The notes below the pieces were generated by a model, which was not told the DNA's origin, did no database searches, and saw nothing but the letters and a program-made list of their open reading frames with translations. This document shows positions 1 through 64,000 of a DNA stretch of 64,000 nucleotides, in pieces. The position numbers were made by a program, and so were the translations under genes. Every line of letters starts with the position of its first letter. Position 1 is the first letter of the stretch. The stretch comes from Haliotis asinina (lineage: Eukaryota > Mollusca > Gastropoda > Lepetellida > Haliotidae): the NCBI RefSeq assembly GCF_037392515.1, contig NC_090295.1:21220001-21284000 (forward strand). Reading direction: 5' to 3'.

Positions 1-1762
1 GTATCATTGTCCATTGGGGACATTAAGACGAGGCTCGAATGAAAGGGGGTGAAACCAGGTACATGTCCCCTCAACTACATTTGCCTCAATATCAAATGAA
101 CTGATTACTGTACGCAATAGTCTCCAAAGAAGACTTGTAAATCTGCATTGGCATTGGTTAGTGATATGCTCTCGAAAGTGGAATATCCCCTGCGTTTTTG
201 AAAGGGTATAGATAAAGCGTTGACGAAGAGTCTTGAAGCCAATTTATGAAGCAGCCTGATGATATAAATAGTTTGCTAGAATATTGCTTAAAGGAGCGAG
301 AAACAATACTCACTCAATCATTCCTTTGAAGGCAGCTTAGTTATATCAAAGATATATTTGTGAGAGTTTGATCAAATCAAAGTTTGTGACAGATGGGTTT
401 GATCAAATATAGGTTTGTGGCACTAGCATATCATGGAATAATGACTCTGTAGTTCTCGACTTTCGGCAACATCATACTTACATGGTTCTTGCATTTATTA
501 TTTCTTTCAATTCAGATTTTTTTATTTCACATTTACTCTGACGTGATTATGCTGGATAAACAAATTGTGTGTCTCTCGGACACATTCTTTTTTCAAAACG
601 GATGAGGACGGTAGGAATTTTAACGAAAACAGTGAAGATGGAGGAACAGGTGTATTTTTTTTCTCTCAGAAATACAGTTTAGAAAGTTTAGGACGTGTTA
701 ATGAGTTGTAGATTCAGTTCTTATATACATTAGCTGTTACAGACATTCATTCGTATAGTGGTCAAATGGATGATCGGGACGCGGCCAAGTCAAAATTATT
801 TTTCTTAAGTGGCTATAAAAATCGTTACGCAAACAAAAGAAACGCGCCGATCCCAGACAAACATTTCATTTTTTGTGTAGTCTCAATTGAGTCAGTGTGC
901 TCGTTACCCAAATGTTCGTCCAATAACTATGCTTTTAGAACAAGTCAAACTCTCTCACGGTCATTCGGTGTATAAGATTATATGAAGCATTCGTAAAATA
1001 ATCATTATGTGACAATGGACAACGCCACAGACAGTCAATAATTTTGATCAGATCTTGCTCTAAATCCAACACGAATCTAATGATAATCTTAGACGTATAT
1101 TTGTTTTTATCTTCAATAAGTTCCAAAATATAGTCGTGATATGTATGCCCCTCACTTTTCCTAAGCTTTCTCATGACATTCGGCGTAATCTTTCCTGTCC
1201 ACCCTCAACTAATGACTGACTAGGTTTAGTGCACTTCGTACTGTATTACAAACGTTCACAACTGTCATAGTTTATACCTCATATCCATCACAACAACAAC
1301 GGATTTCACAAAGACAAAATCAAATTAAATTGTGATCAAAACACATTTGATTTTTTAATACTTGCTCAATTTTTACCAGATTCACAGCATTTGAAGTGGA
1401 AATAAAATTGAATGCAATCTGTGCGCTTTTGATTCCACAATCAAATCATATCTGCAGTGAAACAAGGATGACTAAACAGATATTTGACTTGTCAGTGAGC
1501 TCCCTTGGGTGTGGAAACAAATCAAATATTTATATGATTTTATCAATAATGAAATAGGAGAATATTGACAAATATGATAACATTGATCTGCCTGTCTGTC
1601 TGCTTACCGTCACACACAGCAATATTCCAGGTGCATATCTGCATTCTGCAAAGAATCAAATCTAAACCAGACAATCTGATGACTGGCATTAGAAGCACGA
1701 CATGCATCAACCATGTAAGCCAGTCTGACAACCCAAGATTAAAGAAAACCATGGTGCTGTTG
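1..1762. other. No gene seen; AT-rich unique DNA
   Basis: I see no recognisable gene, SINE or long array. The only local structure is a short doubled motif (TTTGATCAAAT followed by GGTTTGTG-like sequence) around 362-420. The frames of 60-100 codons here show no family resemblance and no convincing splice sites. Confidence 0.6.
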
Positions 1763-1925
1763 TACAAAGCGGCCTTAGCATTAAGTTGACTGTAACTCCC
1801 AGCCTTAAAATAGACTGAAAGTAGTCTTAGCAAGAAGGTGACTGTAACTCCCATACCTTAACATAGACTTTAGGTAGTCTTAATGCTAAGGTGACTGTAA
1901 CTCCCATGCCTTAACATTGACTAAC
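1763..1925. repeat. Three-copy ~52-bp tandem repeat built from a MITE end
   Basis: The motif GTGACTGTAACTCCCA recurs at about 1787, 1839 and 1892, giving a period of 52-53 bp. Each copy carries a CTTAG-CTAAGGTGACTGTAACTCCCA block and an AACATAGACT block. Both are internal to the palindromic MITE type seen at 26028-26139. The left edge (TTGTACAAAGCGGCCTTAGC) looks like that MITE's terminus. I infer local amplification of a MITE fragment. Confidence 0.6.
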
Positions 1926-1965
1926 AAATTAACACTTGTTAGGAGTATCAAATATTATTTTTATA

Positions 1966-2125
1966 GTGAGTTTTATGATTCTCTAAGCGAATTTTATAGC
2001 AACATCATGGTGGGGGAAACCAGAAATAAGTTCCACACATTGTACCCATGAGGGGAATCAAACCCAGGTCTTCACCGTGACAAGCAAATGCTTTAACCAC
2101 CAGGCTACTCCACTGTCCCTACTGT
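1966..2125 (-). mobile_element. SINE-A (tRNA-derived), near full length
   Basis: Read on the minus strand it has a tRNA-like head (A-box region around AGCCTGGTGGTTAAAGC, B-box region GGGTTTGATTCCCC), then the body (ACAATGTGTGGAAC) and a degenerate shared tail. It is flanked by imperfect 13-bp direct repeats at 1953-1965 and 2126-2138 with one mismatch, which fit a target-site duplication. It is non-coding and probably old. Confidence 0.75.
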
Positions 2126-2180
2126 TATTAATTTTATAAAACTTCTTAACAAACAGACAGGAAAATCCTGGCTAAATGGA

Positions 2181-2441
2181 GTGAGTGGGCGAGTTTAGTT
2201 TTACGCCACACTCAGCAATATTCCAGCTATATGGCGGTGGTCTGTAATTATCGAGTCTGGACCAGACAATCCAGTGATCAACAGCATTTTCTGTGCAGTT
2301 GGGAACTGATGACATGTGTCAACCACGTTAGCGAGCCTGACCACCCGATCCTGTTAGTCGCCTCTTACGACAAGCATAGTCATCTTTTATGGCAAGCATG
2401 GGTTGCTGAAGGCCTATTCTACCCCGGGACCTTCACGGGTC
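2181..2441 (-). mobile_element. SINE-B, complete, with perfect 11-bp target duplication
   Basis: A complete 261-bp copy. On the minus strand it runs from the head GACCCGTGAAGGTCCCGGGG through the CTTGTCGTAAGAGGCGACTA block and the GACTAACAGGATCGGGTGGT core to the tail AGCTGGAATATTGCTGAGTG and a GAGTGAG edge. The perfect direct repeat GGCTAAATGGA lies at 2170-2180 and 2442-2452, so both boundaries are defined. I see no clear pol III A or B box. Membership of the MetaSINE superfamily is a possibility from memory only. Confidence 0.85.
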
Positions 2442-2452
2442 GGCTAAATGGA

Positions 2453-3249
2453 AATTTACATGGTATGTGCTAAAACTTTAGGCAAAATTTCATTCAAAAC
2501 CTGTTCAACATTATTTCCATTCTGAACTCATCTCATGAGTCTTGTCCTCAGTTTTTTGTTCACAATCAAATAATGTACCAAAGTGTCCAACGCATATCTG
2601 ATACTCTTCTCATGGATTAGAGTTCTCACCGCACAAACTAATTGCAAAAAGTAACTGTTGAAAGAGAATCAAATTAACGGATAACAAATTTATCATGTCA
2701 TTATTGAATCTTACAACACACCAAAAGCAACAAAATTAAGTTATAAATTAGCAAAAACACAAAATGTTATTATTCTTGTTCACATGCAGAGCAGGAAGAT
2801 CCATGAATTTTTTCAATAAAATTTGGCCTCAACAGTAACTGATCACAATTTAAAATAATAGTGGCGGAAAGAAATTAGAGAACAGAAATTAAAACAACTA
2901 CCGGGTATAGCACAATTATAGTCTCTTGTCAAATGGGGCCATCTGGATCATGAATGGTACTTTGAAATCATGCTTCTATACGACTTATTCACATATGTAG
3001 AATATTTAATTTGAGCATTGCCGTTTTCATGGACTGCTATGGCATGTTTGTCTATTCAGAGAAGACTTCCTTCAACAAAACAAAGGATAAATTTATAACT
3101 GCCGGAACAAGTCTGTTTGGTTTTCACTCTATCAATGTGTATTTTTGGCTTGAAATTGTTTGGGCAGGTCCATTTAGTGGGACTGGTGGAAAAGATGGCC
3201 AGTACTTAAATTAGTTATGGTAATATGTGTCTGTTTATAAAACCATGAC
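2453..3249. other. No gene seen
   Basis: AT-rich sequence with no SINE, tandem array or recognisable coding segment. The 67-codon frame at 3011-3214 has no family resemblance. Confidence 0.5.
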
Positions 3250-3585
3250 ACCCGTGAAGGTCCGGGTAGAATAGGCCTTCAGTAACCCGTGAAGGTCCCG
3301 GGGTAGAATAGGCCTTCAGCAACCCGTGAAGGTCCGGGTAGAATAGGCCTTCAGTAACCAATGCTTGCCATAAAAGGCGACTATGCTTGTCGTAAAAGGC
3401 GGCTAACAGGATCGGGTGGTGAGACTCGCTGACTTAGTTGACACATGTCATCGGTTCCCAATTGCACAGAAAATGCTCACGTTGTTGATTACTGGATTGT
3501 CTGGTCCAGACCCGATTATTTACACACCGCCGCCATATAGCTGGAATATAGCTGAGTGCAGAGTAAAACTCAACTGCATCAAATT
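3250..3585 (+). mobile_element. SINE-B with triplicated head
   Basis: A plus-strand SINE-B from head to tail (AGCTGGAATATAGCTGAGTG near 3539). The first 35-37 bp of the head, beginning CCCGTGAAGGTCC and ending GGCCTTCAGYA, are repeated three times, with starts at 3251, 3286 and 3323. The block TGCTTGCCATAAAAGGCGAC/TGCTTGTCGTAAAAGGCGGC is the normal degenerate doublet of this family. Confidence 0.85.
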
Positions 3586-4200
3586 GAAAGTTCAAAGAAA
3601 ATGGCTATAACAGAACTGTATTGCCTCGTGATGTTTTTAGTCAAGATATTGCCATGGACGGTGAGAGTTTTAAAGAGACACACAAGCATTTGTTGACATA
3701 CAACTTTGAGTTTGACCCAATCAACTTTAATTTATAACACTGGGTTTATATTTCACATCTCTCGGGATATTTCAGTCAGACTTTTGGAGCTTCATTCACA
3801 TATCCTTCAGGGAATTCATTTATAATTCCATCAGAGTCAAAACAGCAAGGTTACATTTTAGAGTAACTTTGAAAATGCTTTGGTGATTTACAGTAGCTGA
3901 AAAATGATTATTTTATTTGCATATTCAATAAAACAATTCCCACATGAAACCTTCCAAAGGGTCACGAGTCACTATTTGGCTTGTCTCAGCATAACATGAC
4001 TGGGTCACAAATGATTTGTTGACTCGGTGGCCAGCTTGAACAAAGGACAAAGTAACGTACAGTACATAATCTCCAAGTACCATGCATGTTTAGAGGCATC
4101 AAACTCAAATAAGTATGACAACTTCCACCCAGCAAAGGCATTATGGAAGAATCAAATTCATGTGTTGTTAAAATAAATACCCAACTCAAGAGTCAGTGAA
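3586..4200. other. No gene seen
   Basis: AT-rich unique sequence. The 67-codon minus frame at 3986-4189 has no recognisable features. Confidence 0.5.
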
Positions 4201-4343
4201 CTTATTTTTATGCTAAATTTAGCAGTATTCCAGCAATATCATGGCGGGGGACACCAGAAATGGGAGTCACCCATGTGGGGAATCAAATCAAATGTTCAGC
4301 ATAACAAGTGAACACTTCAACCACAAGGCTACCCCACTGCCCC
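4201..4343 (-). mobile_element. SINE-A, diverged
   Basis: The minus strand shows the GGGGTAGCC-GTGGTTGAAG A-box region, a decayed B box (TTTGATTTGATTCCCC), the CACATGGGTGACTCCCATTT body and the tail GATATTGCTGGAATACTGCT. It is a retroposed, non-coding element with no clear target duplication. Confidence 0.75.
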
Positions 4344-4587
4344 TCAATTTGCAAGCAACCATCAGTAAGCATGGCATTTGGTTTGTTGCAGCCTCTTTAA
4401 CTCTAGTAATACACAACTGTTTATTCACACAATATGGAGTTACTGGTAGTATGACTTTGGCAAGACAGTGCAAAATGCAGTAAGTACTCAAAATCATATA
4501 TGTGACACAAATACATATATATCTCAATTAAACATTGCATACATTATGCATCATCTGGTCCGTGCATATCAACGTCATTGTTTTGTC

Positions 4588-4783
4588 GTTTAACACATCA
4601 CTCAGCAGTATTCAATCTATGTGGTGGTGGCTGTAAATAGGCAAGTCTGGACCAGACAATCAAGTGATCAATGCAATGAGAATCAATCTACACAAATAGG
4701 ATAAGATGAGGCGTCAAACAAGTCAGCAAACCTAACCATCCTGTCAGTTGCTTTTAACGACAAGCATGGGTTACTGAACACCA
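4588..4783 (-). mobile_element. SINE-B, diverged and lacking the head
   Basis: Tail, TCTGGTCCAGACTTGCC and ATTGATTCTCATTGCATTGA-type segments and the core are recognisable on the minus strand. The copy ends after CATGCTTGTCG and lacks the GAAGGTCC head. It is heavily mutated and so probably old. Confidence 0.7.
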
Positions 4784-4847
4784 AATGGAGGATTAGGTTT
4801 GACAATGGGAGTCTAGAGTGGATTAACATGTTACCTCCATGTTGGCT

Positions 4848-5080
4848 GTTAGGTGAGTGAGTTATGTTTACTGCTACTTTAACCAGTATATCAGTTATAC
4901 CACTGTTAGGTGAGTGAGTTATGTTACTGCTATTTTGACCAGTATATCAGTTATACCACTGTTAGGTGAGTTATGTTTACTGCTATTTTGACCAGTATGT
5001 CAGTTATACCACTGTTAGATGAGTGAGTTATGTTTACTGCTATTTTGATCAGTGTGTCAGTTTCACCACTGTGTGAACAT
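4848..5080. repeat. Four-copy ~57-62 bp tandem repeat, possibly SINE-tail derived
   Basis: The unit begins GTTAGGTGAGTGAGTTATG and contains CTGCTATTTTGACCAGTATA. There are four copies with small length differences. The order GTGAGTGAGTT, TTTACTGC, CCAGTATATCA resembles the antisense SINE tail, so I suspect a SINE tail was amplified. That derivation is inference. Confidence 0.7.
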
Positions 5081-5866
5081 GATGTGGGGAAAACTAGGTG
5101 AGGCAGGTGGTTAAGCCATGAGCTGACAAATATGTCAATACTATCCTAGGAAACCCAGATTTGAACCCAGGCAACTGATGCACCAAAGGAACACAACTCG
5201 GCCTGGTTCAGAGGACAACCCAAGTTTCAAGGTTCCCTTGTGTGATGAAACCCCCACGGCGTCCTGGCTCAATCCCAGGTCAGTCTTACTATCAACAGCA
5301 TCCGTGTTGTTATGACAAACCTTTGTGGCAGTATCCAGTTATAGCAATCATGACGATGGAATAGGTTAGTAGTGACGCAGTCTCATGTTAGTCTCCATAT
5401 GTTCTGCTGGAGGCAAGACTGCCTGCCAGAAAATGTGTTTATGAATTGGGATATACTTGTCGTTTTCATCACCTGTAAGCCAAACTGTTATCAGATATGA
5501 CAATATAGATATCATGTTCTCAAAAAATGTGTACCTGGCAATTTTGGGATCTTAGATAATGGATAGTGAATGGTCTTATGGTGTAAACAATTGGTGCTAA
5601 ATATTTACAGCTTCAGAGGTGGAGATATTTTGGTTTGATGTGATTGATGTAGCATGCACAACTGTCACAACAAACAAGTGATACTGCATGCAATCAATGC
5701 CAAGCTGATGCTTATGTGGAGGATGTGCTTTGATATAAGGGTCATGTTTGGTGCATTCAAATTAATCAAAATTACACGATTGGTTTTTAGCTTCTCTCAT
5801 GGTAAACATGTAGTGTCTAGGGGTGACCCTTTGTAAGTAGTGTGTAGGTTACAGACATGCATCTGG
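5081..5866. other. No gene seen
   Basis: Unique sequence without a recognisable gene. The 60-codon plus frame at 5654-5836 shows no family resemblance. Confidence 0.5.
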
Positions 5867-5917
5867 GTGAGCAAGTGAGTGTGCATGGTTTTACGTCACT
5901 TTTAGCAATATCTTCAT
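5867..5917 (-). mobile_element. SINE tail fragment
   Basis: Antisense tail GTGAGTGTGCATGGTTTTAC followed by CACTTTTAGCAATAT, with no body or head. It is a truncated retroposon end. Confidence 0.55.
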
Positions 5918-6138
5918 TCCGGTAGTCAAAAGACCTCAGGCTTTTAGTACACTATATACCTTACTTTATAAACATTAAAGGAACAATAAATTTTCTATGT
6001 ACCAATGCATATAAAATGTACATGGACAGGTTTTCAGTTTCTGTAGTATTTGAACTGTTTAACACTTGAAAATTCAAGCCTGACAATATTTTTCTTCAAA
6101 GTTTTCTGTAGTTAAGGAGGAAATGATGCTCAGCTTTA

Positions 6139-6273
6139 TTGCTTTTGAATATAGTAATATCACAACTGGAGACACCAGAAATGGCCTTCACACATTGTAC
6201 CTATGTTGGGAATCAAACCTGGATCTTTGGTGTGACGAGCTAGTGCTTTAACCACTAGGCTACCCCTCTTCCA
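6139..6273 (-). mobile_element. SINE-A
   Basis: On the minus strand: GGGTAGCCTAGTGGTTAAAG (A-box region), a CCAGGTTTGATTCCCAAC B-box region, ACAATGTGTGAAGGCCATTT and a TGATATTAC tail. It lies 36 bp from an oppositely oriented SINE-A, forming a loose inverted pair. Confidence 0.8.
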
Positions 6274-6308
6274 AGCAATATTAGGCAATGTTCATATTTG
6301 AGAGTTTA

Positions 6309-6455
6309 GGGTAGTGGGGTGGTTAAAACATTCACTCTTCACACCAAACACCATGGTTCAATTCTCAAAATAGCTACAATGTGTGAAGCACATTTCAAGT
6401 GTTCCCCACCATGATATTGCTGAAAAATTGCTGAAATATTGGAGTGAAACCAGAC
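6309..6455 (+). mobile_element. SINE-A, plus strand
   Basis: Plus-strand order: GTAGTGGGGTGGTTAAAACA, a decayed B box (CATGGTTCAATTCTC), ACAATGTGTGAAGCACATTT, and the tail ATGATATTGCTG with a duplicated TTGCTGAAAT. Its orientation is opposite to the neighbouring copy at 6139-6273. Confidence 0.75.
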
Positions 6456-7927
6456 TCCATCTTTGATCCTGTCATACATTAAAGGACATAAAACACATAT
6501 GGTGTCCATACCTGGCCCTCTGACTTTGTTTGAAATATGCCTGTTTGCCAAACAGAGAATGGGTACCTGTCAGGATTAAGCAGTCATGTGGCCATTCCCA
6601 TCCTACACCTCAAAGAGCTGGGAATGATTTTACACACACAACTCTATTGAAAAGTAAAAAAAACTGGAACTAATATGGTCACACCAGCAAGCAAGCTGAA
6701 CATTTCTCAGCCACATTTGGCTCATGTGTCTGGAAGCTAAGTGATCCAGTGTTGTGGGGCTTTTTTCATTGCCTGTCGATCCAGCCAGTTGCACATCCAT
6801 CATTGTCCTTATCATTGTTGGCTTCCCTGAAAGTACAAGACCTGCAAAGCTGACAATCCTGGGGAAATTTAGGTTTTTAGTTCCTACCAAAATTTTAATA
6901 TTCAATATTTCGCAATATTGAGAAAGCTATTTGTGTCTGTTTCAGACTGGATTGCACACATGAGCTACAGTGTCCCTGAAGTGGCTTTGATAGAACAAAT
7001 AACATGAAAAAACATATCCTTGTGAGCCTTGGATTACGTTCAATAACTATGAAAAAATAGATGACATAAACTATGATAACCTAGTGAGGTATGGACAACA
7101 GTAAGTTGCCATGACAACATGAAAACATGAAATAATATATCCTGGTGTGGTATGGATTTCATAAAATAGCCATGAATAATATGAAATAACATATTAAGGT
7201 CATCTACAGTGTCCATACAGTAGTCATAATAATATGAATAACATGATATACCATAACCATATGAGATACAATGCCCTTGAAATAGCCATATAAAAATAAA
7301 AAATATGAAATAACACATCGTTCATTAGTTAGATTTTGTCTTCTTTTGAATCTTGGCCACACACATTGTCGAAAACAAGAACAGGCTGATCTGTTCCAAC
7401 GATAAAATCCCAAAATCTCGCCAGGAAGGTTGCGTACATCATACTGTTACCCAGACAGTTGTAACATCTACCACCAGGTGTCTCTCATACTAACTCTTGA
7501 GGAATGGGTTGTCATAAACAAAGACTCATGTGCGTTTATAATTTGCCATAATAAAGTCCAGATCACAAAGATGCATCTGGAGATTGTTCTCATGCAGTTG
7601 CCAACAGAGAGCAGTTGCGTGTTATTCTGGGCAAAATTTGTTGGAGTGGTTTTATTGCCAGAGATTTGGATGCATTTCGGATTGTTAGTATTAAAATCAT
7701 TCAAGGAAAATCTCTTACAAGGTAAAATGGTGAGGTGCATTGATATGCATGAGTAAAGTCAGACAGAAACTTAAAGAGACAGCTGCAGCAGAACCGGGTA
7801 GATATATGTAAGTAAGCCGTGAATCGGCGGAGTTTGACTTTACAGTTTTAGCAGTATTCCAGTGTTCCCTTGTCACACTGAAAACCCAGTTTGATAACCT
7901 ACTTGGGTACAATTTGTGAATCCTATT
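6456..7927. other. No gene seen; loose AT-rich repetition at 7000-7320
   Basis: No recognisable gene. Around 7000-7320 the motif ATGAAATAACAYAT recurs irregularly every 60-70 bp, which suggests a very decayed tandem repeat. The 108-codon plus frame at 7430-7756 and the 90-codon minus frame across it have no recognisable motifs. A short antisense SINE-tail-like stretch (TTTTAGCAGTATTCCAG) lies near 7845-7861. Confidence 0.5.
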
Positions 7928-8319
7928 CAGGGCTTAGTTTAGTTCTTTGTTACTTGCACTGGTGCAACCCAATATAACAAAGTGCAACCTATTTATTTGT
8001 CTAATTTGCACCCTGTTTAAGTCAATTTTTGTAGAAATAAATCAACAATAAATCTAACTTTTTAAGCATAATTATGAGGGGCATTTATTAAAGATTTGCC
8101 CTGAGCCACTTTTAGTGGACTTAGAGGAACAAAACCTGGCACACTTATTAGTCCTTTTCTACACAGTGTGATGAGAGTGTATTTTGTGTAATTTGTATTA
8201 TTATTGATTTATAAGTCATAGTTATTACTGGTTCACAGTGTTTTGAGTGATAGTTATTATGTGTCACATTTTGTAAGATAGTAATGGTATTTTTGTCTTT
8301 AAAGTAGCACTTTCACTCA

Positions 8320-8362
<43 letters not shown>

Positions 8363-9122
8363 AGAGAGTGAGACTTACACTGGAGTTGTGTCATCATTCA
8401 TCCATTAATCTGCATTTGTCTGCCTCCCAAGACTTTGTACTTTGTGTCAAGGCAAATTCTTAACCATAACACTAGCAACCACCAAGAATTACACGTCTCC
8501 ATGCATCTATGATCATGGGCTAAGTGGCAAATAGTAAAATGGCGATCTTCCAAAATGGCAGTCTTCTTTTGATAGACAGTGTTTTCATCAATGGCTGAAT
8601 GAAGTCACCAAGAATATGTAATGGGGGCAGTTTCCAAAGATCTTTGAACACATTTTAACTGGCAATGCTAGTGATTACCACTTCATATGATGAGGCATAC
8701 TTCAATGAGTTGCTTTCATTCCATGAAAGGTCTCTTTTGGTGTGCAACCTTCCAAGTACAAAAACTTGATCACTGCTCAGTACTCATCTGGTTCCACTGT
8801 CAGACCTTATACTTCAGTATAACTCTTGTCAAAGAAATAGCTTTCATATTTCCATGGTGAAAATTACCACATGACCCATAGCTATGTATCATTACTCACA
8901 TGAAGCTTCAGCCACTTGTGAAAACCAGCAGTGGATCACGGGAAATCGTTAACGAATGCCCCTGATATGTCAGGTAATTTTTCGTCTAAACTTCAATAGC
9001 AAAATTCTGTCATTACATACTGCAATAAAAGCAGTGCAACTGGAATTTGTCTGGTGCAACTAGGTTCTTATTGTAGGTTGCACCTGGTGCAAATGGGTTA
9101 ACATCTCTTAAATCGAGCCCTG
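7928..9122. mobile_element. hAT-like non-autonomous DNA element
   Basis: The left end reads CAGGGCTTAGTTTAG and continues CTTGCACTGGTGCAACC. The reverse complement of the right end reads CAGGGCTCGATTTAAG and continues TTTGCACCAGGTGCAACC. Inverted termini starting CAGGG are typical of hAT superfamily elements. The interior of about 1.2 kb has no transposase frame and holds a CA microsatellite, so it is non-autonomous. I see no clean 8-bp target duplication. A second left end of the same family lies at 18718. Confidence 0.7.
8312..8369. repeat. (CA)n microsatellite with flanking CACT and AG runs
   Basis: A CACT start, then about 19 CA dinucleotides, then a short AG run. It sits inside the hAT-like element. 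Confidence 0.95.
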
Positions 9123-10148
9123 CTATCACTGGTGTCCTCCACCGAGATATTGATGGAATATTGCTAAAAGGCCACACAGCTACTCACTCACAAGAACTTT
9201 GTATGTCGCATGTATCTCATGACTAGAAATGCCAAAGGTTTATCTTTCAAATTCAGTGTCACATCTAACTTAAAGTATTTCCCTTACTGTCAAGCATAAA
9301 GAGAAATGAGGGATTCATTTGAACTGACAACGTCGCAGTGTTCCTTAAGATCGGATTTCAACCTTTCAGAGGAAGTGTCTCGTTCTTGTAGAATTCCATT
9401 CCCAAGTCATTTACCAAACAAATTGAAGATTGCTTCATTGTGTAACCTCTTACAAAACTGACATTTCATTACGGTAGTCATGACAACAGTGTAATTTATA
9501 CCATTCAGGACACACCCTTTGATGGTACAGTCAATCTGTTGCAGGTTGACTTTAGTGCAGCATTACACTCTCAATTTTCTGTCATTACATACTGCAATAA
9601 AAGCAGTGCAACTGGAATTTGTCTGGTGCAACTAGGTTCTTATTGTAGGTTGCACCTGGTGCAAATGGGTTAACATCTCTTAAATCGAGCCCTGCTATCA
9701 CTGGTGTCCTCCACCGAGATATTGATGGAATATTGCTAAAAGGCCACACAGCTACTCACTCACAAGAACTTTGTATGTCGCATGTATCTCATGACTAGAA
9801 ATGCCAAAGGTTTATCTTTCAAATTCAGTGTCACATCTAACTTAAAGTATTTCCCTTACTGTCAAGCATAAAGAGAAATGAGGGATTCATTTGAACTGAC
9901 AACGTCGCAGTGTTCCTTAAGATCGGATTTCAACCTTTCAGAGGAAGTGTCTCGTTCTTGTAGAATTCCATTCCCAAGTCATTTACCAAACAAATTGAAG
10001 ATTGCTTCATTGTGTAACCTCTTACAAAACTGACATTTCATTACGGTAGTCATGACAACAGTGTAATTTATACCATTCAGGACACACCCTTTGATGGTAC
10101 AGTCACTCTGTTGCAGGTTGACTTTAGTGCAGCATTACACTCTCAATT
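9005..10148. repeat. Near-perfect 572-bp tandem duplication
   Basis: Copy 1 is 9005-9576 and copy 2 is 9577-10148, an exact offset of 572 bp starting TTCTGTCATTACATACTGCA. By eye I find one internal difference (GTACAGTCAATCTG versus GTACAGTCACTCTG near the end of each copy). The unit includes the last 118 bp of the hAT-like element and 454 bp of flank. It is either a very recent duplication or an assembly artefact. Confidence 0.9.
9137..9193 (+). mobile_element. SINE tail fragment (duplicated again at 9709-9765)
   Basis: Plus-strand tail GAGATATTGATGGAATATTG then CTAAAAGGCCACACAGCTAC and a CACTCAC end. The head is absent. The second copy exists only because of the 572-bp duplication. Confidence 0.6.
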
Positions 10149-10808
10149 GTCTCTCATCTAGTTGAGGTGATATGGGCAGATATATGTGCAATCTTCCCTC
10201 AAACTGTTAGAGAGAGAACACAACCTATCCTGAAAAAGTTACTTAATACCAAATTGTTGGCATTCAAATGACGTCTTGTGTTGCTTCTTATGTCTGGTTT
10301 ACATTAATTTTTTCAAGGAAGTTTCCCGGTTCATAAAGTGCTCAAAATGTTTAAACCTGTCACAAATACATAGTTTTTCATTGGCTTGCAAACAATGCTG
10401 CATACAAACTCTTAGTGGTTTGGACCCGTTGAAAATGAATGTTGGCATAATTATCAATATTTTCAAGTGATAAATATGTTTTAAAATATTTAAAAACATA
10501 CTCAAAACACAATTTTAGTTGTCAGTATGCACAGATAGTTCCTGCAAACTTATGACAAATGAATTGAAAACTATGAGAGCATTACCCTGAACACTTCTCT
10601 GCACTTTATTTCAAACATATTATCCTGGAAGTTGGAACAATTGACCTTTTCCACTTTTTCATTCTTGAATACCACAGGTTCAAAAATTTACAGAAGAAAA
10701 ATTGCTCAATTTCAACCATTCTAATATTCCAGAACATTTCTAATATTTGAAATATTTCTGTAACTAGAAAATGGGACATTATCTGTATATCTCACCTGAT
10801 CCACATAT
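10149..10808. other. No gene seen
   Basis: AT-rich unique DNA. The overlapping 64-68 codon frames on both strands near 10276-10505 have no recognisable features. Confidence 0.5.
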
Positions 10809-10912
10809 GGGCCGAGATTTTCGAAGCTCTCTTAGCGCTAACATAGTCGTAAGTTTATCTTATTATATGACACGACTATCTTAGTGCTAAGAGAGCTCAA
10901 AAATCAAGACCC
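10809..10912. mobile_element. Palindromic MITE-like element
   Basis: About 104 bp that folds back on itself. The left arm has GAGATTTTCGAAGCTCTCTT and AGCGCTAACATAGTCGTAAG. The right arm has ACGACTATCTTAGTGCTAAG and AGAGCTCAAAAATCAAGACC. A close relative lies at 38201-38307. There is no coding capacity. Confidence 0.75.
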
Positions 10913-11229
10913 AGGTAAGCAGCTTTCGCACCACATTATGCAGACTAAAGATGTCTGGAATTTATGCCTTTAATTCATAGTTTGAATAATGTTTTTACTA
11001 TAAAAGATTTTACTTTGTATTGAGATTATACTCTTTTTTATCTCAAAATGAAAATGTGTAAGTTTAATTGTCCATGTGGTTCCAAGAGACATTTGTATTA
11101 AGTAATAATAATGTGTTTCTGAAGTGTAACTGAAATAGAGAGAAGTATTCAGAGATGTTCTCGCAAAGTGGAAGAACGGGCCTTGTTGAAAAATCTCTGA
11201 GAATTTAGTGTATGTATGTTTTTTTTTTT

Positions 11230-11360
11230 GAAATATTCTTGCAATATCATGGCAAGGGCACAAGAAACGGTTTCACACATTGTAATCTTGTGGGGAACTG
11301 AACCCTGGTCTAAAGCATGATGACTGAACACTTTCACCATTTACCTACTGCTCCAGCCCT
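11230..11360 (-). mobile_element. SINE-A, diverged
   Basis: The minus strand shows GTAGGTAAATGGTGAAAG (decayed A-box region), CAGGGTTCAGTTCCCC (B-box region), ACAATGTGTGAAACC and the tail GATATTGCAAGAATATT. It abuts a run of T on the tail side. Confidence 0.7.
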
Positions 11361-12303
11361 CTGTGTGAAGGAAGACAAAACAGACATCATGAGTAAAAAC
11401 AGGAGACTAACATATAGTACCACAGTGGAACTCGGAAAATATTTCATTTGAAATGAAAGAAAATCTGCCATGTAAATTCAAAAGGAGTCCACTGAAGTGG
11501 GAGAACCTGAGGAAAATCAGGACTTGCTTCATTTTCGGCTTCAACATAGCAGGGTGGGCAGAAAGAAATTATGATTCTGTAAAACATCCAAACAGGTAAG
11601 GTATTCAAAGTGATTATATTCATCTAAGCAGTAATAAAACTCACTCACTAATGACAGTGTGTGTATTCCTTTAATGCCTCTGATCTTTCTGGTGTGATTT
11701 ATTGTGATAAAGTTCTGGACAGTTTGAAGGCGTAATTCTGTTTAACGATTATGGTCTTATTGTATGCTTTTTTCCATTGAAATGATGAAAAGCAGACTTC
11801 TAATTCAATCCCACTTGAGTTTCAGCGCAAACATCAAGTGTCACTACAGGCAGTTGGTTTGAGAACACAATTGTTAGGGACAGTTATTTGCCATGAAATA
11901 TATTTTTGTACTTTACTGCCAGGTTAGAGTGACATAACTTTGAAGATCCAGTTTTAGTTTAACATTCATGGAATCCAATTCGGATATTATCAAACTGTTT
12001 CAAACAGAAGACTTTCAACTATTCAATTTGTGCATGCCTTTGACAAATGAATTTGGGTTAGAGAAGAACAGAAAATACTTGAATGAGTCTCAAATTGTTA
12101 AAAGTGAAATAGATGCACCACATGCAACATAATAGCCTCCATGGTATACCTGAAATTAAATCTTCATCATTTGGTGAAGCAGGATATAAGGTGTGTTGCA
12201 TTATAACTTAATTTATAGGTCTTGGAACCAAGTCATTCAGATATGTTCAATAAAAAAGGAAGAACATTTTTCTGCTGAAAGTGAAGAAGGTGTATGAAAT
12301 AAA
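11361..12303. other. No gene seen
   Basis: AT-rich unique DNA between a SINE and the first of three adjoining tandem arrays. Confidence 0.5.
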
Positions 12304-13260
12304 GTGCTGGTCTGGTTGGGGGAAATGGTTGTTGATCTGTGTGCAGAAAGCACTGGTTTGGTCTGTAGGTGGTGTTGGTTGGGCCTGAAGGAGGTGTTGG
12401 TTAGGGATGTTAGTAGTGTTGGGATATGTTGGGTGAGGATGTTGGAAGTGTTGCTTGGGGATGTTGGAAGTGTGGGTTGGGCCTTGAGTTCTTGCTTGGG
12501 GATGTCGGAAGTGTTAGTTGGGTACTTTGGAGGTCTTGGTTGAGGATGTTGGGAGTGTTGGTTTGGAATGTGTAGGATGTTGGTTAGTTTGTAGTTTGAG
12601 GTGTTGGTTAGGCCTGCAGGCTTGGTGCAGATGTTGACTGTTTGGCTGGGGATTTGGGATGTGTTGGTTGGGCCAATACAAGGTCTTGGTTGTGGATGTT
12701 GTAAGCGTTGGTTTGGAATGTGTGGGATGTTGGTTAGGGATATTTCAGGTGTTGCTTGGGTAGTTTGGAGGTGTTGCTTGGGGATGGAAATGTTGGTTGG
12801 GTCTACAGCATTTCTTTACTGGTGATGTTGGAGGTCTTGGTTGGGAATGATGGAGGTCTTGGCTGGGCATGTAGGAGGTCTTGTTGGGAGTGTTGGTTGG
12901 GGATGTAGGCAGTGATAGTTGGGGATGCAGGAGGTTTGGGTTTGGGATCCTGGAGGTATTAGTTGGGAATGCAGGAATTGTTGGTTGGGGTTGTAGGAAG
13001 TGTTGGTTAGGGGTGCAGGGTGGATTGATTGGGATGTATGAGCTGTTGGTTGGGGATGTAGGAGATGCTAGTTGGGGATTCAGGAAGTGTTGGTTGGTTG
13101 GGGATGCATGAGGTTTTGGTTAGGTATCTTGGAGGTATCCGTTGGGGATGTAGGAAGCTTTGAGTGGGATATATGAGCTGTTGGCTGTTGGGGATCTGTG
13201 AGGTGTTGGTTGTAGATGTTGGAGTTGTTAATTGTGGATGTTGCAAGTGTTTGTTATGCA
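12304..13260. repeat. G-rich ~22-bp degenerate tandem array
   Basis: Units resemble GTGTTGGTTGGGGATGTTGG plus AGGT. They are degenerate, with copies that have lost or gained a few bases. The plus strand is strongly G/T biased, with many GG, GGG and GGGG runs, so a two-tetrad G-quadruplex is conceivable. Short open frames inside it (for example 12304-12543) follow from the lack of stops in the unit. Confidence 0.85.
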
Positions 13261-13392
13261 GCTTCGTCCAGAAGGAGGTGTTGGTTGGAGATGATGGTTG
13301 GGTATTGTGGAGGTGTTGTTGGGGATGTAGGTTAAGTCATTTGTGTTGGTGTAGGTGTGGGAGGTGTTTGGCCAGGTAACACTGAAGGCTGG

Positions 13393-15897
13393 AGTGGATG
13401 AGATTATACAGGATGGAGCAGATGAGATTATGGAGGATGGAGCAGATGAGATTATGGAGGATGGAGCAGATGAGATTATGGAGGATGGAGCAGATGAGAT
13501 TATGGAGGGTAGAGCAGATGAGATTATAGAGGATGGAGCAGATGAGATTATGGAGGATGGAGTGGATGAGATTATAGAGGATGCAGCAGATGAGATTATG
13601 GAGCAGATGAGATTATAGAGGATGGAGCAGATGAGGTTGGAGCAGATGAGATTATGGAGGATGGAGTGGATGAGATTATAGAGGATGCAGCAGATGAGAT
13701 TATGGAGGATGGAGCATATGAGATTATGGAGGATGGAGCAGATGAGATTATGGAGGATGGAGCAGATGAGATTATGGAGGATGGAGCAGATGAGATTATG
13801 GAGGATGGAGTGTATGAGATTATAGAGGATGGAGCAGATGAGATTATGGAGGATGGAGCATATGAGATTATGGAGGATGGAGCAGATGAGATTATACAGG
13901 ATGGAGTGGATGAGATTATAGAGGATGCAGCAGATGAGATTATGGAGGATGGAGTGTATGAGATTATAGAGGATGGAGCAGATGAGATTATGGAGGATGG
14001 AGCATATGAGATTATGGAGGATGGAGCAGATGAGATTATGGAGTATGGAGCATATGAGATTATAGAGGATGGAGCAGATGAGATTATGGAGTATGGAGCA
14101 TATGAGATTATGGAGGATGGAGTGTATGAGATTATGGAGGATGGAGTGTATGAGATTATAGAGGATGGAGCAGATGAGATTATGGAGGATGGAGCATATG
14201 AGATTATGTAGGATGGAGCATATGAGATTATGGAGTATGGAGCATATGAGATTATAGAGGATGGAGCAGATGAGATTATAGAGGATGGAGCAGATGAGAT
14301 TATGGAGTATGGAGCATATGAGATTATGGAGGATGGAGCAGATGAGATTATGGTGGATGGAGCACATGAGATTATGGAGAATGGAGCACATGAGATTATG
14401 GAGGATGGAGCACATGAGATTATGGAGGATGGAGCAGATGAGATTATGGAGATGGAGCCGATGAGATTATGGAGGATGCAGCAGATGAGATTATGGAGGA
14501 TAGAGCGGATGAGATTATGGAGGATGCAGCAGATGAGATTATGGTGGATGGAGCAGATGAGATTATGGAGATGGAGCGGATGAGATTACAGAGGATGGAG
14601 CGGATGAGATTATGGAGGATGGAGCAGATGAGATTATAGAGGCTGGAGCAGATGAGATTATGGAGGATGGAGTGGATGAGATTATAGAGGATGCAGCAGA
14701 TGAGATTATGGAGCAGATGAGATTATAGAGGATGGAGCAGATGAGGTTGGAGCAGATGAGATTATGGAGGATGGAGTGGATGAGATTATAGAGAATGCAG
14801 CAGATGAGATTATGGAGGATGGAGCATATGAGATTATGGAGTGTAGAGCAGATGAGATTATGGAGGATGGAGCAGATGAGATTATAGAGGATGCAGCAGA
14901 TGAGATTATGGAGCGGATGAGATTATAGAGGATGGAGCAGATGAGATTATGGTGGATGGAGCAGATGAGATTATGGAGGATGGAGCGGATGAGATTATGG
15001 AGCATGAAGCAGATGGGATTATACAGGATGGAGAAGATGAGATTATGGTGGATGAAGCAGATGAGATTATACAGGATGGAGCTGATGAGATTATGGAGGA
15101 TGGAGCAGATGAGATTATGGAGGATGGAGCTGATGAGATTATGGTGGATGAAGCAGATGAGATTATACAGGATGGAGCTGATGAGATTATACAGGATGGA
15201 GCGGATGAGATTATGGAGGATGGAGCAGATGATATTATAGAGGATGGAGTGGATGAGATTATGGAGTATGGAGCAGATGAGATTATACAGGATGGAGCGG
15301 ATGAGATTATAGAGGATGGAGCAGATGATATTATAGAGGATGGAGCAGATGAGATTATGGAGCATGAAGCAGATGAGATTATACAGGATGGAGCGGATGA
15401 GATTATGGAGCATGAAGCAGATGAGATTATACAGGATGGAGAAGATGAGATTATGGTGGATGAAGCAGATGAGATTATACAGGATGGAGCTGATGAGATT
15501 ATGGAGGATGGAGCAGATGAGATTATACAGGATGGAGAAGATGAGATTATGGAGGATGGAGCAGATGAGATTATACAGGATGGAGCAGATGAGATTATAG
15601 AGGATGGAGCAGATGATATTATAGAGGATGGAGTGGATGAGATTATGGAGTATGGAGCAGATGAGATTATGGAGAATGGAGCAGATGAGATCATGGAGAA
15701 TGGAGTGGATGAGATTATACAGGATGGAGCTGATGAGATTATGGAGGATGGAGCAGATGAGATTATACAGGATGGAGCGGATGAGATTATAGAGGATGGA
15801 GCAGATGATATTATAGAGGATGGAGTGGATGAGATTATGGAGTATGGAGCAGATGAGATTATGGAGAATGGAGCAGATGAGATTATGGAGGATGGAG
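13393..15897. repeat. 24-bp minisatellite, about 100 copies, open on both strands
   Basis: The unit is GATGAGATTATGGAGGATGG plus AGCA. The period of 24 is a multiple of three and the unit lacks stops in several frames. Plus-strand frames (for example 14949-15971, 340 codons) read as repeats of DEIMEDGA. Minus-strand frames (for example 13228-14415, 395 codons) read as repeats of ICSILHNL. Variants include ATACAGG, ATAGAGG, GGAGTGG and GGAGCGG. A few short units break the register. I see no start context, signal peptide or splice evidence, so I do not call a protein. Confidence 0.9.
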
Positions 15898-16190
15898 CTT
15901 ACATTACACCAAATATGGTAGTCTCTATGAGACCAGCAGGGACCATCAATCGGAATTACGGGTCAGAGTAACAGAGTTGGGAACTAATTGACAGGAAACT
16001 ATTATTTCCTCCAACGAAGGTGTCAAACCTAGAATTAGTTGTAACTATCAATTAGAAAGCTGGTGAAACCCTCATGATAATGGGTAATGGTATTGTAATG
16101 GCACAGGCACCAGTATAACAATGGAAGCTGCTATGGTGATGAGTTGTCAGCAGGAATTAAGATCATGTTTCACTTTCAATTACAGGAATG
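15898..16190. other. Short unique spacer
   Basis: Unique sequence between two tandem arrays. The plus-strand frame of the 24-bp array runs about 25 codons into it and stops at 15971. I see no gene. Confidence 0.5.
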
Positions 16191-17745
16191 CACAGCCCTG
16201 GGTTGATTAGAAGGCAGAATAGGTCCCTGGAGTCAATAGAATTGGGCCCTGTAGGGACAGGGATACAGTCACAGAACATCTCCCCAATGGCTCCACTGCA
16301 TTTTTGTCATTTGAGTCGACTGCAATAAGTACAAGTAAACCAATGAAAGGTCCCCCGTGATCCATGTTTGTCACTGGAAATGAGTAATTTCAGGAAGTGT
16401 TGGTTGGTTGGGGATACATGTGGTTTTGGTTAGGTATCTTGGAGGTGTTGGTTGGGGGTGTAGGAAGCTTTGATTGGGATATATGAGCTGTTGGTTGGGG
16501 ATCTGTGAGGTGTTGGTTGTGGATGTTGATTTCAGGACCAGTAATGCAATGACAGAATAGAACCTCAGTTCTCCATGTTTGTTATGAGAATTGACTGTTT
16601 CTTGGAAACGTAATTCAATGACAGAATATGTCCCTCTCCTCCATGTTGGTCATCTGAGTTGACTGTTTCTAAGACCTTTAATCCAATGACAGAATAGGTC
16701 CCCAGTCCATGTTGGTCATCTGACTGTTTCTAGGACCAGTAATCCAGTGAAAGGATAGATTCCCAGCAGCATTCGAAATAACCACCAGCCTGGAGGGCAA
16801 ACAACGGTTGCTATTGTATCAGGCAAGTAGTTTCAAATATCTGCAGGCGCTTGTGGCCTTTAGTAAATTTAGTCTTTTTTCTCAACAAGAATTTTTCATA
16901 CAGTTGTTTACTATATTAACATTCTAGAAGCAGTGATGATCCTCCATGTTACTGACAATATCGCTTTCTGGTATTTCAGTGCTTTGAGCACAGGAATGTC
17001 AACACCAGTCCTTAACAAACAAAAATGTCTCTCTCCACCATAGGCTTTGCTAATTGATTGTGTGGAAACAGTCTGAAACTGTGTATAAAGTGTCTAGTCT
17101 ACTTTGTTTTTATTGGTTTGACAAAATGGCCCTGCAGATTCGATGCAGGGCTTGTAGATTGTAAAGCCTGCACCCTGATGGCCAACTGACAAATTAAAGC
17201 ATTGCAAACACTGGACAGTTGTCCATGTTTGACATTAGAACTGACTGTTGTGAGGACAAGTAACCTAATGACAGAATAGATTCCCTGTCCTCTAGCTTGT
17301 GAGGACCAGTAATCCAATGAAAGAATAGATCTCCAGTCCTCTATGTTGCCAGGACCAGTCATTCAATGAAAGAATAGATCTCCAGTCCTCTATGTTGTGA
17401 GGACCAGTAATCCAATGGCAGAATAGACCTCCAGTGCTCTCTGTTGCCAGGACCAGTAACCTAATGACAGAATAGACCTCCAGTCCTCTATGTTGCCAGG
17501 ACCAGTAATCTAATGACAGAATAGATCTCCAGTGCTCTATGTTGCCAGAACCAATAATCTAATGACAGAATAGATCTCCAGTCCTCTATGTTGCCAGAAC
17601 CAATAATCTAATGACAGAATAGATCTCCAGTCCTCTGTGTTGTGAGGACCAGCAATCCAATGACTGAATAGATTCCCAGTCCTGTATGTTATAGGCACCA
17701 GCAATCCAATGACTGAATAGATTCCAAGTCCTCTATGTTTGTCAC
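16191..17745. repeat. Tandem array with 49-bp units and longer diverged units
   Basis: The clearest part, about 17230-17745, has 49-bp units containing AGGACCAGTAATCCAATGA, CAGAATAGATCTCCAG and CCTCTATGTTG. The spacing of 49 bp is measured between the repeats at 17302 and 17351. The earlier part (16191-16760) has longer, diverged units of about 65-80 bp with the same AATCCAATGACAGAATAGG core plus CATGTTGGTCATCTGA. The stretch 16800-17200 is mostly unique. Confidence 0.8.
16388..16531. repeat. Displaced copy of the upstream G-rich array
   Basis: This segment closely matches 13081-13225. Shared blocks in order include AAGTGTTGGTTGGTTGGGGA, TTTTGGTTAGGTATCTTGGA and GATATATGAGCTGTTGG. It sits inside the 49/75-bp array, 3.3 kb from its source. 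ATTTCAGGA occurs at 16387-16395 and again at 16529-16537. Confidence 0.85.
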
Positions 17746-18717
17746 CATTTCATTACATTCGAATGTATGTGATAGGAAACCTTTTGGTGATGTTTTGTCA
17801 GAATAATTGTCACACATCATTTGAAGAACTGGGGAAGCTCTGCATGTAATGGAGTGCACTGTTACAGGGCATGTGAATTTAAAATTTGGCTTCCTTAAAG
17901 AGCTTCCTTAAACATGTCCTACCCTGTTGACCCTGCAACTAATGCGAAGGCAAGCCTTGGATAGTTGTTACTTTATCAACTCATGTTATATTTGATATCA
18001 GTAGACACTTGGGTGAGAATCTCTATATGTACTAAAACAAACACCCTGTCTCCAACAAATATTGCCTTCCTTGAATATTCAAACAGACTGTTTAAGATTT
18101 AAGTTTGTTAGCTCGAAGGAATATCATTCTTTAAGTTTTATCAAAAATTCCTGAACTTTCATAGCCACTGAAGAATTTCTGATATTATACCTTTATGAAA
18201 AGTTGAAGGGATCAAATTCCCTCCAATCCCGTGACAGGTGGAATGAGAGGATGTTGACTTTTCCAGAAAGTATTCAGACTGCTGACAAGAAAACAAAAAG
18301 GTCAACTGCAGCTTAAAGCAGGCAATTTCTTGAATGTGATTAGAAAATGGCAGCACAGATGGTTCAAGAAGACAAGTCATGGAGAGACTACAAATGGCAC
18401 AAATGTGACTAGCAGATAGGGACATGCCCTGGAGGAGAGCAATGGGATGACATATTTGTCAGTACATGATTCTGTGGACCTTCCTTTATAATGGGAAGCA
18501 CATCAGTGTTTTACCAATGAATTAGCAGATCCACAGGTACTGTAGCTCACCTTCATGTGTTAAACTTGAGTGGTCATTGTGAATGTCTTAACTCAAGAAT
18601 AATAATATACACAATTTGTACAGCATCCTGTATGATTTAGGAGTTAAAACACTTTAAGTTCTTTTGCACTTTCTGATAACACAGATTCAGAAATTTCATC
18701 CCAGATCCTGAATACAG
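17746..18717. other. No gene seen; contains a dispersed repeat at 18235-18465
   Basis: Unique sequence apart from the dispersed repeat listed separately. The 88-codon minus frame at 18159-18425 coincides with that repeat and shows no known domain. Confidence 0.5.
18235..18465 (+). repeat. Dispersed repeat, inverted partner at 34840-35080
   Basis: AAGAAAACAAAAAGGTCAAC, GGCAATTTCTTGAATGTGAT, GAGACTACAAATGGC and GGGACATG occur here on the plus strand. The same blocks lie in the same order on the minus strand at about 34860-35020. The two copies are an old interspersed element. At the second copy it is joined to hAT-MITE-like sequence, so it may be internal sequence of a larger hAT element. Confidence 0.75.
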
Positions 18718-18826
18718 CAGGGCTCAAATTAGAGCTTTGTTCCTTGCAAGGGGCAACCCAATTTTTCAAAGTGCAACCTAATTATTGGTCTCATTTACAC
18801 CAGGTGCAAGTCAAGTTTTAGAGGGT
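18718..18826 (+). mobile_element. Second left end of the hAT-like family
   Basis: CAGGGCTCAAATTAGAGC followed by TTTGTTCCTTGC, GGCAACCCAATTTTTCAAAG and TGCAACCTAATTATTGGTCT aligns throughout with the left end at 7928. No matching right terminus was found downstream, so this copy is truncated or its right end is unrecognisable. Confidence 0.7.
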
Positions 18827-19329
18827 AAACTTCTGACCAAAACATGTAAGTAGTAAGGGGTACAAAGTAATAATAATAGCCATTTATAAAGTCCCTGTTT
18901 CGACACACTTGTGCATGCTCAAAGAATGGTGCTTGCATTTGTTTCCCATAGTGTTGTTACAATTATATGCCCCAAAATATGAAAGGGGTTTTACTAAACT
19001 CTTACAACATTGCTTTCAGTTAATCTCAGTCTCTCATGGCTGTCAACTGCATTGTTTGACCCAAGCATAAAAGTACATTATATAATTATGCATTGATGTA
19101 TTTAGCATCTCTGATGCTAAACTAAATAAAATTTGGACGTGTTCCTTTTTAAGAAGGGGTTTAATATCACACAATATCACCTGCAGTGCCAACACAAGGA
19201 CTGGCTATAAACATTGATAATATAAAACTTTATTATCGAAGATAATATTAATAAGAAAATCGTGCTATCAATAATATCGTACATAAATGCGTGATAGAGT
19301 AAAATTTTAACTTACTCACACAGCACTAA
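18827..19329. other. No gene seen
   Basis: AT-rich unique DNA, including a TTATCGAAGATAATA short palindrome near 19230. Confidence 0.45.
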
Positions 19330-19610
19330 TAAGTTAGGTCTTTATTCACAGCACATTGTATTATCAATCTCAGCTCCCTGGGGAATATACAACTCTTGCA
19401 GTCACTGGGTGCACCAAGTTCATGTGGTTTTCCCATCCTTACAAGATACTGAATCACAGCTGGGTGGACAGGGACACATAGTGACAGTGCTTTGTCCAAG
19501 TTTACTGCACGTTGCTGTTCCTGCAACTAGGCATTTGCATGTATTCCTGTGGCCACCATCTGGTCATCTACCAAACAATTCGTGAGTTCTTTCAAGTGCA
19601 CAGGGTGGTG
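19330..19610 (-). mobile_element. SINE-C body
   Basis: The minus strand contains TGTGCACTTGAAAGAACTCA, CAGTAAACTTGGACAAAG, TGTCCACCCAGCTGTGA and CCCAGGGAGCTGAGATTGA in that order, matching the plus-strand copy at 50650-50960. The tRNA-like head is not recognisable. It ends near a GTGAATAAAGACC tail. The 66-codon minus frame across it is a by-product. Confidence 0.75.
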
Positions 19611-20540
19611 CACTGTCTGTTACTTTCTGACTTTTTTTGGCATTTTTACCAAAGTTCTCCCATATTTATCAATGATCAATCTACGTTTATGCAACAATTA
19701 TCGATAACATGACAATGATGTACACTGATTGCTTCATTCATTTGTTGAACACAACATGATTCAATGGAGCTATTTGAAAACTGAAAGAGGTTTAAACGTA
19801 GTGTTGGTGATAATACCAGTTAACCTGTATATTGTAGTTCGAACTGAACAATACAAAATATTGTGGTACATTTTTCATGAACCAGTTCACCCAAAAGGAT
19901 CAGCAATTTCTGTGACCATGATCGCTACTTTTCATGATACAGTCAAAAACACTAACATTGTATTCCCTTTATATTATAGTACATTAACAGTTTGGAGAAG
20001 GTTTATTGCCCCTAATTACTGGACATCTCTGTGTCTTTCAAACAATATAAATAAATAGCTGCAGACACTTTTTCTCAAGTTCCAAGCTTTAGACCGAAGT
20101 CCTCAATTTTCAGTTAATCCCTTGTACGATCATATCAAAGTCCTGCCAGTGGCCAGTAACATTGCTTCAAAGAAAGGAAACAACAGGAATTTCATTACCT
20201 GAAACCATGTGTTACACTTTCACAAAATACTGCAATAGATATACTACTACATGCCAACACATTTCACAATATATCACAATACGAAAATTTTGGCAATACC
20301 AAACACTATCTAAAAGCATGTAATTCAAAAGAAGGGGTGCTCACTTCATGCTACAGATTTCTAATAGGAGACACTATTAAGTGGGGAGGTTTTAAACATG
20401 TCAGTTATGGCTGTGGCCTTTGAATCAATACAAACAAAATATCTTAAAAGCCTTACTCTGAGACCATTTCTATGTAGGATATAGGACAGAGTCGTAGTTA
20501 GATTCCTCCTAAAGCCACGAAAAATATTTCCAATATTGTT
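19611..20540. other. No gene seen
   Basis: AT-rich. The 109-codon plus frame at 19729-20058 is the longest non-repeat frame here. It has no recognisable domain and no good splice or start context that I can defend. Confidence 0.45.
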
Positions 20541-20750
20541 TGGTTTGGTGTTAAACACTACACTCAGCAGAATTCCAGCTATATGGCAGCTGTTTGTAAA
20601 TAAGCATGCCTGAACTAGACAATCCAGTGATCAACAGCATGAGCATTGATCTATGCAAATGGGATATGATGATGTGTCAATCAAGTCAGCAGGTCTGACC
20701 AACCGATGCCCTTAGTGACCTCTTGTGATAGTTATTGATAACTGAAGATC
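20541..20750 (-). mobile_element. SINE-B, head missing
   Basis: Antisense tail ACACTCAGCAGAATTCCAGC, then ATATGGCAGC, ACTAGACAATCCAGTGATCA and CAAGTCAGCAGGTCTGACCA. Similarity fades in the CTTGTGATAG region and the head is absent. Confidence 0.75.
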
Positions 20751-21997
20751 AGTCTAACCTAAAACTTCTAGGCTTTCAAATAATTCAGTGAGTGTATCAC
20801 ATCCATGGGCAATAGTGGTCTGACAATCTCCTATCCTGCTTGCTTCATCTCTGATAAGTGTCTGATACATTAACCACACAGACTATCATCATTTTTTTTT
20901 ACATTAAATCCACCAGTGGTTATTTACTGAGAATAATGAGATAAAAAAAAATTGATAAAAAACATCCTTGGTTTGATCTTGAAACTGACATTTTCTGGCA
21001 AATCATCCATGAAGATGCCAACAAGTGATTTTAATCGGAGCTTTCCCATAGAAACAGTTTTGCTGCAAGACATGTTTGTCATTCTGATGGGGTAAATGAT
21101 ATTATTGACATATGGCCATCGTTTACTTTAACAGGATCAGTTCCAGTTGAACAAGAGCAGTTCGAACAAATGCCTCGATTCAAAGCAACAGTCATTGTTT
21201 GACAGTGACTGATCAACCATATTGGATGTTGGGGATACATGTGTGAGTAGACAAATCTCTGACATCAATTGTAGAGAGAAGGTATGAGATGCCAATACGA
21301 GGAGCACTGTCAGGTGAGCGAGTACATTACAGTGTGTTCCAGTTAATAGAAATAATCCAACAATGGTTGCAGTGACCAAACAACCACACAATCAGTCACA
21401 CTTTCTCAGAATCGAACACAAATGATTATGTCATTACTGTTTTTGTGTTTGAAACCCTTGAGGATGAAACATTTCTTAGAAGTTGTCAGGGCCAGAAAAC
21501 ATGTTTAATTCTTAGAAATCTCATGATTGAATATTTTTTGAAAACCCGGCCGGGGAACTTTATGTTCTGAACTCCTGGTACAATACTCATCACTTTAAAG
21601 TAGCAAGTTGCATCATTTTACTTTGGATTTGAAATTTGTAAATACACTTTGCACAGTTTCTAAATGAAACAACAACCAAATCCCAATAGAGAACCACAAG
21701 TTTTTTTCTTTATGCTTATCTGCAACAACATCCTGAATAGACAAATCTTAAAAAAAATGCTAACCAATTTTTTTCGATGACTGTTTTCTGATTGGTAATG
21801 AACCAGTCATCAACTGTGAGACTTCACTAGTTCTATGTGGGTCATCGTACATTGTAAGAAGTCCTAAATCACACGTCAGTTTGCTGTGAACTGTCAACCA
21901 CATTTGTGCAATAATCAAATAAGAACCTATCTAATGGGTTTGGATGAGGAAAGGCCTTGGCTTATCTGTGGTGCCACAAATAAAATGAGCTTTGTCT
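20751..21997. other. No gene seen
   Basis: AT-rich unique DNA. The 84-codon minus frame at 21137-21391 is unremarkable. Confidence 0.5.
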
Positions 21998-22260
21998 CGT
22001 CAGGGGAAGATCTGGGTAGAGTAGGACCTCATCAACCCATGCTTCCTACAACAGGTGACTATTATTAACTTGTCGTAAGAGGCAACTAACAAGAATGGGT
22101 GTTCAGGCTCGCTGACTTGGTTGGCACATGTCATCATGTCCCAAATGTGTAGACCGATGCTCCTGCTGTTGATCACTGGATTGTCTGGTCCAGACTCAAT
22201 AATTTACAGACTGCTGCCATATAGCTGGGATATTGCTGAGTGAGGAGTACACCTGAACTC
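21998..22260 (+). mobile_element. SINE-B, plus strand, continuing into a tandemised tail
   Basis: Degenerate head (AAGATCTGGGTAGAGTAGGA), then ATCAACCCATGCTTCC, CTTGTCGTAAGAGGCAACTA, GGCTCGCTGACTTGGTTGGC, GATTGTCTGGTCCAGACTC and the tail ATAGCTGGGATATTGCTGAG. Its tail end is the first unit of the repeat at 22190-22470. Confidence 0.85.
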
Positions 22261-22470
22261 AGTCAGTCAGTAATTAATTACAGATCGCTGACGTATAGCT
22301 GGGATATTGCTGAGTGAGGAGTACACCTAAACTCAGTCAGTCAGTAATTAATTACAGATTGCTGATGTATAGCTGGGATATTGCTGAGTGAGGAGTACAC
22401 TTAACTCAGTCAGTCAGTAATTAATTACAGATTGCTGATGTATAGCTGGGATATTGCTGAGAGTGGCATT
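22190..22470. repeat. SINE-B tail multiplied about four times (74-bp unit)
   Basis: GGGATATTGCTGAGTGAGGA recurs at 22227, 22301, 22375 and, partly, 22448. The spacing is 74, 74 and 73 bp. The unit runs from the ACAGAYTGCTG-TATAGCTGG segment through the tail and an ACTCAGTCAGTCAGTAATTA joint. The copies are nearly identical, so the expansion is recent relative to the SINE itself. Confidence 0.9.
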
Positions 22471-23905
22471 AAACAACAAACAAGACTGTACTTTGAGCCA
22501 ACCAAAGTTTGAGACATCAGTGCTCAACACAATGGTGATATAGCTGTTTTTGATTTTTATGTTTTTTACTGACCCACTTCTGATTTTCCCTGACATAATA
22601 AACAACCAGATACTCACCATGACGTGGAAACAAACTGAATACATTTACAGAGCAAAACCAACTAAAAAGAGACAATGCTAGAAAACATTTCTCTTGGTAG
22701 TAGATCACTGCCTAATAATTCATTTTGTTATATCATTGGGTATGTTTTAACTAAATCACTTGTAGGTTTGCCCAGCAAAACAAGTTAAAATGTAAAGGGT
22801 ATGAAAAGTTGCATGTTTCCATCAAGGGTAATACAGTCTGATGTGCTCCTGTATGTAGTGGTGTTACCCAAGCCAGTAAGCGAGACTGCTACAAGAAGAA
22901 TTACATCGGATCGTGTTACCAAAGTGAGAAGTTTACAACATATTTATCTTACCGCCATGTTAAATGTACAAAACAGGGTGAGAGTTTGTAACCTGTAAAT
23001 AAGCTGACCACCTTCTACTCATTTTTGGTCCTCAAAATTCATAATATAGAGTAACTAGGCACTGTCATCTTTCCATCCAGTTTTCCAGAACCATCTTCAG
23101 TTTCAAAATAAAAACTAATCATGATGAATGCCCAAATATTTGTTGCTGAAATTATTTACATTGAAAAATCTGACTTGCAGAAGAATAATTAAGATAGTTA
23201 TAACATTACTCTACAGCAAAACCCTTCTCTGCACTAAGATGAATTTTGAAAGGCTTGACGTCAGAAATGGATGCATGTTTGGAATGCAGAACATCCAGAA
23301 GGAAACGAGAATGTGAAGTGTTTGGTTATTTCTGGATGGTGATCAGAGCAGCATTTTATTGGGACCATCTCTTCATTAACTGTTTATTATTGCCTCGGTA
23401 AAAAATCCATCAAGGTTTCAAGCACATATTTTAAAGGACATATCCTTTGCAGTTCACCAGTATTTACAATGATTGATTTTATATACAGTGTGAAAATACA
23501 TACATGAGGATAGCACAGCAAAATATTTATATAACAAATGTTCCAAAAGTATTGACAACTGTAAATGTAGTACTGGTACTGTTTAACGTACCTCTAGTTT
23601 CTATGAGATACATCACTTTATACTTCATTGTCTATGTCCTGAACCATTGAATCTATTTTTAAGATTATTTCTACCATGTTACTTGGTTGCTTCAGAAAAC
23701 TGAAAACTAATTTACACAAATTTCACAAATGCTTCAAACTATCCACTCTCCAAAGCCACAGTGTTAACCACAGACAAAAGTTTGATTTCATCCTTCATAT
23801 TTGTAGATACTACAAATATGTTTGCATATGTCTGGTTTGTCAAGATGAATCTTACCAAACATGCTTTTGTTAGCCTTCCATGTATCACTAGGCTGAGTCT
23901 TCATC
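22471..23905. other. No gene seen
   Basis: AT-rich unique DNA with several short frames and no family resemblance. Confidence 0.5.
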
Positions 23906-24138
23906 ACAAAAACCATAGAATACCCTCTAAACAGACACCAACACAACAGATTACCCTCTAAACAGGCCACCAAAACAGAATACCCTACAAACAACTCACC
24001 AAAATAGGATACCGTCCAAACAGCTCACCAACACAGAATACCCTCTAAACAGACACCAACACAGAATACCCTCTAACCGATACCAACACCATAGAATATC
24101 CTCTAAACAGGCCACCAACACAGAATACCCCCTAAACA

Positions 24139-24302
24139 GATGTAGCAGGGAGTGGCGTCATCCTTAAGATGACATCCTCACCTTGTCAGCTTGCTGACAG
24201 GGTTAACCTCTTTGGTCATGTGGACAAGGCGTCCGACTTCGGATCAGAAGGTCCGTTGTTCGAATCCCAACACGGGACTCAGAAATTTTGTGGCTGCTAC
24301 AC
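24139..24302 (+). mobile_element. SINE-D-like element with tRNA-Arg(TCG)-like core, copy 1
   Basis: It begins TGTAGCAGGGAGTGGCG and ends GTGGCTGCTACA, so TGTAGC and GCTACA bound it. The core from about 24209 reads TTGGTCATGTGGACAAGGCG, then an anticodon arm TCCGA-CTTCGGA-TCAGA, then a T-arm with GTTGTTCGAATCCCAAC. The anticodon position is TCG and the body resembles eukaryotic tRNA-Arg(TCG). The acceptor stem is not convincing and the anticodon stem has a mismatch, so this is a tRNA-derived element, not a functional tRNA. Confidence 0.65.
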
Positions 24303-24677
24303 AGACACCAACACCACAGAATACCCTCTAAACAGGCCACCAATACAAAATACCTTCTAAACAGGCCACCAACACAGAATACCCTCTAAGCAGGCCACCA
24401 AAACAGAATACCCTCTAAACAGGCCACCAATACAAAATACCTTCTAAACAGGCCATCAACACAGAATACCCTCTAAACAGGCCACCAAAACAGAATACCC
24501 TCTAGACAGGCCACATACACAGAATACCCTCTGAACAGATCACCAACACAAAATACCCTCCAAACAACCCATCAACAAAATACCCTCCAAACAGACCACC
24601 AAGACAGAATACCCTCTAAACAGCTCACCGACACAGAATACACTCTAACCAGACACCAACAGAGAACCCCTAAACAG

Positions 24678-24839
24678 ATGTAGCAGGGCGTGGAGTCATC
24701 CCACAGAAGACATCCTTACCTTGTCAGCTTGTTGACAGGGTTAACCTCTTTGGTCATGTGGACAAGGCGTCCAACTTCGGATCAGAAGGTCTGCTGTTCG
24801 AATCCCAACACGGGACTCGGAAATTTTGTGGCCGCTACA
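24678..24839 (+). mobile_element. tRNA-Arg(TCG)-like element, copy 2
   Basis: Nearly identical to copy 1 at an offset of 538 bp, measured at the GTCCRACTTC anticodon arm. It differs at a few positions, for example TCCAA for TCCGA in the anticodon stem and CTGCTGTTCGAATCCC in the T arm. Both copies sit in the same phase of the surrounding array, so they arose by block duplication, not by two insertions. Confidence 0.65.
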
Positions 24840-25338
24840 CAGACACCAACACCATAGAATACCCTCTAAACAGACACCAATACCCTCTAAACAGGCCACC
24901 AATACAAAATACCCTCTAAACAGGCCACCAAAACAGAATACCCTCTAAACAGGCCACAAACACGGAATACCCCCTAAACAGGCCACCAAGACTACAGAAT
25001 ACCCTCTAACCAAACACATACATAGAATACCCTCTGAACAGATCACCAACACAAAATACCCTCTAAACAGCCATCAACAAAATACCCTCTAAACAGACCC
25101 CAACACAGAATACCCTCCAAACAGACTATCCTCTAAACAAACAACCTATACAGATTACCCTCTAAAACAGACCACCAGCATATACTAGTATCTCCCCTAA
25201 ACATATCACCAACACGGAATACCGTCTAAACAGACACCAACACTGCAGAATACTCTCTAACCAAACACATAGACGGAATACCCTCCAAATGAATCATTAA
25301 CAGAATACCTTCAAAACAAATCACCATCAAATTCCCTC

Positions 25339-25478
25339 TAAACAGATCCCCACTGAGAAACCTCCAAACAGATCCCCACTGAGAATCCTCCAAACAGATC
25401 CCCACTGACAATCCTCCAAACAGATCCCCACTGAGAATCCTCCAAACCTGATCCCCACTGACAATCCTCCAAACAGAT
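25339..25478. repeat. 26-bp tandem repeat, about five copies
   Basis: The unit is AAACAGATCCCCACTGAGAA plus TCCTCC. It probably diverged from the neighbouring 29-bp array, with which it shares CTCYAAACAGA. The minus-strand frames here (GGFSVGIC-like repeats) are by-products. Confidence 0.85.
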
Positions 25479-26027
25479 CACAGACACAAAGGTTGACATC
25501 ACTGTGGATGCAATACATTGACTTCAGACATCCTCATGTAAATTTGTACTCCCTCGTCAGTAGTAGTAAAACGTGTAGACATTGAGTAATTAGTGAGGCT
25601 ATCTCCATAGCCCTCATGATCACAGATTTTCAGATAATTCTGCCTGAGCCGTGAAAGAATCTAATGCTTAGGAACACACGATGAATTGTTGATTCAGGGT
25701 GTGTTATCCTCTGAACAATTACAGTGGACAAATGCTAAATTTGGCCGTCAGCACTAAATTAGGATTGGTAAATGTTTACGAGAGTCAGGGGAAATTATCG
25801 AATCACCAAAGACTCTTGTCAGTTGTTGGCAGTTCACACAGACCAGAGGACAATGACTTCCTAACAGTAATTGCAAGATCTCTCGCTGAACTTGTATATA
25901 ACCCAGCTCTCTGGATTGTATATTGGTCAAGGAAATGAAACAGAATGACTTTACTGATGCATAAACATTGGCAATCAAACTGATTTCAGATGATGAATTA
26001 GTTAATGAATTCAGTCATAAAGAGTCT
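25479..26027. other. No gene called
   Basis: Contains a 79-codon plus frame (25699-25938) with no recognisable domain and no strong acceptor or donor around it. Otherwise unremarkable. Confidence 0.4.
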
Positions 26028-26139
26028 GGGCACTGTTTCACAAAGCGATCACACTGCTAAGATGATCATAACCACAATACTTTGACATAGACTTACAACC
26101 GTTTGAGGCATTACCATCTCTTTGTAACAAAGTCCAGTG
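26028..26139. mobile_element. Palindromic MITE (TTTCACAAAG terminus)
   Basis: The left arm is GGGCACTGTTTCACAAAGCG then ATCACACTGCTAAGATGATC. The right arm in reverse complement is TGGACTTTGTTACAAAGAGA then TGGTAATGCC. The centre has TTTGACATAGACTTACAACC. The same ends and ATCRTAACTCCCATAC-type interior appear in the arrays at 1763, 43007 and 56130. Confidence 0.65.
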
Positions 26140-26229
26140 GTCAATGTCCATGATGGTAAGGTCTACTGGAAAACAAGGTTAAGTTCAGCACAACTGACCC
26201 ATACTAGCATGTATGACTGCCGCTTTCCA

Positions 26230-26484
26230 TTATGAGTGAAGGGGCCCCAGACTGTCCATGATCAAGTGTAGTGTGCTAGGGGAGGGCACATGGCCTTCCT
26301 CATCCGATACGTGCAGAATCAATTTCACTGTCATGTATTGCACATGCACTTGCCTACATCTGCTCTCTCTTTCACAAACCAAATGGGTTTGCTCACTGCC
26401 ACCTGCTTCCCTGTGCCAGTCCAACATATCCTTGTTTGCCAACATATCCTCATCTGACCCAATGAGTTGAAGATGGTACCCCCA
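26230..26484 (-). CDS. Possible coding exon, unidentified
   Basis: On the minus strand, a TTTCTGTGACAG acceptor-like sequence is followed by 84 open codons to a stop at 26230. The first residues are WGYHLQLIGSDEDMLANKDM. The stretch is less AT-rich than its neighbours and the codons look ordinary. I recognise no domain. The pyrimidine tract is weak and the preceding in-frame TGA lies just before the putative acceptor. It could equally be chance. No partner exon was identified. Confidence 0.2.
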   Translation of the reverse strand, partial: WGYHLQLIGSDEDMLANKDMLDWHREAGGSEQTHLVCERESRCRQVHVQYMTVKLILHVSDEEGHVPSPSTLHLIMDSLGPLHS

Positions 26485-26746
26485 CTGTCACAGAAAGTGG
26501 AATATCTAGTACATAGCAGGAATTCGATATGATCCCTGCAGTCTGCGGATTTGTAGATCAAATTGAGTCAAATAAAATTAATAAACTGAACTAAATAAAT
26601 AATCGAAACCTAAATACTTAACTTTCATGTCTTCAAACACCTGCTGAGCTGACATCAACATTTGTACAAACCAATGTAATCTTCTACAGTTTGATGTCTT
26701 TATTTATTTACAATACAGCCGCCTAGCCTGCTCAGCCACCAAGACT

Positions 26747-26958
26747 TCCACTAGAATTTGTACTTTACTAAGAGAGTGAAATCTCATATGTTGTGGATGT
26801 TGCGGTGGCTGAATGGGCTAGGCGGCTGACTTTGTGTGCTGGCGATTAGGTGCCTGACACACTCAGGGTGTGGGTTCGGATCCTGGATGGGACTCAACCA
26901 AAAAAGTACTAGAATTTGTACTTTACTAAGAAAGTGAAAACCCAAATATGACATATGT
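26747..26958 (+). mobile_element. tRNA-like (type II) segment between long direct repeats
   Basis: The centre, about 26798-26895, reads GCGGTGGCTGAATGGGCTAG, GCGGCTGACT and, after an extended variable region, GGGTGTGGGTTCGGATCCTG. This resembles a Leu/Ser-type tRNA with a long variable arm, with A-box-like and B-box-like (GGTTCGGATCC) parts. The flanks CTAGAATTTGTACTTTACTA plus AGARAGTGAAA occur at about 26752 and 26910, and ATATGTTG follows both. A retroposed tRNA-like unit with a long target duplication, or a local duplication, would explain this. Confidence 0.55.
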
Positions 26959-26961
26959 TGG

Positions 26962-27085
26962 AGGTGTAAGAGGCAAATAATGAATTTTGGTGAAGAGTCT
27001 TGCTGACTTCGTTGATGCGTGTCTTCAAAAAGTTTCCAACTGTGGAGATTGGTCGTACTGATATCAATCACTGAACCATCTAATT
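26962..27085 (+). mobile_element. SINE-B fragment, very diverged
   Basis: GTAAGAGGCAAATAATG, then GGTGAAGAGTCTTGCTGACT, TCGTTGATGCGTGTC, and AATCACTGAACCATCTAATTC are recognisable in SINE-B order. Head and tail are lost. Confidence 0.5.
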
Positions 27086-27648
27086 CAGTCAGTTATTTTC
27101 AGAACACCATTAGGTAGAGAATGGGAGAAAGTGAGTGTTGTTGCTGAACATTTATTTCAAGATTTTGGTAACTTAGCTCAAACCAACCCTGACAATATCA
27201 TTCCATTTTCGTATCGCTTCTCTTAGCATATCGGCATAGAAAATCTATATAAAAATAATTATTTTTAATTGGTCTTTGATTTGGGATAATATCTGTACTT
27301 CAAGGTTATTTTCCTTGAAATAATTGTAGGTCGTTGAAGGACACCTTGGTGACTGCACCAAGATGTGCGTGCCTGTGGTAGTTAATTAAGTGAAGTGGTT
27401 TATGATTTTCATTGAAGTTGAGAGGATGGAACTAGTGCAAAAAGTTCATCATGGCTTCAGAACACTTGAGTTGTTTAAAACAAATATTTTGCACAGCTCA
27501 ATATTCTTAGTTTTATTGTATTTGGCATGAGATCATGTGTGTTGACATGTATCTTTGTAAGAGGAAAACTGCATGATGTTCAGATGGGCTATTAGAAGTC
27601 GTCAAGCAACAGTCTAAGGATCAAAATGTTGCATTTTCATAGAATAGT
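27086..27648. other. No gene seen
   Basis: AT-rich unique DNA. Confidence 0.5.
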
Positions 27649-27874
27649 GCGTGAGTGAGTTTAGTTTTACGCCATACACAGCAATAATAAGGCAGCGATC
27701 TATAAATAATCGTGTCTGGACTAGACAATCCCGTGATCAACCGCATCATCATTGATCTGCGCGATTGGGAACCCATGATCACCCGATCCAGTTGCCACCT
27801 AATGACAAGCATAGTTGCCTTTTGTGGCAAGCATGGGTTGCTGAAGGCCTATTCTAACTTGGACCTTCACGGGT
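27649..27874 (-). mobile_element. SINE-B with small internal deletions
   Basis: Antisense tail GTGAGTGAGTTTAGTTTTAC, CCATACACAGCAATA (shortened), TCTGGACTAGACAATCCCGT, then GGGAACCCATGATCACCCGA with the ACATGTGTCAACC-to-GCGAGCCTG core lost, and the head ending ACCTTCACGGGTC. The deleted core distinguishes it from the copy at 2181. Boundaries may share AGAATAG. Confidence 0.8.
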
Positions 27875-30807
27875 CTTTTGACAGAATAGAGATGCAGTCA
27901 CCTATAATATACTTCCTTAATTTCATGACGTTGATATATTTCCTAGAAACCAGTGTATATATTAACTCCTGAAAGGGTTATTTTGTGGCCAGGTCTTTCA
28001 CACAATCCAGTTGATGGGCAGTTTAGAAGTTGAGGTGATAAAGAATGATGATACAATGGGGAAGCTGTATATCTACAAAAAAAAGTGTCATCATTATCAA
28101 TGCAATGAATTAATTAAAATCACTTAAAACTAAATAAAAAGTTATATATGTAGATAGAATTTGTGAAAAAATATGATAAATTCAAATATTCTTCACACTT
28201 CATATTGTTTGGGGACTGGACTACATAAAATGTGTAAATCAATGAAAAATTGATCTGTCATGGAGAGTGTGACAAAAGCTAGGAAAAGAACACTTAATAA
28301 TGAGAACAGTGGTAAGAATTTGGCTAAAATGAGTCTCTTCCTATGACCCTGACCCTGATCACCTTTACTTGATATCAGTGGCAAACAAAAGTGTGCCTGG
28401 TCTGAAAATCAGACAAACTTACACGTCACAATAACATTGGGTACCAAACTGTATTATCTTGGCAATATGCCAAAAGAAAGACGTTTTATGTTTCGTTTTG
28501 CTATTTGGTAAGAACTGTGCCAACAAGAAATATTTTTGATCCATGTTTTAACTCTGTGAATGTTAGTTCGCTGTGAGCAAGATAACAAGCAGTAATAACA
28601 GACAAAATTTTCTTCCTTTCTTTTCAATGAAACCTAAAACAGTCTTCTGCTGCTGAATAATACTGTACAGTCATCAGATGTTTATTTTCAATCTGTTCCT
28701 CCAGCTTTCTTGTACATCTGTACATTCATAACTGTCTTCATCAATAAACACCATACGAAAACTGTGATTACATAAGGTTTCCCAAGGAACCAACAGAAAC
28801 ATCATGATTTTAACTGTGGCCACTGGCAGTCTAATACAAGGGATTTCTAACACAGATGAACATTCTGTGATATACCTGGAGGAGTGGGTACTGGAGAGAA
28901 TTTTCTAATTGCGATAGCTTCCCGATGTGAAAGCATACATTGTGGTATGTATTGCATTATATTGCAAGAACTATTTTTTTAACAAAACATACTCAAAATC
29001 AAGTTGACTCTTGAATTATAACAAAACAACAAAATCACTATGCTTGATTAGACATTAATAAAAACTTTTAGTCATGACAAAATATAAAATTTTAGTAAAT
29101 AAGGTTTGGCACAAAGGAAGCAAGGAAAAAAACAAGTTAACAATTCAACAAAGTGGTTACTCGTCTGAACTAGTGTCTCCAATCTCACAAAGAAAAAGAC
29201 CCGAGATTTTAAGCAACAAATCCACCTGGTCAGAACATATCAGAGATCACTGGTCATTCATGAGTACATTTTCAAAACATTCCACTGTTTGCAGTAAGTT
29301 TCGTAAGAAAAATGAAATTATAAATATGTAGTCCAAAGCGTTTGTGCGTGAAATGTTCATTACAATCTGGAATCATTTCAAAATTTCTTGTTTTTATATG
29401 TTGCTGTTTCAATGTATTTTTTTATAATTAAGCACATCAGAATCTCTGCGTAATAAAAGTACAGGCCAAAGCAAAAGAATAATTGCATGTTTTTAGTATT
29501 TGCTTGCGTGAAAAACGCAGGTTTCTGTGTTAACGCAAAATCTGCATTCATATTCAAACCATTACAAAACGGTTGAACAAATATCAGCCTGAAACCGGCT
29601 TTAGCTTGAAAAGCAGAAATATCCAAACATTTCCACAGGTTATGAAGTTTTCAGAATGCTTGTTTTTTTTATCAGCAATACATATCATTTTCATCCCCGA
29701 ATCAGTAAATATCAGTAAACTGGTTAAACTGTCATGTCATTGCAGATTACTTTAGTAATCTCCTTAAAATTGGATCTTCAATTCAGGTGCAATGCCAATC
29801 TCCATGAAATTAGTGTCAGGTGAACTTAAAGACAAGCAAATTGGCATGTAGGATCTTAAATTCTTTGTAAAACGGTGTATGCGTTCAGACCAACATATCT
29901 GATTTCTGTTTGAATAAGAAAACTACTGAACCTAACTGTTCATAAAAGGAATACAATTGCAGTCATATTTCATTTCTGTCCTGGTTTGCTATTATGAAAA
30001 TCAAAGAAAATGGAAACAAATCATCTGAGAAAGCTGACACCTGAATCATACATCACTCACTTAAATGAGCTGGTTGAAGGAGTTCAGTGACTATGAACAA
30101 ATTACTATCCTTGGATTATCACACTTAGACGAATTAAATTTTATCAATTTTGTCTGAAACAAACAAAGGCATTTCATTTTGAACTCACCTGAACTGTCAA
30201 TTCACTCATCTGCTGGACCTTTCTGACATCTTGTCTGAAACACAAAACCTTTCACATGAAACATATCATGGAAGATGAAATTATCGCATCTGCTTGTTAT
30301 AATGTGATGTTTATGATCCAAATTTCCAGAAATATTTCAGTGAGCTTCAGAGCCCTTGTATGTCTGTTTTGATTTACCATAACAATATATAAATCCATTA
30401 ATGAAAGACGTCCCCTTTCTCATTTCCATCAGGATAGTCCATGAAAAATATCAACATTTGGGAACCGCTTTGATATTTTAATTGTCTTAATACATGTCCA
30501 GATTATGATCTAAGCAGCATGCAGGAAACTGTTCACAAAAACATCGTCATTATAATTATTTTAGACTCCCATTTAGTGAAAGCTCATGCACTCACTTTCC
30601 ATCGGGCTTTTCTCAAGAAGGGAATACGCACTATTAGTGCTTCAGCTTCTCAAGGTCCTTAACATGTTTATTTTGTAATACTCAGGAGCATTATTGTATA
30701 TTTTTTGCAGAAATGCTACACTATTAATCTTTCTTCTCTTTAGTTTCTGTTGATTCCTGAAAACTATACAAAAGAATCATCACAAGATGCCAGTAAAAGT
30801 GAACACT
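27875..30807. other. No gene seen over about 2.9 kb
   Basis: AT-rich unique DNA. The minus frame at 28193-28384 encodes a basic stretch followed by a hydrophobic run, but starts with TTG and lacks other support. The other frames (29074-29331, 29378-29626) are low-complexity AT-rich products. Confidence 0.45.
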
Positions 30808-30844
30808 TATATTTCAGGGAGAGAGAGGAGGGAGGGAGGGAGTT

Positions 30845-31075
30845 AGCAATATTCAGCAATATTCCAGCTATATGGCGGCGGTCTGTAAATAATCGAGTCT
30901 GGACCAGACAATCCAGTGATCAGCAGCATGAGCATCGATCTGCGCAATTGGGAACCAATGACATGTGCCAACCAAGTCAGCGAGTCTGACCACCCGATCC
31001 CGTTAGTTGCCTCTTACGACAAGCTGAGTCGCCTTTTATGGCAAGCTTGGGTTGCTGAAGGCCTATTCTACCCCG
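30845..31075 (-). mobile_element. SINE-B within the compound insertion
   Basis: A well-preserved copy. The tail is AGCAATATTCCAGCTATATG, then TCGAGTCTGGACCAGACAAT, AGTCAGCGAGTCTGACCACC and CCTCTTACGACAAGC, and the head end reads GGCCTATTCTACCCCGG, lacking the last ACCTTCACGGGTC. The high match to the family suggests a fairly young copy. Confidence 0.85.
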
Positions 31076-31084
31076 GCAGGAAGA

Positions 31085-31310
31085 GAGAGAGCGAGTTTGG
31101 TTTTATGCCATTTTCAGCAATATTCCAGCAATATCACAGGGGTGTGCAACAGAGATTGGCTTCACACAAAGTACCCATGTGGGGAATTGAACTCAGGACT
31201 TCGGCATGACAAGTGAACACTCTAACCACTAGGCTAATCTCTGTTGCACACCCCTGTGATATTGCTGGAATATTGCCAAAAATGGCATAAAACCACACTC
31301 ACTCTCTCTC
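31085..31310 (-). mobile_element. SINE-A with inverted tail, forming a fold-back
   Basis: The minus SINE-A spans about 31085-31232, with A-box and B-box regions near 31180-31230. Its 75-80 bp tail end (from the GAGAGAGAGCGAG edge through TTCCAGCAATATCACAGG to GGTGTGCAACAGAG) is repeated in inverted orientation at about 31233-31310. The arms pair almost perfectly around a spacer of about 80 bp that holds the SINE head. CCACTAGGCTA flanks the inverted piece at about 31225 and 31313. Confidence 0.8.
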
Positions 31311-31345
31311 TCCACTAGGCTACTCCACTACCTATATTTCAGGGA

Positions 31346-32152
31346 AACGATTGCATTGGTGAATGTATGCTTTGTTTCCTAAACCATTACAAGCATGCAA
31401 ATATGTCTTCTAACTCACTTCAGAAATTAAATGAGCAGAATATTTTGCACCATATCAACACATAAAATAGGCCGGAGTTATACACAAGCACTGTGTGAGA
31501 AAATATTGCTCGGTTAATGTGTGTCACATTATAGACAGGTTATATAAATTAGCCCCTGTCATGATATTGCTGGAATATTGCTAAATATTAAGCAAACCCA
31601 TTCCCAATCATGAAAATCTTTTCTTGCTGCTTTAACTAGCTTGTCATCTTCAAGTATAAGTACTGACATCAAGTCCCATGGTAGTCTCAAATGAATACAT
31701 GACATCCCCAAAGAAACTGTCAGTGCCAATATTCGTTACACGTCAGCAGACATTATACATTACACATGATTCATGCATACTTTCCCCAAACACATAATGA
31801 CTCTATATATTCAGCTATTTCACAAAAAAAGATTATTACATTTGTCAGTGACGATATTTCAAGATGCACTGTCAAGTTTTTACTTAGCGTTGTATCGATT
31901 GCTGGAAATGTGTGCCAGGCAATACACATGCTGACGTAATCTTCACATCCTATTTTTTGTCACTCTGATACCCACTTCATTTGCTGACAGTGCAATAATC
32001 TCATCGCTGGTTTCCACCCCAGTGCTGCAGTCAAGATTTGCTCCTTCCTTCAGAAAATATGGGTCAATAACCAAACTTGATAAATCTCTAATCCTTCTCT
32101 TAGACATTTTGACAGCCAAACGAATTTAAAGATAAACTTTGCACATCATATT
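31346..32152. other. No gene seen; one SINE tail fragment
   Basis: Unique DNA except for a plus-strand tail fragment (CATGATATTGCTGGAATATT then GCTAAAT) at about 31559-31592. Confidence 0.5.
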
Positions 32153-32290
32153 AAGCTCTGTTTCATCACTGGTTTCCACCCAGTGTTTTGTGTGTGTTTT
32201 GTCACATTGTTGCACTGCAGATATGTTCAGCTCTGTTTCATCACTGGTTTCAACCCCTGTGTGTTTTGTCACATCGTAGCACTGCAGATA
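32153..32290. repeat. 75-bp tandem duplication
   Basis: AGCTCTGTTTCATCACTGGT, TTTTGTCACATYGTWGCACT and GCAGATAKG occur twice at an offset of 75 bp (TTTCATCACT at 32161 and 32236). A weaker relative may lie near 31995 (CTCATCGCTGGTTTCCACCC). Confidence 0.75.
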
Positions 32291-32367
32291 GGTGTCATGA
32301 GCTTATGGTGGTTGTGGCACAGCTCTGTGATTACAGCAGCTGACAGGGACACATATGGTCTGGTTCA

Positions 32368-32547
32368 AGTGAAGTAAGAAAGTAAGTTTGGTTTTATGCC
32401 GTTTTTAGCAACAGTCCCGCAATATCACAACTAAGGACACCAGAAATGGGCAACACACTTTCTAACCATGTAGGTATTTGAACTGGACTCTTCGGGATGA
32501 TGAACAAATGCCTTAACTACCAGAGTCACGGAGGTAGATCCATAAAG
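32368..32547 (-). mobile_element. SINE-A, older copy
   Basis: Antisense tail GGTTTTATGCCGTTTTTAGC, body ACACCAGAAATGGGCAACAC, decayed B box (GTATTTGAACTGGACTC) and decayed A box (TGCCTTAACTACCAGAG). A second SINE-A inserted beside it. Confidence 0.75.
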
Positions 32548-32728
32548 AGTGAAGTGACAGAGTAAGTTGGGTTTTACACAGTTTTTAGCAACAGTCCAGC
32601 AATATTATGGCTGAGTACATCAGAAATGGGTTTCAAACATGGTAACAATGTATGGAGTCGAACTGGGCTCTTTTGGATAATGAATAAACGCCTTAACCAC
32701 TAGGCTACCCCACTGCCCCCAGCAACAT
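32548..32728 (-). mobile_element. SINE-A with 17-18 bp target duplication
   Basis: The SINE has a B-box region GAGTCGAACTGGGCTC and an A-box region GCCTTAACCACTAGGCTACC read in antisense. It is bounded by GGAGGTAGATCCATAAAGAG (from 32530) and GGAGGTAGATCCACAAAGAC (from 32729), which match over about 18 bp with one or two differences. Confidence 0.8.
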
Positions 32729-32746
32729 GGAGGTAGATCCACAAAG

Positions 32747-33734
32747 ACTTGGGTCATGTGTGAAAGGTATTAAAAATAGCAGGATTCTGTGATCTTTGGT
32801 ATCAAGACAACTAACCCTTGTGCTTTTGTAGTTATTGTGCATAAAACTGGTGTCTGCACATTCAAAGTTACGACCACAACAGAATATTTTACTGTTACAC
32901 AATTCATTCTATGTGAAATTCTGGACCTACCAATCAGCCTTCTTATAAACAACAGAAAGATTTAAATACAAAATGCCTTTTACAAAGTGGTAAAATATAA
33001 CATATGTTATATTGGAATTACACTTTCTCGGTGAAGTACAGATCCCAGTCAACTTACTTTTTACACAAACAGAACCTTTATTTTATCATCATGTCACCAG
33101 ACATGTCTCAATATTAAAACAAATCTTTCAACAAAAATGAGCAAAAAAGGGACATTTTTAAAAATTTACAGTGTTTCCATTTCAACTCAATTAAAATTCA
33201 AAATTCTAAAAACTAAATTCAGGAAAGATTTAAAATACTACACGATAACTTATGACTTGAGCAAAACAACACTGATCATTTGCTATGGGAGAAGAGGGAG
33301 GACATATGGCCTCTTCTTGTACACAACCATGGCATTTATATGGATTTGTTTGGCAATTTTATGGTTGTGAAATATAGGTCTGATAACTGACTCGATTCTT
33401 TTGCATTAAGAACCACTTCTCTACTCAATGATTTATAGCCAGGGATCACGCTTCTTTTGTTTTTTTCGTATTTCTAGTGAGGAAATTAAACAGTTATTTA
33501 TAAATATATTTGAAATATGACTTTACGTGTTTTAGTCTGCCTTAGTTAGGGAATTCTTTTTTATTTGGTTTACAGAAAGCACAATAATTATGAAACACAT
33601 GAATGTTGGCATTTTCCTGCATAATAAACTGTACAACCAGATGATATATCGAAGGGAAATCACTGTTATTGGTCTTCTTTGCTCTTTGCTTCACACTTGA
33701 CAGTAAACACTTTATTCAGTATTTTATAATTAAA
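32747..33734. other. No gene seen
   Basis: AT-rich unique DNA. The 65-codon minus frames at 32705-32952 overlap each other and the SINE edge and are not convincing. Confidence 0.5.
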
Positions 33735-34065
33735 CATGGCAAACATGTGTACCAAGTTCCATAAAGCTAAATTTTGGGAGATCTGCTACAGACAACATGA
33801 CATCCTCAAAGCCACAGCCTAAGTCATATATTACCATGAAAAACACAAAAATAAAGTTCATATCTGGGTCAAGACCAAAAAAGGCACACCTAAGGATCAT
33901 GCTAGATATATGTATCAAGTTAGTATCTATAGTTTAGGAGATCTGCTCCAGACAAGATGACATTCTCATTGTTACAAAGTAAGTCATGTTTCTACGGAAA
34001 CTGCAAAAATAAAGATCGCAACTGGATCTTAACCCAAAACGGCACATCTACAAATGGTCTCAGGT
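33735..34065. repeat. Old ~161-bp tandem duplication
   Basis: GAGATCTGCTACAGACAACA at about 33777 and GAGATCTGCTCCAGACAAGA at about 33938 head two diverged copies. Both then have AAGTCATRT, TGMAAAAATAAAG and CCMAAAARGGCACA in the same order. The copies are clearly homologous but diverged. No protein is recognisable. Confidence 0.7.
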
Positions 34066-34643
34066 CCATATACAAGAGAGCATTCTACATTTATGCATAC
34101 AGTTCATACTGTTACACGGAGGAAGTTAATCATTCATTAAACTGTTCATTTCATTTAACAAGTGGATGTTTAATACATAGTGAAATATGTAATATAAGAG
34201 AATTTTTATCAGTCATTAAGACATATATGTGAGCTTTCAATGATGGCATCACTATCAAACAATCTTTAACACATTTCTTTCTGTCACTATAAAATGGTCA
34301 TATGAACACAATGTTAAATTATCATTTTCTATTTCATATAACTGACATATAAGTTTCATATAAGTTTTCTCCCTTCAATTACCAAGAGGTTGAATAAACT
34401 ATGTCAAATTCTAATCAAATGTTTCCTTAAATTTTCCGTCTTGAGTATTGATAAATACATTTCTGGTTGAAAGTTTTGTAATTAACACATCATGAGCCAA
34501 CCAGGATAAATCAAAAGTGATTATTATGCCATACCTGGCAAAACATGTTTTAGTTCGCTTGATCTGCATAAGCAAAACATCCAATGAAGGTGAGCTTCAG
34601 TAGCTGTGGATCTGTTAATTTATGAATAAAACATGGCTGCCTT
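34066..34643. other. No gene seen
   Basis: AT-rich unique DNA. Confidence 0.5.
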
Positions 34644-34655
34644 CCTATCATAAAG

Positions 34656-34811
34656 TGAGTGTGTGAGTGTGGTTTTACATCACTTTTAGCAATATTACTG
34701 CAATATCGTGGTCAGAAATGGGCTTTACACGTTGTACCCATGTGTGGAATAAACCCAAGTCATCAGTTTCATGAGCGAATACTTTAACCATTAAGCTATC
34801 CTACCACACCA
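34656..34811 (-). mobile_element. SINE-A with imperfect 12-bp target duplication
   Basis: The GTGTGAGTGTGGTTTTACAT tail is followed by AGCAATATTACTGCAATATC, GAAATGGGCTTTACACGTTG, a decayed B box (GGAATAAACCCAAGTC) and ACTTTAACCATTAAGCTATC. Direct repeats CCTATCATAAAG (34644-34655) and CCTATTACAAAG (34812-34823) differ at two positions. Confidence 0.8.
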
Positions 34812-34839
34812 CCTATTACAAAGGAAGGTTCCACAGAAG

Positions 34840-35310
34840 TCCTCTGTCCTGACATGTCCTGCTCTCCTGCAGGCCATGTCCCCATCCGCTTCTTACATTC
34901 ACGCCATTTGTAGTCTCACCATGACTTAATATCTTGAACCACTTATGCTGCCACTTTCCAATCACATTCAAGAAATTGCCTGCTTTGAGCTGCAGTTGAC
35001 CTTTTTGTTTTCTTGAATATTTGCTGACTGAATCAACATCTCTTCACAGTCTGCATCTCCTCAACTTTTCAGATGTATAGGGCAGGGTTAGCAAAACAGC
35101 CACCGTGTGGCCCCAGAGTCCATGGCCAGTTCAAATCTAGTCCAGCCAACAAATGTCCAGTCACTGGCCTGAATGGAAAGAGGATTTTCTTCATGTCATT
35201 TGGTAAATATATCACACTCTCAGGCCTGTTCATCATATTTGCAGCCTATCAGTTCAACCCATTCAAAATTCAGGCTAGTGAATTATTTTGTGGGCCAGTA
35301 ACTTTCGGCA
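34840..35310 (-). repeat. Dispersed element: 18-kb partner sequence joined to hAT-MITE-like sequence
   Basis: On the minus strand the first part (about 35310-35085) matches the hAT MITE at 55233-55499 in CCACAAAATAATTYACT, AATTTTGAATG and AAATATGATGA order. The second part (about 35080-34840) matches 18235-18465. Finding both homologies joined suggests that they belong to one larger parental element. The 81-codon plus frame here is a by-product. Confidence 0.55.
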
Positions 35311-37136
35311 TAGCATAGTCATCCTGACTGCCTTGCAAAATTTTGAGACTTAATGATTTCAAACACTGGAAACACTTGGGACTTCAAAGAGGCCATAAAC
35401 TAACATTACCTTATAACAATCTTAGCAATAATTTTGTTACAGCTCATCTTTGAAAATCAACATCTTGGACAGTAACAAAAATGCTATGTTAAGATTTAGA
35501 GAGAAAGGATTGAACAAAATCAAATTGTCCTCCAGAGAGAAAGGCCTGAGAAGGTATTCACTGAGCCATATTCCATTCAGAATACTTTAATCACTGATAG
35601 CCTCAGTCTAACATTTCTATTAGTTCATGACAGTTCTGTTACAATTGTGGTTTAAAATTTATAAGTGTTCATCTACAAAATGTCTGTCAATAGCCATTGA
35701 CAAGACTTCTTGGTCACATTGGCCATTAGTCCTTCACCATTTCTGAGGAATATGTGGAGTCATGAAAATAAAACCAATTGAGATGCTGAGTCAAGCTGCC
35801 AGCTTCTGCTTTTCTCTAAAGGGGAAGTAACTCTCATATGTTTCTATTACCACTGGCTATCCTAACATTACAGCAGGTTACTAGTTCAAATCCCATGTTG
35901 AAAAGTTTCAGGATGGCTGGAATTTTCATCAGTGAAAAATTATATTTTCAGTTTTTCAATACATTTGTTTCTGATTAGTATTCTATTTGGCAGGATTGAC
36001 AATTCTTTTGCAACATATGTCATATTTGGGATTTCACTTTCTTATTCTAAATGGCATCGTGTAATCATGACAATTCTTTTGATAAAAATCTTTCGAAAAT
36101 GACTAAAGGGATAAAGGTGGAAAAGTGGATGCTTAATGCAATGTTAACTTATTTTATTAAGAAAATGCAGCCAAACTGTCAAGTTATTTGATAATATGTC
36201 TCACATAGTTAGAGAAAGTTCTAAAGAATCCTACCCATTCCTACTGGATTAGTTAACTGGATTGTGTCTGTCTAAAGTCCTAAATGAAGCAAGTCTAGAT
36301 TTCCTTATGTTCAGAATCTCTCACTTCAGTGAGGATCGTTTTCAACTTAAATGGGCTTATTTGTCAAAATTATACATATTCAGAGACTAAGCTTTGTCCT
36401 AAGTGAGTTCATTTGCCACAAGTCAATAACCCAAACCATATTTCAGTTCCAATTTATTCCACAGAATGACTATTATCTGCCTGGTTTGAGAATAAAAAAT
36501 ATTGTCCAAAAGTACTTCCAGAAATTACATGCTGTTATATTTGTATTTTCTACTGTTATATGGGGATAAGAGTGGCCCTGTTTTCCATGCTACCAGAATT
36601 TACTGTGGCAAGTTGTGCCCCTTGGGTAAACCAGGAACTTATGATCCTGATTTATCATAATGTTTCAGGGTTTTTAAGCACTACACCAAGCTCATAGATT
36701 TCACCAAAGCTTAAAACATCTCAAACCTGCATTACTTTACGCAACACCAGACTGACACTGTGATATTCAGTCATAGTATGTTTAAGTGATGTTAAGTCAT
36801 ACAATCTCTCATAAATATCTCTCTCACTCCCTCACTCAAAACTTGTTAAATTATGCCTGAACCAATAGCTATAGTGAACCATCCTCTGATTTTCTTGGGT
36901 TTCTATCCTGACCCACGCTCACTCACTCACTGACTCCCCTTCCTCCCTCACTAACTCACTCATCTTGAACATCAATATTTCAATCCAATGATATGCATAT
37001 AGCAACTGAAGAACATCAAATGCCCATAAAATGATCACTTATCACATGACTGATGCGGAATAAGTGGACTATAGATCCTGTCGCTGAGATAAATAAGTAT
37101 CACTGTGAAATGACACTTTGGGCCTTATGGGTATCA
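35311..37136. other. No gene seen
   Basis: AT-rich unique DNA with scattered CACTCACT motifs at 36825-36965. The 72-codon frame at 36351-36569 has no known features. Confidence 0.5.
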
Positions 37137-37199
37137 CACTCACTCACTCACTCACTCACTCACTCACTCACTCACTCACTCACTCACTCACTCACTCAC
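37137..37199. repeat. (CACT)n microsatellite
   Basis: About 16 uninterrupted CACT units. CACT/GAGT runs end many SINEs in this window, but no SINE body adjoins this one. Confidence 0.95.
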
Positions 37200-37373
37200 A
37201 TTTTTTAAAGACCACACCTGGTATTGTGCACGGGTCAAATGTTCTTAAACTTCTTTTGAGTGGTATACATACATAGTGAAGCTTGAAACAACTGCAACAT
37301 ATTAGCTAGATGTAAACAATCTCCCTGTCTCTGTGTATCATCACAGAAACAGAGTAGTGTGCTAGGAACCTGA

Positions 37374-37379
37374 TTTATT
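37374..37379 (-). promoter_or_regulatory. Possible poly(A) signal AATAAA
   Basis: Minus-strand AATAAA about 210 bases downstream of the stop codon of the candidate terminal exon at 37591-37770. The hexamer is common in AT-rich DNA, so this is weak support. Confidence 0.25.
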
Positions 37380-37590
37380 TGTTGAAACTGCCAAATCACC
37401 TCGTGACCTTTAGATTTTTGCTGTAAAAGTCTAAATCAAAATTAATTCTGTCTTCATTTGATACAATAATGTTTCTTGAGTCATTTTTACCTTGTAAGTA
37501 AACCCAGGAGGCCTGTCTCAAAAACACTACCTTCAATCAATCCAAACATCTGCAAGAATTAATATAGTAACACAGCTTCAATATCCTGTT

Positions 37591-37770
37591 TTAAAACATT
37601 GATGAATCCATCTGTGTGCTCTGCATCTGTTTGGTACTGTTAGTGTTCTGGAAAACTCTAACTGATCTAAGACAGACAGATGCTCTTGACAGTGATTGTA
37701 GATGGTCCATCCTAAGTAGCCTGGCTTGCAGTCCTCGATCTAAACTTCTTCTCATTTTTTCCAAACCCAT
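37591..37770 (-). CDS. Candidate terminal coding exon, unidentified protein
   Basis: On the minus strand, a strong acceptor (TTCTTTTGTTTGCATTACAG) ends at 37771. It is followed by 59 codons and a TAA at 37591-37593. The peptide begins MGLEKMRRSLDRGLQARLLR and ends STQMDSSMF. It is basic, with a helix-like MRRSLDRGLQARLLRMDHLQ segment, then Ser/Thr/Gln-rich. ATG is the first codon after the acceptor but need not be a start. A downstream AATAAA at 37374-37379 fits a 3' UTR. No upstream exon was found, so it may be the last exon of a gene with very long introns, or chance. Confidence 0.35.
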   Translation of the reverse strand: MGLEKMRRSLDRGLQARLLRMDHLQSLSRASVCLRSVRVFQNTNSTKQMQSTQMDSSMF

Positions 37771-37772
37771 CT

Positions 37773-38200
37773 GTAATGCAAACAAAAGAACGTGAAACAA
37801 GTCAAGATTTTCTAAAGTTCTGAATCACTCATCTCCCTTTATTTTATCAATAAACTGACATATTAGTCATTTCTGTCAAAATTATGTCTTTTCAGAAACT
37901 CACTGTTAGTCTACATGCTCAGCACTCAATGGCAGAGATTTTGGGTCAACGACCTGACATTTAAAATATTAGATAAGGATAATATGGTAACCGAGAGCTT
38001 TTCATCCCAAATCAATTGTTATTAAGTTTTGTTAGCTATATGTATGAGCATATTCATTTAGAAATGTCTGGTGTCTGCCTGTGATGATTATTAATGGATT
38101 TATTTCGTCAAGAAAAAGGCATGTTCTCTCACATAACTTGAGGGTCTGTTAGTTGAAGGTGTGTTCAATAACTGTTTCCTGTTATGGGATGGAGTTCTGT
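37773..38200. other. No gene seen (would be intron if the candidate exon is real)
   Basis: AT-rich unique DNA upstream, on the minus strand, of the candidate exon. Confidence 0.4.
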
Positions 38201-38307
38201 GCCTAGATTTTCAAAGCTCTCTTAGCCTTAAGATCATTGTAAGTTAACGTTAATGTACAGCACTTACGACTGTCTTAGCGCTAAGAGAGCTTCAAAAATC
38301 TAGGCCC
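38201..38307. mobile_element. Palindromic MITE, same family as 10809-10912
   Basis: The left arm is GCCTAGATTTTCAAAGCTCT then CTTAGCCTTAAGATCATTGT. The right arm is GACTGTCTTAGCGCTAAGAG then AGCTTCAAAAATCTAGGC. The arms pair over most of their length. The family signature is AGATTTT-AAGCTCTCTTAGC. Confidence 0.75.
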
Positions 38308-38397
38308 AGATTTATATGCATACATGTGCGCAGATGATTATGATGAAGCTAGTCAGTGTTGTGGTTTGTCGGTTGGTGTTCTGGTGATATCATGCTA

Positions 38398-38547
38398 GGA
38401 CCCGTTTTACATGGCTCTTGAAAGCCTCAAGATCTCGCAACTTTTCTCATGACATTGATACCCCCTATGTTACAGTATAGGAGGTAGGGATGCTACGAGG
38501 AAACTTACGAGATCTTAAGCTTACGAGAAGTTTGCAAAACGGGCCCC
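38398..38547. mobile_element. Fold-back MITE with CCCGTTTT ends
   Basis: The left end is GGACCCGTTTTACATGGC with CTCAAGATCTCGCAA inside. The right end is TTACGAGATCTTAAGC and TTTGCAAAACGGGCCCC. Reverse complementation aligns the ends (GGGGCCCGTTTTGCAAAC) and the AGATCTCGTAA segments. It is about 150 bp and non-coding. Confidence 0.7.
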
Positions 38548-38858
38548 TGGTTGACATCAAATTGTACTCACAAAAAGTACAACTCGAACAACGCCTAAAC
38601 TTTGTAGGAATACTTGTACAAAGTGACAGACAGCCTTTAGCTCACATAGTATAGGGAATGGGGTTACAATGACAGGTGCCTCATAAATGTTTTTTTGCAA
38701 ACTGCGAAACCTGCGAAAAATATGTGTATTTACTCGCATGCAGCATGAGCAAAGGCTTGCGCCAATGAACTCTGTCATTGAATGTATCAGATGTTGTTTG
38801 ATATGCTTTGATAGAGAGCAGCCATACTTTTGGTGACCATAATAGTTTTCTAGCAATG

Positions 38859-39118
38859 CCTGAAAGTTACAAGGCTGCAAAATAATTCACTTTTCCAAAA
38901 TGAGAATGTAGATACTGGTTTCACTATCAGGCTTCTAATATGATGAAGATAATCAGGCCATAATCTTGCATGATTCAAAAGTGTGTTATAACTTAACTTA
39001 AAAAAGTGATATACTTAATACATGAAAAATCACAAGCCAGTCAGTGTGAAAATGTATTGGCCCAAATGGATTTTTACTAGCCACTGGCTAGAGGGTGTGT
39101 GCCAGTTTTGCACAGTGG
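38859..39118 (+). mobile_element. Copy of the hAT MITE family
   Basis: CCTGAAAGTTACAAGGC, AAATAATTCACTTTT, GAATGTAGAT, CTAATATGATGAAGATAATC, AATCTTGCATGATT and GGCCCAAATGGATTTTTACT match 55233-55499 in order, ending near TTTTGCACAGTG. Its left part continues into the 38557-38880 region, so the full copy may be longer. No flanking duplication was found. Confidence 0.6.
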
Positions 39119-39815
39119 CTGGTGACCATACCTAACAGTGCTGAATCAGGACACAAATGCTCAAAATGTGAAAAAGGACATTAATGAAACCAAATAATGG
39201 CTTCTGTAGTGAAAATAAGGACTCTAACATGTCAGATAAGGACATGTTATTGTAAATAGTGCCATGAAAAATTATTTCAGGTTCATGTAAGTATGGTGTA
39301 ACTTTGAATTTTCAATCAGGAAACAGACATGAGCAATTTTTTTGTTGAATTATCTTTTGAAGATTTCCACTGCTTATCAGACATATGTCATTGATAAGTA
39401 TGAAAGTGTCTCAGGATGTACCTCTGGGTTCTCATGAATAGTGTTTTATCCGTATATACTCATTATATAGACAATATCTCATTTTTTGTATGTCAGAAGT
39501 ACAATCTAACACGTAGTAGAACTTGGTGAGTCAAGATTTCTTTTTTCTCCAATTTTTATGCATTTGTGTGTCAGTTGAGAACTTGGTTGCCTGCCCAGAA
39601 TTTTCTGGAATGAGAAAATTTAGAGGGTAAATAAGAGGTGGGAGTGTGCAACGCTAGGTGACCCCAACATCCTTGTTGGCTTAATATAGGAATCTGCAAT
39701 GCTATGTTGCAGGTCTCAGAAGTCAGTAAGAACCAGTATGGAGTTTTTGTACACATGAATACCTGGTAAGTGTCCATTAAAGAACAATTAGTAAGTTGTT
39801 CTGAGGAAAAAATTG
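39119..39815. other. No gene seen
   Basis: AT-rich unique DNA before the 25-bp array. Confidence 0.5.
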
Positions 39816-40945
39816 TAACCTCACACTGAAGAACAATGTCTAACCTAGCACTGAATAACAATGTGTAACCTAGCACTGAAGAACAATGTCTAACCTGGCA
39901 CTGAAGAACAATGTGTAATCTAGCACTGAAGAACAATGTGTAACCTGGCACTGAAGAACAATGTGTAACCTAGCACTGAAGAGCAATGTCTAACCTGGCA
40001 CTAAAGAACAAAGTGTAACCTGGCACTGAAAAACAATGTGTAACCTGGCACTGAAGAACAATGTGTAACCTAGCACTGAAGAACAAAGTGTAACCTAGCA
40101 CTGAAGAACAATGTGTATCCTAGCACTGAAGAACAATGTCTAACCTAGCACTGAAGAACAATGTGTAACCTAGCACTGAATAACAATGTGTAACCTAGCA
40201 CTGAAGAACAATGTGTAACCTAGCACTGAAGAACAATGTGTAACCTGGCACTGAATAACAATGTGTAACCTAGCACTGAAGAACAATGTGTAACCTAGCA
40301 CTGAAGAACAATGTCTAACCTGGCACTAAAGAACAATGTGTAACCTGGCACTGAAGAACAATGTGTAACCTAGCACTGAATAACAATGTGTAACCTAGCA
40401 CTGAAGAACAATGTGTAACCTGGCACTAAAGAATAATGTGTAACCTAGCACTGAAGAACAATATATAACCTGGCATAGAAGAACAAAATGTAAGCTTACA
40501 AACACCGACTAACAAACTGTAATCTGGTTTCGAAGAATCAGTTGTAATCTGACTTTGAAGAACAAAATGTAGCCAAACACAAAAGAACAGTTTGTAACCT
40601 GGCACTGAAAAACAAACAGTGTATTCCAATTTTGAAGAACAGTTTGAAACCTGATATTTGTAACCTGACAAGTACTGACAGACAAGCTGTAGTCTTTCTG
40701 CAGAACAAATTCCTGCACAATGTACTTTGATTTTGATGATAATAGAAAAGACAATATGGTTCTGACATTTCACAAATGTAACCTCACACTGAAGAACAGT
40801 TTGAAAACAAGCACTGAAAAGCAAAGTGTAACCTGCATTGAAGAAAAACATGTGACCTGGCATTGAAAAACAACACGTGACCTTGCATTGAAGAACAACA
40901 TGTGACCTGGCATTGAAGAACAAAATGTAACCTCACACAGAACAT
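39816..40945. repeat. 25-bp minisatellite, compact then decayed
   Basis: The unit is TAACCTAGCACTGAAGAACA plus ATGTG. About 27 regular copies span 39816-40491, with TAGCAC/TGGCAC and GTGTAA/GTCTAA variants. From 40492 to 40945 the units are longer and irregular but keep CTGAAGAACA and GTAACCT. The period is not a multiple of three, so long frames cycle through three reading phases. The minus frames at 39571-39951 and 40426-40923 are by-products. Confidence 0.9.
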
Positions 40946-41018
40946 TTTGAAAGATTTGTTGAAGAAACATTTGAAATCGGTATTGTGGCCAGACCAATTT
41001 TGATTCTAGTTTTATGGA

Positions 41019-41225
41019 GTTTTGTCCTTAGAAAGCCTAAAGGCAAGAGGGGAAGAAAATAAAGATAAAATCACCACTCAGAGAAATTTCCTTCTAAATA
41101 TTAAAGTATTTTACTTCTGGCAATTTATGAAGCATACAGGGAGCTAAAAACAATGAAAAGAAATTTTTCTTTTCAGCCTACATTTTTGTCCATAAAAACA
41201 TAAGGATTTTTATTTTTGGAGCCAG
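41019..41225 (+). repeat. Dispersed AT-rich repeat, partner at 63483-63640
   Basis: TTAGAAAGCCTAAAGG, AAAATAAAGATAAAATCACC, AAAGTATTTTACTT, CAGCCTACATTTTTGTCCAT and AAGGATTTTTATTTTTGG occur in the same order as diverged equivalents at 63483-63640. It is an old interspersed repeat of unknown class. Confidence 0.65.
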
Positions 41226-42496
41226 AAATATTGCTTTTCAATTTTTTTTCTTTTTCTTGACAAAAATAGAGCAAGAAATAAAATTCATCTGGCCTTATAT
41301 AAATGCTAAAAACTTACATGCCAATTTATATTAATTTTATAAGTTGCTACAAAATGCTACAAAATAGATCTAATATAAAAGCATATGTTCCAGAAATACC
41401 AGTAGGAAATGTGATGTGTGGTTTTTCAAAAAAATTTTTTAATTTGATATTTAATTTTCATGAATATTTTTGATCATCAATAATTGCTGGTATTGACTGA
41501 TAGACCAAATATTCGATCAATAATTCCTGGGCTAAATTTTTTTAAAACTCACACAGTCAGTTGTATTCAACCAAGGATAACTCAAACTTTGTCCCAAGTC
41601 TTCACAAGTTTCCCATAAGACGGTTTGATTGTACATAGATGCTATACAATTTTTTTCTCATCAGAAAAGAAAAAGAAACCAAACTTCAAATAAATCGATG
41701 CATAGGCTGTTGCTGAGGAAAAATATGTATCCTGCCGCTCGTTTTGTAAAATCAGTATGCCCATACAAGTGTAATGATCTCTCCTCATTGCGGTTGATGT
41801 GGGTTTCATTTCTCAGATTTCGCACACTGAAACATTATGTTAGTTTATGGTGATCCTTGATGGTTTTTGTCAAAGTCATTTCAAACTTAAGAGGAGCACT
41901 CAAGTTGTGATGTGATGGCCAAAGCTATTAAACTCCTTGAATCGCTGAAACTAACAAGGATTTTACCAACATTACCAACACTCACTCGATGCATAGATAG
42001 ATGTTTGAATTTATTCTTTTCTTTAGAGTCTTGATCTGTGGATTAGGCACAACCATCATCTGGAAATTCTGTTTTATTAACACACTCACTGTCAGGTTTA
42101 GTTTTGATGGCTGTGATGAAACAATCTTGCTCATTTATGCATGGTTTTGAATTCCCAAAGGAACAGAGCCATTATAAGTGAAATGGTATAATGTCAAATT
42201 CAGGACAGCCGTCGTCCAAATATAGTTCTAAAATTCCCAAACTATGTAACCAAGCCATATGAGACCTATTTGTTATCATTTAATCTGCATTCTTAATCTT
42301 TATCACTAGCACAGCATAGAGTGTCTTGTCATCTACCTTGTTCCTCTTTGTCACTCCCCTTAATTACTGTATATGACATTTATGGCCTTTATTGGTCATC
42401 CCCCTTGGCTGTGTCTGTCATCACACATCAACTGCAGAAGAAGGTGGTATTGTTTCTGTATCTGTCCAATGTTGAATTGTTGTGAAAACGTATATA
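41226..42496. other. No gene seen
   Basis: AT-rich unique DNA. The 74-codon frame at 41629-41853 has no recognisable domain. Confidence 0.45.
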
Positions 42497-43006
<510 letters not shown>

Positions 43007-43700
43007 TTAGTGATGATCGTAGCACTAAAACTGCTCAGTGGGCCCCAGGTGTACACAGGGCCATACTGCTGGGATGATCGTAACTCCCATTCTGCAGTAT
43101 AAGCTCGTCATGATTGTAGCACTAAAACTGCTCAGTGGAAAGGGCCCCAGGTGTACATGGAGTCATAGTGCTAGGATGATCGTAACTCCCGCTCTTTTGT
43201 GTAAGCTTGTGATGATTGTAGCACTAAAACTGCTCAGTGGAAAGGGCCTCGGGTGTATATGGGGTCATAGTGCTAGGATGATCGTAACTCCCACTCTTTA
43301 TTGTTACGAGTAGCTTGTGATGATCGTAGCACTGAGATTGATCAGTGGAAAGGGCCCCAGGTGTATACAGGGTCATAGTGCTAGGATGATCATAACTCCC
43401 ACACTAGGACACAGACTGAGAATTGTCACAGGACAAAGACAGTTTTGTAGGACAGGACCCAGTTCAGATTCTATAGATCGGAATCAAATCGCCATACTTT
43501 AAGAAAGAATTACGATTGTTATCGCACTAAAATTATGTTGTGGGAGGCAGAGGGGACCCATGTGTATACATGAAAGGCTTGAGTGATCTGAATCAAATTG
43601 CTGGCACTACAGATTGCTACAGCCTTACTTTAATGTAGGATTACAATGGTCAATTACATTGTGGGGCAGGGTCCCAGGTGTATACATGAAAGGTTCTAGT
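43007..43700. repeat. ~102-bp tandem repeat with MITE-like motif
   Basis: GATGATCGTAACTCCC recurs at 43073, 43175, 43277 and 43385 (CATAACTCCC in the last). Each unit also has GATTGTAGCACTAAAACTGC and GGGCCCCAGGTGTAYA. Two further diverged, longer units (GGGACCCATGTGTATACATG and GGTCCCAGGTGTATACATGA) extend to about 43700. The motif TAGTGCTAGGATGATCGTAA equals the interior of the TTTCACAAAG MITE family. Confidence 0.85.
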
Positions 43701-44654
43701 GATCTGAATTAAATTGCTGGCACTGCTAGTTTGCCCGAGCTAAGTCTCCCTTTAATTGCCCTCCACTGCACATCATATTTGATATTATCTCATGTTACTG
43801 GAATTATTGTTTGTTTCCACATGATGCTATTCTCCTGTGTAGTTGATAGTCTGTGATCGTTTCTTGGAGGAAATCCCACTTTGATTCAGCTATTGATCCT
43901 AATGTCTCAGTGCGATCCCATTGTGTGTTAATTTGTCTCACAGAAAACAATTCGGATCTTTCAATGTCCTTATACTGAAGCTAAAAAGAAGGTTTCATCC
44001 AGGAAAGAGAGTTCATTTTGTAGTAAAATGGTCTTGGATGTCCACAGTTATTTCAGAAAAACTTTGGCTTGTTACACTAGGCTATGTCCCAGTGGCAAAA
44101 AGTCCTCTTTACAGCCAACAAGGATATTTGAAAAATTGGAATCAATGAGAAATTTCTGAAGTGGGTTGGTCATTGAACTCACTTGCATGAAGATGATCAT
44201 TTGGACTAGTCTGTGGCTAGTATCAGGTGCTGACATCCCAGCTAGATTACATTGGTGAGTGCATGTACATGATCAATGATCTCTGAGAAAAAAAGTCTTG
44301 TTGCTGGATTGAAAGTGTTGGGGTCATTACATCGGGGCTTACCTGACCATGAACATCTAACACCGATAGTAGTAAAAAATACCTGATCGTAATAAAGGTG
44401 CTTGGTGGAGGAGACGTACCTGGTGTTTTCACAAGAAAATGAGGGTCTAACTCAGAGGAAGATGGCTAATTTGTTCACAGTTGTTCCTAAAATGGGTTCT
44501 CTTGCGTTAATAAAATATGTTGAGATCATTCTTTTTCATTGATTTGTTAAAAGAAAATTAAATTGTCTGCATTTGTGTGATCGTATTTTCTTACCCATAT
44601 GAGATCGAGTAAATGATTCCCAGCAAGATAGTTATCCAGAATGAAGAGGATTTG

Positions 44655-44655
<1 letters not shown>
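43701..44655. other. No gene seen
   Basis: Unique DNA. The 75-codon plus frame at 43921-44148 has no recognisable family features. Confidence 0.45.

Positions 44656-44688
<33 letters not shown>
44656..44688. repeat. (GAT)n microsatellite
   Basis: About 11 GAT units, continuing imperfectly into CATGATAAATGATGATAAAT. Confidence 0.95.
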
Positions 44689-44756
44689 CATGATAAATGA
44701 TGATAAATCCCATTAAGCATTTCATTTTCAGTTACTTGCAAGCTACATATGAGAAA

Positions 44757-46380
44757 GTGCAAAACCATCCCACACCAAAACCCTGCCCACCATCCAAAAC
44801 CACCCTAGGTCCTAGCCCTGTCTGCCATCCAAAACCACCCTAGGTCCTAGCCCTGCCTGCCATCCAGAACCACCTTAGGTCCTAGCCCTGCCCACCATCC
44901 AAAACCACCCTAGGTCCTAGCCCTGCCTGCCATCCAAAACCGCCCCACACCAAAACCCTACCCACCATCCGAAAGCACCATAGGTCCTTACCCTGTCTGC
45001 CATCCCAAACCACCCTACACCCAAACCCTACCCACCATCCGAAAGCACCCTAGGTCCTTACCCTGCCTGCCATCCACAACCACATCACACCACACCAAAA
45101 CTGTCACCCACCCTCCAAAACCATTCCACACCAAAACCCTGCCCTCCATCCAAAACAACTCCACACATCAGCCCTGCCCACCATCCAAAACCACCCTTGG
45201 TCTTAGCCCTGCCCACCATCCAAAACCACCCTAAGTCCTAGCCCTGTCTGCCATCCAAAACCACCCCACATCCAAATCCTGCCCGCCATCCAAAACCACC
45301 CTAGGTCCTAGCCCTGCCTGTCATCCAAAACCACCCCTCACCAAAACCCTGCCCACCATCCAAAAGCACCCTAGGTCCTAGCCCTGCCTGCCATCCAAAA
45401 CCACCTTACACCCAACCCTACCCACCATCCGAAAGCACCCTAGGACCTTACCCTGCCTGCCATCCCAAACCACACCACACCAAAACTGTCACCCACCCTC
45501 CAAAACCATTCCACACCAAAACCTTGCCCTCCATCCAAAACAACTCCACACATCAGCCCTGCCCTCCATCCAAAACCACCCTTGGTCTTAGACCTGCCCA
45601 CCATCCAAAACCACCCTAGGTCCTAGCCCTGCCTGCCATCCAAAACCACCCTAGGTCCTAGCCCTGCCCGCCATCCAAAACCACCCTAGGTCCTAGCCCT
45701 GCCTGCCATCCAAAACCACCCTAGGTCCTAGCCCTGACAGCCATCCAAAACCACCCTAGGTCCTAGCCCTGCCTGCCATCCAAAATCACCCCACACCCAA
45801 ACCCTACCCACCATCCAAAAGCACCCTAGGTCCTAGCCCTGCCTGCCATCCAAAACCACCTCACACCCAAACCCTACCCACCATCCGAAAGCACCCTAGG
45901 TCCTAGCCCTGCCTGCCATCCAAAAGCACCCTAGGTCCTAGCCCTGCCCACCATCCAAAACCACCCTAGGTCCTAGCCCTGCCCGCCATCCAAAAGCACC
46001 CTAGGTCCTAGCCCTGCCTGCCATCCAAAACCACCCTAGGTCCTAGCCCTGCCCGCCATCCAAAACCACCCTAGGTCCTAGCCCTGCCTGCCATCCAAAA
46101 CCACCCTAGGTCCTAGCCCTGACAGCCATCCAAAACCACCCTAGGTCCTAGCCCTGCCTGCCATCCAAAATCACCCCACACCCAAACCCTACCCACCATC
46201 CAAAAGCACCCTAGGTCCTAGCCCTGCCTGCCATCCAAAACCACCCCACACCCAAACCCTGCCCTCCATCCAAAAGCAACCTAGGTCCTAGCCCTGCCTG
46301 CCATCCAAAATCACCCCACACCCAAACCCTACCCACCATCCAAAAGCACCCACACCCTAGCCCTGCCCAACATCGAAACA
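44757..46380. repeat. 35-bp minisatellite with 385-bp higher-order structure
   Basis: The unit is CCATCCAAAACCACCCTAGG plus TCCTAGCCCTGCCTG, about 46 copies. Subtypes are CCCACACCCAAACCC, TGCCCACC, TGACAGCC and ACTGTCACCCACCC. The rare CTGTCACCCA block occurs at 45101 and 45486, and the rare GACAGCC variant at 45736 and 46121. Both pairs are 385 bp apart, which is eleven units. The plus strand is pyrimidine-rich (C/A). Confidence 0.92.
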
Positions 46381-47242
46381 TCCACCCACTTCAAATCCCA
46401 GCCAGCCTCCCTGTACTCCCTCTTACATCAGGCCAAAAATCACAATCCTTCTATTCTAACAAGCAGACAACTCATAAGCCAAGAAAGCTTTTCATAGACT
46501 CAATTCCAAAACACACTATGCATCATTGGTATTCTGGTGGGACAGCTTTTAAACAATTTGTCTGGAAGTCTGTTCCTGGAAGTAAGCGTGAGATCTGACT
46601 GGGTATTGCACCTCCAGTCCTTTGCCCCAAGTCGGATATGTGAGATGTTTTCTAAAAACTCAATGTCTGACACAGCCATTTTGTCTCGATTTGATCCTCA
46701 CAGACAAATAATGGTTCCTGAAGAAAGTTTTTTTCATTCTTGTGTGAAGTAGCAAGGAATGTTTTTCAAATCTAATCGATGAGGACAAATAATATTTTAT
46801 ATCTTTTTGCTGAAGTATTAATTGAGATTCAATTTATCCACCATGAGGAGACTTTGGGAGATGGTATCAGTGAAGGCACTGACAGCCAGCACATTTCTTA
46901 TCTGTTTAAAAGACGTGACATTGATTTCATCCGATTTTCAGGGAATTCATCTAGGATGTATAGAAAGTATGCATTGGTTAAAGGTCCTGTGACCAGTTTT
47001 ACAATGAAACTGAAGTAGGTCTATCAAAAATGTGATTAAAATGAAAAATTAAATGTCATGTTATTTTTCTATACCAAATGTCTGTAAAAAAACTGATATC
47101 AAACACCAGATTTGGAAAAAGTGATATCTTGAACGTCATATCATTAGGCACTCACTCACTCACTCACTCACAGAAAACAGGGGTTTCAGTCATGTCCCAC
47201 TCCCATCTGAAGCAAGTGACTATACCTTAGTTCCCCAAGCAG
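46381..47242. other. No gene seen
   Basis: Includes two adjacent plus frames (46537-46752 and 46779-47018, 71 and 79 codons) in different phases without recognisable domains, and a short CACT run at 47153-47172. Confidence 0.4.
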
Positions 47243-47420
47243 GAGTGAGAGAGTTTAGTTTTAAATTGCTTTTAGCAATATTCCATCAATATCACAGCAG
47301 GTAAGGGATTCACACCTTGAAAAACCAGAAAAGAGATTAACACACTGTACCCATGTCAGGAATCGAACCCAGGTCCTTTGGGGCGAGCACCTTGTCCACT
47401 GGGCTATCCCACCATCCCCT
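47243..47420 (-). mobile_element. SINE-A with well-preserved B box
   Basis: Antisense order: GAGTGAGAGAGTTTAGTTTT, AGCAATATTCCATCAATATC, ACACTGTACCCATGTCAGG, AATCGAACCCAGGTCC (a good B box in reverse), and CTTGTCCACTGGGCTATCCC. A body insertion (GTAAGGGATTCACACCTTGA) makes it longer than other copies. CCAAGCA at both edges may be a short target duplication. Confidence 0.8.
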
Positions 47421-47749
47421 TACCAAGCACAAAATGGTTACCCAGTAGGTAGAGATAATGATGAATTGCAAGTTTCGGTTGTATATTTCCCTGGGACCTG
47501 AGAATGAAACTCAAGTGCCAACAGGTGCAGTGCCAAGGTCATAACTAGATATAAATTCAACAGTTATATACTGGAATGTGTCAGATACAGATTCATAATA
47601 TGATATTATAATTGTCTTTAGAGAGAATAATTAGAGAGCATCAAGGAATTAAATAAATGTTGCAAGTTCCAAGCCTTTGGTGTTGGAGTATCATTCATAC
47701 ATGGGAATGTAGTGTGTGTACAACAAGGAGGAAACATCACATAGACCCT

Positions 47750-47880
47750 GACACAGACATGCATACAGACACACATGGGCATGCATACAGACACACATGG
47801 ACATGATTCAGACACACATGGACATGATTCAGACACACATGGACATGCATACATTCACACATTGACATGATTCAGACACT
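47750..47880. repeat. 21-bp tandem repeat, about six copies
   Basis: The unit is ACACACATGGACATGATTCA plus G, with CATGCATACAG variants. ACACACATG at 47791 and 47812 gives the 21-bp period. The minus frame of CVSESCP repeats is a by-product. Confidence 0.85.
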
Positions 47881-48575
47881 GTATGACATAGCTATGACAC
47901 ACATTCTTTCACAAAACAGACTCTCTGAGACAAACATGTACACAAACAGACACATGAGCACATGCATGCATGCACATCTCTCTTTCTCTCTCTCTTTGAT
48001 CCTGTGTTTTCCTCGCTGCAGACAATGATTCTGCACACACTCATTGTCAACACACCTTAAGGTGTGCCTTTCTGGTTCCATTTCCATGGAAATGGATTGA
48101 TCTGCATTACGGGTGACAATCAACATTTGCCAAAGCCTGATATGGGAAAATGAAAAACTAGTCAAAGCCTGAAGAATGGTGCAAAGTTGTCCTCTGTGTG
48201 GAGGTGAAGTTTGTCTTCAAATTCAGTTGAGATGTTTCTTTTTGTAGCTATTGATTCAAGTTTGCTGAATCTCTGCTGGGAATATGAAAACCGCTATCAA
48301 GTTGTGGACAATTTATTTTTTACTAGTTCAAATTTATACACAAATTATTTTGTCCATAAGGAAATGACAAAGATAAATGATTAGAATTTAGATCAGTTTC
48401 AAGTTGACACAAACAACCTTTGGGTCACAGATCTAAGGGGAGATAATTTAATGCACTACTGGTTAAGCAATATCTTCTTATGTAAGCTGTAATTGAACTT
48501 GAGGACTTTGCAAGATCCTCTTCCTATTCCATTTGAATCCAGATTAAAATGGGTTCTTAGTATCACTGTCATGTA
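47881..48575. other. No gene seen
   Basis: Unique DNA with a short CT-rich run near 47976-47998. Confidence 0.5.
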
Positions 48576-48685
48576 TGAGTGAGTGAGTGAGTGAGTGAGT
48601 ACAGATTGCACCCATGAAGAGACTCAAACTTGCGCCTTCAGGTTGATGAGCCAAAGCTTTAACCACAAGGCTACCCAACCATGCT
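48576..48685 (-). mobile_element. SINE-A with internal deletion
   Basis: A GAGT run joins directly to TGCACCCATGAAGAGACTCA, AACTTGCGCCTTCAGG (decayed B box) and AGCTTTAACCACAAGGCTAC. The AGCAATATTCC tail body is missing, so the copy lost most of its 3' half but kept the GAGT edge. Confidence 0.7.
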
Positions 48686-48717
48686 TCATGTCCATAGAAT
48701 GGACTCTGTGGAGCTTC

Positions 48718-48885
48718 AGTTAGAATAGGTTCCTATAACCCATCTTTATGTCATAACAGGCAACTTCGTCTGATGATCTTGACTGATATGTCATCATGCC
48801 CCAATGGTGTAGGTTGATATTCATGCCTTCAACCACTGGTTTATTTTGGTCTGCTGAGACTGTGATACAGATTGTCGCAGAGTCC
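48718..48885 (+). mobile_element. SINE-B, old plus-strand copy
   Basis: TTAGAATAGGTTCCTATAAC, CATAACAGGCAACTTCG, CTTGACTGATATGTCATCAT and CAACCACTGGTTTATTTTGG follow the family order with many substitutions. The tail is lost. Confidence 0.6.
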
Positions 48886-49091
48886 CTGAATTATATTATT
48901 CTCTGTTCAATCCATGCCCTTATGTAAAGCAAACACCCTAACGAAAGCAAATTTAGATTTTCCTTAGATTAAGAATGTCTAACTCATCTCATCTGGGTCT
49001 CCTTTTCACTTTATATGGAGTTATTTGTATCCATCAAAATCACATATTTTCAGAGGCTAGGCATTAGTCTACTCAGTGTAAAGATCCAGTT

Positions 49092-49282
49092 TTGAATAGG
49101 TCTTCACCAGCTTATGCTAATTGTAAGGGGTGAGTAACAGAATTGGGTGGTGAGGCTTGCTAACTTGGTTGACTGATTCCAGCCGATTCCATCTGCTCAT
49201 GATGTTGACCACTGGATTGTCTGGTCCTGACTCAATTATTCACAGACCATCACCATTAAGCCAGAATATGTGGCATTAAACA
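49092..49282 (+). mobile_element. SINE-B, old plus-strand copy
   Basis: TTGAATAGGTCTTCACCAGC, TTGTAAGGGGTGAGTAACAG, GGCTTGCTAACTTGGTTGAC, ACTGGATTGTCTGGTCCTGA and ATTCACAGACCATCACC appear in order, with a decayed tail (CCAGAATATGTGGCATTAAA). Confidence 0.75.
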
Positions 49283-49633
49283 TTCACAAACAGCCTTCGC
49301 AACAGGAATATTAGTGATAAGGCTTTATTATATTTCTCTGAGGATCATTCAAGGTCTTTTTGAATGATGTTTCAGTTTCACTGAACATGAGAATAGGGTA
49401 TACATCACAAAACACTGGGTTACTGACAGTTTTTATTGCTATGTAGGCTTTAGAATGAAGAGATGTTGTTTCAAAAATGTTTTAGGTAGCAAAATTCTGG
49501 ATATTTCGAGTACTACTGTTATTGACCAGTCACTGGTACTTCTTGCTACAGCCCTGCTGATGCTACTACTAATTTATTCTTATTTTATTGCTTGTTTTGC
49601 TCTAAGTCTAAAACTGTGTGTTTGAATTAACTT

Positions 49634-49795
49634 CATTGTGGGGTTGCCTAGAGGTTCAAGCATTCTTTCATCAAGCCAAAAAGACCCAGATTCAATTCTC
49701 CCCATGGGTACATAGTGTGAAGCCCATTTATGGTGTCCCCCAGTGATATTGCTAGAATATTGCTGAAAGCAGCGTAAATTCATACCCACTCGGTG
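49634..49795 (+). mobile_element. SINE-A, plus strand
   Basis: GGGGTTGCCTAGAGGTTCAA (A-box region), AGACCCAGATTCAATTCTCC (B-box region), CATAGTGTGAAGCCCATTTA and the tail GTGATATTGCTAGAATATTG then CTGAAAGCAGCG. Complete apart from point changes. Confidence 0.8.
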
Positions 49796-50340
49796 GTCAG
49801 TGACTGATTTAATACTTTAAGTTCTGTATGTACCAATTTATGGGTTAACCTTTGCAATTCGACTTCATAACATTTTATCAGCCATGAATAGTTTCAGTAA
49901 GACATTAAGAGTAAAGACCTGATTGGGTTTATTTGCTAGTAGTTTGGTCTTGCATCTTGATCAGTGCAAATGGCTGGTCATTTCCATAGTGGTGAGTTTT
50001 TAATTGACCTTATTTATGTCCGTTTATATCAGTTGTCATCTTGTGAGACAAATGCGAGTGGTTTATTGTGATTAGACCATAACGGAGTAATTGCTACAAA
50101 ATTTAGTATCACATTCAGCAGAAGGTATTATTCCTGTTCAGGTTCTGATCAGCTGCTGCTCGTTTTCATGATGACTGATATGAAGGGAAGAGGTATGTTA
50201 TTGGATTGATACTTGTTCGTTTAGATCACATGGACACATGATGATGATGAATCGAGTACGTGCAGATTGGTGTCATCTTCGGTATGTTTATTGCTTTGTT
50301 TTCTTTTGTTTTGGAGGTTGCAGCTTTTACCAATACTGGG
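49796..50340. other. No gene seen
   Basis: AT-rich unique DNA before the SINE-C. Confidence 0.5.
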
Positions 50341-50960
50341 CATGGTAGGCAAGCTGGCTAAATCACCAGGCTAGTGATCCAGTGAGCTTTAGGTGATGGG
50401 ATCATGGTAGGCAAGCTGGCTAAATCACCAGGCTAGTGATCCAGTGAGCTTTAGGTGATGGGATCATGGTAGGCAAGCTGGCTAAAGCACCAGGCTAGTG
50501 ATCCAGTGAGCTTTAGGTGATGGGATCATGGTAGGCAAGCTGGCTAAAGCACCAGGCTAGTGATCCAGTGAGCTTTAGGTGATGGGATCATGGTAGGCAA
50601 GCTGGCTAAAGCACCAGGCTAGTGATCCAGTGAGCTTCAGGTGATGGAATCAAGTCTAACTGTGGCCAGGTGTTAAAACCTTGGTGTCAGCTTTGTGTGC
50701 TGACTCTTATAGTGGTGTCACAGCCCCTGGTGTACAGTAGGCAACTCTGTGCACTTAAAACAACCCATGAGTTGAGGTACAGCAACAAAAGATCAATGCA
50801 GTAAACCTTGGACAAAGTACTGTGACTATATGTGTCCCAGTCCACCCAGCTGTGAATGGATACCAAAATATGTGTGAGAAAGTGGCAATAACTCAGTGAA
50901 CCTACTGGCTGCAAGAGATGACTATACTCTCTAGGGAGTTGAGCTTAATATTACGATGTC
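50341..50960 (+). mobile_element. SINE-C with tRNA-like head repeated five times
   Basis: Five 62-bp head copies start at 50341, 50403, 50465, 50527 and 50589. Each has GCAAGCTGGCTAAAKCACCA and GGCTAGTGATCCAGTGAGC. The order resembles tRNA-Thr(AGT): an A-box-like TGGCTAAAGC, then an anticodon loop CTAGTGA, then a decayed B box. The body follows once: CAGTAAACCTTGGACAAAGT, GTCCACCCAGCTGTGAATGG, GGAGTTGAGCTTAATATTAC. The body matches the minus-strand copy at 19330-19610. Confidence 0.75.
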
Positions 50961-50967
50961 CCATTCA

Positions 50968-52118
50968 GACTGACATCCAACATAATGATGGAAGTGTTCA
51001 CCCACATACCAACATAAAGATGGAAGTGTTCACCCACATACCAACATAAAGATGGAAGTGTTCACCCACATACCAACATAATGATGGAAGTGTTCACCCA
51101 AAGACCAACAGCATGATGGAAGTGTTCACCCAAAGACCAACATAATGATGGAAGTGTTCACCCACATACCAACATAATGATGGAAGTGTTCACCCACATA
51201 CCAACATAAAGATGGAAGTGTTCACCCACATACCAACATAATGATGGAAGTGTTCACCCACATACCAACATAAAGATGGAAGTGTTCACCCACATACCAA
51301 CATAATGATGGAAGTGTTCACCCACATACCAACATAATGATGGAAGTGTTCACCCAAAGAGCAACAGCATGATGGAAGTGTTCACCCAAAGACCAATATG
51401 ATGATGGAAGTGTTCACCCACATACCAACATAATGATGGAAGTGTTCACCCACATACCAACATAATGATGGAAGTGTTCACCCACATACCAACATAAAGA
51501 TGGAAGTGTTCACCCAAAGACCAACAGCATGATGGAAGTGTTCACCCAAAGACCAACATAATGATGGAAGTGTTCACCCAAAGACCAACAGCATGATGGA
51601 AGTGTTCACCCAAAGACCAATATGATGATGGAAGTGTTCACCCACATACCAACATAATGATGGAAGTGTTCACCCACATACCAATATGATGATGGAAGTG
51701 TTCACCCACATACCAACATAATGATGGAAGTGTTCACCCACATACCAACATAATGATGGAAGTGTTCACCCACATACCAACATAAAGATGGAAGTGTTCA
51801 CCCACATACCAACATAAAGATGGAAGTGTTCACCCACATACCAACATAATGATGGAAGTGTTCACCCACATACCAACATAAAGATGGAAGTGTTCACCCA
51901 CATACCAACATAAAGATGGAAGTGTTCACCCACATACCAACATAAAGATGGAAGTGTTCACCCACATACCAACATAAAGATGGAAGTGTTCACCCACATA
52001 CCAACATAAAGATGGAAGTGTTCACCCACATACCAACATAATGATGGAAGTGTTCACCCAAAGACCAACAGCATGATGGAAGTGTTCACCCAAAGACCAA
52101 TATGATGATGGAAGTGTT
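50968..52118. repeat. 32-bp minisatellite with mixed variants
   Basis: The unit is CCCACATACCAACATAATGA plus TGGAAGTGTTCA, about 36 copies, with a 32-bp period measured at 51001 and 51033. Two variable positions combine: CATACC or AAGACC, and ACATAATG, ACATAAAG, ACAGCATG or ATATGATG. The order of variants is non-random, for example AAGACC-CAGCATG followed by AAGACC-TATGATG three times (the first with a GAGC change). The array starts directly at the 3' end of the SINE-C. Confidence 0.93.
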
Positions 52119-52735
52119 CATTCCTATTTCAATACAATGACAGGAGGTGCACACCCCTGTATCCCCTCCTCTGGATCTGCCTATGACATGTAATTTCTGT
52201 TATACATACCACAGTTTCAACTTTGGGTTACATACAAAATTTTGTAGGCGCTTGTGATATTAACAGTTTTCAGAAGAACAAATAGTCATCTCACATAATG
52301 GGGAGGGATTCCCGATTTTACATCCCTTTCTTCATACAATCATATGTGCCTCACATCAAAATTTGAACCAATTGTTCAACCAATTCCACGCACTGTGTTC
52401 CTTGTTGACAAATGCAACAACTTGTGTGGTCATGAATAGAACATGGCAGAACTTCCTGGTTGCATCAAAAACTGCTAATCAAAGCCAGAGTGAAGAAATC
52501 CATTCTCCGTGATGATACTCATAACATCTGAGAAGAAAGTTAACAAGACAGCTTCTTGTTCTTGTCTAAGGGAAGGACGTTATAAAAATTAATGTTGAAC
52601 ATAACATCACAATTTTACAATGCGCTACAGACTGATTTTCGTAACCATTTTAACATGCTTTCAAAAATTGGATGGATGGTCCAATTTATCAACATGAAAC
52701 AGTAGCAGACCAGTTCCATGTTCATAAGTCACGTT
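52119..52735. other. No gene seen
   Basis: Unique DNA between two tandem arrays. Confidence 0.5.
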
Positions 52736-53135
52736 CAAAAGCCATGTTCATTAGTTCATGAACCATGTTCATAGGCCATGTTTATAAGTTCATAAGCCAT
52801 GTTCATAAGCCATGTTCATAAGCCATGTTCATAAGTTCATAAGCCATGTTCATAAGTTCATAAGCCATATTCATGAGCCATGTTCTTAACTTCATATGCC
52901 ATGTTTATAACTTCATAAGCCACATTCATAAGCCATGTTCATAAGTTCATAAGCCATGTTCATAAGCCATATTCACGAGTTTATAAGCCATGTTCATAGG
53001 CCATGTTCATAAGCCACATTCATAAGCCATTTTCATAAGTTCATAAGCCATATTCATAAGCCATGTTCATAAGTTCATAAGCTATGTTCATAAGTTCATA
53101 AGCCATGTTCATTAGCCATGGCCATGTTCATAAGC
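52736..53135. repeat. CATAAGCCATGTT short tandem array
   Basis: Irregular alternation of GTTCATAAGCCAT and GTTCATAA units, with occasional ATTCAT, GTTTAT and CACATTC variants. Units of 13 and 8-9 bp are mixed, so the array has no single strict period. Confidence 0.88.
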
Positions 53136-53136
53136 T

Positions 53137-53187
53137 ATTATAATACAGCTGGAATATTGCTGAAAGTGGTGTAAAAGTGAACTCACT
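53137..53187 (+). mobile_element. SINE tail fragment
   Basis: ACAGCTGGAATATTGCTGAA then AGTGGTGTAAAAGTGAACTC: the shared tail on the plus strand, directly after the CATAAGCC array. Confidence 0.65.
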
Positions 53188-53219
53188 GTTCATGTTGAAT
53201 GCTTAGAGGATAAATGTAC

Positions 53220-53358
53220 TGTGTTGGAAAATCAGAGGTATATAACAAAATTGTAATAGCTCTGAATTTGATTTAAAACCGAATGCATAGTGTGAGGTTT
53301 TAAATACAAAATTCAGAGCTATTATAATTCTGTTATATACATCTGATTTTCCAACACA
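53220..53358. mobile_element. 139-bp fold-back element
   Basis: The left arm is TGTGTTGGAAAATCAGAGGT, ATATAACAAAATTGTAATAG, CTCTGAATTTGATTTAAAAC. The right arm is its near-perfect reverse complement, ending CTGATTTTCCAACACA. The loop is about 20 bp (CGAATGCATAGTGTGAG). The terminal TGTGTTGG is shared with a partial third arm at 53418-53457 (GTGTTGGAAAATCAGAGGTA), so the family has more than one copy locally. Confidence 0.8.
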
Positions 53359-53534
53359 ATGTGTTTATCTCCATTCTACCATAACTGTGTTATTCAGATT
53401 TTTAACATATACAATAAGTGTTGGAAAATCAGAGGTATATGACACGATTATATACCACTGAATGACTTTGATTAACCTATCACAATCCAGTATTTACTGA
53501 AGCCATGGTAGAACAGTGATTGTTCGATTCCCAG

Positions 53535-53725
53535 TCGTGAGTCAGTGAGTCAGTGAGTTTAGTTTTAAGCCACTTTTTAGCAGTATTCCCGCAGTACCCC
53601 ACTACATTAGCATTACTCTACACAAGTGGGATACAATGACATGTGTCAACCAAATCAGCAAGTCTTACCACAAATCAGCAAGTCTCACCACAAATCAGCA
53701 AGTCTTACCACAAATCAGCAAGTCG
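53535..53725 (-). mobile_element. SINE-A tail joined to SINE-B piece with 20-bp repeat
   Basis: Antisense tail GTGAGTTTAGTTTTAAGCCA and AGCAGTATTCCCGCAGTA is followed by SINE-B sequence ACACAAGTGGGATACAATGA and CATGTGTCAACCAAATCAGC. The SINE-B centre CAAATCAGCAAGTCTTACCA then repeats at 53651, 53671, 53691 and 53711, exactly 20 bp apart. After the array, GTCGCCTCATACAAGAAGCT resumes SINE-B order. Confidence 0.75.
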
Positions 53726-55032
53726 CCTCATACAAGAAGCTGAAGATGCTGAAGATCAATTCTAACCCAGACCCAGTTTGTTACATAATGTCACTACCAT
53801 GTAGGTTGTGACTGCCAAAACAGTGTTACATGTGAAAACACAATGAGCTCAATCCCACCAATTTAAAAGTCATACATAATTGTTTATGGTTGTTTGTGGA
53901 TTCTAAAAAAAATACCCTTCTAACAACAACTCACAAATCAATGCATCGACCGTGGGTAACAAACAAATTTCACTTAATTCTAAATTTCACTGACAGTTTC
54001 TTTTAAAAAAGTGACCAGAAAGATGTTTTGCTGGAGTAACACAAGTCATTGATTGATGGAGTCTAAGAATCTGGAAGGAGGGCTCAGTCTCAGGAAAGTC
54101 TCCAGAGCAGTACTGTCTTAGTGGCGTAAAAATGTTTTCCGATGCCTAATGGTTGCGGAGAGCTGGATATATGTCACATACTTAAAGTTGGAAACAGCGT
54201 TGTGTTTTTTGTCACTAGGATGGAATTAAAACAAGTATTAGAAAATACATCAGGTCGTAGGAAAGGATGAGGACATACATCAAGAGGTGGAGACAAGGAT
54301 ATGTAAATTAGTCAGATAAGTACAAGACTAAGCTGAGAGGATCAGCAGCTCATCCAAAAAGATTCATGTCATTTTTTCACTAAATTTTTTTTGTCTACAA
54401 GCTTATATTTTATCATGCATCCCAAAGGAAATTCTTTCTGTATCAGAAACAGCCTGAAAATGAACAAATACAAAATTCAGAAAAGTATACACAATAATTA
54501 CATACACAAAGTGAGTGCTGGTGATTTCATACAATTAGCCACATAATTCAAGAGGCTGAGTTATCACATGCATGATGACTATTCAAAAACATTTGTTGCA
54601 TAAATAATAGTGGATGGTATGAAGTGTTTTGTAAGTTGGAATAATTAGGCAACATGATTTTATTTTTATCTTAATAGGGGTTGGCTTAGGAGTGCATCCA
54701 ATGCATCTGTTGATAGGTCACATCATGGTGACCATCATTAAAAGTATCAGGAAAAGAAACATAACTGCATAGAATTTGTGAGATCGGTCACGTGGATTAA
54801 AATGCCAATTAGATGGAACTTTGGATTCATGGAGTATTACTGAGAATAGACCAACATGACAACGCCATCACTCAGCTGAAGCAGTAAAAACAAGGCTGGA
54901 TACTGAAAGGCTGGATACTGAAATATTTTTAAATTCATGTTTCGTTCCTCTTTTCATTGAAAATATTGTATATATCTCTGTTATCAGTTCTGGAAACAGT
55001 GTTCCATGCCAAACAAAAATCCCCCTCCTTCA
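53726..55032. other. No gene seen
   Basis: AT-rich unique DNA. Confidence 0.5.
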
Positions 55033-55044
55033 GCTTTTCTTTGG

Positions 55045-55144
55045 GTGAGTGAGTGAGTTTAGTTTTACGCCGCACTCAGCAATATTCCAGCTATATGGCG
55101 GCGGTCTGTAAATAATCTATTCTACCCCGCGACCTTCATGGGTT
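55045..55144 (-). mobile_element. Internally deleted SINE-B with perfect 12-bp target duplication
   Basis: Only the tail half (GAGTTTAGTTTTACGCCGCA to GCGGCGGTCTGTAAATAAT) and the head end (CTATTCTACCCCGCGACCTT) remain. About 150 bp of centre is absent. GCTTTTCTTTGG lies perfectly at 55033-55044 and 55145-55156. The remaining sequence is very close to the family form, so it is young. Confidence 0.88.
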
Positions 55145-55189
55145 GCTTTTCTTTGGATTGGCATTGTTGGTTCCTTACGTGAAGACCCT

Positions 55190-55625
55190 ATTGGGAGTGA
55201 GTGACTATGGTTAGCTTTACGCTGCTTGTAGCCAGTGTGGGAAATAGTTCCTAATTTTGCTTTCCATTCAGGATAGGTACGCCTGAGAGTTAAAAGTCCA
55301 CAAAATAATTTACTCAACTGAAATTTGAATGTAGACATGTGTTTCATCATTAAGCTGCTAATATGATGATCATTTTTATCAGGACACAATCTTGCATATT
55401 TAAAAGTCAACAGTCAGGCCAGTGCCTGTGGAGACTTAATGGCCCAACTCAACTTTTACTAGCCTTGGGCCAGCAGGCCAGTTGCTATATTGCACACTGC
55501 TTGTAGCAATATTCCAGCAATATCACAATGGGGAACACCAGGAATTGGCTTTACATGTTCTACCCATGTGGGGAATCGAACCCAGTGACAAATAACACTT
55601 TAACCACGAGGCTACTTCACCGACC
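55190..55625 (-). mobile_element. SINE-A interrupted by a hAT MITE
   Basis: The tail end (GAGTGAGTGACTATGG then TTAGCTTTACGCTGCTTGTA) is at 55195-55232. The rest (AGCAATATTCCAGCAATATC, GAACACCAGGAATTGGC, GGGGAATCGAACCCAGTG, CACTTTAACCACGAGGCTAC) is at 55500-55625. The two parts join cleanly once the 267-bp insert and one 8-bp duplicate are removed. Three bases are also lost near the B box. Confidence 0.88.
55233..55499 (+). mobile_element. hAT MITE with 8-bp target duplication
   Basis: A 267-bp insert starting CAGTGTGGGAAATAG and ending TATATTGCACACTG. The terminal inverted repeat is CAGTGTG/CACACTG. The perfect 8-bp duplication CTTGTAGC is at 55225-55232 and 55500-55507. This combination is diagnostic of hAT. 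The minus frame at 55117-55410 is a by-product. Relatives lie at 38859-39118 and, inverted, at about 35085-35310. Confidence 0.92.
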
Positions 55626-56129
55626 CTGAGGACTATAAGACTTCCATGATCGTGGAGTTCTCAAGGTAACATTATACATGCATATGTCATTGAGCATTAC
55701 TGTCAGGGTTGACAGTGTGGATGGTGCAAGAGAAGGATGGTCACGATGATTTAATTTGGAAACAACTTGTAAAGTTTTTGCTGTAATTTGTTCTTTCAAT
55801 TCAGTAGTTTTTATAAAATTTTAAAAAGTAATTTAGCTGGTTCAGCATCATCTTGCTCTTGTTTAACTTTGAAATTTAATATTCAGAACTACACTGATAA
55901 TGCTAGTTCTGTTTAAACATAAAAATTACCCAAGTGTCCTCGTCTCTCATGAACATTTCATGAAGTCTGATTTTTTTCATATGCTAACTGACAAATTGTG
56001 TAAAAAGTTCAGTGAAAATTCAATCAAGTTTCACTAATTCAATTTCAAGAACTCAATGGTTTTTGATGTAGAAGGAAGTTAAAATGTAAAACTGATGGAA
56101 AGAAACTGCTCTCGAATTAAAGTTATTGT
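55626..56129. other. No gene seen
   Basis: Unique DNA. A 60-codon minus frame at 55617-55799 begins inside the SINE-A head and is not credible. Confidence 0.5.
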
Positions 56130-56880
56130 CCGGGCCTTGTTACAAAAAGTCATTGCAGCACTAAGGTGATCGTATGTCCCATACTGTAAGGCAATTGTAA
56201 CACCCCCACTATAAGGTAATTGTAACCCTCATACCTTAAAGTCATCATAACCCCCATACTATAGAGTAATCGTAACTCCCATACCGTAGGGTAATCGTAA
56301 CTCCCACACTTGAAGGTAATCATAACTTTCATACTTGAAGGTAATAATAACTTTCACACTTGAAGGTAATAATAACTCCCATACTTTAAGGTAATCATTA
56401 CTCCAATACTATAAGGTAATCATAACTCCCATATGTGAAGATAATTGTAACTCCCATATTTGAAGGTAATCGTAACTCCCCCACGTGAAGGTAATTTTAA
56501 CTCTCACACTTGAAGGAAATCGTAACTCCCATACAATAAGGTAATCATTACTCCAATACCATTAGGTAATCATAACTCCCAAGCGTCAAGGTAATTTAAC
56601 TCCCATAGTTGAAGATAATCATATCTCCCATGCAAAAAGGTAATTGTAACTCCCATACTATAAGGTAATTGTAACTCACACGCTTGAAGGTAACTGTAAC
56701 TCACACGCTTGAAGGTAATTGTAACTCACACGCTTGAAGGTAATTGTAACTCTCATACTATATGGTAATCATAGCTCCCACACTATAAGGTAATTGTAAC
56801 TCACACACTTTTAGGTAATCGTAATGTCCATGCTATCAGGTAGTCATAACTCCCAAACTATAAAGCAATAATATCTCACT
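56130..56880. repeat. ~25-bp tandem array derived from a MITE end
   Basis: The first element reads GGGCCTTGTTACAAAAAGTC and AGCACTAAGGTGATCGTATG, which is the TTTCACAAAG MITE terminus. Then follow about 29 units resembling AAGGTAATCGTAACTCCCAT plus ACTTG. Variation is high, so the array is older or under less homogenisation than its neighbours. Confidence 0.85.
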
Positions 56881-57544
56881 CATTAAACAATCTGCACCCA
56901 TCAAATATTTATCACTTGCTTATTAAACCAATCTTGCCCTTTAAACTAATCTCATTCAATCATTAAACCATTTTGAGTCATTCCTTAAATTAGTCTTTCT
57001 CACTCTGTTAACCACTAATTTATTAATCAAATCTCACCACATATAAAACCAAATTGCTCATTATACCTCCTCCATCCTGCCTTTATTCACTCGCTTGCTC
57101 CACTCACTCACTTACTCACTCAGAAGCATATGAGTGCTATAAACCACAAATGTTTCGGCAATTTCCTCAGCATCGATCAGTAACCATAACGACAACTCTT
57201 CATAATTCCATTTGTTCTGTTTACAAAGACAACAATTTGTCTTTCTCAGCATGGTTAAGATCCATGACTCTGGGCTGAACAGTCCTAAGCAAACACACAT
57301 CTATGTTTTTAACCTTTCAGGATGAATATCATGCTCAATTAATGATGGCCCTTGCTTTGAGAATTCAATCAGACTTGCTGGTCTGAAGGAAAGGTTTTGT
57401 CCTCATCAGATTAGGGATAAGCTTGAGGATGACCTAACCTGAATAAATGGTTTGTGTGTTTGTCTTACTGTGAGGAAAAACAAGCCTCCTGGATAGAGTT
57501 TATCCCCTCAAGTTAAACTGAGAGCAGAACAGTTTTGCTACACT
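56881..57544. other. No gene seen
   Basis: Contains a run of CATTAAACCA/ATCTCAYTCA motifs at 56875-57050, a faint short-period repeat. The frames at 57054-57300 are not recognisable. Confidence 0.45.
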
Positions 57545-57925
57545 GTGTGACTTTCTTTATCAGTGACCATCAGTGATGGTGTTCGTATTGTATCAATGTC
57601 AGATCTCTATCCCCTAAAGTTGTCCAGTATTGATGGGCTTTGTTACTTTGTGTGGCTTTCTGTATCAATGGCTGTCACTGATGGCACTCATATTGTATCA
57701 ATGTCAGATCTCTATCCCCTAAAGTTGTCCAGTATTGATGGGCTTTGTTACTTTGTGTGGCTTTCTGTATCAATGGCCGTCACTGATGGCACTTGTGGTG
57801 TATCAATGTAAGGTTTCTATCCCCTAAAGTTGGATGGTATTGAGCTCTTTGTTTCGGAGTGTAGCTGTGTATATCAGCAAGCATCAACGATGGTGGCAAT
57901 GGTACATCAATGTTATAGTACTATC
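57545..57925. repeat. 105-bp tandem repeat, about 3.5 copies
   Basis: TATCAATGTCAGATCTCTAT starts at 57591 and 57696, and TATCAATGTA at 57801. The last, decayed copy is at 57903. Each unit has CCCCTAAAGTTGTCCAGTAT and TTTGTTACTTTGTGTGGCTT. The 105-bp period is a multiple of three, giving an 82-codon plus frame with a 35-residue repeat (SMSDLYPLKLSSIDGLCYFV). Copies 1 and 2 are nearly identical and copy 4 is decayed. I see no coding evidence beyond openness. Confidence 0.85.
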
Positions 57926-58556
57926 CTCCAATATTAAAGAGCTTTGTTACGCAGTTTAATGTTCTGTACCAGTGACACACTTGAGGAAGATATATTGGTG
58001 CAACACCATACATTCTGAATGGGAAGGATATAAAGCTATTGATCTGTGTTCCCAAGGGGACAGTCATGAAGTTATATTCATGGTGAGTGAGTTTATGTGA
58101 CTGAGCAGTATATATTTGGTTGATCTGGAACATTGATTCTGCAGGAAATAGCCTGGTCTAGTAGTACTTCTTACAGCTGCAGACACCATCGATCCTCACC
58201 GTAATGAATGCCTGAAAAAGAGCGTGAGTCTGATTCTGATTCTGTAAGATTCTCGAGTTTGGTACAAATATCAGGATAGGTTTTGATGAGGAGCCTTGTA
58301 AGAATCATGGCAATTGGTTTAGAGTCTGAAAAAGGAATCCTGAGATTATGTGGTGCCAGACTTTGGTACAAGAATCCTGAAACACGTGTTGTACCTCAGT
58401 AAGGTACAACAGTCAGTGACGTAGTGGGAAGCCAAAGTTTCTGATTCCTGGTGCAAGAATCATGACATCGCTTGATAGACTGGTACATTGTGTGGTCCCA
58501 GAGTCTTGCATCTTAACAATCTTCCAGTCTTCCCATGGAGCTGAAAATTAATTTTG
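57926..58556. other. No gene seen
   Basis: Unique DNA. The motif CAAGAATCMTGA recurs loosely at 58290-58480. Confidence 0.45.
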
Positions 58557-58722
58557 ATTGAGTGAGTGAATTGAGTTTTACACTATTTTGAATCAATATT
58601 CCAGCAGTTTCACAGAGGGGAACATCAGAAATGGGCTTCACACATTGTACCCATGTGGGAAATCGAACCTGGGTCTGCTGAGTTGATAAGGGAAAGTTTT
58701 ATCCACTATCCCAAATGCTCCA
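58557..58722 (-). mobile_element. SINE-A
   Basis: Antisense order: GAGTGAGTGAATTGAGTTTT, ATCAATATTCCAGCAGTTTC, GAAATGGGCTTCACACATTG, GAAATCGAACCTGGGTC (B box) and a decayed A box (AGTTTTATCCACTATCCC). The best-preserved body of the group lies at 58635-58665. Confidence 0.82.
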
Positions 58723-60182
58723 AATTTTTATTCCACTCGTACCAGTTGACTGGAGTAGCAATGATATAGCCCTTTATGCATTAAGTTAATAAATGGAAAA
58801 GTATGTTATAAACCCACTAATCATAAAATAATCAAAATCATGAGTGAGTGAGTGAGTGAGTGAGTTTTCCCCTCATACTGTTCTATTTATTTACAGATGT
58901 ACATCCATTTCATTTCATGACGTATGCATAATAGTATTTCTGATGACTTACAGCCATCTTGTCTCTGTAGAAATTTAAATGTCATCAATGCAGGATTTAA
59001 GAATCCATCATCCTTTTGAAATTGAAATCAGTTGGAGATGAAAGATTTCAATTTGGTTCACTGTTACAGTATCATGTTAAAGCCTGCATTAAAATGAGAA
59101 GTTAAATAACGATAAATGTGAAGTTGAACTACTGCATATGTAGATCATCGCAAAACCTCAAGGCAATCATGGCAGCAATGTCTAGGACTTCAAACAAACT
59201 CTAGCATGGTATTTGCTTCGTAAACAGCTCAAATCTTCCAGCTTTATTCCACCTCATGTGTCAGTAAACTAAGTTTGACTTTAGTCTCTACGATCACATT
59301 GCTTATAGCAACTCTTAGGGATTAGTGTTTGGCTATTAACAAAGTCACCCTTCGAAGGGAGATTGGGAGAAACATTATTTTTCTTTCATATTTGGAAGTC
59401 CTAAGGACCATCCGCCAGTCAATCAATATTTTTTTTCAGTCATCTCTTGAAAACATATACTATTTTCACAGCAATTTTTCTTCAGAATATAAAAGACGTC
59501 CAATGGGAGTTTGGTTCTTTAACCAAAATCTGAAGCAAAATCAGATTTTCTTGAGGACATATCTCCAATATAAGACTTTATATCATGGTATTAGCCATTT
59601 CTAGTTATTTCCAGTCATATGGTATATGAAAACTTAAAATTTATCTATCACATAACAATCAGAATTAATAAATTCTTAAGTTCAGTTTGGGAATTCCTGG
59701 TTACAGATCTTACTCTACAAGCATATTGACACATTCTGGGTCTCAAAAGTTCAGAGTTGGAAATTTATCGTGGTGGCACATGTTTCAAGTGAAATACAAC
59801 CTGTTGTAAATCACTCAAGGGATGTATTATTGACCAGTATGGCCCAGGGTACTGACCAGGCAACAATGGTGAAAATCCTTAAATGCTGACTAAGCATATT
59901 AGTTGAGATATTTTTTCTGTTAATTGATTTTTTAACCATCCAACATTGACATTTCAAACTGTGTAGTTGTATAAGTGTAGTGTAAAGTTCAGAGTGTAGT
60001 TATATTTTCCTTTGGACAATAAAAGTATTTCATCTCACTTGGTTCAATTGTATGTGTGATTTTCACCACCGTGTTAACTTCAGCTAAAGAACAACATAGT
60101 GCATAAAATATACTTGTCAGTTGTAAGTGTGTAACATGTCCTATTAGCTTATGACAGTGATGTATGCATTTAACAATGCATG
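58723..60182. other. No gene seen
   Basis: AT-rich DNA with a GAGT run at 58842-58864 that is not attached to a SINE body. The 91-codon plus frame at 59329-59604 has no recognisable domain. Confidence 0.45.
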
Positions 60183-60241
60183 AGATCATCATCATCACCA
60201 TCATCAACATCATCATCATCATCACCATCATCATCATCATG
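60183..60241. repeat. (ATC)n imperfect microsatellite
   Basis: About 19 ATC units with CACC and CAAC interruptions. The minus frame of Met repeats is a by-product. Confidence 0.95.
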
Positions 60242-61159
60242 GTACCCCAAAGCCTGGGACATTGTTCATAGTAAATAGGTGTCAACCTTATTCACATAAT
60301 GCCATCACACAGTGGAAATATTGCAAAGGGAGTGATAAAAAAGTACCAAAAAAGTAGAACATATCCAAATTGTTGTCAAATCATGAAGTCTTCAGTCTTG
60401 CAATGACAAGAGCCACCCCACTCACTCGCAAAGCCCATGTAATTCTTATACAAGCTCATTGTGTACAAGATCAACATTTTCCCAAATGTGATTTGATATT
60501 TGGGAAAATCTACTGGAGCCTGAAAGACAAAAATACAACATGATTCAAACTCAAGCTCACATGTTTTTATACTGCTTTGCGAAAACAAAAGCATAGCAAA
60601 AAAATATGGACATCATAACAAATTTACATAATTCTAGTCATCTTGTCACCTGTTTATGATAAACAATGATGACAATGATAAACATGTTACAGTGTGTAGT
60701 AATGCCACAAATATAAAGAAATTAAAAAAAGTCAAAAAAGCATGCATCACAATAACGACAGAAACAATGCGCGAATACACCTTTGTCATTGAGAGCAAGC
60801 ACCAGGGCTGCCTGTGTATACTCTGCAAGCTATGAAATGGTAATGAAACATAATAGAGCCTGCCTGTTATTACACAGCTGTGTTGGTTTGATTATTACAC
60901 AGAATGACCTCATTTCCAGACAATTGGCTATGTCTGTTATGCCAGGCCAAACTATTGCATCAGACATCAGAGAGTCAATTATATGACTGGTTATGTCAGT
61001 GAGAGGGAGGAGAGCTGTTGAATTGTGCTGAGGGTTCACTAATGGGTAGAAATTAACATATTTTACAGAAAAAAAATGTTCATACTAAATAATCAAAAAA
61101 GAAAGAGAGCACTGGATATACTAGTTTTGAGGTCTGTATGACAAACTATGCAGAGTCTT
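60242..61159. other. No gene seen
   Basis: AT-rich unique DNA before the last large array. Confidence 0.5.
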
Positions 61160-62270
61160 AGTCTGTTACTTTTGTACTGTGCTGTGGGGCACCTGTTACT
61201 GTGGTACTGTGCTGTGGTGCACCTGTTCCTGTGGTACTGTGCAGTTTGGCACGTTACTGTTGTACTGTGTGGGAGGGCAAACATTACTGTGGTACTGTGC
61301 AGTTGGGCACATGTTACTGTGGTACTGTGCAGTTGGGCACATGATACTGCTGTACTGTGTTGGAGGGCAAACGTTACTGTGGTACTGTGCAGTTGGGCAC
61401 ATGTTACTGTGGTACTGTGCAGTTGGGCACATGTTGCTGTGGTACTGTGCAGTTGGGCACATGTTGCTGTGGTACTGTGTGGGAGGGCAAACATTACTGT
61501 GGTACTGTGCAGTTGGGCACATGATACTGCTGTACTGTGTTGGAGGGCAAACGTTACTGTGGTACTGTGCAGTTGGGCACATGTTGCTGTGGTACTGTGT
61601 GGTAGGGCAAACATTACTGTGTTACTGTGCAGTTGGGCACGTTACTGTGGTACTGTGCAGCTGGGCACATGTTACTGTTGTACTGTGTTGGAGGGCAAAC
61701 GTTACTGTGGTACTGTGCAGTTGGGCACATGTTACTGTGGTACTGTGCAGTTGGGCACATGTTGCTGTGGTACTGTGCAGTTGGGCACATGTTGCTGTGG
61801 TACTGTGTGGGAGGGCAAACGTTACTGTGGTACTGTGCAGTTGGGCACATGATACTGCTGTACTGTGTCGGAGGGCAAACGTTACTGTGGTACTGTGCAG
61901 TTGGGCACATGTTGCTGTGGTACTGTGTGGGAGGGCAAACATTACTGTGGTACTGTGCAGTTGGGCATGTTACTGTGGTACTGTGCAGTTGGGCACATGT
62001 TACTGTTGTACTGTGTTGGAGGGCAAACGTTACTGTGGTACTGTGCAGTTGGGCACATGTTGCTGTGGTACTGTGTGGTAGGGCAAACATTACTGTGTTA
62101 CTGTGCAGTTGGGCACATATTACTGTGGTACTGTGCAGTTAGGTACATGTTACTGTTGCAATGTTACTGTTGTGCGGTGCAGTGGGCCAGATGTTAATGT
62201 TGTAAAGTGCGGTGGGGCAGATGTTACCATTGTACAGTGCTGTGGAGTATATGTTACAGTTGTATTCTGT
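61160..62270. repeat. 30-bp minisatellite with two interleaved unit types
   Basis: Type 1 is TACTGTGCAGTTGGGCACAT plus GTTACTGTGG. Type 2 is TACTGTGTGGGAGGGCAAAC plus RTTACTGTGG. About 36 units occur in mixed order. The marker GATACTGCTGTACTG is at 61343, 61523 and 61851, and GGTAGGGCAAACATTACTGT at 61601 and 62077, showing block duplication. Occasional 26-bp units lack ACAT. A period divisible by three produces frames up to 300 codons in several phases on both strands, and I do not treat these as genes. Confidence 0.93.
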
Positions 62271-62989
62271 AAAATGTTTATCATACTTTAAATGTGAAAC
62301 AGTGACAAATGAACTTGTCTCTTACCTCAAATGGACAAATATGAACAAGATGATAATACATACTGTAACATTACCCTGTTCCTATAAACAGTATTTCAAA
62401 TTACATCAGTTTATATCCCTAGGGCAAACTGAAAAATGTTTCACTGGTCAAACTGCATTTGGTTTTATAAGATGGCAATAATATATTTTCACAGTAAGGA
62501 TGCTGAAAAACAGTGAGCAAGTCACATCTTGTACCCATGTGAAACATAAACCCAACATTAAGATGACAGTTGAATACTTTTACTGCTTGCCTACCCAAAC
62601 ATTCATATAACAAACTGAAACATATGTAATATCCCTTTAGCCATGCAGTTCAACACTTGTGTTGCATATTTTTGCAATTTGAATTTTTTTCAGTTGACAT
62701 TGTATTGCCCTCACTGAGTTTAGACTGACCTTTCAAATTCGCTCAATAAAAATTTGCTCAATCCATATTTCTTCTCTAAAATTTTCAGATTGAAGGCCAA
62801 CATTCAGATACAGTTATACTTTTTTGTTTTCATATTTTTGTTTTGAGTGATGTTGAATTATCAGGACTAAACAGTTAGTTTTTATGTCGTCAGAATGTAC
62901 GCAAAATGCTTCTGACTATCATTCTGACATTCTCTTTCATAAAAGAGCAGACTTTGTTGCCATTATCTTCCTGAAAAGATCTTTTATAA
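62271..62989. other. No gene seen; one decayed SINE-A at 62515-62597
   Basis: CACATCTTGTACCCATGTGA, AACATAAACCCAACATT and GAATACTTTTACTGCTTGCC resemble an antisense SINE-A body and head, heavily decayed. The rest is unique AT-rich DNA. Confidence 0.45.
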
Positions 62990-63150
62990 GCTGATGGTCA
63001 GCAACCCATGCTTGTCACATGGGAAGACGAGTTGGGTTTGTTGGTCAGACTCATATCATTTCTCAGTGCTCATATCAGTCTCTGGTTTGTCTAGACACAA
63101 TTATTTATAAACTGATGTCATATTAGTGTCGCTGAGTGAAGCATTAAGAA
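62990..63150 (+). mobile_element. SINE-B, old plus-strand copy
   Basis: GGTCAGCAACCCATGCTTGT, GAAGACGAGTTGGGTTTGTT, GGTCAGACTCATATCATTTC, GGTTTGTCTAGACACAATTA and GTCGCTGAGTGAAGCATTAA follow SINE-B order with many changes. Confidence 0.65.
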
Positions 63151-63284
63151 AAAAATTGAAAAGTAACAATGTTGACAGTTTAAACTTTGGACCAAAGTAG
63201 TGAACTATATATCTATCTTAAACAGCATTATTCATATTTTTGGCCTGACAGATAAAAATATAGACATAGAGTAAACCCTGACAA

Positions 63285-63900
63285 TGTATTGTTTAGCAAA
63301 TGCACCACAGACACATATTCAGACAAATCATGAGTAGAAATATGAAACAATCATCGGTCATTTTATTGATTTTTAACAGTACATAATACATCTTCTCATC
63401 ACCGGACATCATGTACAATTTCGTCCTGTCAGATTGGAAAAAATTACCTAAAGGCCTGACCTGTTATTTCCTTTTTTACAGATTTTTGTCGTCAGAAACC
63501 TTAAATGTAGATGTGGAAAGAAATGAAAATAGAATCACCAGTCAAAATAATATTCAGTATAAACACCAAAAATATTTTACTTAATTTTTTTGTCAGTCTA
63601 TATTTTTGGTCAATACAAATATTAGGATTTTTTTATAATTTATTATTATTATTATTTTTATTTTTTTTTAGTGGAAAATTGGAAAATTAACTTTTTTTAT
63701 TCATAAAAAAATGTGACTGACGAATCCATAAAACAAGAAATACTCTGATTATTGTTAAATCAGCATAAATGTATTGTTTAGCAAATATACCTCAAATACA
63801 TATTTAAAGCAAGACAAATTCTTTGTAGAAATATGAAATAATCATGGATCATTTCACGTTTCAAGAACAGTACATAATACATCTTCTCATCACCGGACAT
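63285..63900. repeat. Direct repeat pair ~485-490 bp apart
   Basis: TGTATTGTTTAGCAAAT is at 63285 and 63770. TACATAATACATCTTCTCAT plus CACCGGACATC is at 63381 and 63871. GTAGAAATATGAAAYAATCA lies between them in both copies. The copies of about 130 bp are diverged in the middle. They may be the ends of one element or a partial tandem duplication continuing beyond the window. Confidence 0.75.
63483..63640 (+). repeat. Dispersed AT-rich repeat, partner at 41019-41225
   Basis: GTCAGAAACCTTAAATG, GAAAATAGAATCACCAGTCA, AAAATATTTTACTTAA, CAGTCTATATTTTTGGTCAA and TAGGATTTTTTTATAA match the 41-kb copy in order. It lies between the two direct repeats at 63285 and 63770, so it may be the inside of the same element. 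Confidence 0.6.
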
Positions 63901-64000
63901 CCACCTACACTGTCCATGACCTCAGACATCATTAACATGTTATATAAATGATGAGCTTATTTAAGGTAACAACTACACTATGACCTTGTAATGTTTGTTC

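Follow-up and report, generated by a model that had tools for sequence, protein, structure and literature searches.

Do pieces of mobile elements serve as a general source of satellite DNA in this genome? The question is raised by a 64-kb stretch of DNA (the window), in which at least seven tandem arrays had been proposed to consist of SINE and MITE fragments and to record successive stages of satellite birth. TRF detected a tandem array at each of the seven positions named in that original prediction. These arrays, together with two weaker candidates and one SINE-C body, are as follows.

1753..1922, plus strand: truncated tandem-repeat MITE; array at 1774-1922, 53-bp unit, 2.8 copies (TRF)
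3250-3359, plus strand: SINE-B head array, 35-bp unit, 3.1 copies (TRF; shuffle tests)
4846-5072, minus strand: possible SINE-tail array, weak, 57-bp unit, 4.1 copies (TRF; match with CTCAC tail)
22204-22461, plus strand: SINE-B tail array, 74-bp unit, 3.5 copies (TRF; shuffle tests)
43010-43402, plus strand: near-complete MITE in a head-to-tail array, 102-bp unit, 3.8 copies (TRF; shuffle tests)
50341-50652, plus strand: SINE-C head array, 62-bp unit, 5.0 copies (TRF; shuffle tests)
50701..50970, plus strand: SINE-C body of the copy bearing the 50341 head array (SINE-C match)
50973-52120, plus strand: array whose start lies in the 3' end of SINE-C copy 50701-50970, suggestive, 32-bp unit, 36 copies (TRF; first-unit match)
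53651-53724, minus strand: SINE-B core array, 20-bp unit, 3.7 copies (TRF; shuffle tests)
56162-56877, plus strand: array built on a segment of the MITE core, 25-bp unit, 28.7 copies (TRF; shuffle tests)

Element identity of the array units

Array units were compared with a tail-trimmed library of four element families (SINE-A, SINE-B, SINE-C and the MITE), in which the SINE-C and MITE references are composites. From 137 non-redundant arrays in all, we excluded 41 with periods below 15 bp and tested 32 with fewer than 2.4 copies apart, leaving 64 arrays with a period of at least 15 bp and at least 2.4 copies: 29 from the window and 35 from 18 randomly chosen 10-kb stretches (180 kb) of the same genome, a sample in which decayed arrays are missed. 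Seven of the 64 beat all 200 of 200 dinucleotide shuffles, and these were exactly the seven firmly named arrays. With a second library, whose SINE-C and MITE references came mostly from outside the window, six of the seven beat 499 of 499 shuffles and the 53651 array beat 497 of 499. Units of all seven arrays thus outscore shuffled units, identifying the arrays as pieces of SINE-B, SINE-C or a MITE.

Two further arrays gave less uniform results. An eighth array, at 4846, had been proposed to derive from a SINE tail; it matched the SINE tail on the minus strand when CTCAC was included (p 0.001-0.002, 1000 mononucleotide shuffles), but not the tail-trimmed library in either shuffle test, and its alignment (37 of 52 columns) consists in part of the CTCAC repeat itself, making a SINE-tail origin a weakly supported candidate. 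The first unit of the 50973 array resembled SINE-C 3' ends from other loci to differing degrees (p 0.003-0.006 for L043, 0.04-0.09 for L047 and 0.07-0.15 for L044), and the unit consensus did not match SINE-C 3' ends (p 0.28-0.88); its status as a further SINE-C-derived array is suggestive only. SINE-C is a candidate tRNA-derived SINE with box A/B-like motifs in its head, and its core may resemble the Nin domain of Nin-SINEs; neither ARAGORN (bacterial settings) nor Rfam at gathering scores detected a tRNA in the window.

Each of the four SINE arrays lies within or beside the remainder of its own element copy. The 3250 head array is upstream of a SINE-B body (3383-3575) and has a 4-bp ACCC in common at its junction. 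The 22204 array continues a SINE-B match (22069-22269), and reading of its sequence revealed different 3' tails in the first and last units, while the 53651 array sits between two SINE-B matches (53605-53671 and 53691-53771). These observations support the conclusion that tandem arrays do form in situ from pieces of mobile elements, within element copies that can still be recognised. Some window arrays sit exactly where the element already has a short built-in repeat.

A dispersed MITE family with 53-bp arrays

Although a MITE origin was upheld for the 1774, 43010 and 56162 arrays, the proposal that they consist of MITE ends was not, as their units are core or near-whole element. The 1774 unit comprises the MITE core and one palindromic box. 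Genome search placed this array, in truncated form, in a MITE family that is dispersed through the genome and has the structure TIR-[53 bp]n-TIR: a left TIR at about 1753-1772 (match at 1760-1771, p=0.005) precedes the 2.8 units of 53 bp, and a search for the right TIR of this copy found none. Six 53-bp array loci outside the window were read from flank to flank, with several TIR ends judged by eye; five (L035 and L039-L042) have TIRs at both ends and one (L034) has one TIR. Copy number is variable, with 5 to 15 units at L039-L042 as counted by TRF.

Solitary MITEs of 107 bp, which form a subfamily related but not identical to the array-bearing one, hold two palindrome boxes. One copy of the palindrome, TAGCGCTA, is found in each TIR, spaced 53 bp apart; since TAGCGCTA is self-palindromic and is present in both inverted repeats, it is also a direct repeat at a distance of 53 bp. 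Among 83 lags within the MITE, the exact match is longest at lag 53 (8 bp). We identified nine solitary copies of 107 bp, of which seven are flanked at either end by the same trinucleotide, CAG or CTG, and two by trinucleotides with one mismatch; this duplication is absent from a tenth solitary copy, of 99 bp (L009). PIF/Harbinger elements generate 3-bp target-site duplications of the type CWG or TWA, which CAG and CTG fit, and the 107-bp MITE is Harbinger-like.

The other two MITE arrays differ from the 1774 array. In the 43010 array, the unit spans positions 3-106 of the 107-bp element, i.e., nearly the whole element, and successive units are joined at the terminal GGGCCC; a second 102-bp array of this kind was not found among the 17 genome matches listed. 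Genome relatives of the 56162 array include arrays with periods of 24 bp (L050), 52 bp (L051) and 53 bp (L049 and L052), and its 25-bp unit is probably a shortened 53-bp MITE unit. L049 (C7:25856049) had been considered a further 25-bp array until full reading showed a 53-bp array. The idea that the window arrays are stages of one process therefore did not hold: the 1774 array belongs to a dispersed MITE satellite, the 43010 array has no second example among the 17 listed matches, and the 56162 array looks like a reduced 53-bp form.

SINE-C arrays elsewhere in the genome

Genome searches with tandem queries revealed SINE-C-derived arrays at at least ten loci. Candidates were selected by these queries and 40 were scored per search (in one SINE-C search, 40 of 1,380 first-look candidates), so their frequencies are not rates. 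Arrays with a 21-bp unit occur at an identical SINE-C position at four loci, with SINE-C on both sides of the array at L043 and L044 and on the single side retrieved at L045 and L046. In SINE-C, this unit lies between two copies of a 7-bp repeat, CACAACC; the corresponding exact 7-bp match at lag 21 is of a length reached by only five of 108 lags. Other long SINE-C lags are 28, 75 and 100. A built-in lag-30 repeat led us to predict a 30-bp array beforehand, and one was found once, inside continuous SINE-C at L047. A match at C15:35650146 was considered as a second case and proved, when L048 was read out, not to be an array.

The SINE-C head region carries arrays of differing period at four loci outside the window. 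Head array periods are 62, 64, 53 and 33 bp, with L003 and L006 both at 53 bp. The head is not a special hot spot, as the body query yielded four array loci, equal to the head query outside the window. Neither the SINE-C periods 33, 53, 62 and 64 nor the SINE-B periods 20, 35/36 and 74 are prominent among lags; their exact runs are 2-5 bp, lengths that between 28 and all 108 of the lags attain, and the junctions of these arrays have only about 0-5 bp in common.

Array frequency and element abundance

The window had been proposed to illustrate a general route of satellite birth. In the random sample, none of the 35 arrays matched an element, compared with 15 of 420 control segments of non-array DNA matched in length (p=0.62). 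Pooling the window and the sample gave 7/64 arrays versus 47/768 controls (p=0.18), or 7/64 versus 37/512 with the second library (p=0.31). A library-free test was flat both in the window (5/29 arrays, 106/580 controls) and in the random sample (7/35 arrays, 113/700 controls). As a claim of enrichment over element abundance, a general route is not supported by the sample, pooled, second-library and library-free tests. The window alone showed an excess (7/29 arrays versus 32/348 controls, p=0.02; 7/29 versus 25/232 with the second library, p=0.06), and it was this window that prompted the claim. Element density is 5.9 places per 10 kb in the window versus 2.1 in the sample. In the present data, array frequency follows how common the elements are, and given 35 sample arrays and four families, there may be a modest enrichment of arrays in elements. 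Because such arrays are, in this small random sample, no commoner than element abundance predicts, we regard the route as real and largely known, and not as a general satellite source. Two-copy arrays did match elements more often than controls (7/32 versus 11/256, p=0.001); five of the seven reflect a 22-bp duplication that SINE-B itself contains, and one is a pair of SINE-A copies.

Possible origin of the arrays

We consider it rather likely that the seven arrays are minisatellites which grew inside, or descended from, non-autonomous element copies, starting at short repeats or microhomology by slippage or unequal exchange. Two short repeats already in the element, or chance microhomology, would mispair through replication slippage or unequal exchange, and the array would lengthen by the same process; an array that starts between two short repeats would have their spacing as its period. 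In the MITE, the TAGCGCTA pair in the TIRs could seed the 53-bp unit, and the spread of array-bearing MITEs could then produce long arrays as well as the 24/25-bp reduced forms. In SINE-C, the CACAACC direct repeat at lag 21 could have produced one and the same 21-bp array at each of four loci. The lag-30 prediction, which bears on this mechanism, held at L047 and failed at L048.

More tentatively, mobile elements may be latent satellites, in which the spacing of direct repeats, including palindromes in inverted repeats, presets array site and period and birth is recurrent. If so, the same minisatellite would be born repeatedly in unrelated copies, and the sequences of its elements would foretell the future arrays of a genome. 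Latent satellites would be expected to look like the 53-bp MITE box, the 21-bp arrays found in SINE-C at four loci and the predicted lag-30 array.

Other explanations could account for part of these data. Elements could be a passive substrate, with arrays starting anywhere and SINEs and MITEs affected merely because they are common. The absence of enrichment in the random, pooled and library-free comparisons, the element-rich window and the several periods without a notable built-in repeat all fit this explanation, which we nevertheless find somewhat doubtful, since random starts would not be expected to give the 53-bp MITE box, the lag-30 match or one 21-bp unit at a single SINE-C position in four loci; the window-only excess (p=0.02, or 0.06 with the second library) also argues against it. 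Alternatively, a single array-bearing SINE-C or MITE copy could have transposed around the genome, so that the loci reflect spread and not repeated birth. Spread is clear for the MITE, whose dispersed array-bearing copies retain TIRs at both ends, and would also fit the GTGTGCAG unit variant that L043, L045 and L046 have in common among the four 21-bp SINE-C loci and the equal 53-bp period of the L003 and L006 head arrays. However, the SINE-C bodies of the 21-bp array copies are only 76-87% identical to one another, and the L043 body is equally close or closer to array-free SINE-C copies (few sequences in both comparisons), while head array periods are unequal (62, 64, 53 and 33 bp); for the arrays as a whole we judge this explanation rather unlikely. 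The reverse order, in which mobile elements captured pre-existing tandem repeats, has been published as a model for one MITE, Xenopus miDNA4, according to the excerpted report (PMC12628747). It seems highly improbable here, as solitary MITEs and array-free SINEs contain a single copy of the same stretch, collinear with the remaining element sequence.

Comparison with known systems

The window cautions against generalising from a single repeat-rich region. It also provides, within a single genome, a natural experiment that can be counted: a many-copy SINE with mapped arrays, some of which have a candidate trigger, and a MITE family in which solitary, array-bearing and long-array forms lie side by side. 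Which stretch turns into a satellite is thereby a question testable from sequence alone.

The origin of satellites from SINEs and MITEs is established in the literature, molluscs included. Tandem-repeat-containing MITEs are described, in the portions of the reports available, as Xstir and miDNA4 in Xenopus and pearl/DTC84 in bivalves (PMC12628747, PMC9659126, PMC5139131). As in those accounts, the MITE reported here has a variable-length internal array derived from its own interior, and single-unit and array forms coexist; a further likeness is the palindrome reported near the repeat junction of DTC84. Unlike the systems as there described, the 107-bp Harbinger-like MITE has a period equal to the distance between the palindrome copies that lie within its two TIRs. 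Among gastropods, the excerpted account of PcH-sat in the limpet Patella caerulea describes a satellite derived from a Nin-SINE (PMC11121367), which likewise holds a SINE segment within the tandem unit; PcH-sat is 179 bp, very abundant and pericentromeric, whereas the SINE arrays read here are short and local.

A parallel to in-place growth is found in the human genome. According to the sections available of one survey (PMC3389668), 23% of human minisatellites/satellites are TE-derived; such arrays can originate in all parts of Alu and other elements, expand in place, and have hot spots in AluS and LTR12; our arrays also come from element parts and expand in place. Established direct-repeat models are said there to explain only 6% of human cases, whereas two element families here show a repeat at the observed period. 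In the slippage model of minisatellite birth, which invokes short repeats at some distance from each other (Haber and Louis, 1998; Taylor and Breden, 2000, both as cited in the same survey), direct repeats of about 5-10 bp flank the unit, as they do here. Unlike in the cases so described, the repeats here are supplied by the mobile element, and because they arrive with it, one unit can have several independent births.

Material and reference libraries

The assembly containing the window comprises 1.143 Gb in 159 contigs, 16 of which measure 50-106 Mb. Its SINE motifs have the look of an abalone-type gastropod. Targeted genome searches were combined with a genome sample, namely 18 stretches of 10 kb drawn at random from contigs C1-C16. 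Copies in the window and sample supplied the consensuses for SINE-A and SINE-B. The first library took its SINE-C head sequence from the window array itself, and the second drew its SINE-C and MITE references mostly from loci outside the window. Length-matched non-array segments, scored against the same library as the arrays, served as controls.

Identity of the window arrays

TRF returned 93 rows for the window, including every array named in the original prediction, which had derived seven of them from mobile-element pieces. This identity was borne out: with the first library, only these seven of 64 arrays beat 200 of 200 dinucleotide shuffles, and with the second, six did better than all 499 shuffles and the array at 53651 better than 497 of 499. 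In all four SINE arrays, the remainder of the same element is still present alongside.

SINE arrays of the window and their parent elements
3250-3359: SINE-B head array, preceding SINE-B body 3383-3575
22204-22461: SINE-B tail array, continuing SINE-B match 22069-22269
53651-53724: SINE-B core array, flanked by SINE-B matches 53605-53671 and 53691-53771
50341-50652: SINE-C head array, preceding SINE-C body 50701-50970

The SINE-C copy with the arrayed head may have given rise to an array at each end, since a 32-bp array of 36 copies (50973-52120) begins within its 3′ terminus.

The window holds further repeats. A 572-bp tandem duplication at 9000-10157 (99% identity over 586 bp), which exceeds the TRF period limit, carries a SINE-A piece in either copy. 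The 30-bp array at 61164-62156 has a higher-order period of 328 bp (TRF matches 93% at 328 bp versus 79% at 30 bp). Large inverted repeats, 68-76% complementary, lie at 31082-31311, 6153-6421 and 53184-53389, the first two being built on SINE-A copies in facing orientation.

Test for enrichment over element abundance

An excess of array matches beyond element abundance was not supported: with the first library, pooled matches were 7/64 for arrays versus 47/768 for controls (p=0.18). The window gave 7/29 versus 32/348 (p=0.02), and the random sample showed no excess (0/35 versus 15/420, p=0.62). Corresponding values with the second library were 7/29 versus 25/232 (p=0.06), 0/35 versus 12/280 (p=0.37) and, pooled, 7/64 versus 37/512 (p=0.31). 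A library-free test, which asked whether an array unit is found elsewhere outside arrays, was flat in both window (5/29 versus 106/580) and sample (7/35 versus 113/700). Element places (38 in 64 kb versus 38 in 180 kb, or 5.9 versus 2.1 per 10 kb) and arrays (4.5 versus 1.9 per 10 kb) are both denser in the window than in the sample; being rich in elements and arrays alike, the window is no fair sample. With so small a random sample, modest enrichment may still be compatible with the data.

Two-copy arrays matched elements more often than controls (7/32 versus 11/256, p=0.001); five of the seven represent a built-in 22-bp duplication of SINE-B, one a SINE-A pair and one a 16-bp MITE match. The SINE-B duplication, seen at 2355-2399, 3361-3405 and 31005-31047 and in two stretches outside the window (L012, L018), is an old tandem duplication that is now part of the family. 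Two random stretches contain long arrays matching none of the four tested elements (L009:5829-10000, 49 bp x85; L011:3349-9994, 44 bp x149).

A dispersed MITE family with internal tandem repeats

A pattern search of the loci read out yielded ten solitary MITE copies; nine measure 107 bp, their ends resembling GGCCCACTTGCACAAAG, and seven of these nine have identical CAG or CTG on both sides, the target-site type of PIF/Harbinger. Each TIR contains TAGCGCTA, a box that is its own reverse complement, and the MITE consequently also has two copies of TAGCGCTA in direct orientation at a spacing of 53 bp. Lag 53 gives the longest exact match among 83 lags.

A genome search with the 53-bp array at 1774 gave 305 matches from the best 40 of 586 candidates, including a dense run at C10:55739173-55746255. 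Among six 53-bp array loci outside the window covered flank-to-flank, five (L035, L039-L042) have a TIR at both ends and L034 has one, several ends being judged by eye. Boxes are spaced 53 bp apart in L039-L042, save one off-array match each in L040 and L041 (51 and 97 bp), and L035 has further spacings. The window copy retains the left TIR only. The 1774 array is thus a member of a dispersed, tandem-repeat-containing MITE family and was not born locally. Two arrays look like shortened 53-bp units, one of 25 bp at 56162 and a differing 24-bp one of 33 copies that fills L050 (C7:7545550-7546350); the other relatives of 56162 read out (L049, L051, L052) are 52- and 53-bp arrays. At 43010 the unit is nearly the whole MITE and matches solitary elements elsewhere in the genome; a search with this unit revealed no second 102-bp array among the 17 matches listed.

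SINE-C arrays across the genome

The SINE-C head array (62 bp x5.0 in the window) has array relatives at at least four other loci.

Relatives of the SINE-C head array
L002: 64 bp x6.1
L003-L005 (single locus): 53 bp x6.8 plus x5.7
L006: 53 bp x3.1; a SINE-C body match was sought here and none found
L007/L008: 33 bp x4.9; identical sequence on C18 and C4, counted as one locus

The last array shares its neighbourhood on both contigs, and C18 (1.8 Mb) is perhaps a duplicate haplotype contig.

A tandem query from the SINE-C body added at least four loci, all four being 21-bp arrays (10.3, 14.2, at least 26.0 and at least 42.9 copies) from SINE-C positions about 130-157. Their unit is bounded by two CACAACC copies at lag 21; an exact match that long occurs at 5 of 108 SINE-C lags. 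From ACGTGCA, a further built-in repeat with lag 30, an array of 30-bp period was predicted, and it was confirmed at L047 (3.3 copies inside continuous SINE-C); the other of two candidates, L048, was ruled out on reading. SINE-C arrays thus total at least ten loci, a lower bound because the best 40 candidates were scored per search.

The 21-bp arrays may have been born repeatedly or dispersed by spread. SINE-C bodies of the comparable copies (L043-L045) share 76-87% mutual identity, and the L043 body is equally or more similar to array-free SINE-C copies; these sequence identities are compatible with repeated birth, without proving it. A unit variant common to three of the four loci is compatible with spread.

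Possible origin of the arrays

Judging by periods and junctions, arrays probably start at short repeats, through slippage or unequal exchange. Such a process suits the MITE 53- and 102-bp and SINE-C 21- and 30-bp units well, and less well the SINE-C 53-bp unit (5 bp shared, equalled by 28 of 108 lags) and the SINE-B 35-bp unit (4 bp shared). Lags and junctions of the SINE-C 62-, 64- and 33-bp and SINE-B 20- and 74-bp units gave little repeat signal. For 22204-22461, two insertions followed by exchange are an alternative, because the SINE tail of the first unit differs from that of the last. The tentative reading in which built-in repeats would foretell array periods has one success, L047.

Among the titles listed, literature searches found none on these elements in this genome, which does not prove their absence from print. 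The origin of satellites and minisatellites from mobile elements is an established subject: a limpet satellite is derived from a SINE (PMC11121367), MITE satellites are known in Xenopus and bivalves (PMC12628747, PMC9659126, PMC5139131), and 23% of human minisatellites/satellites are TE-derived (PMC3389668).
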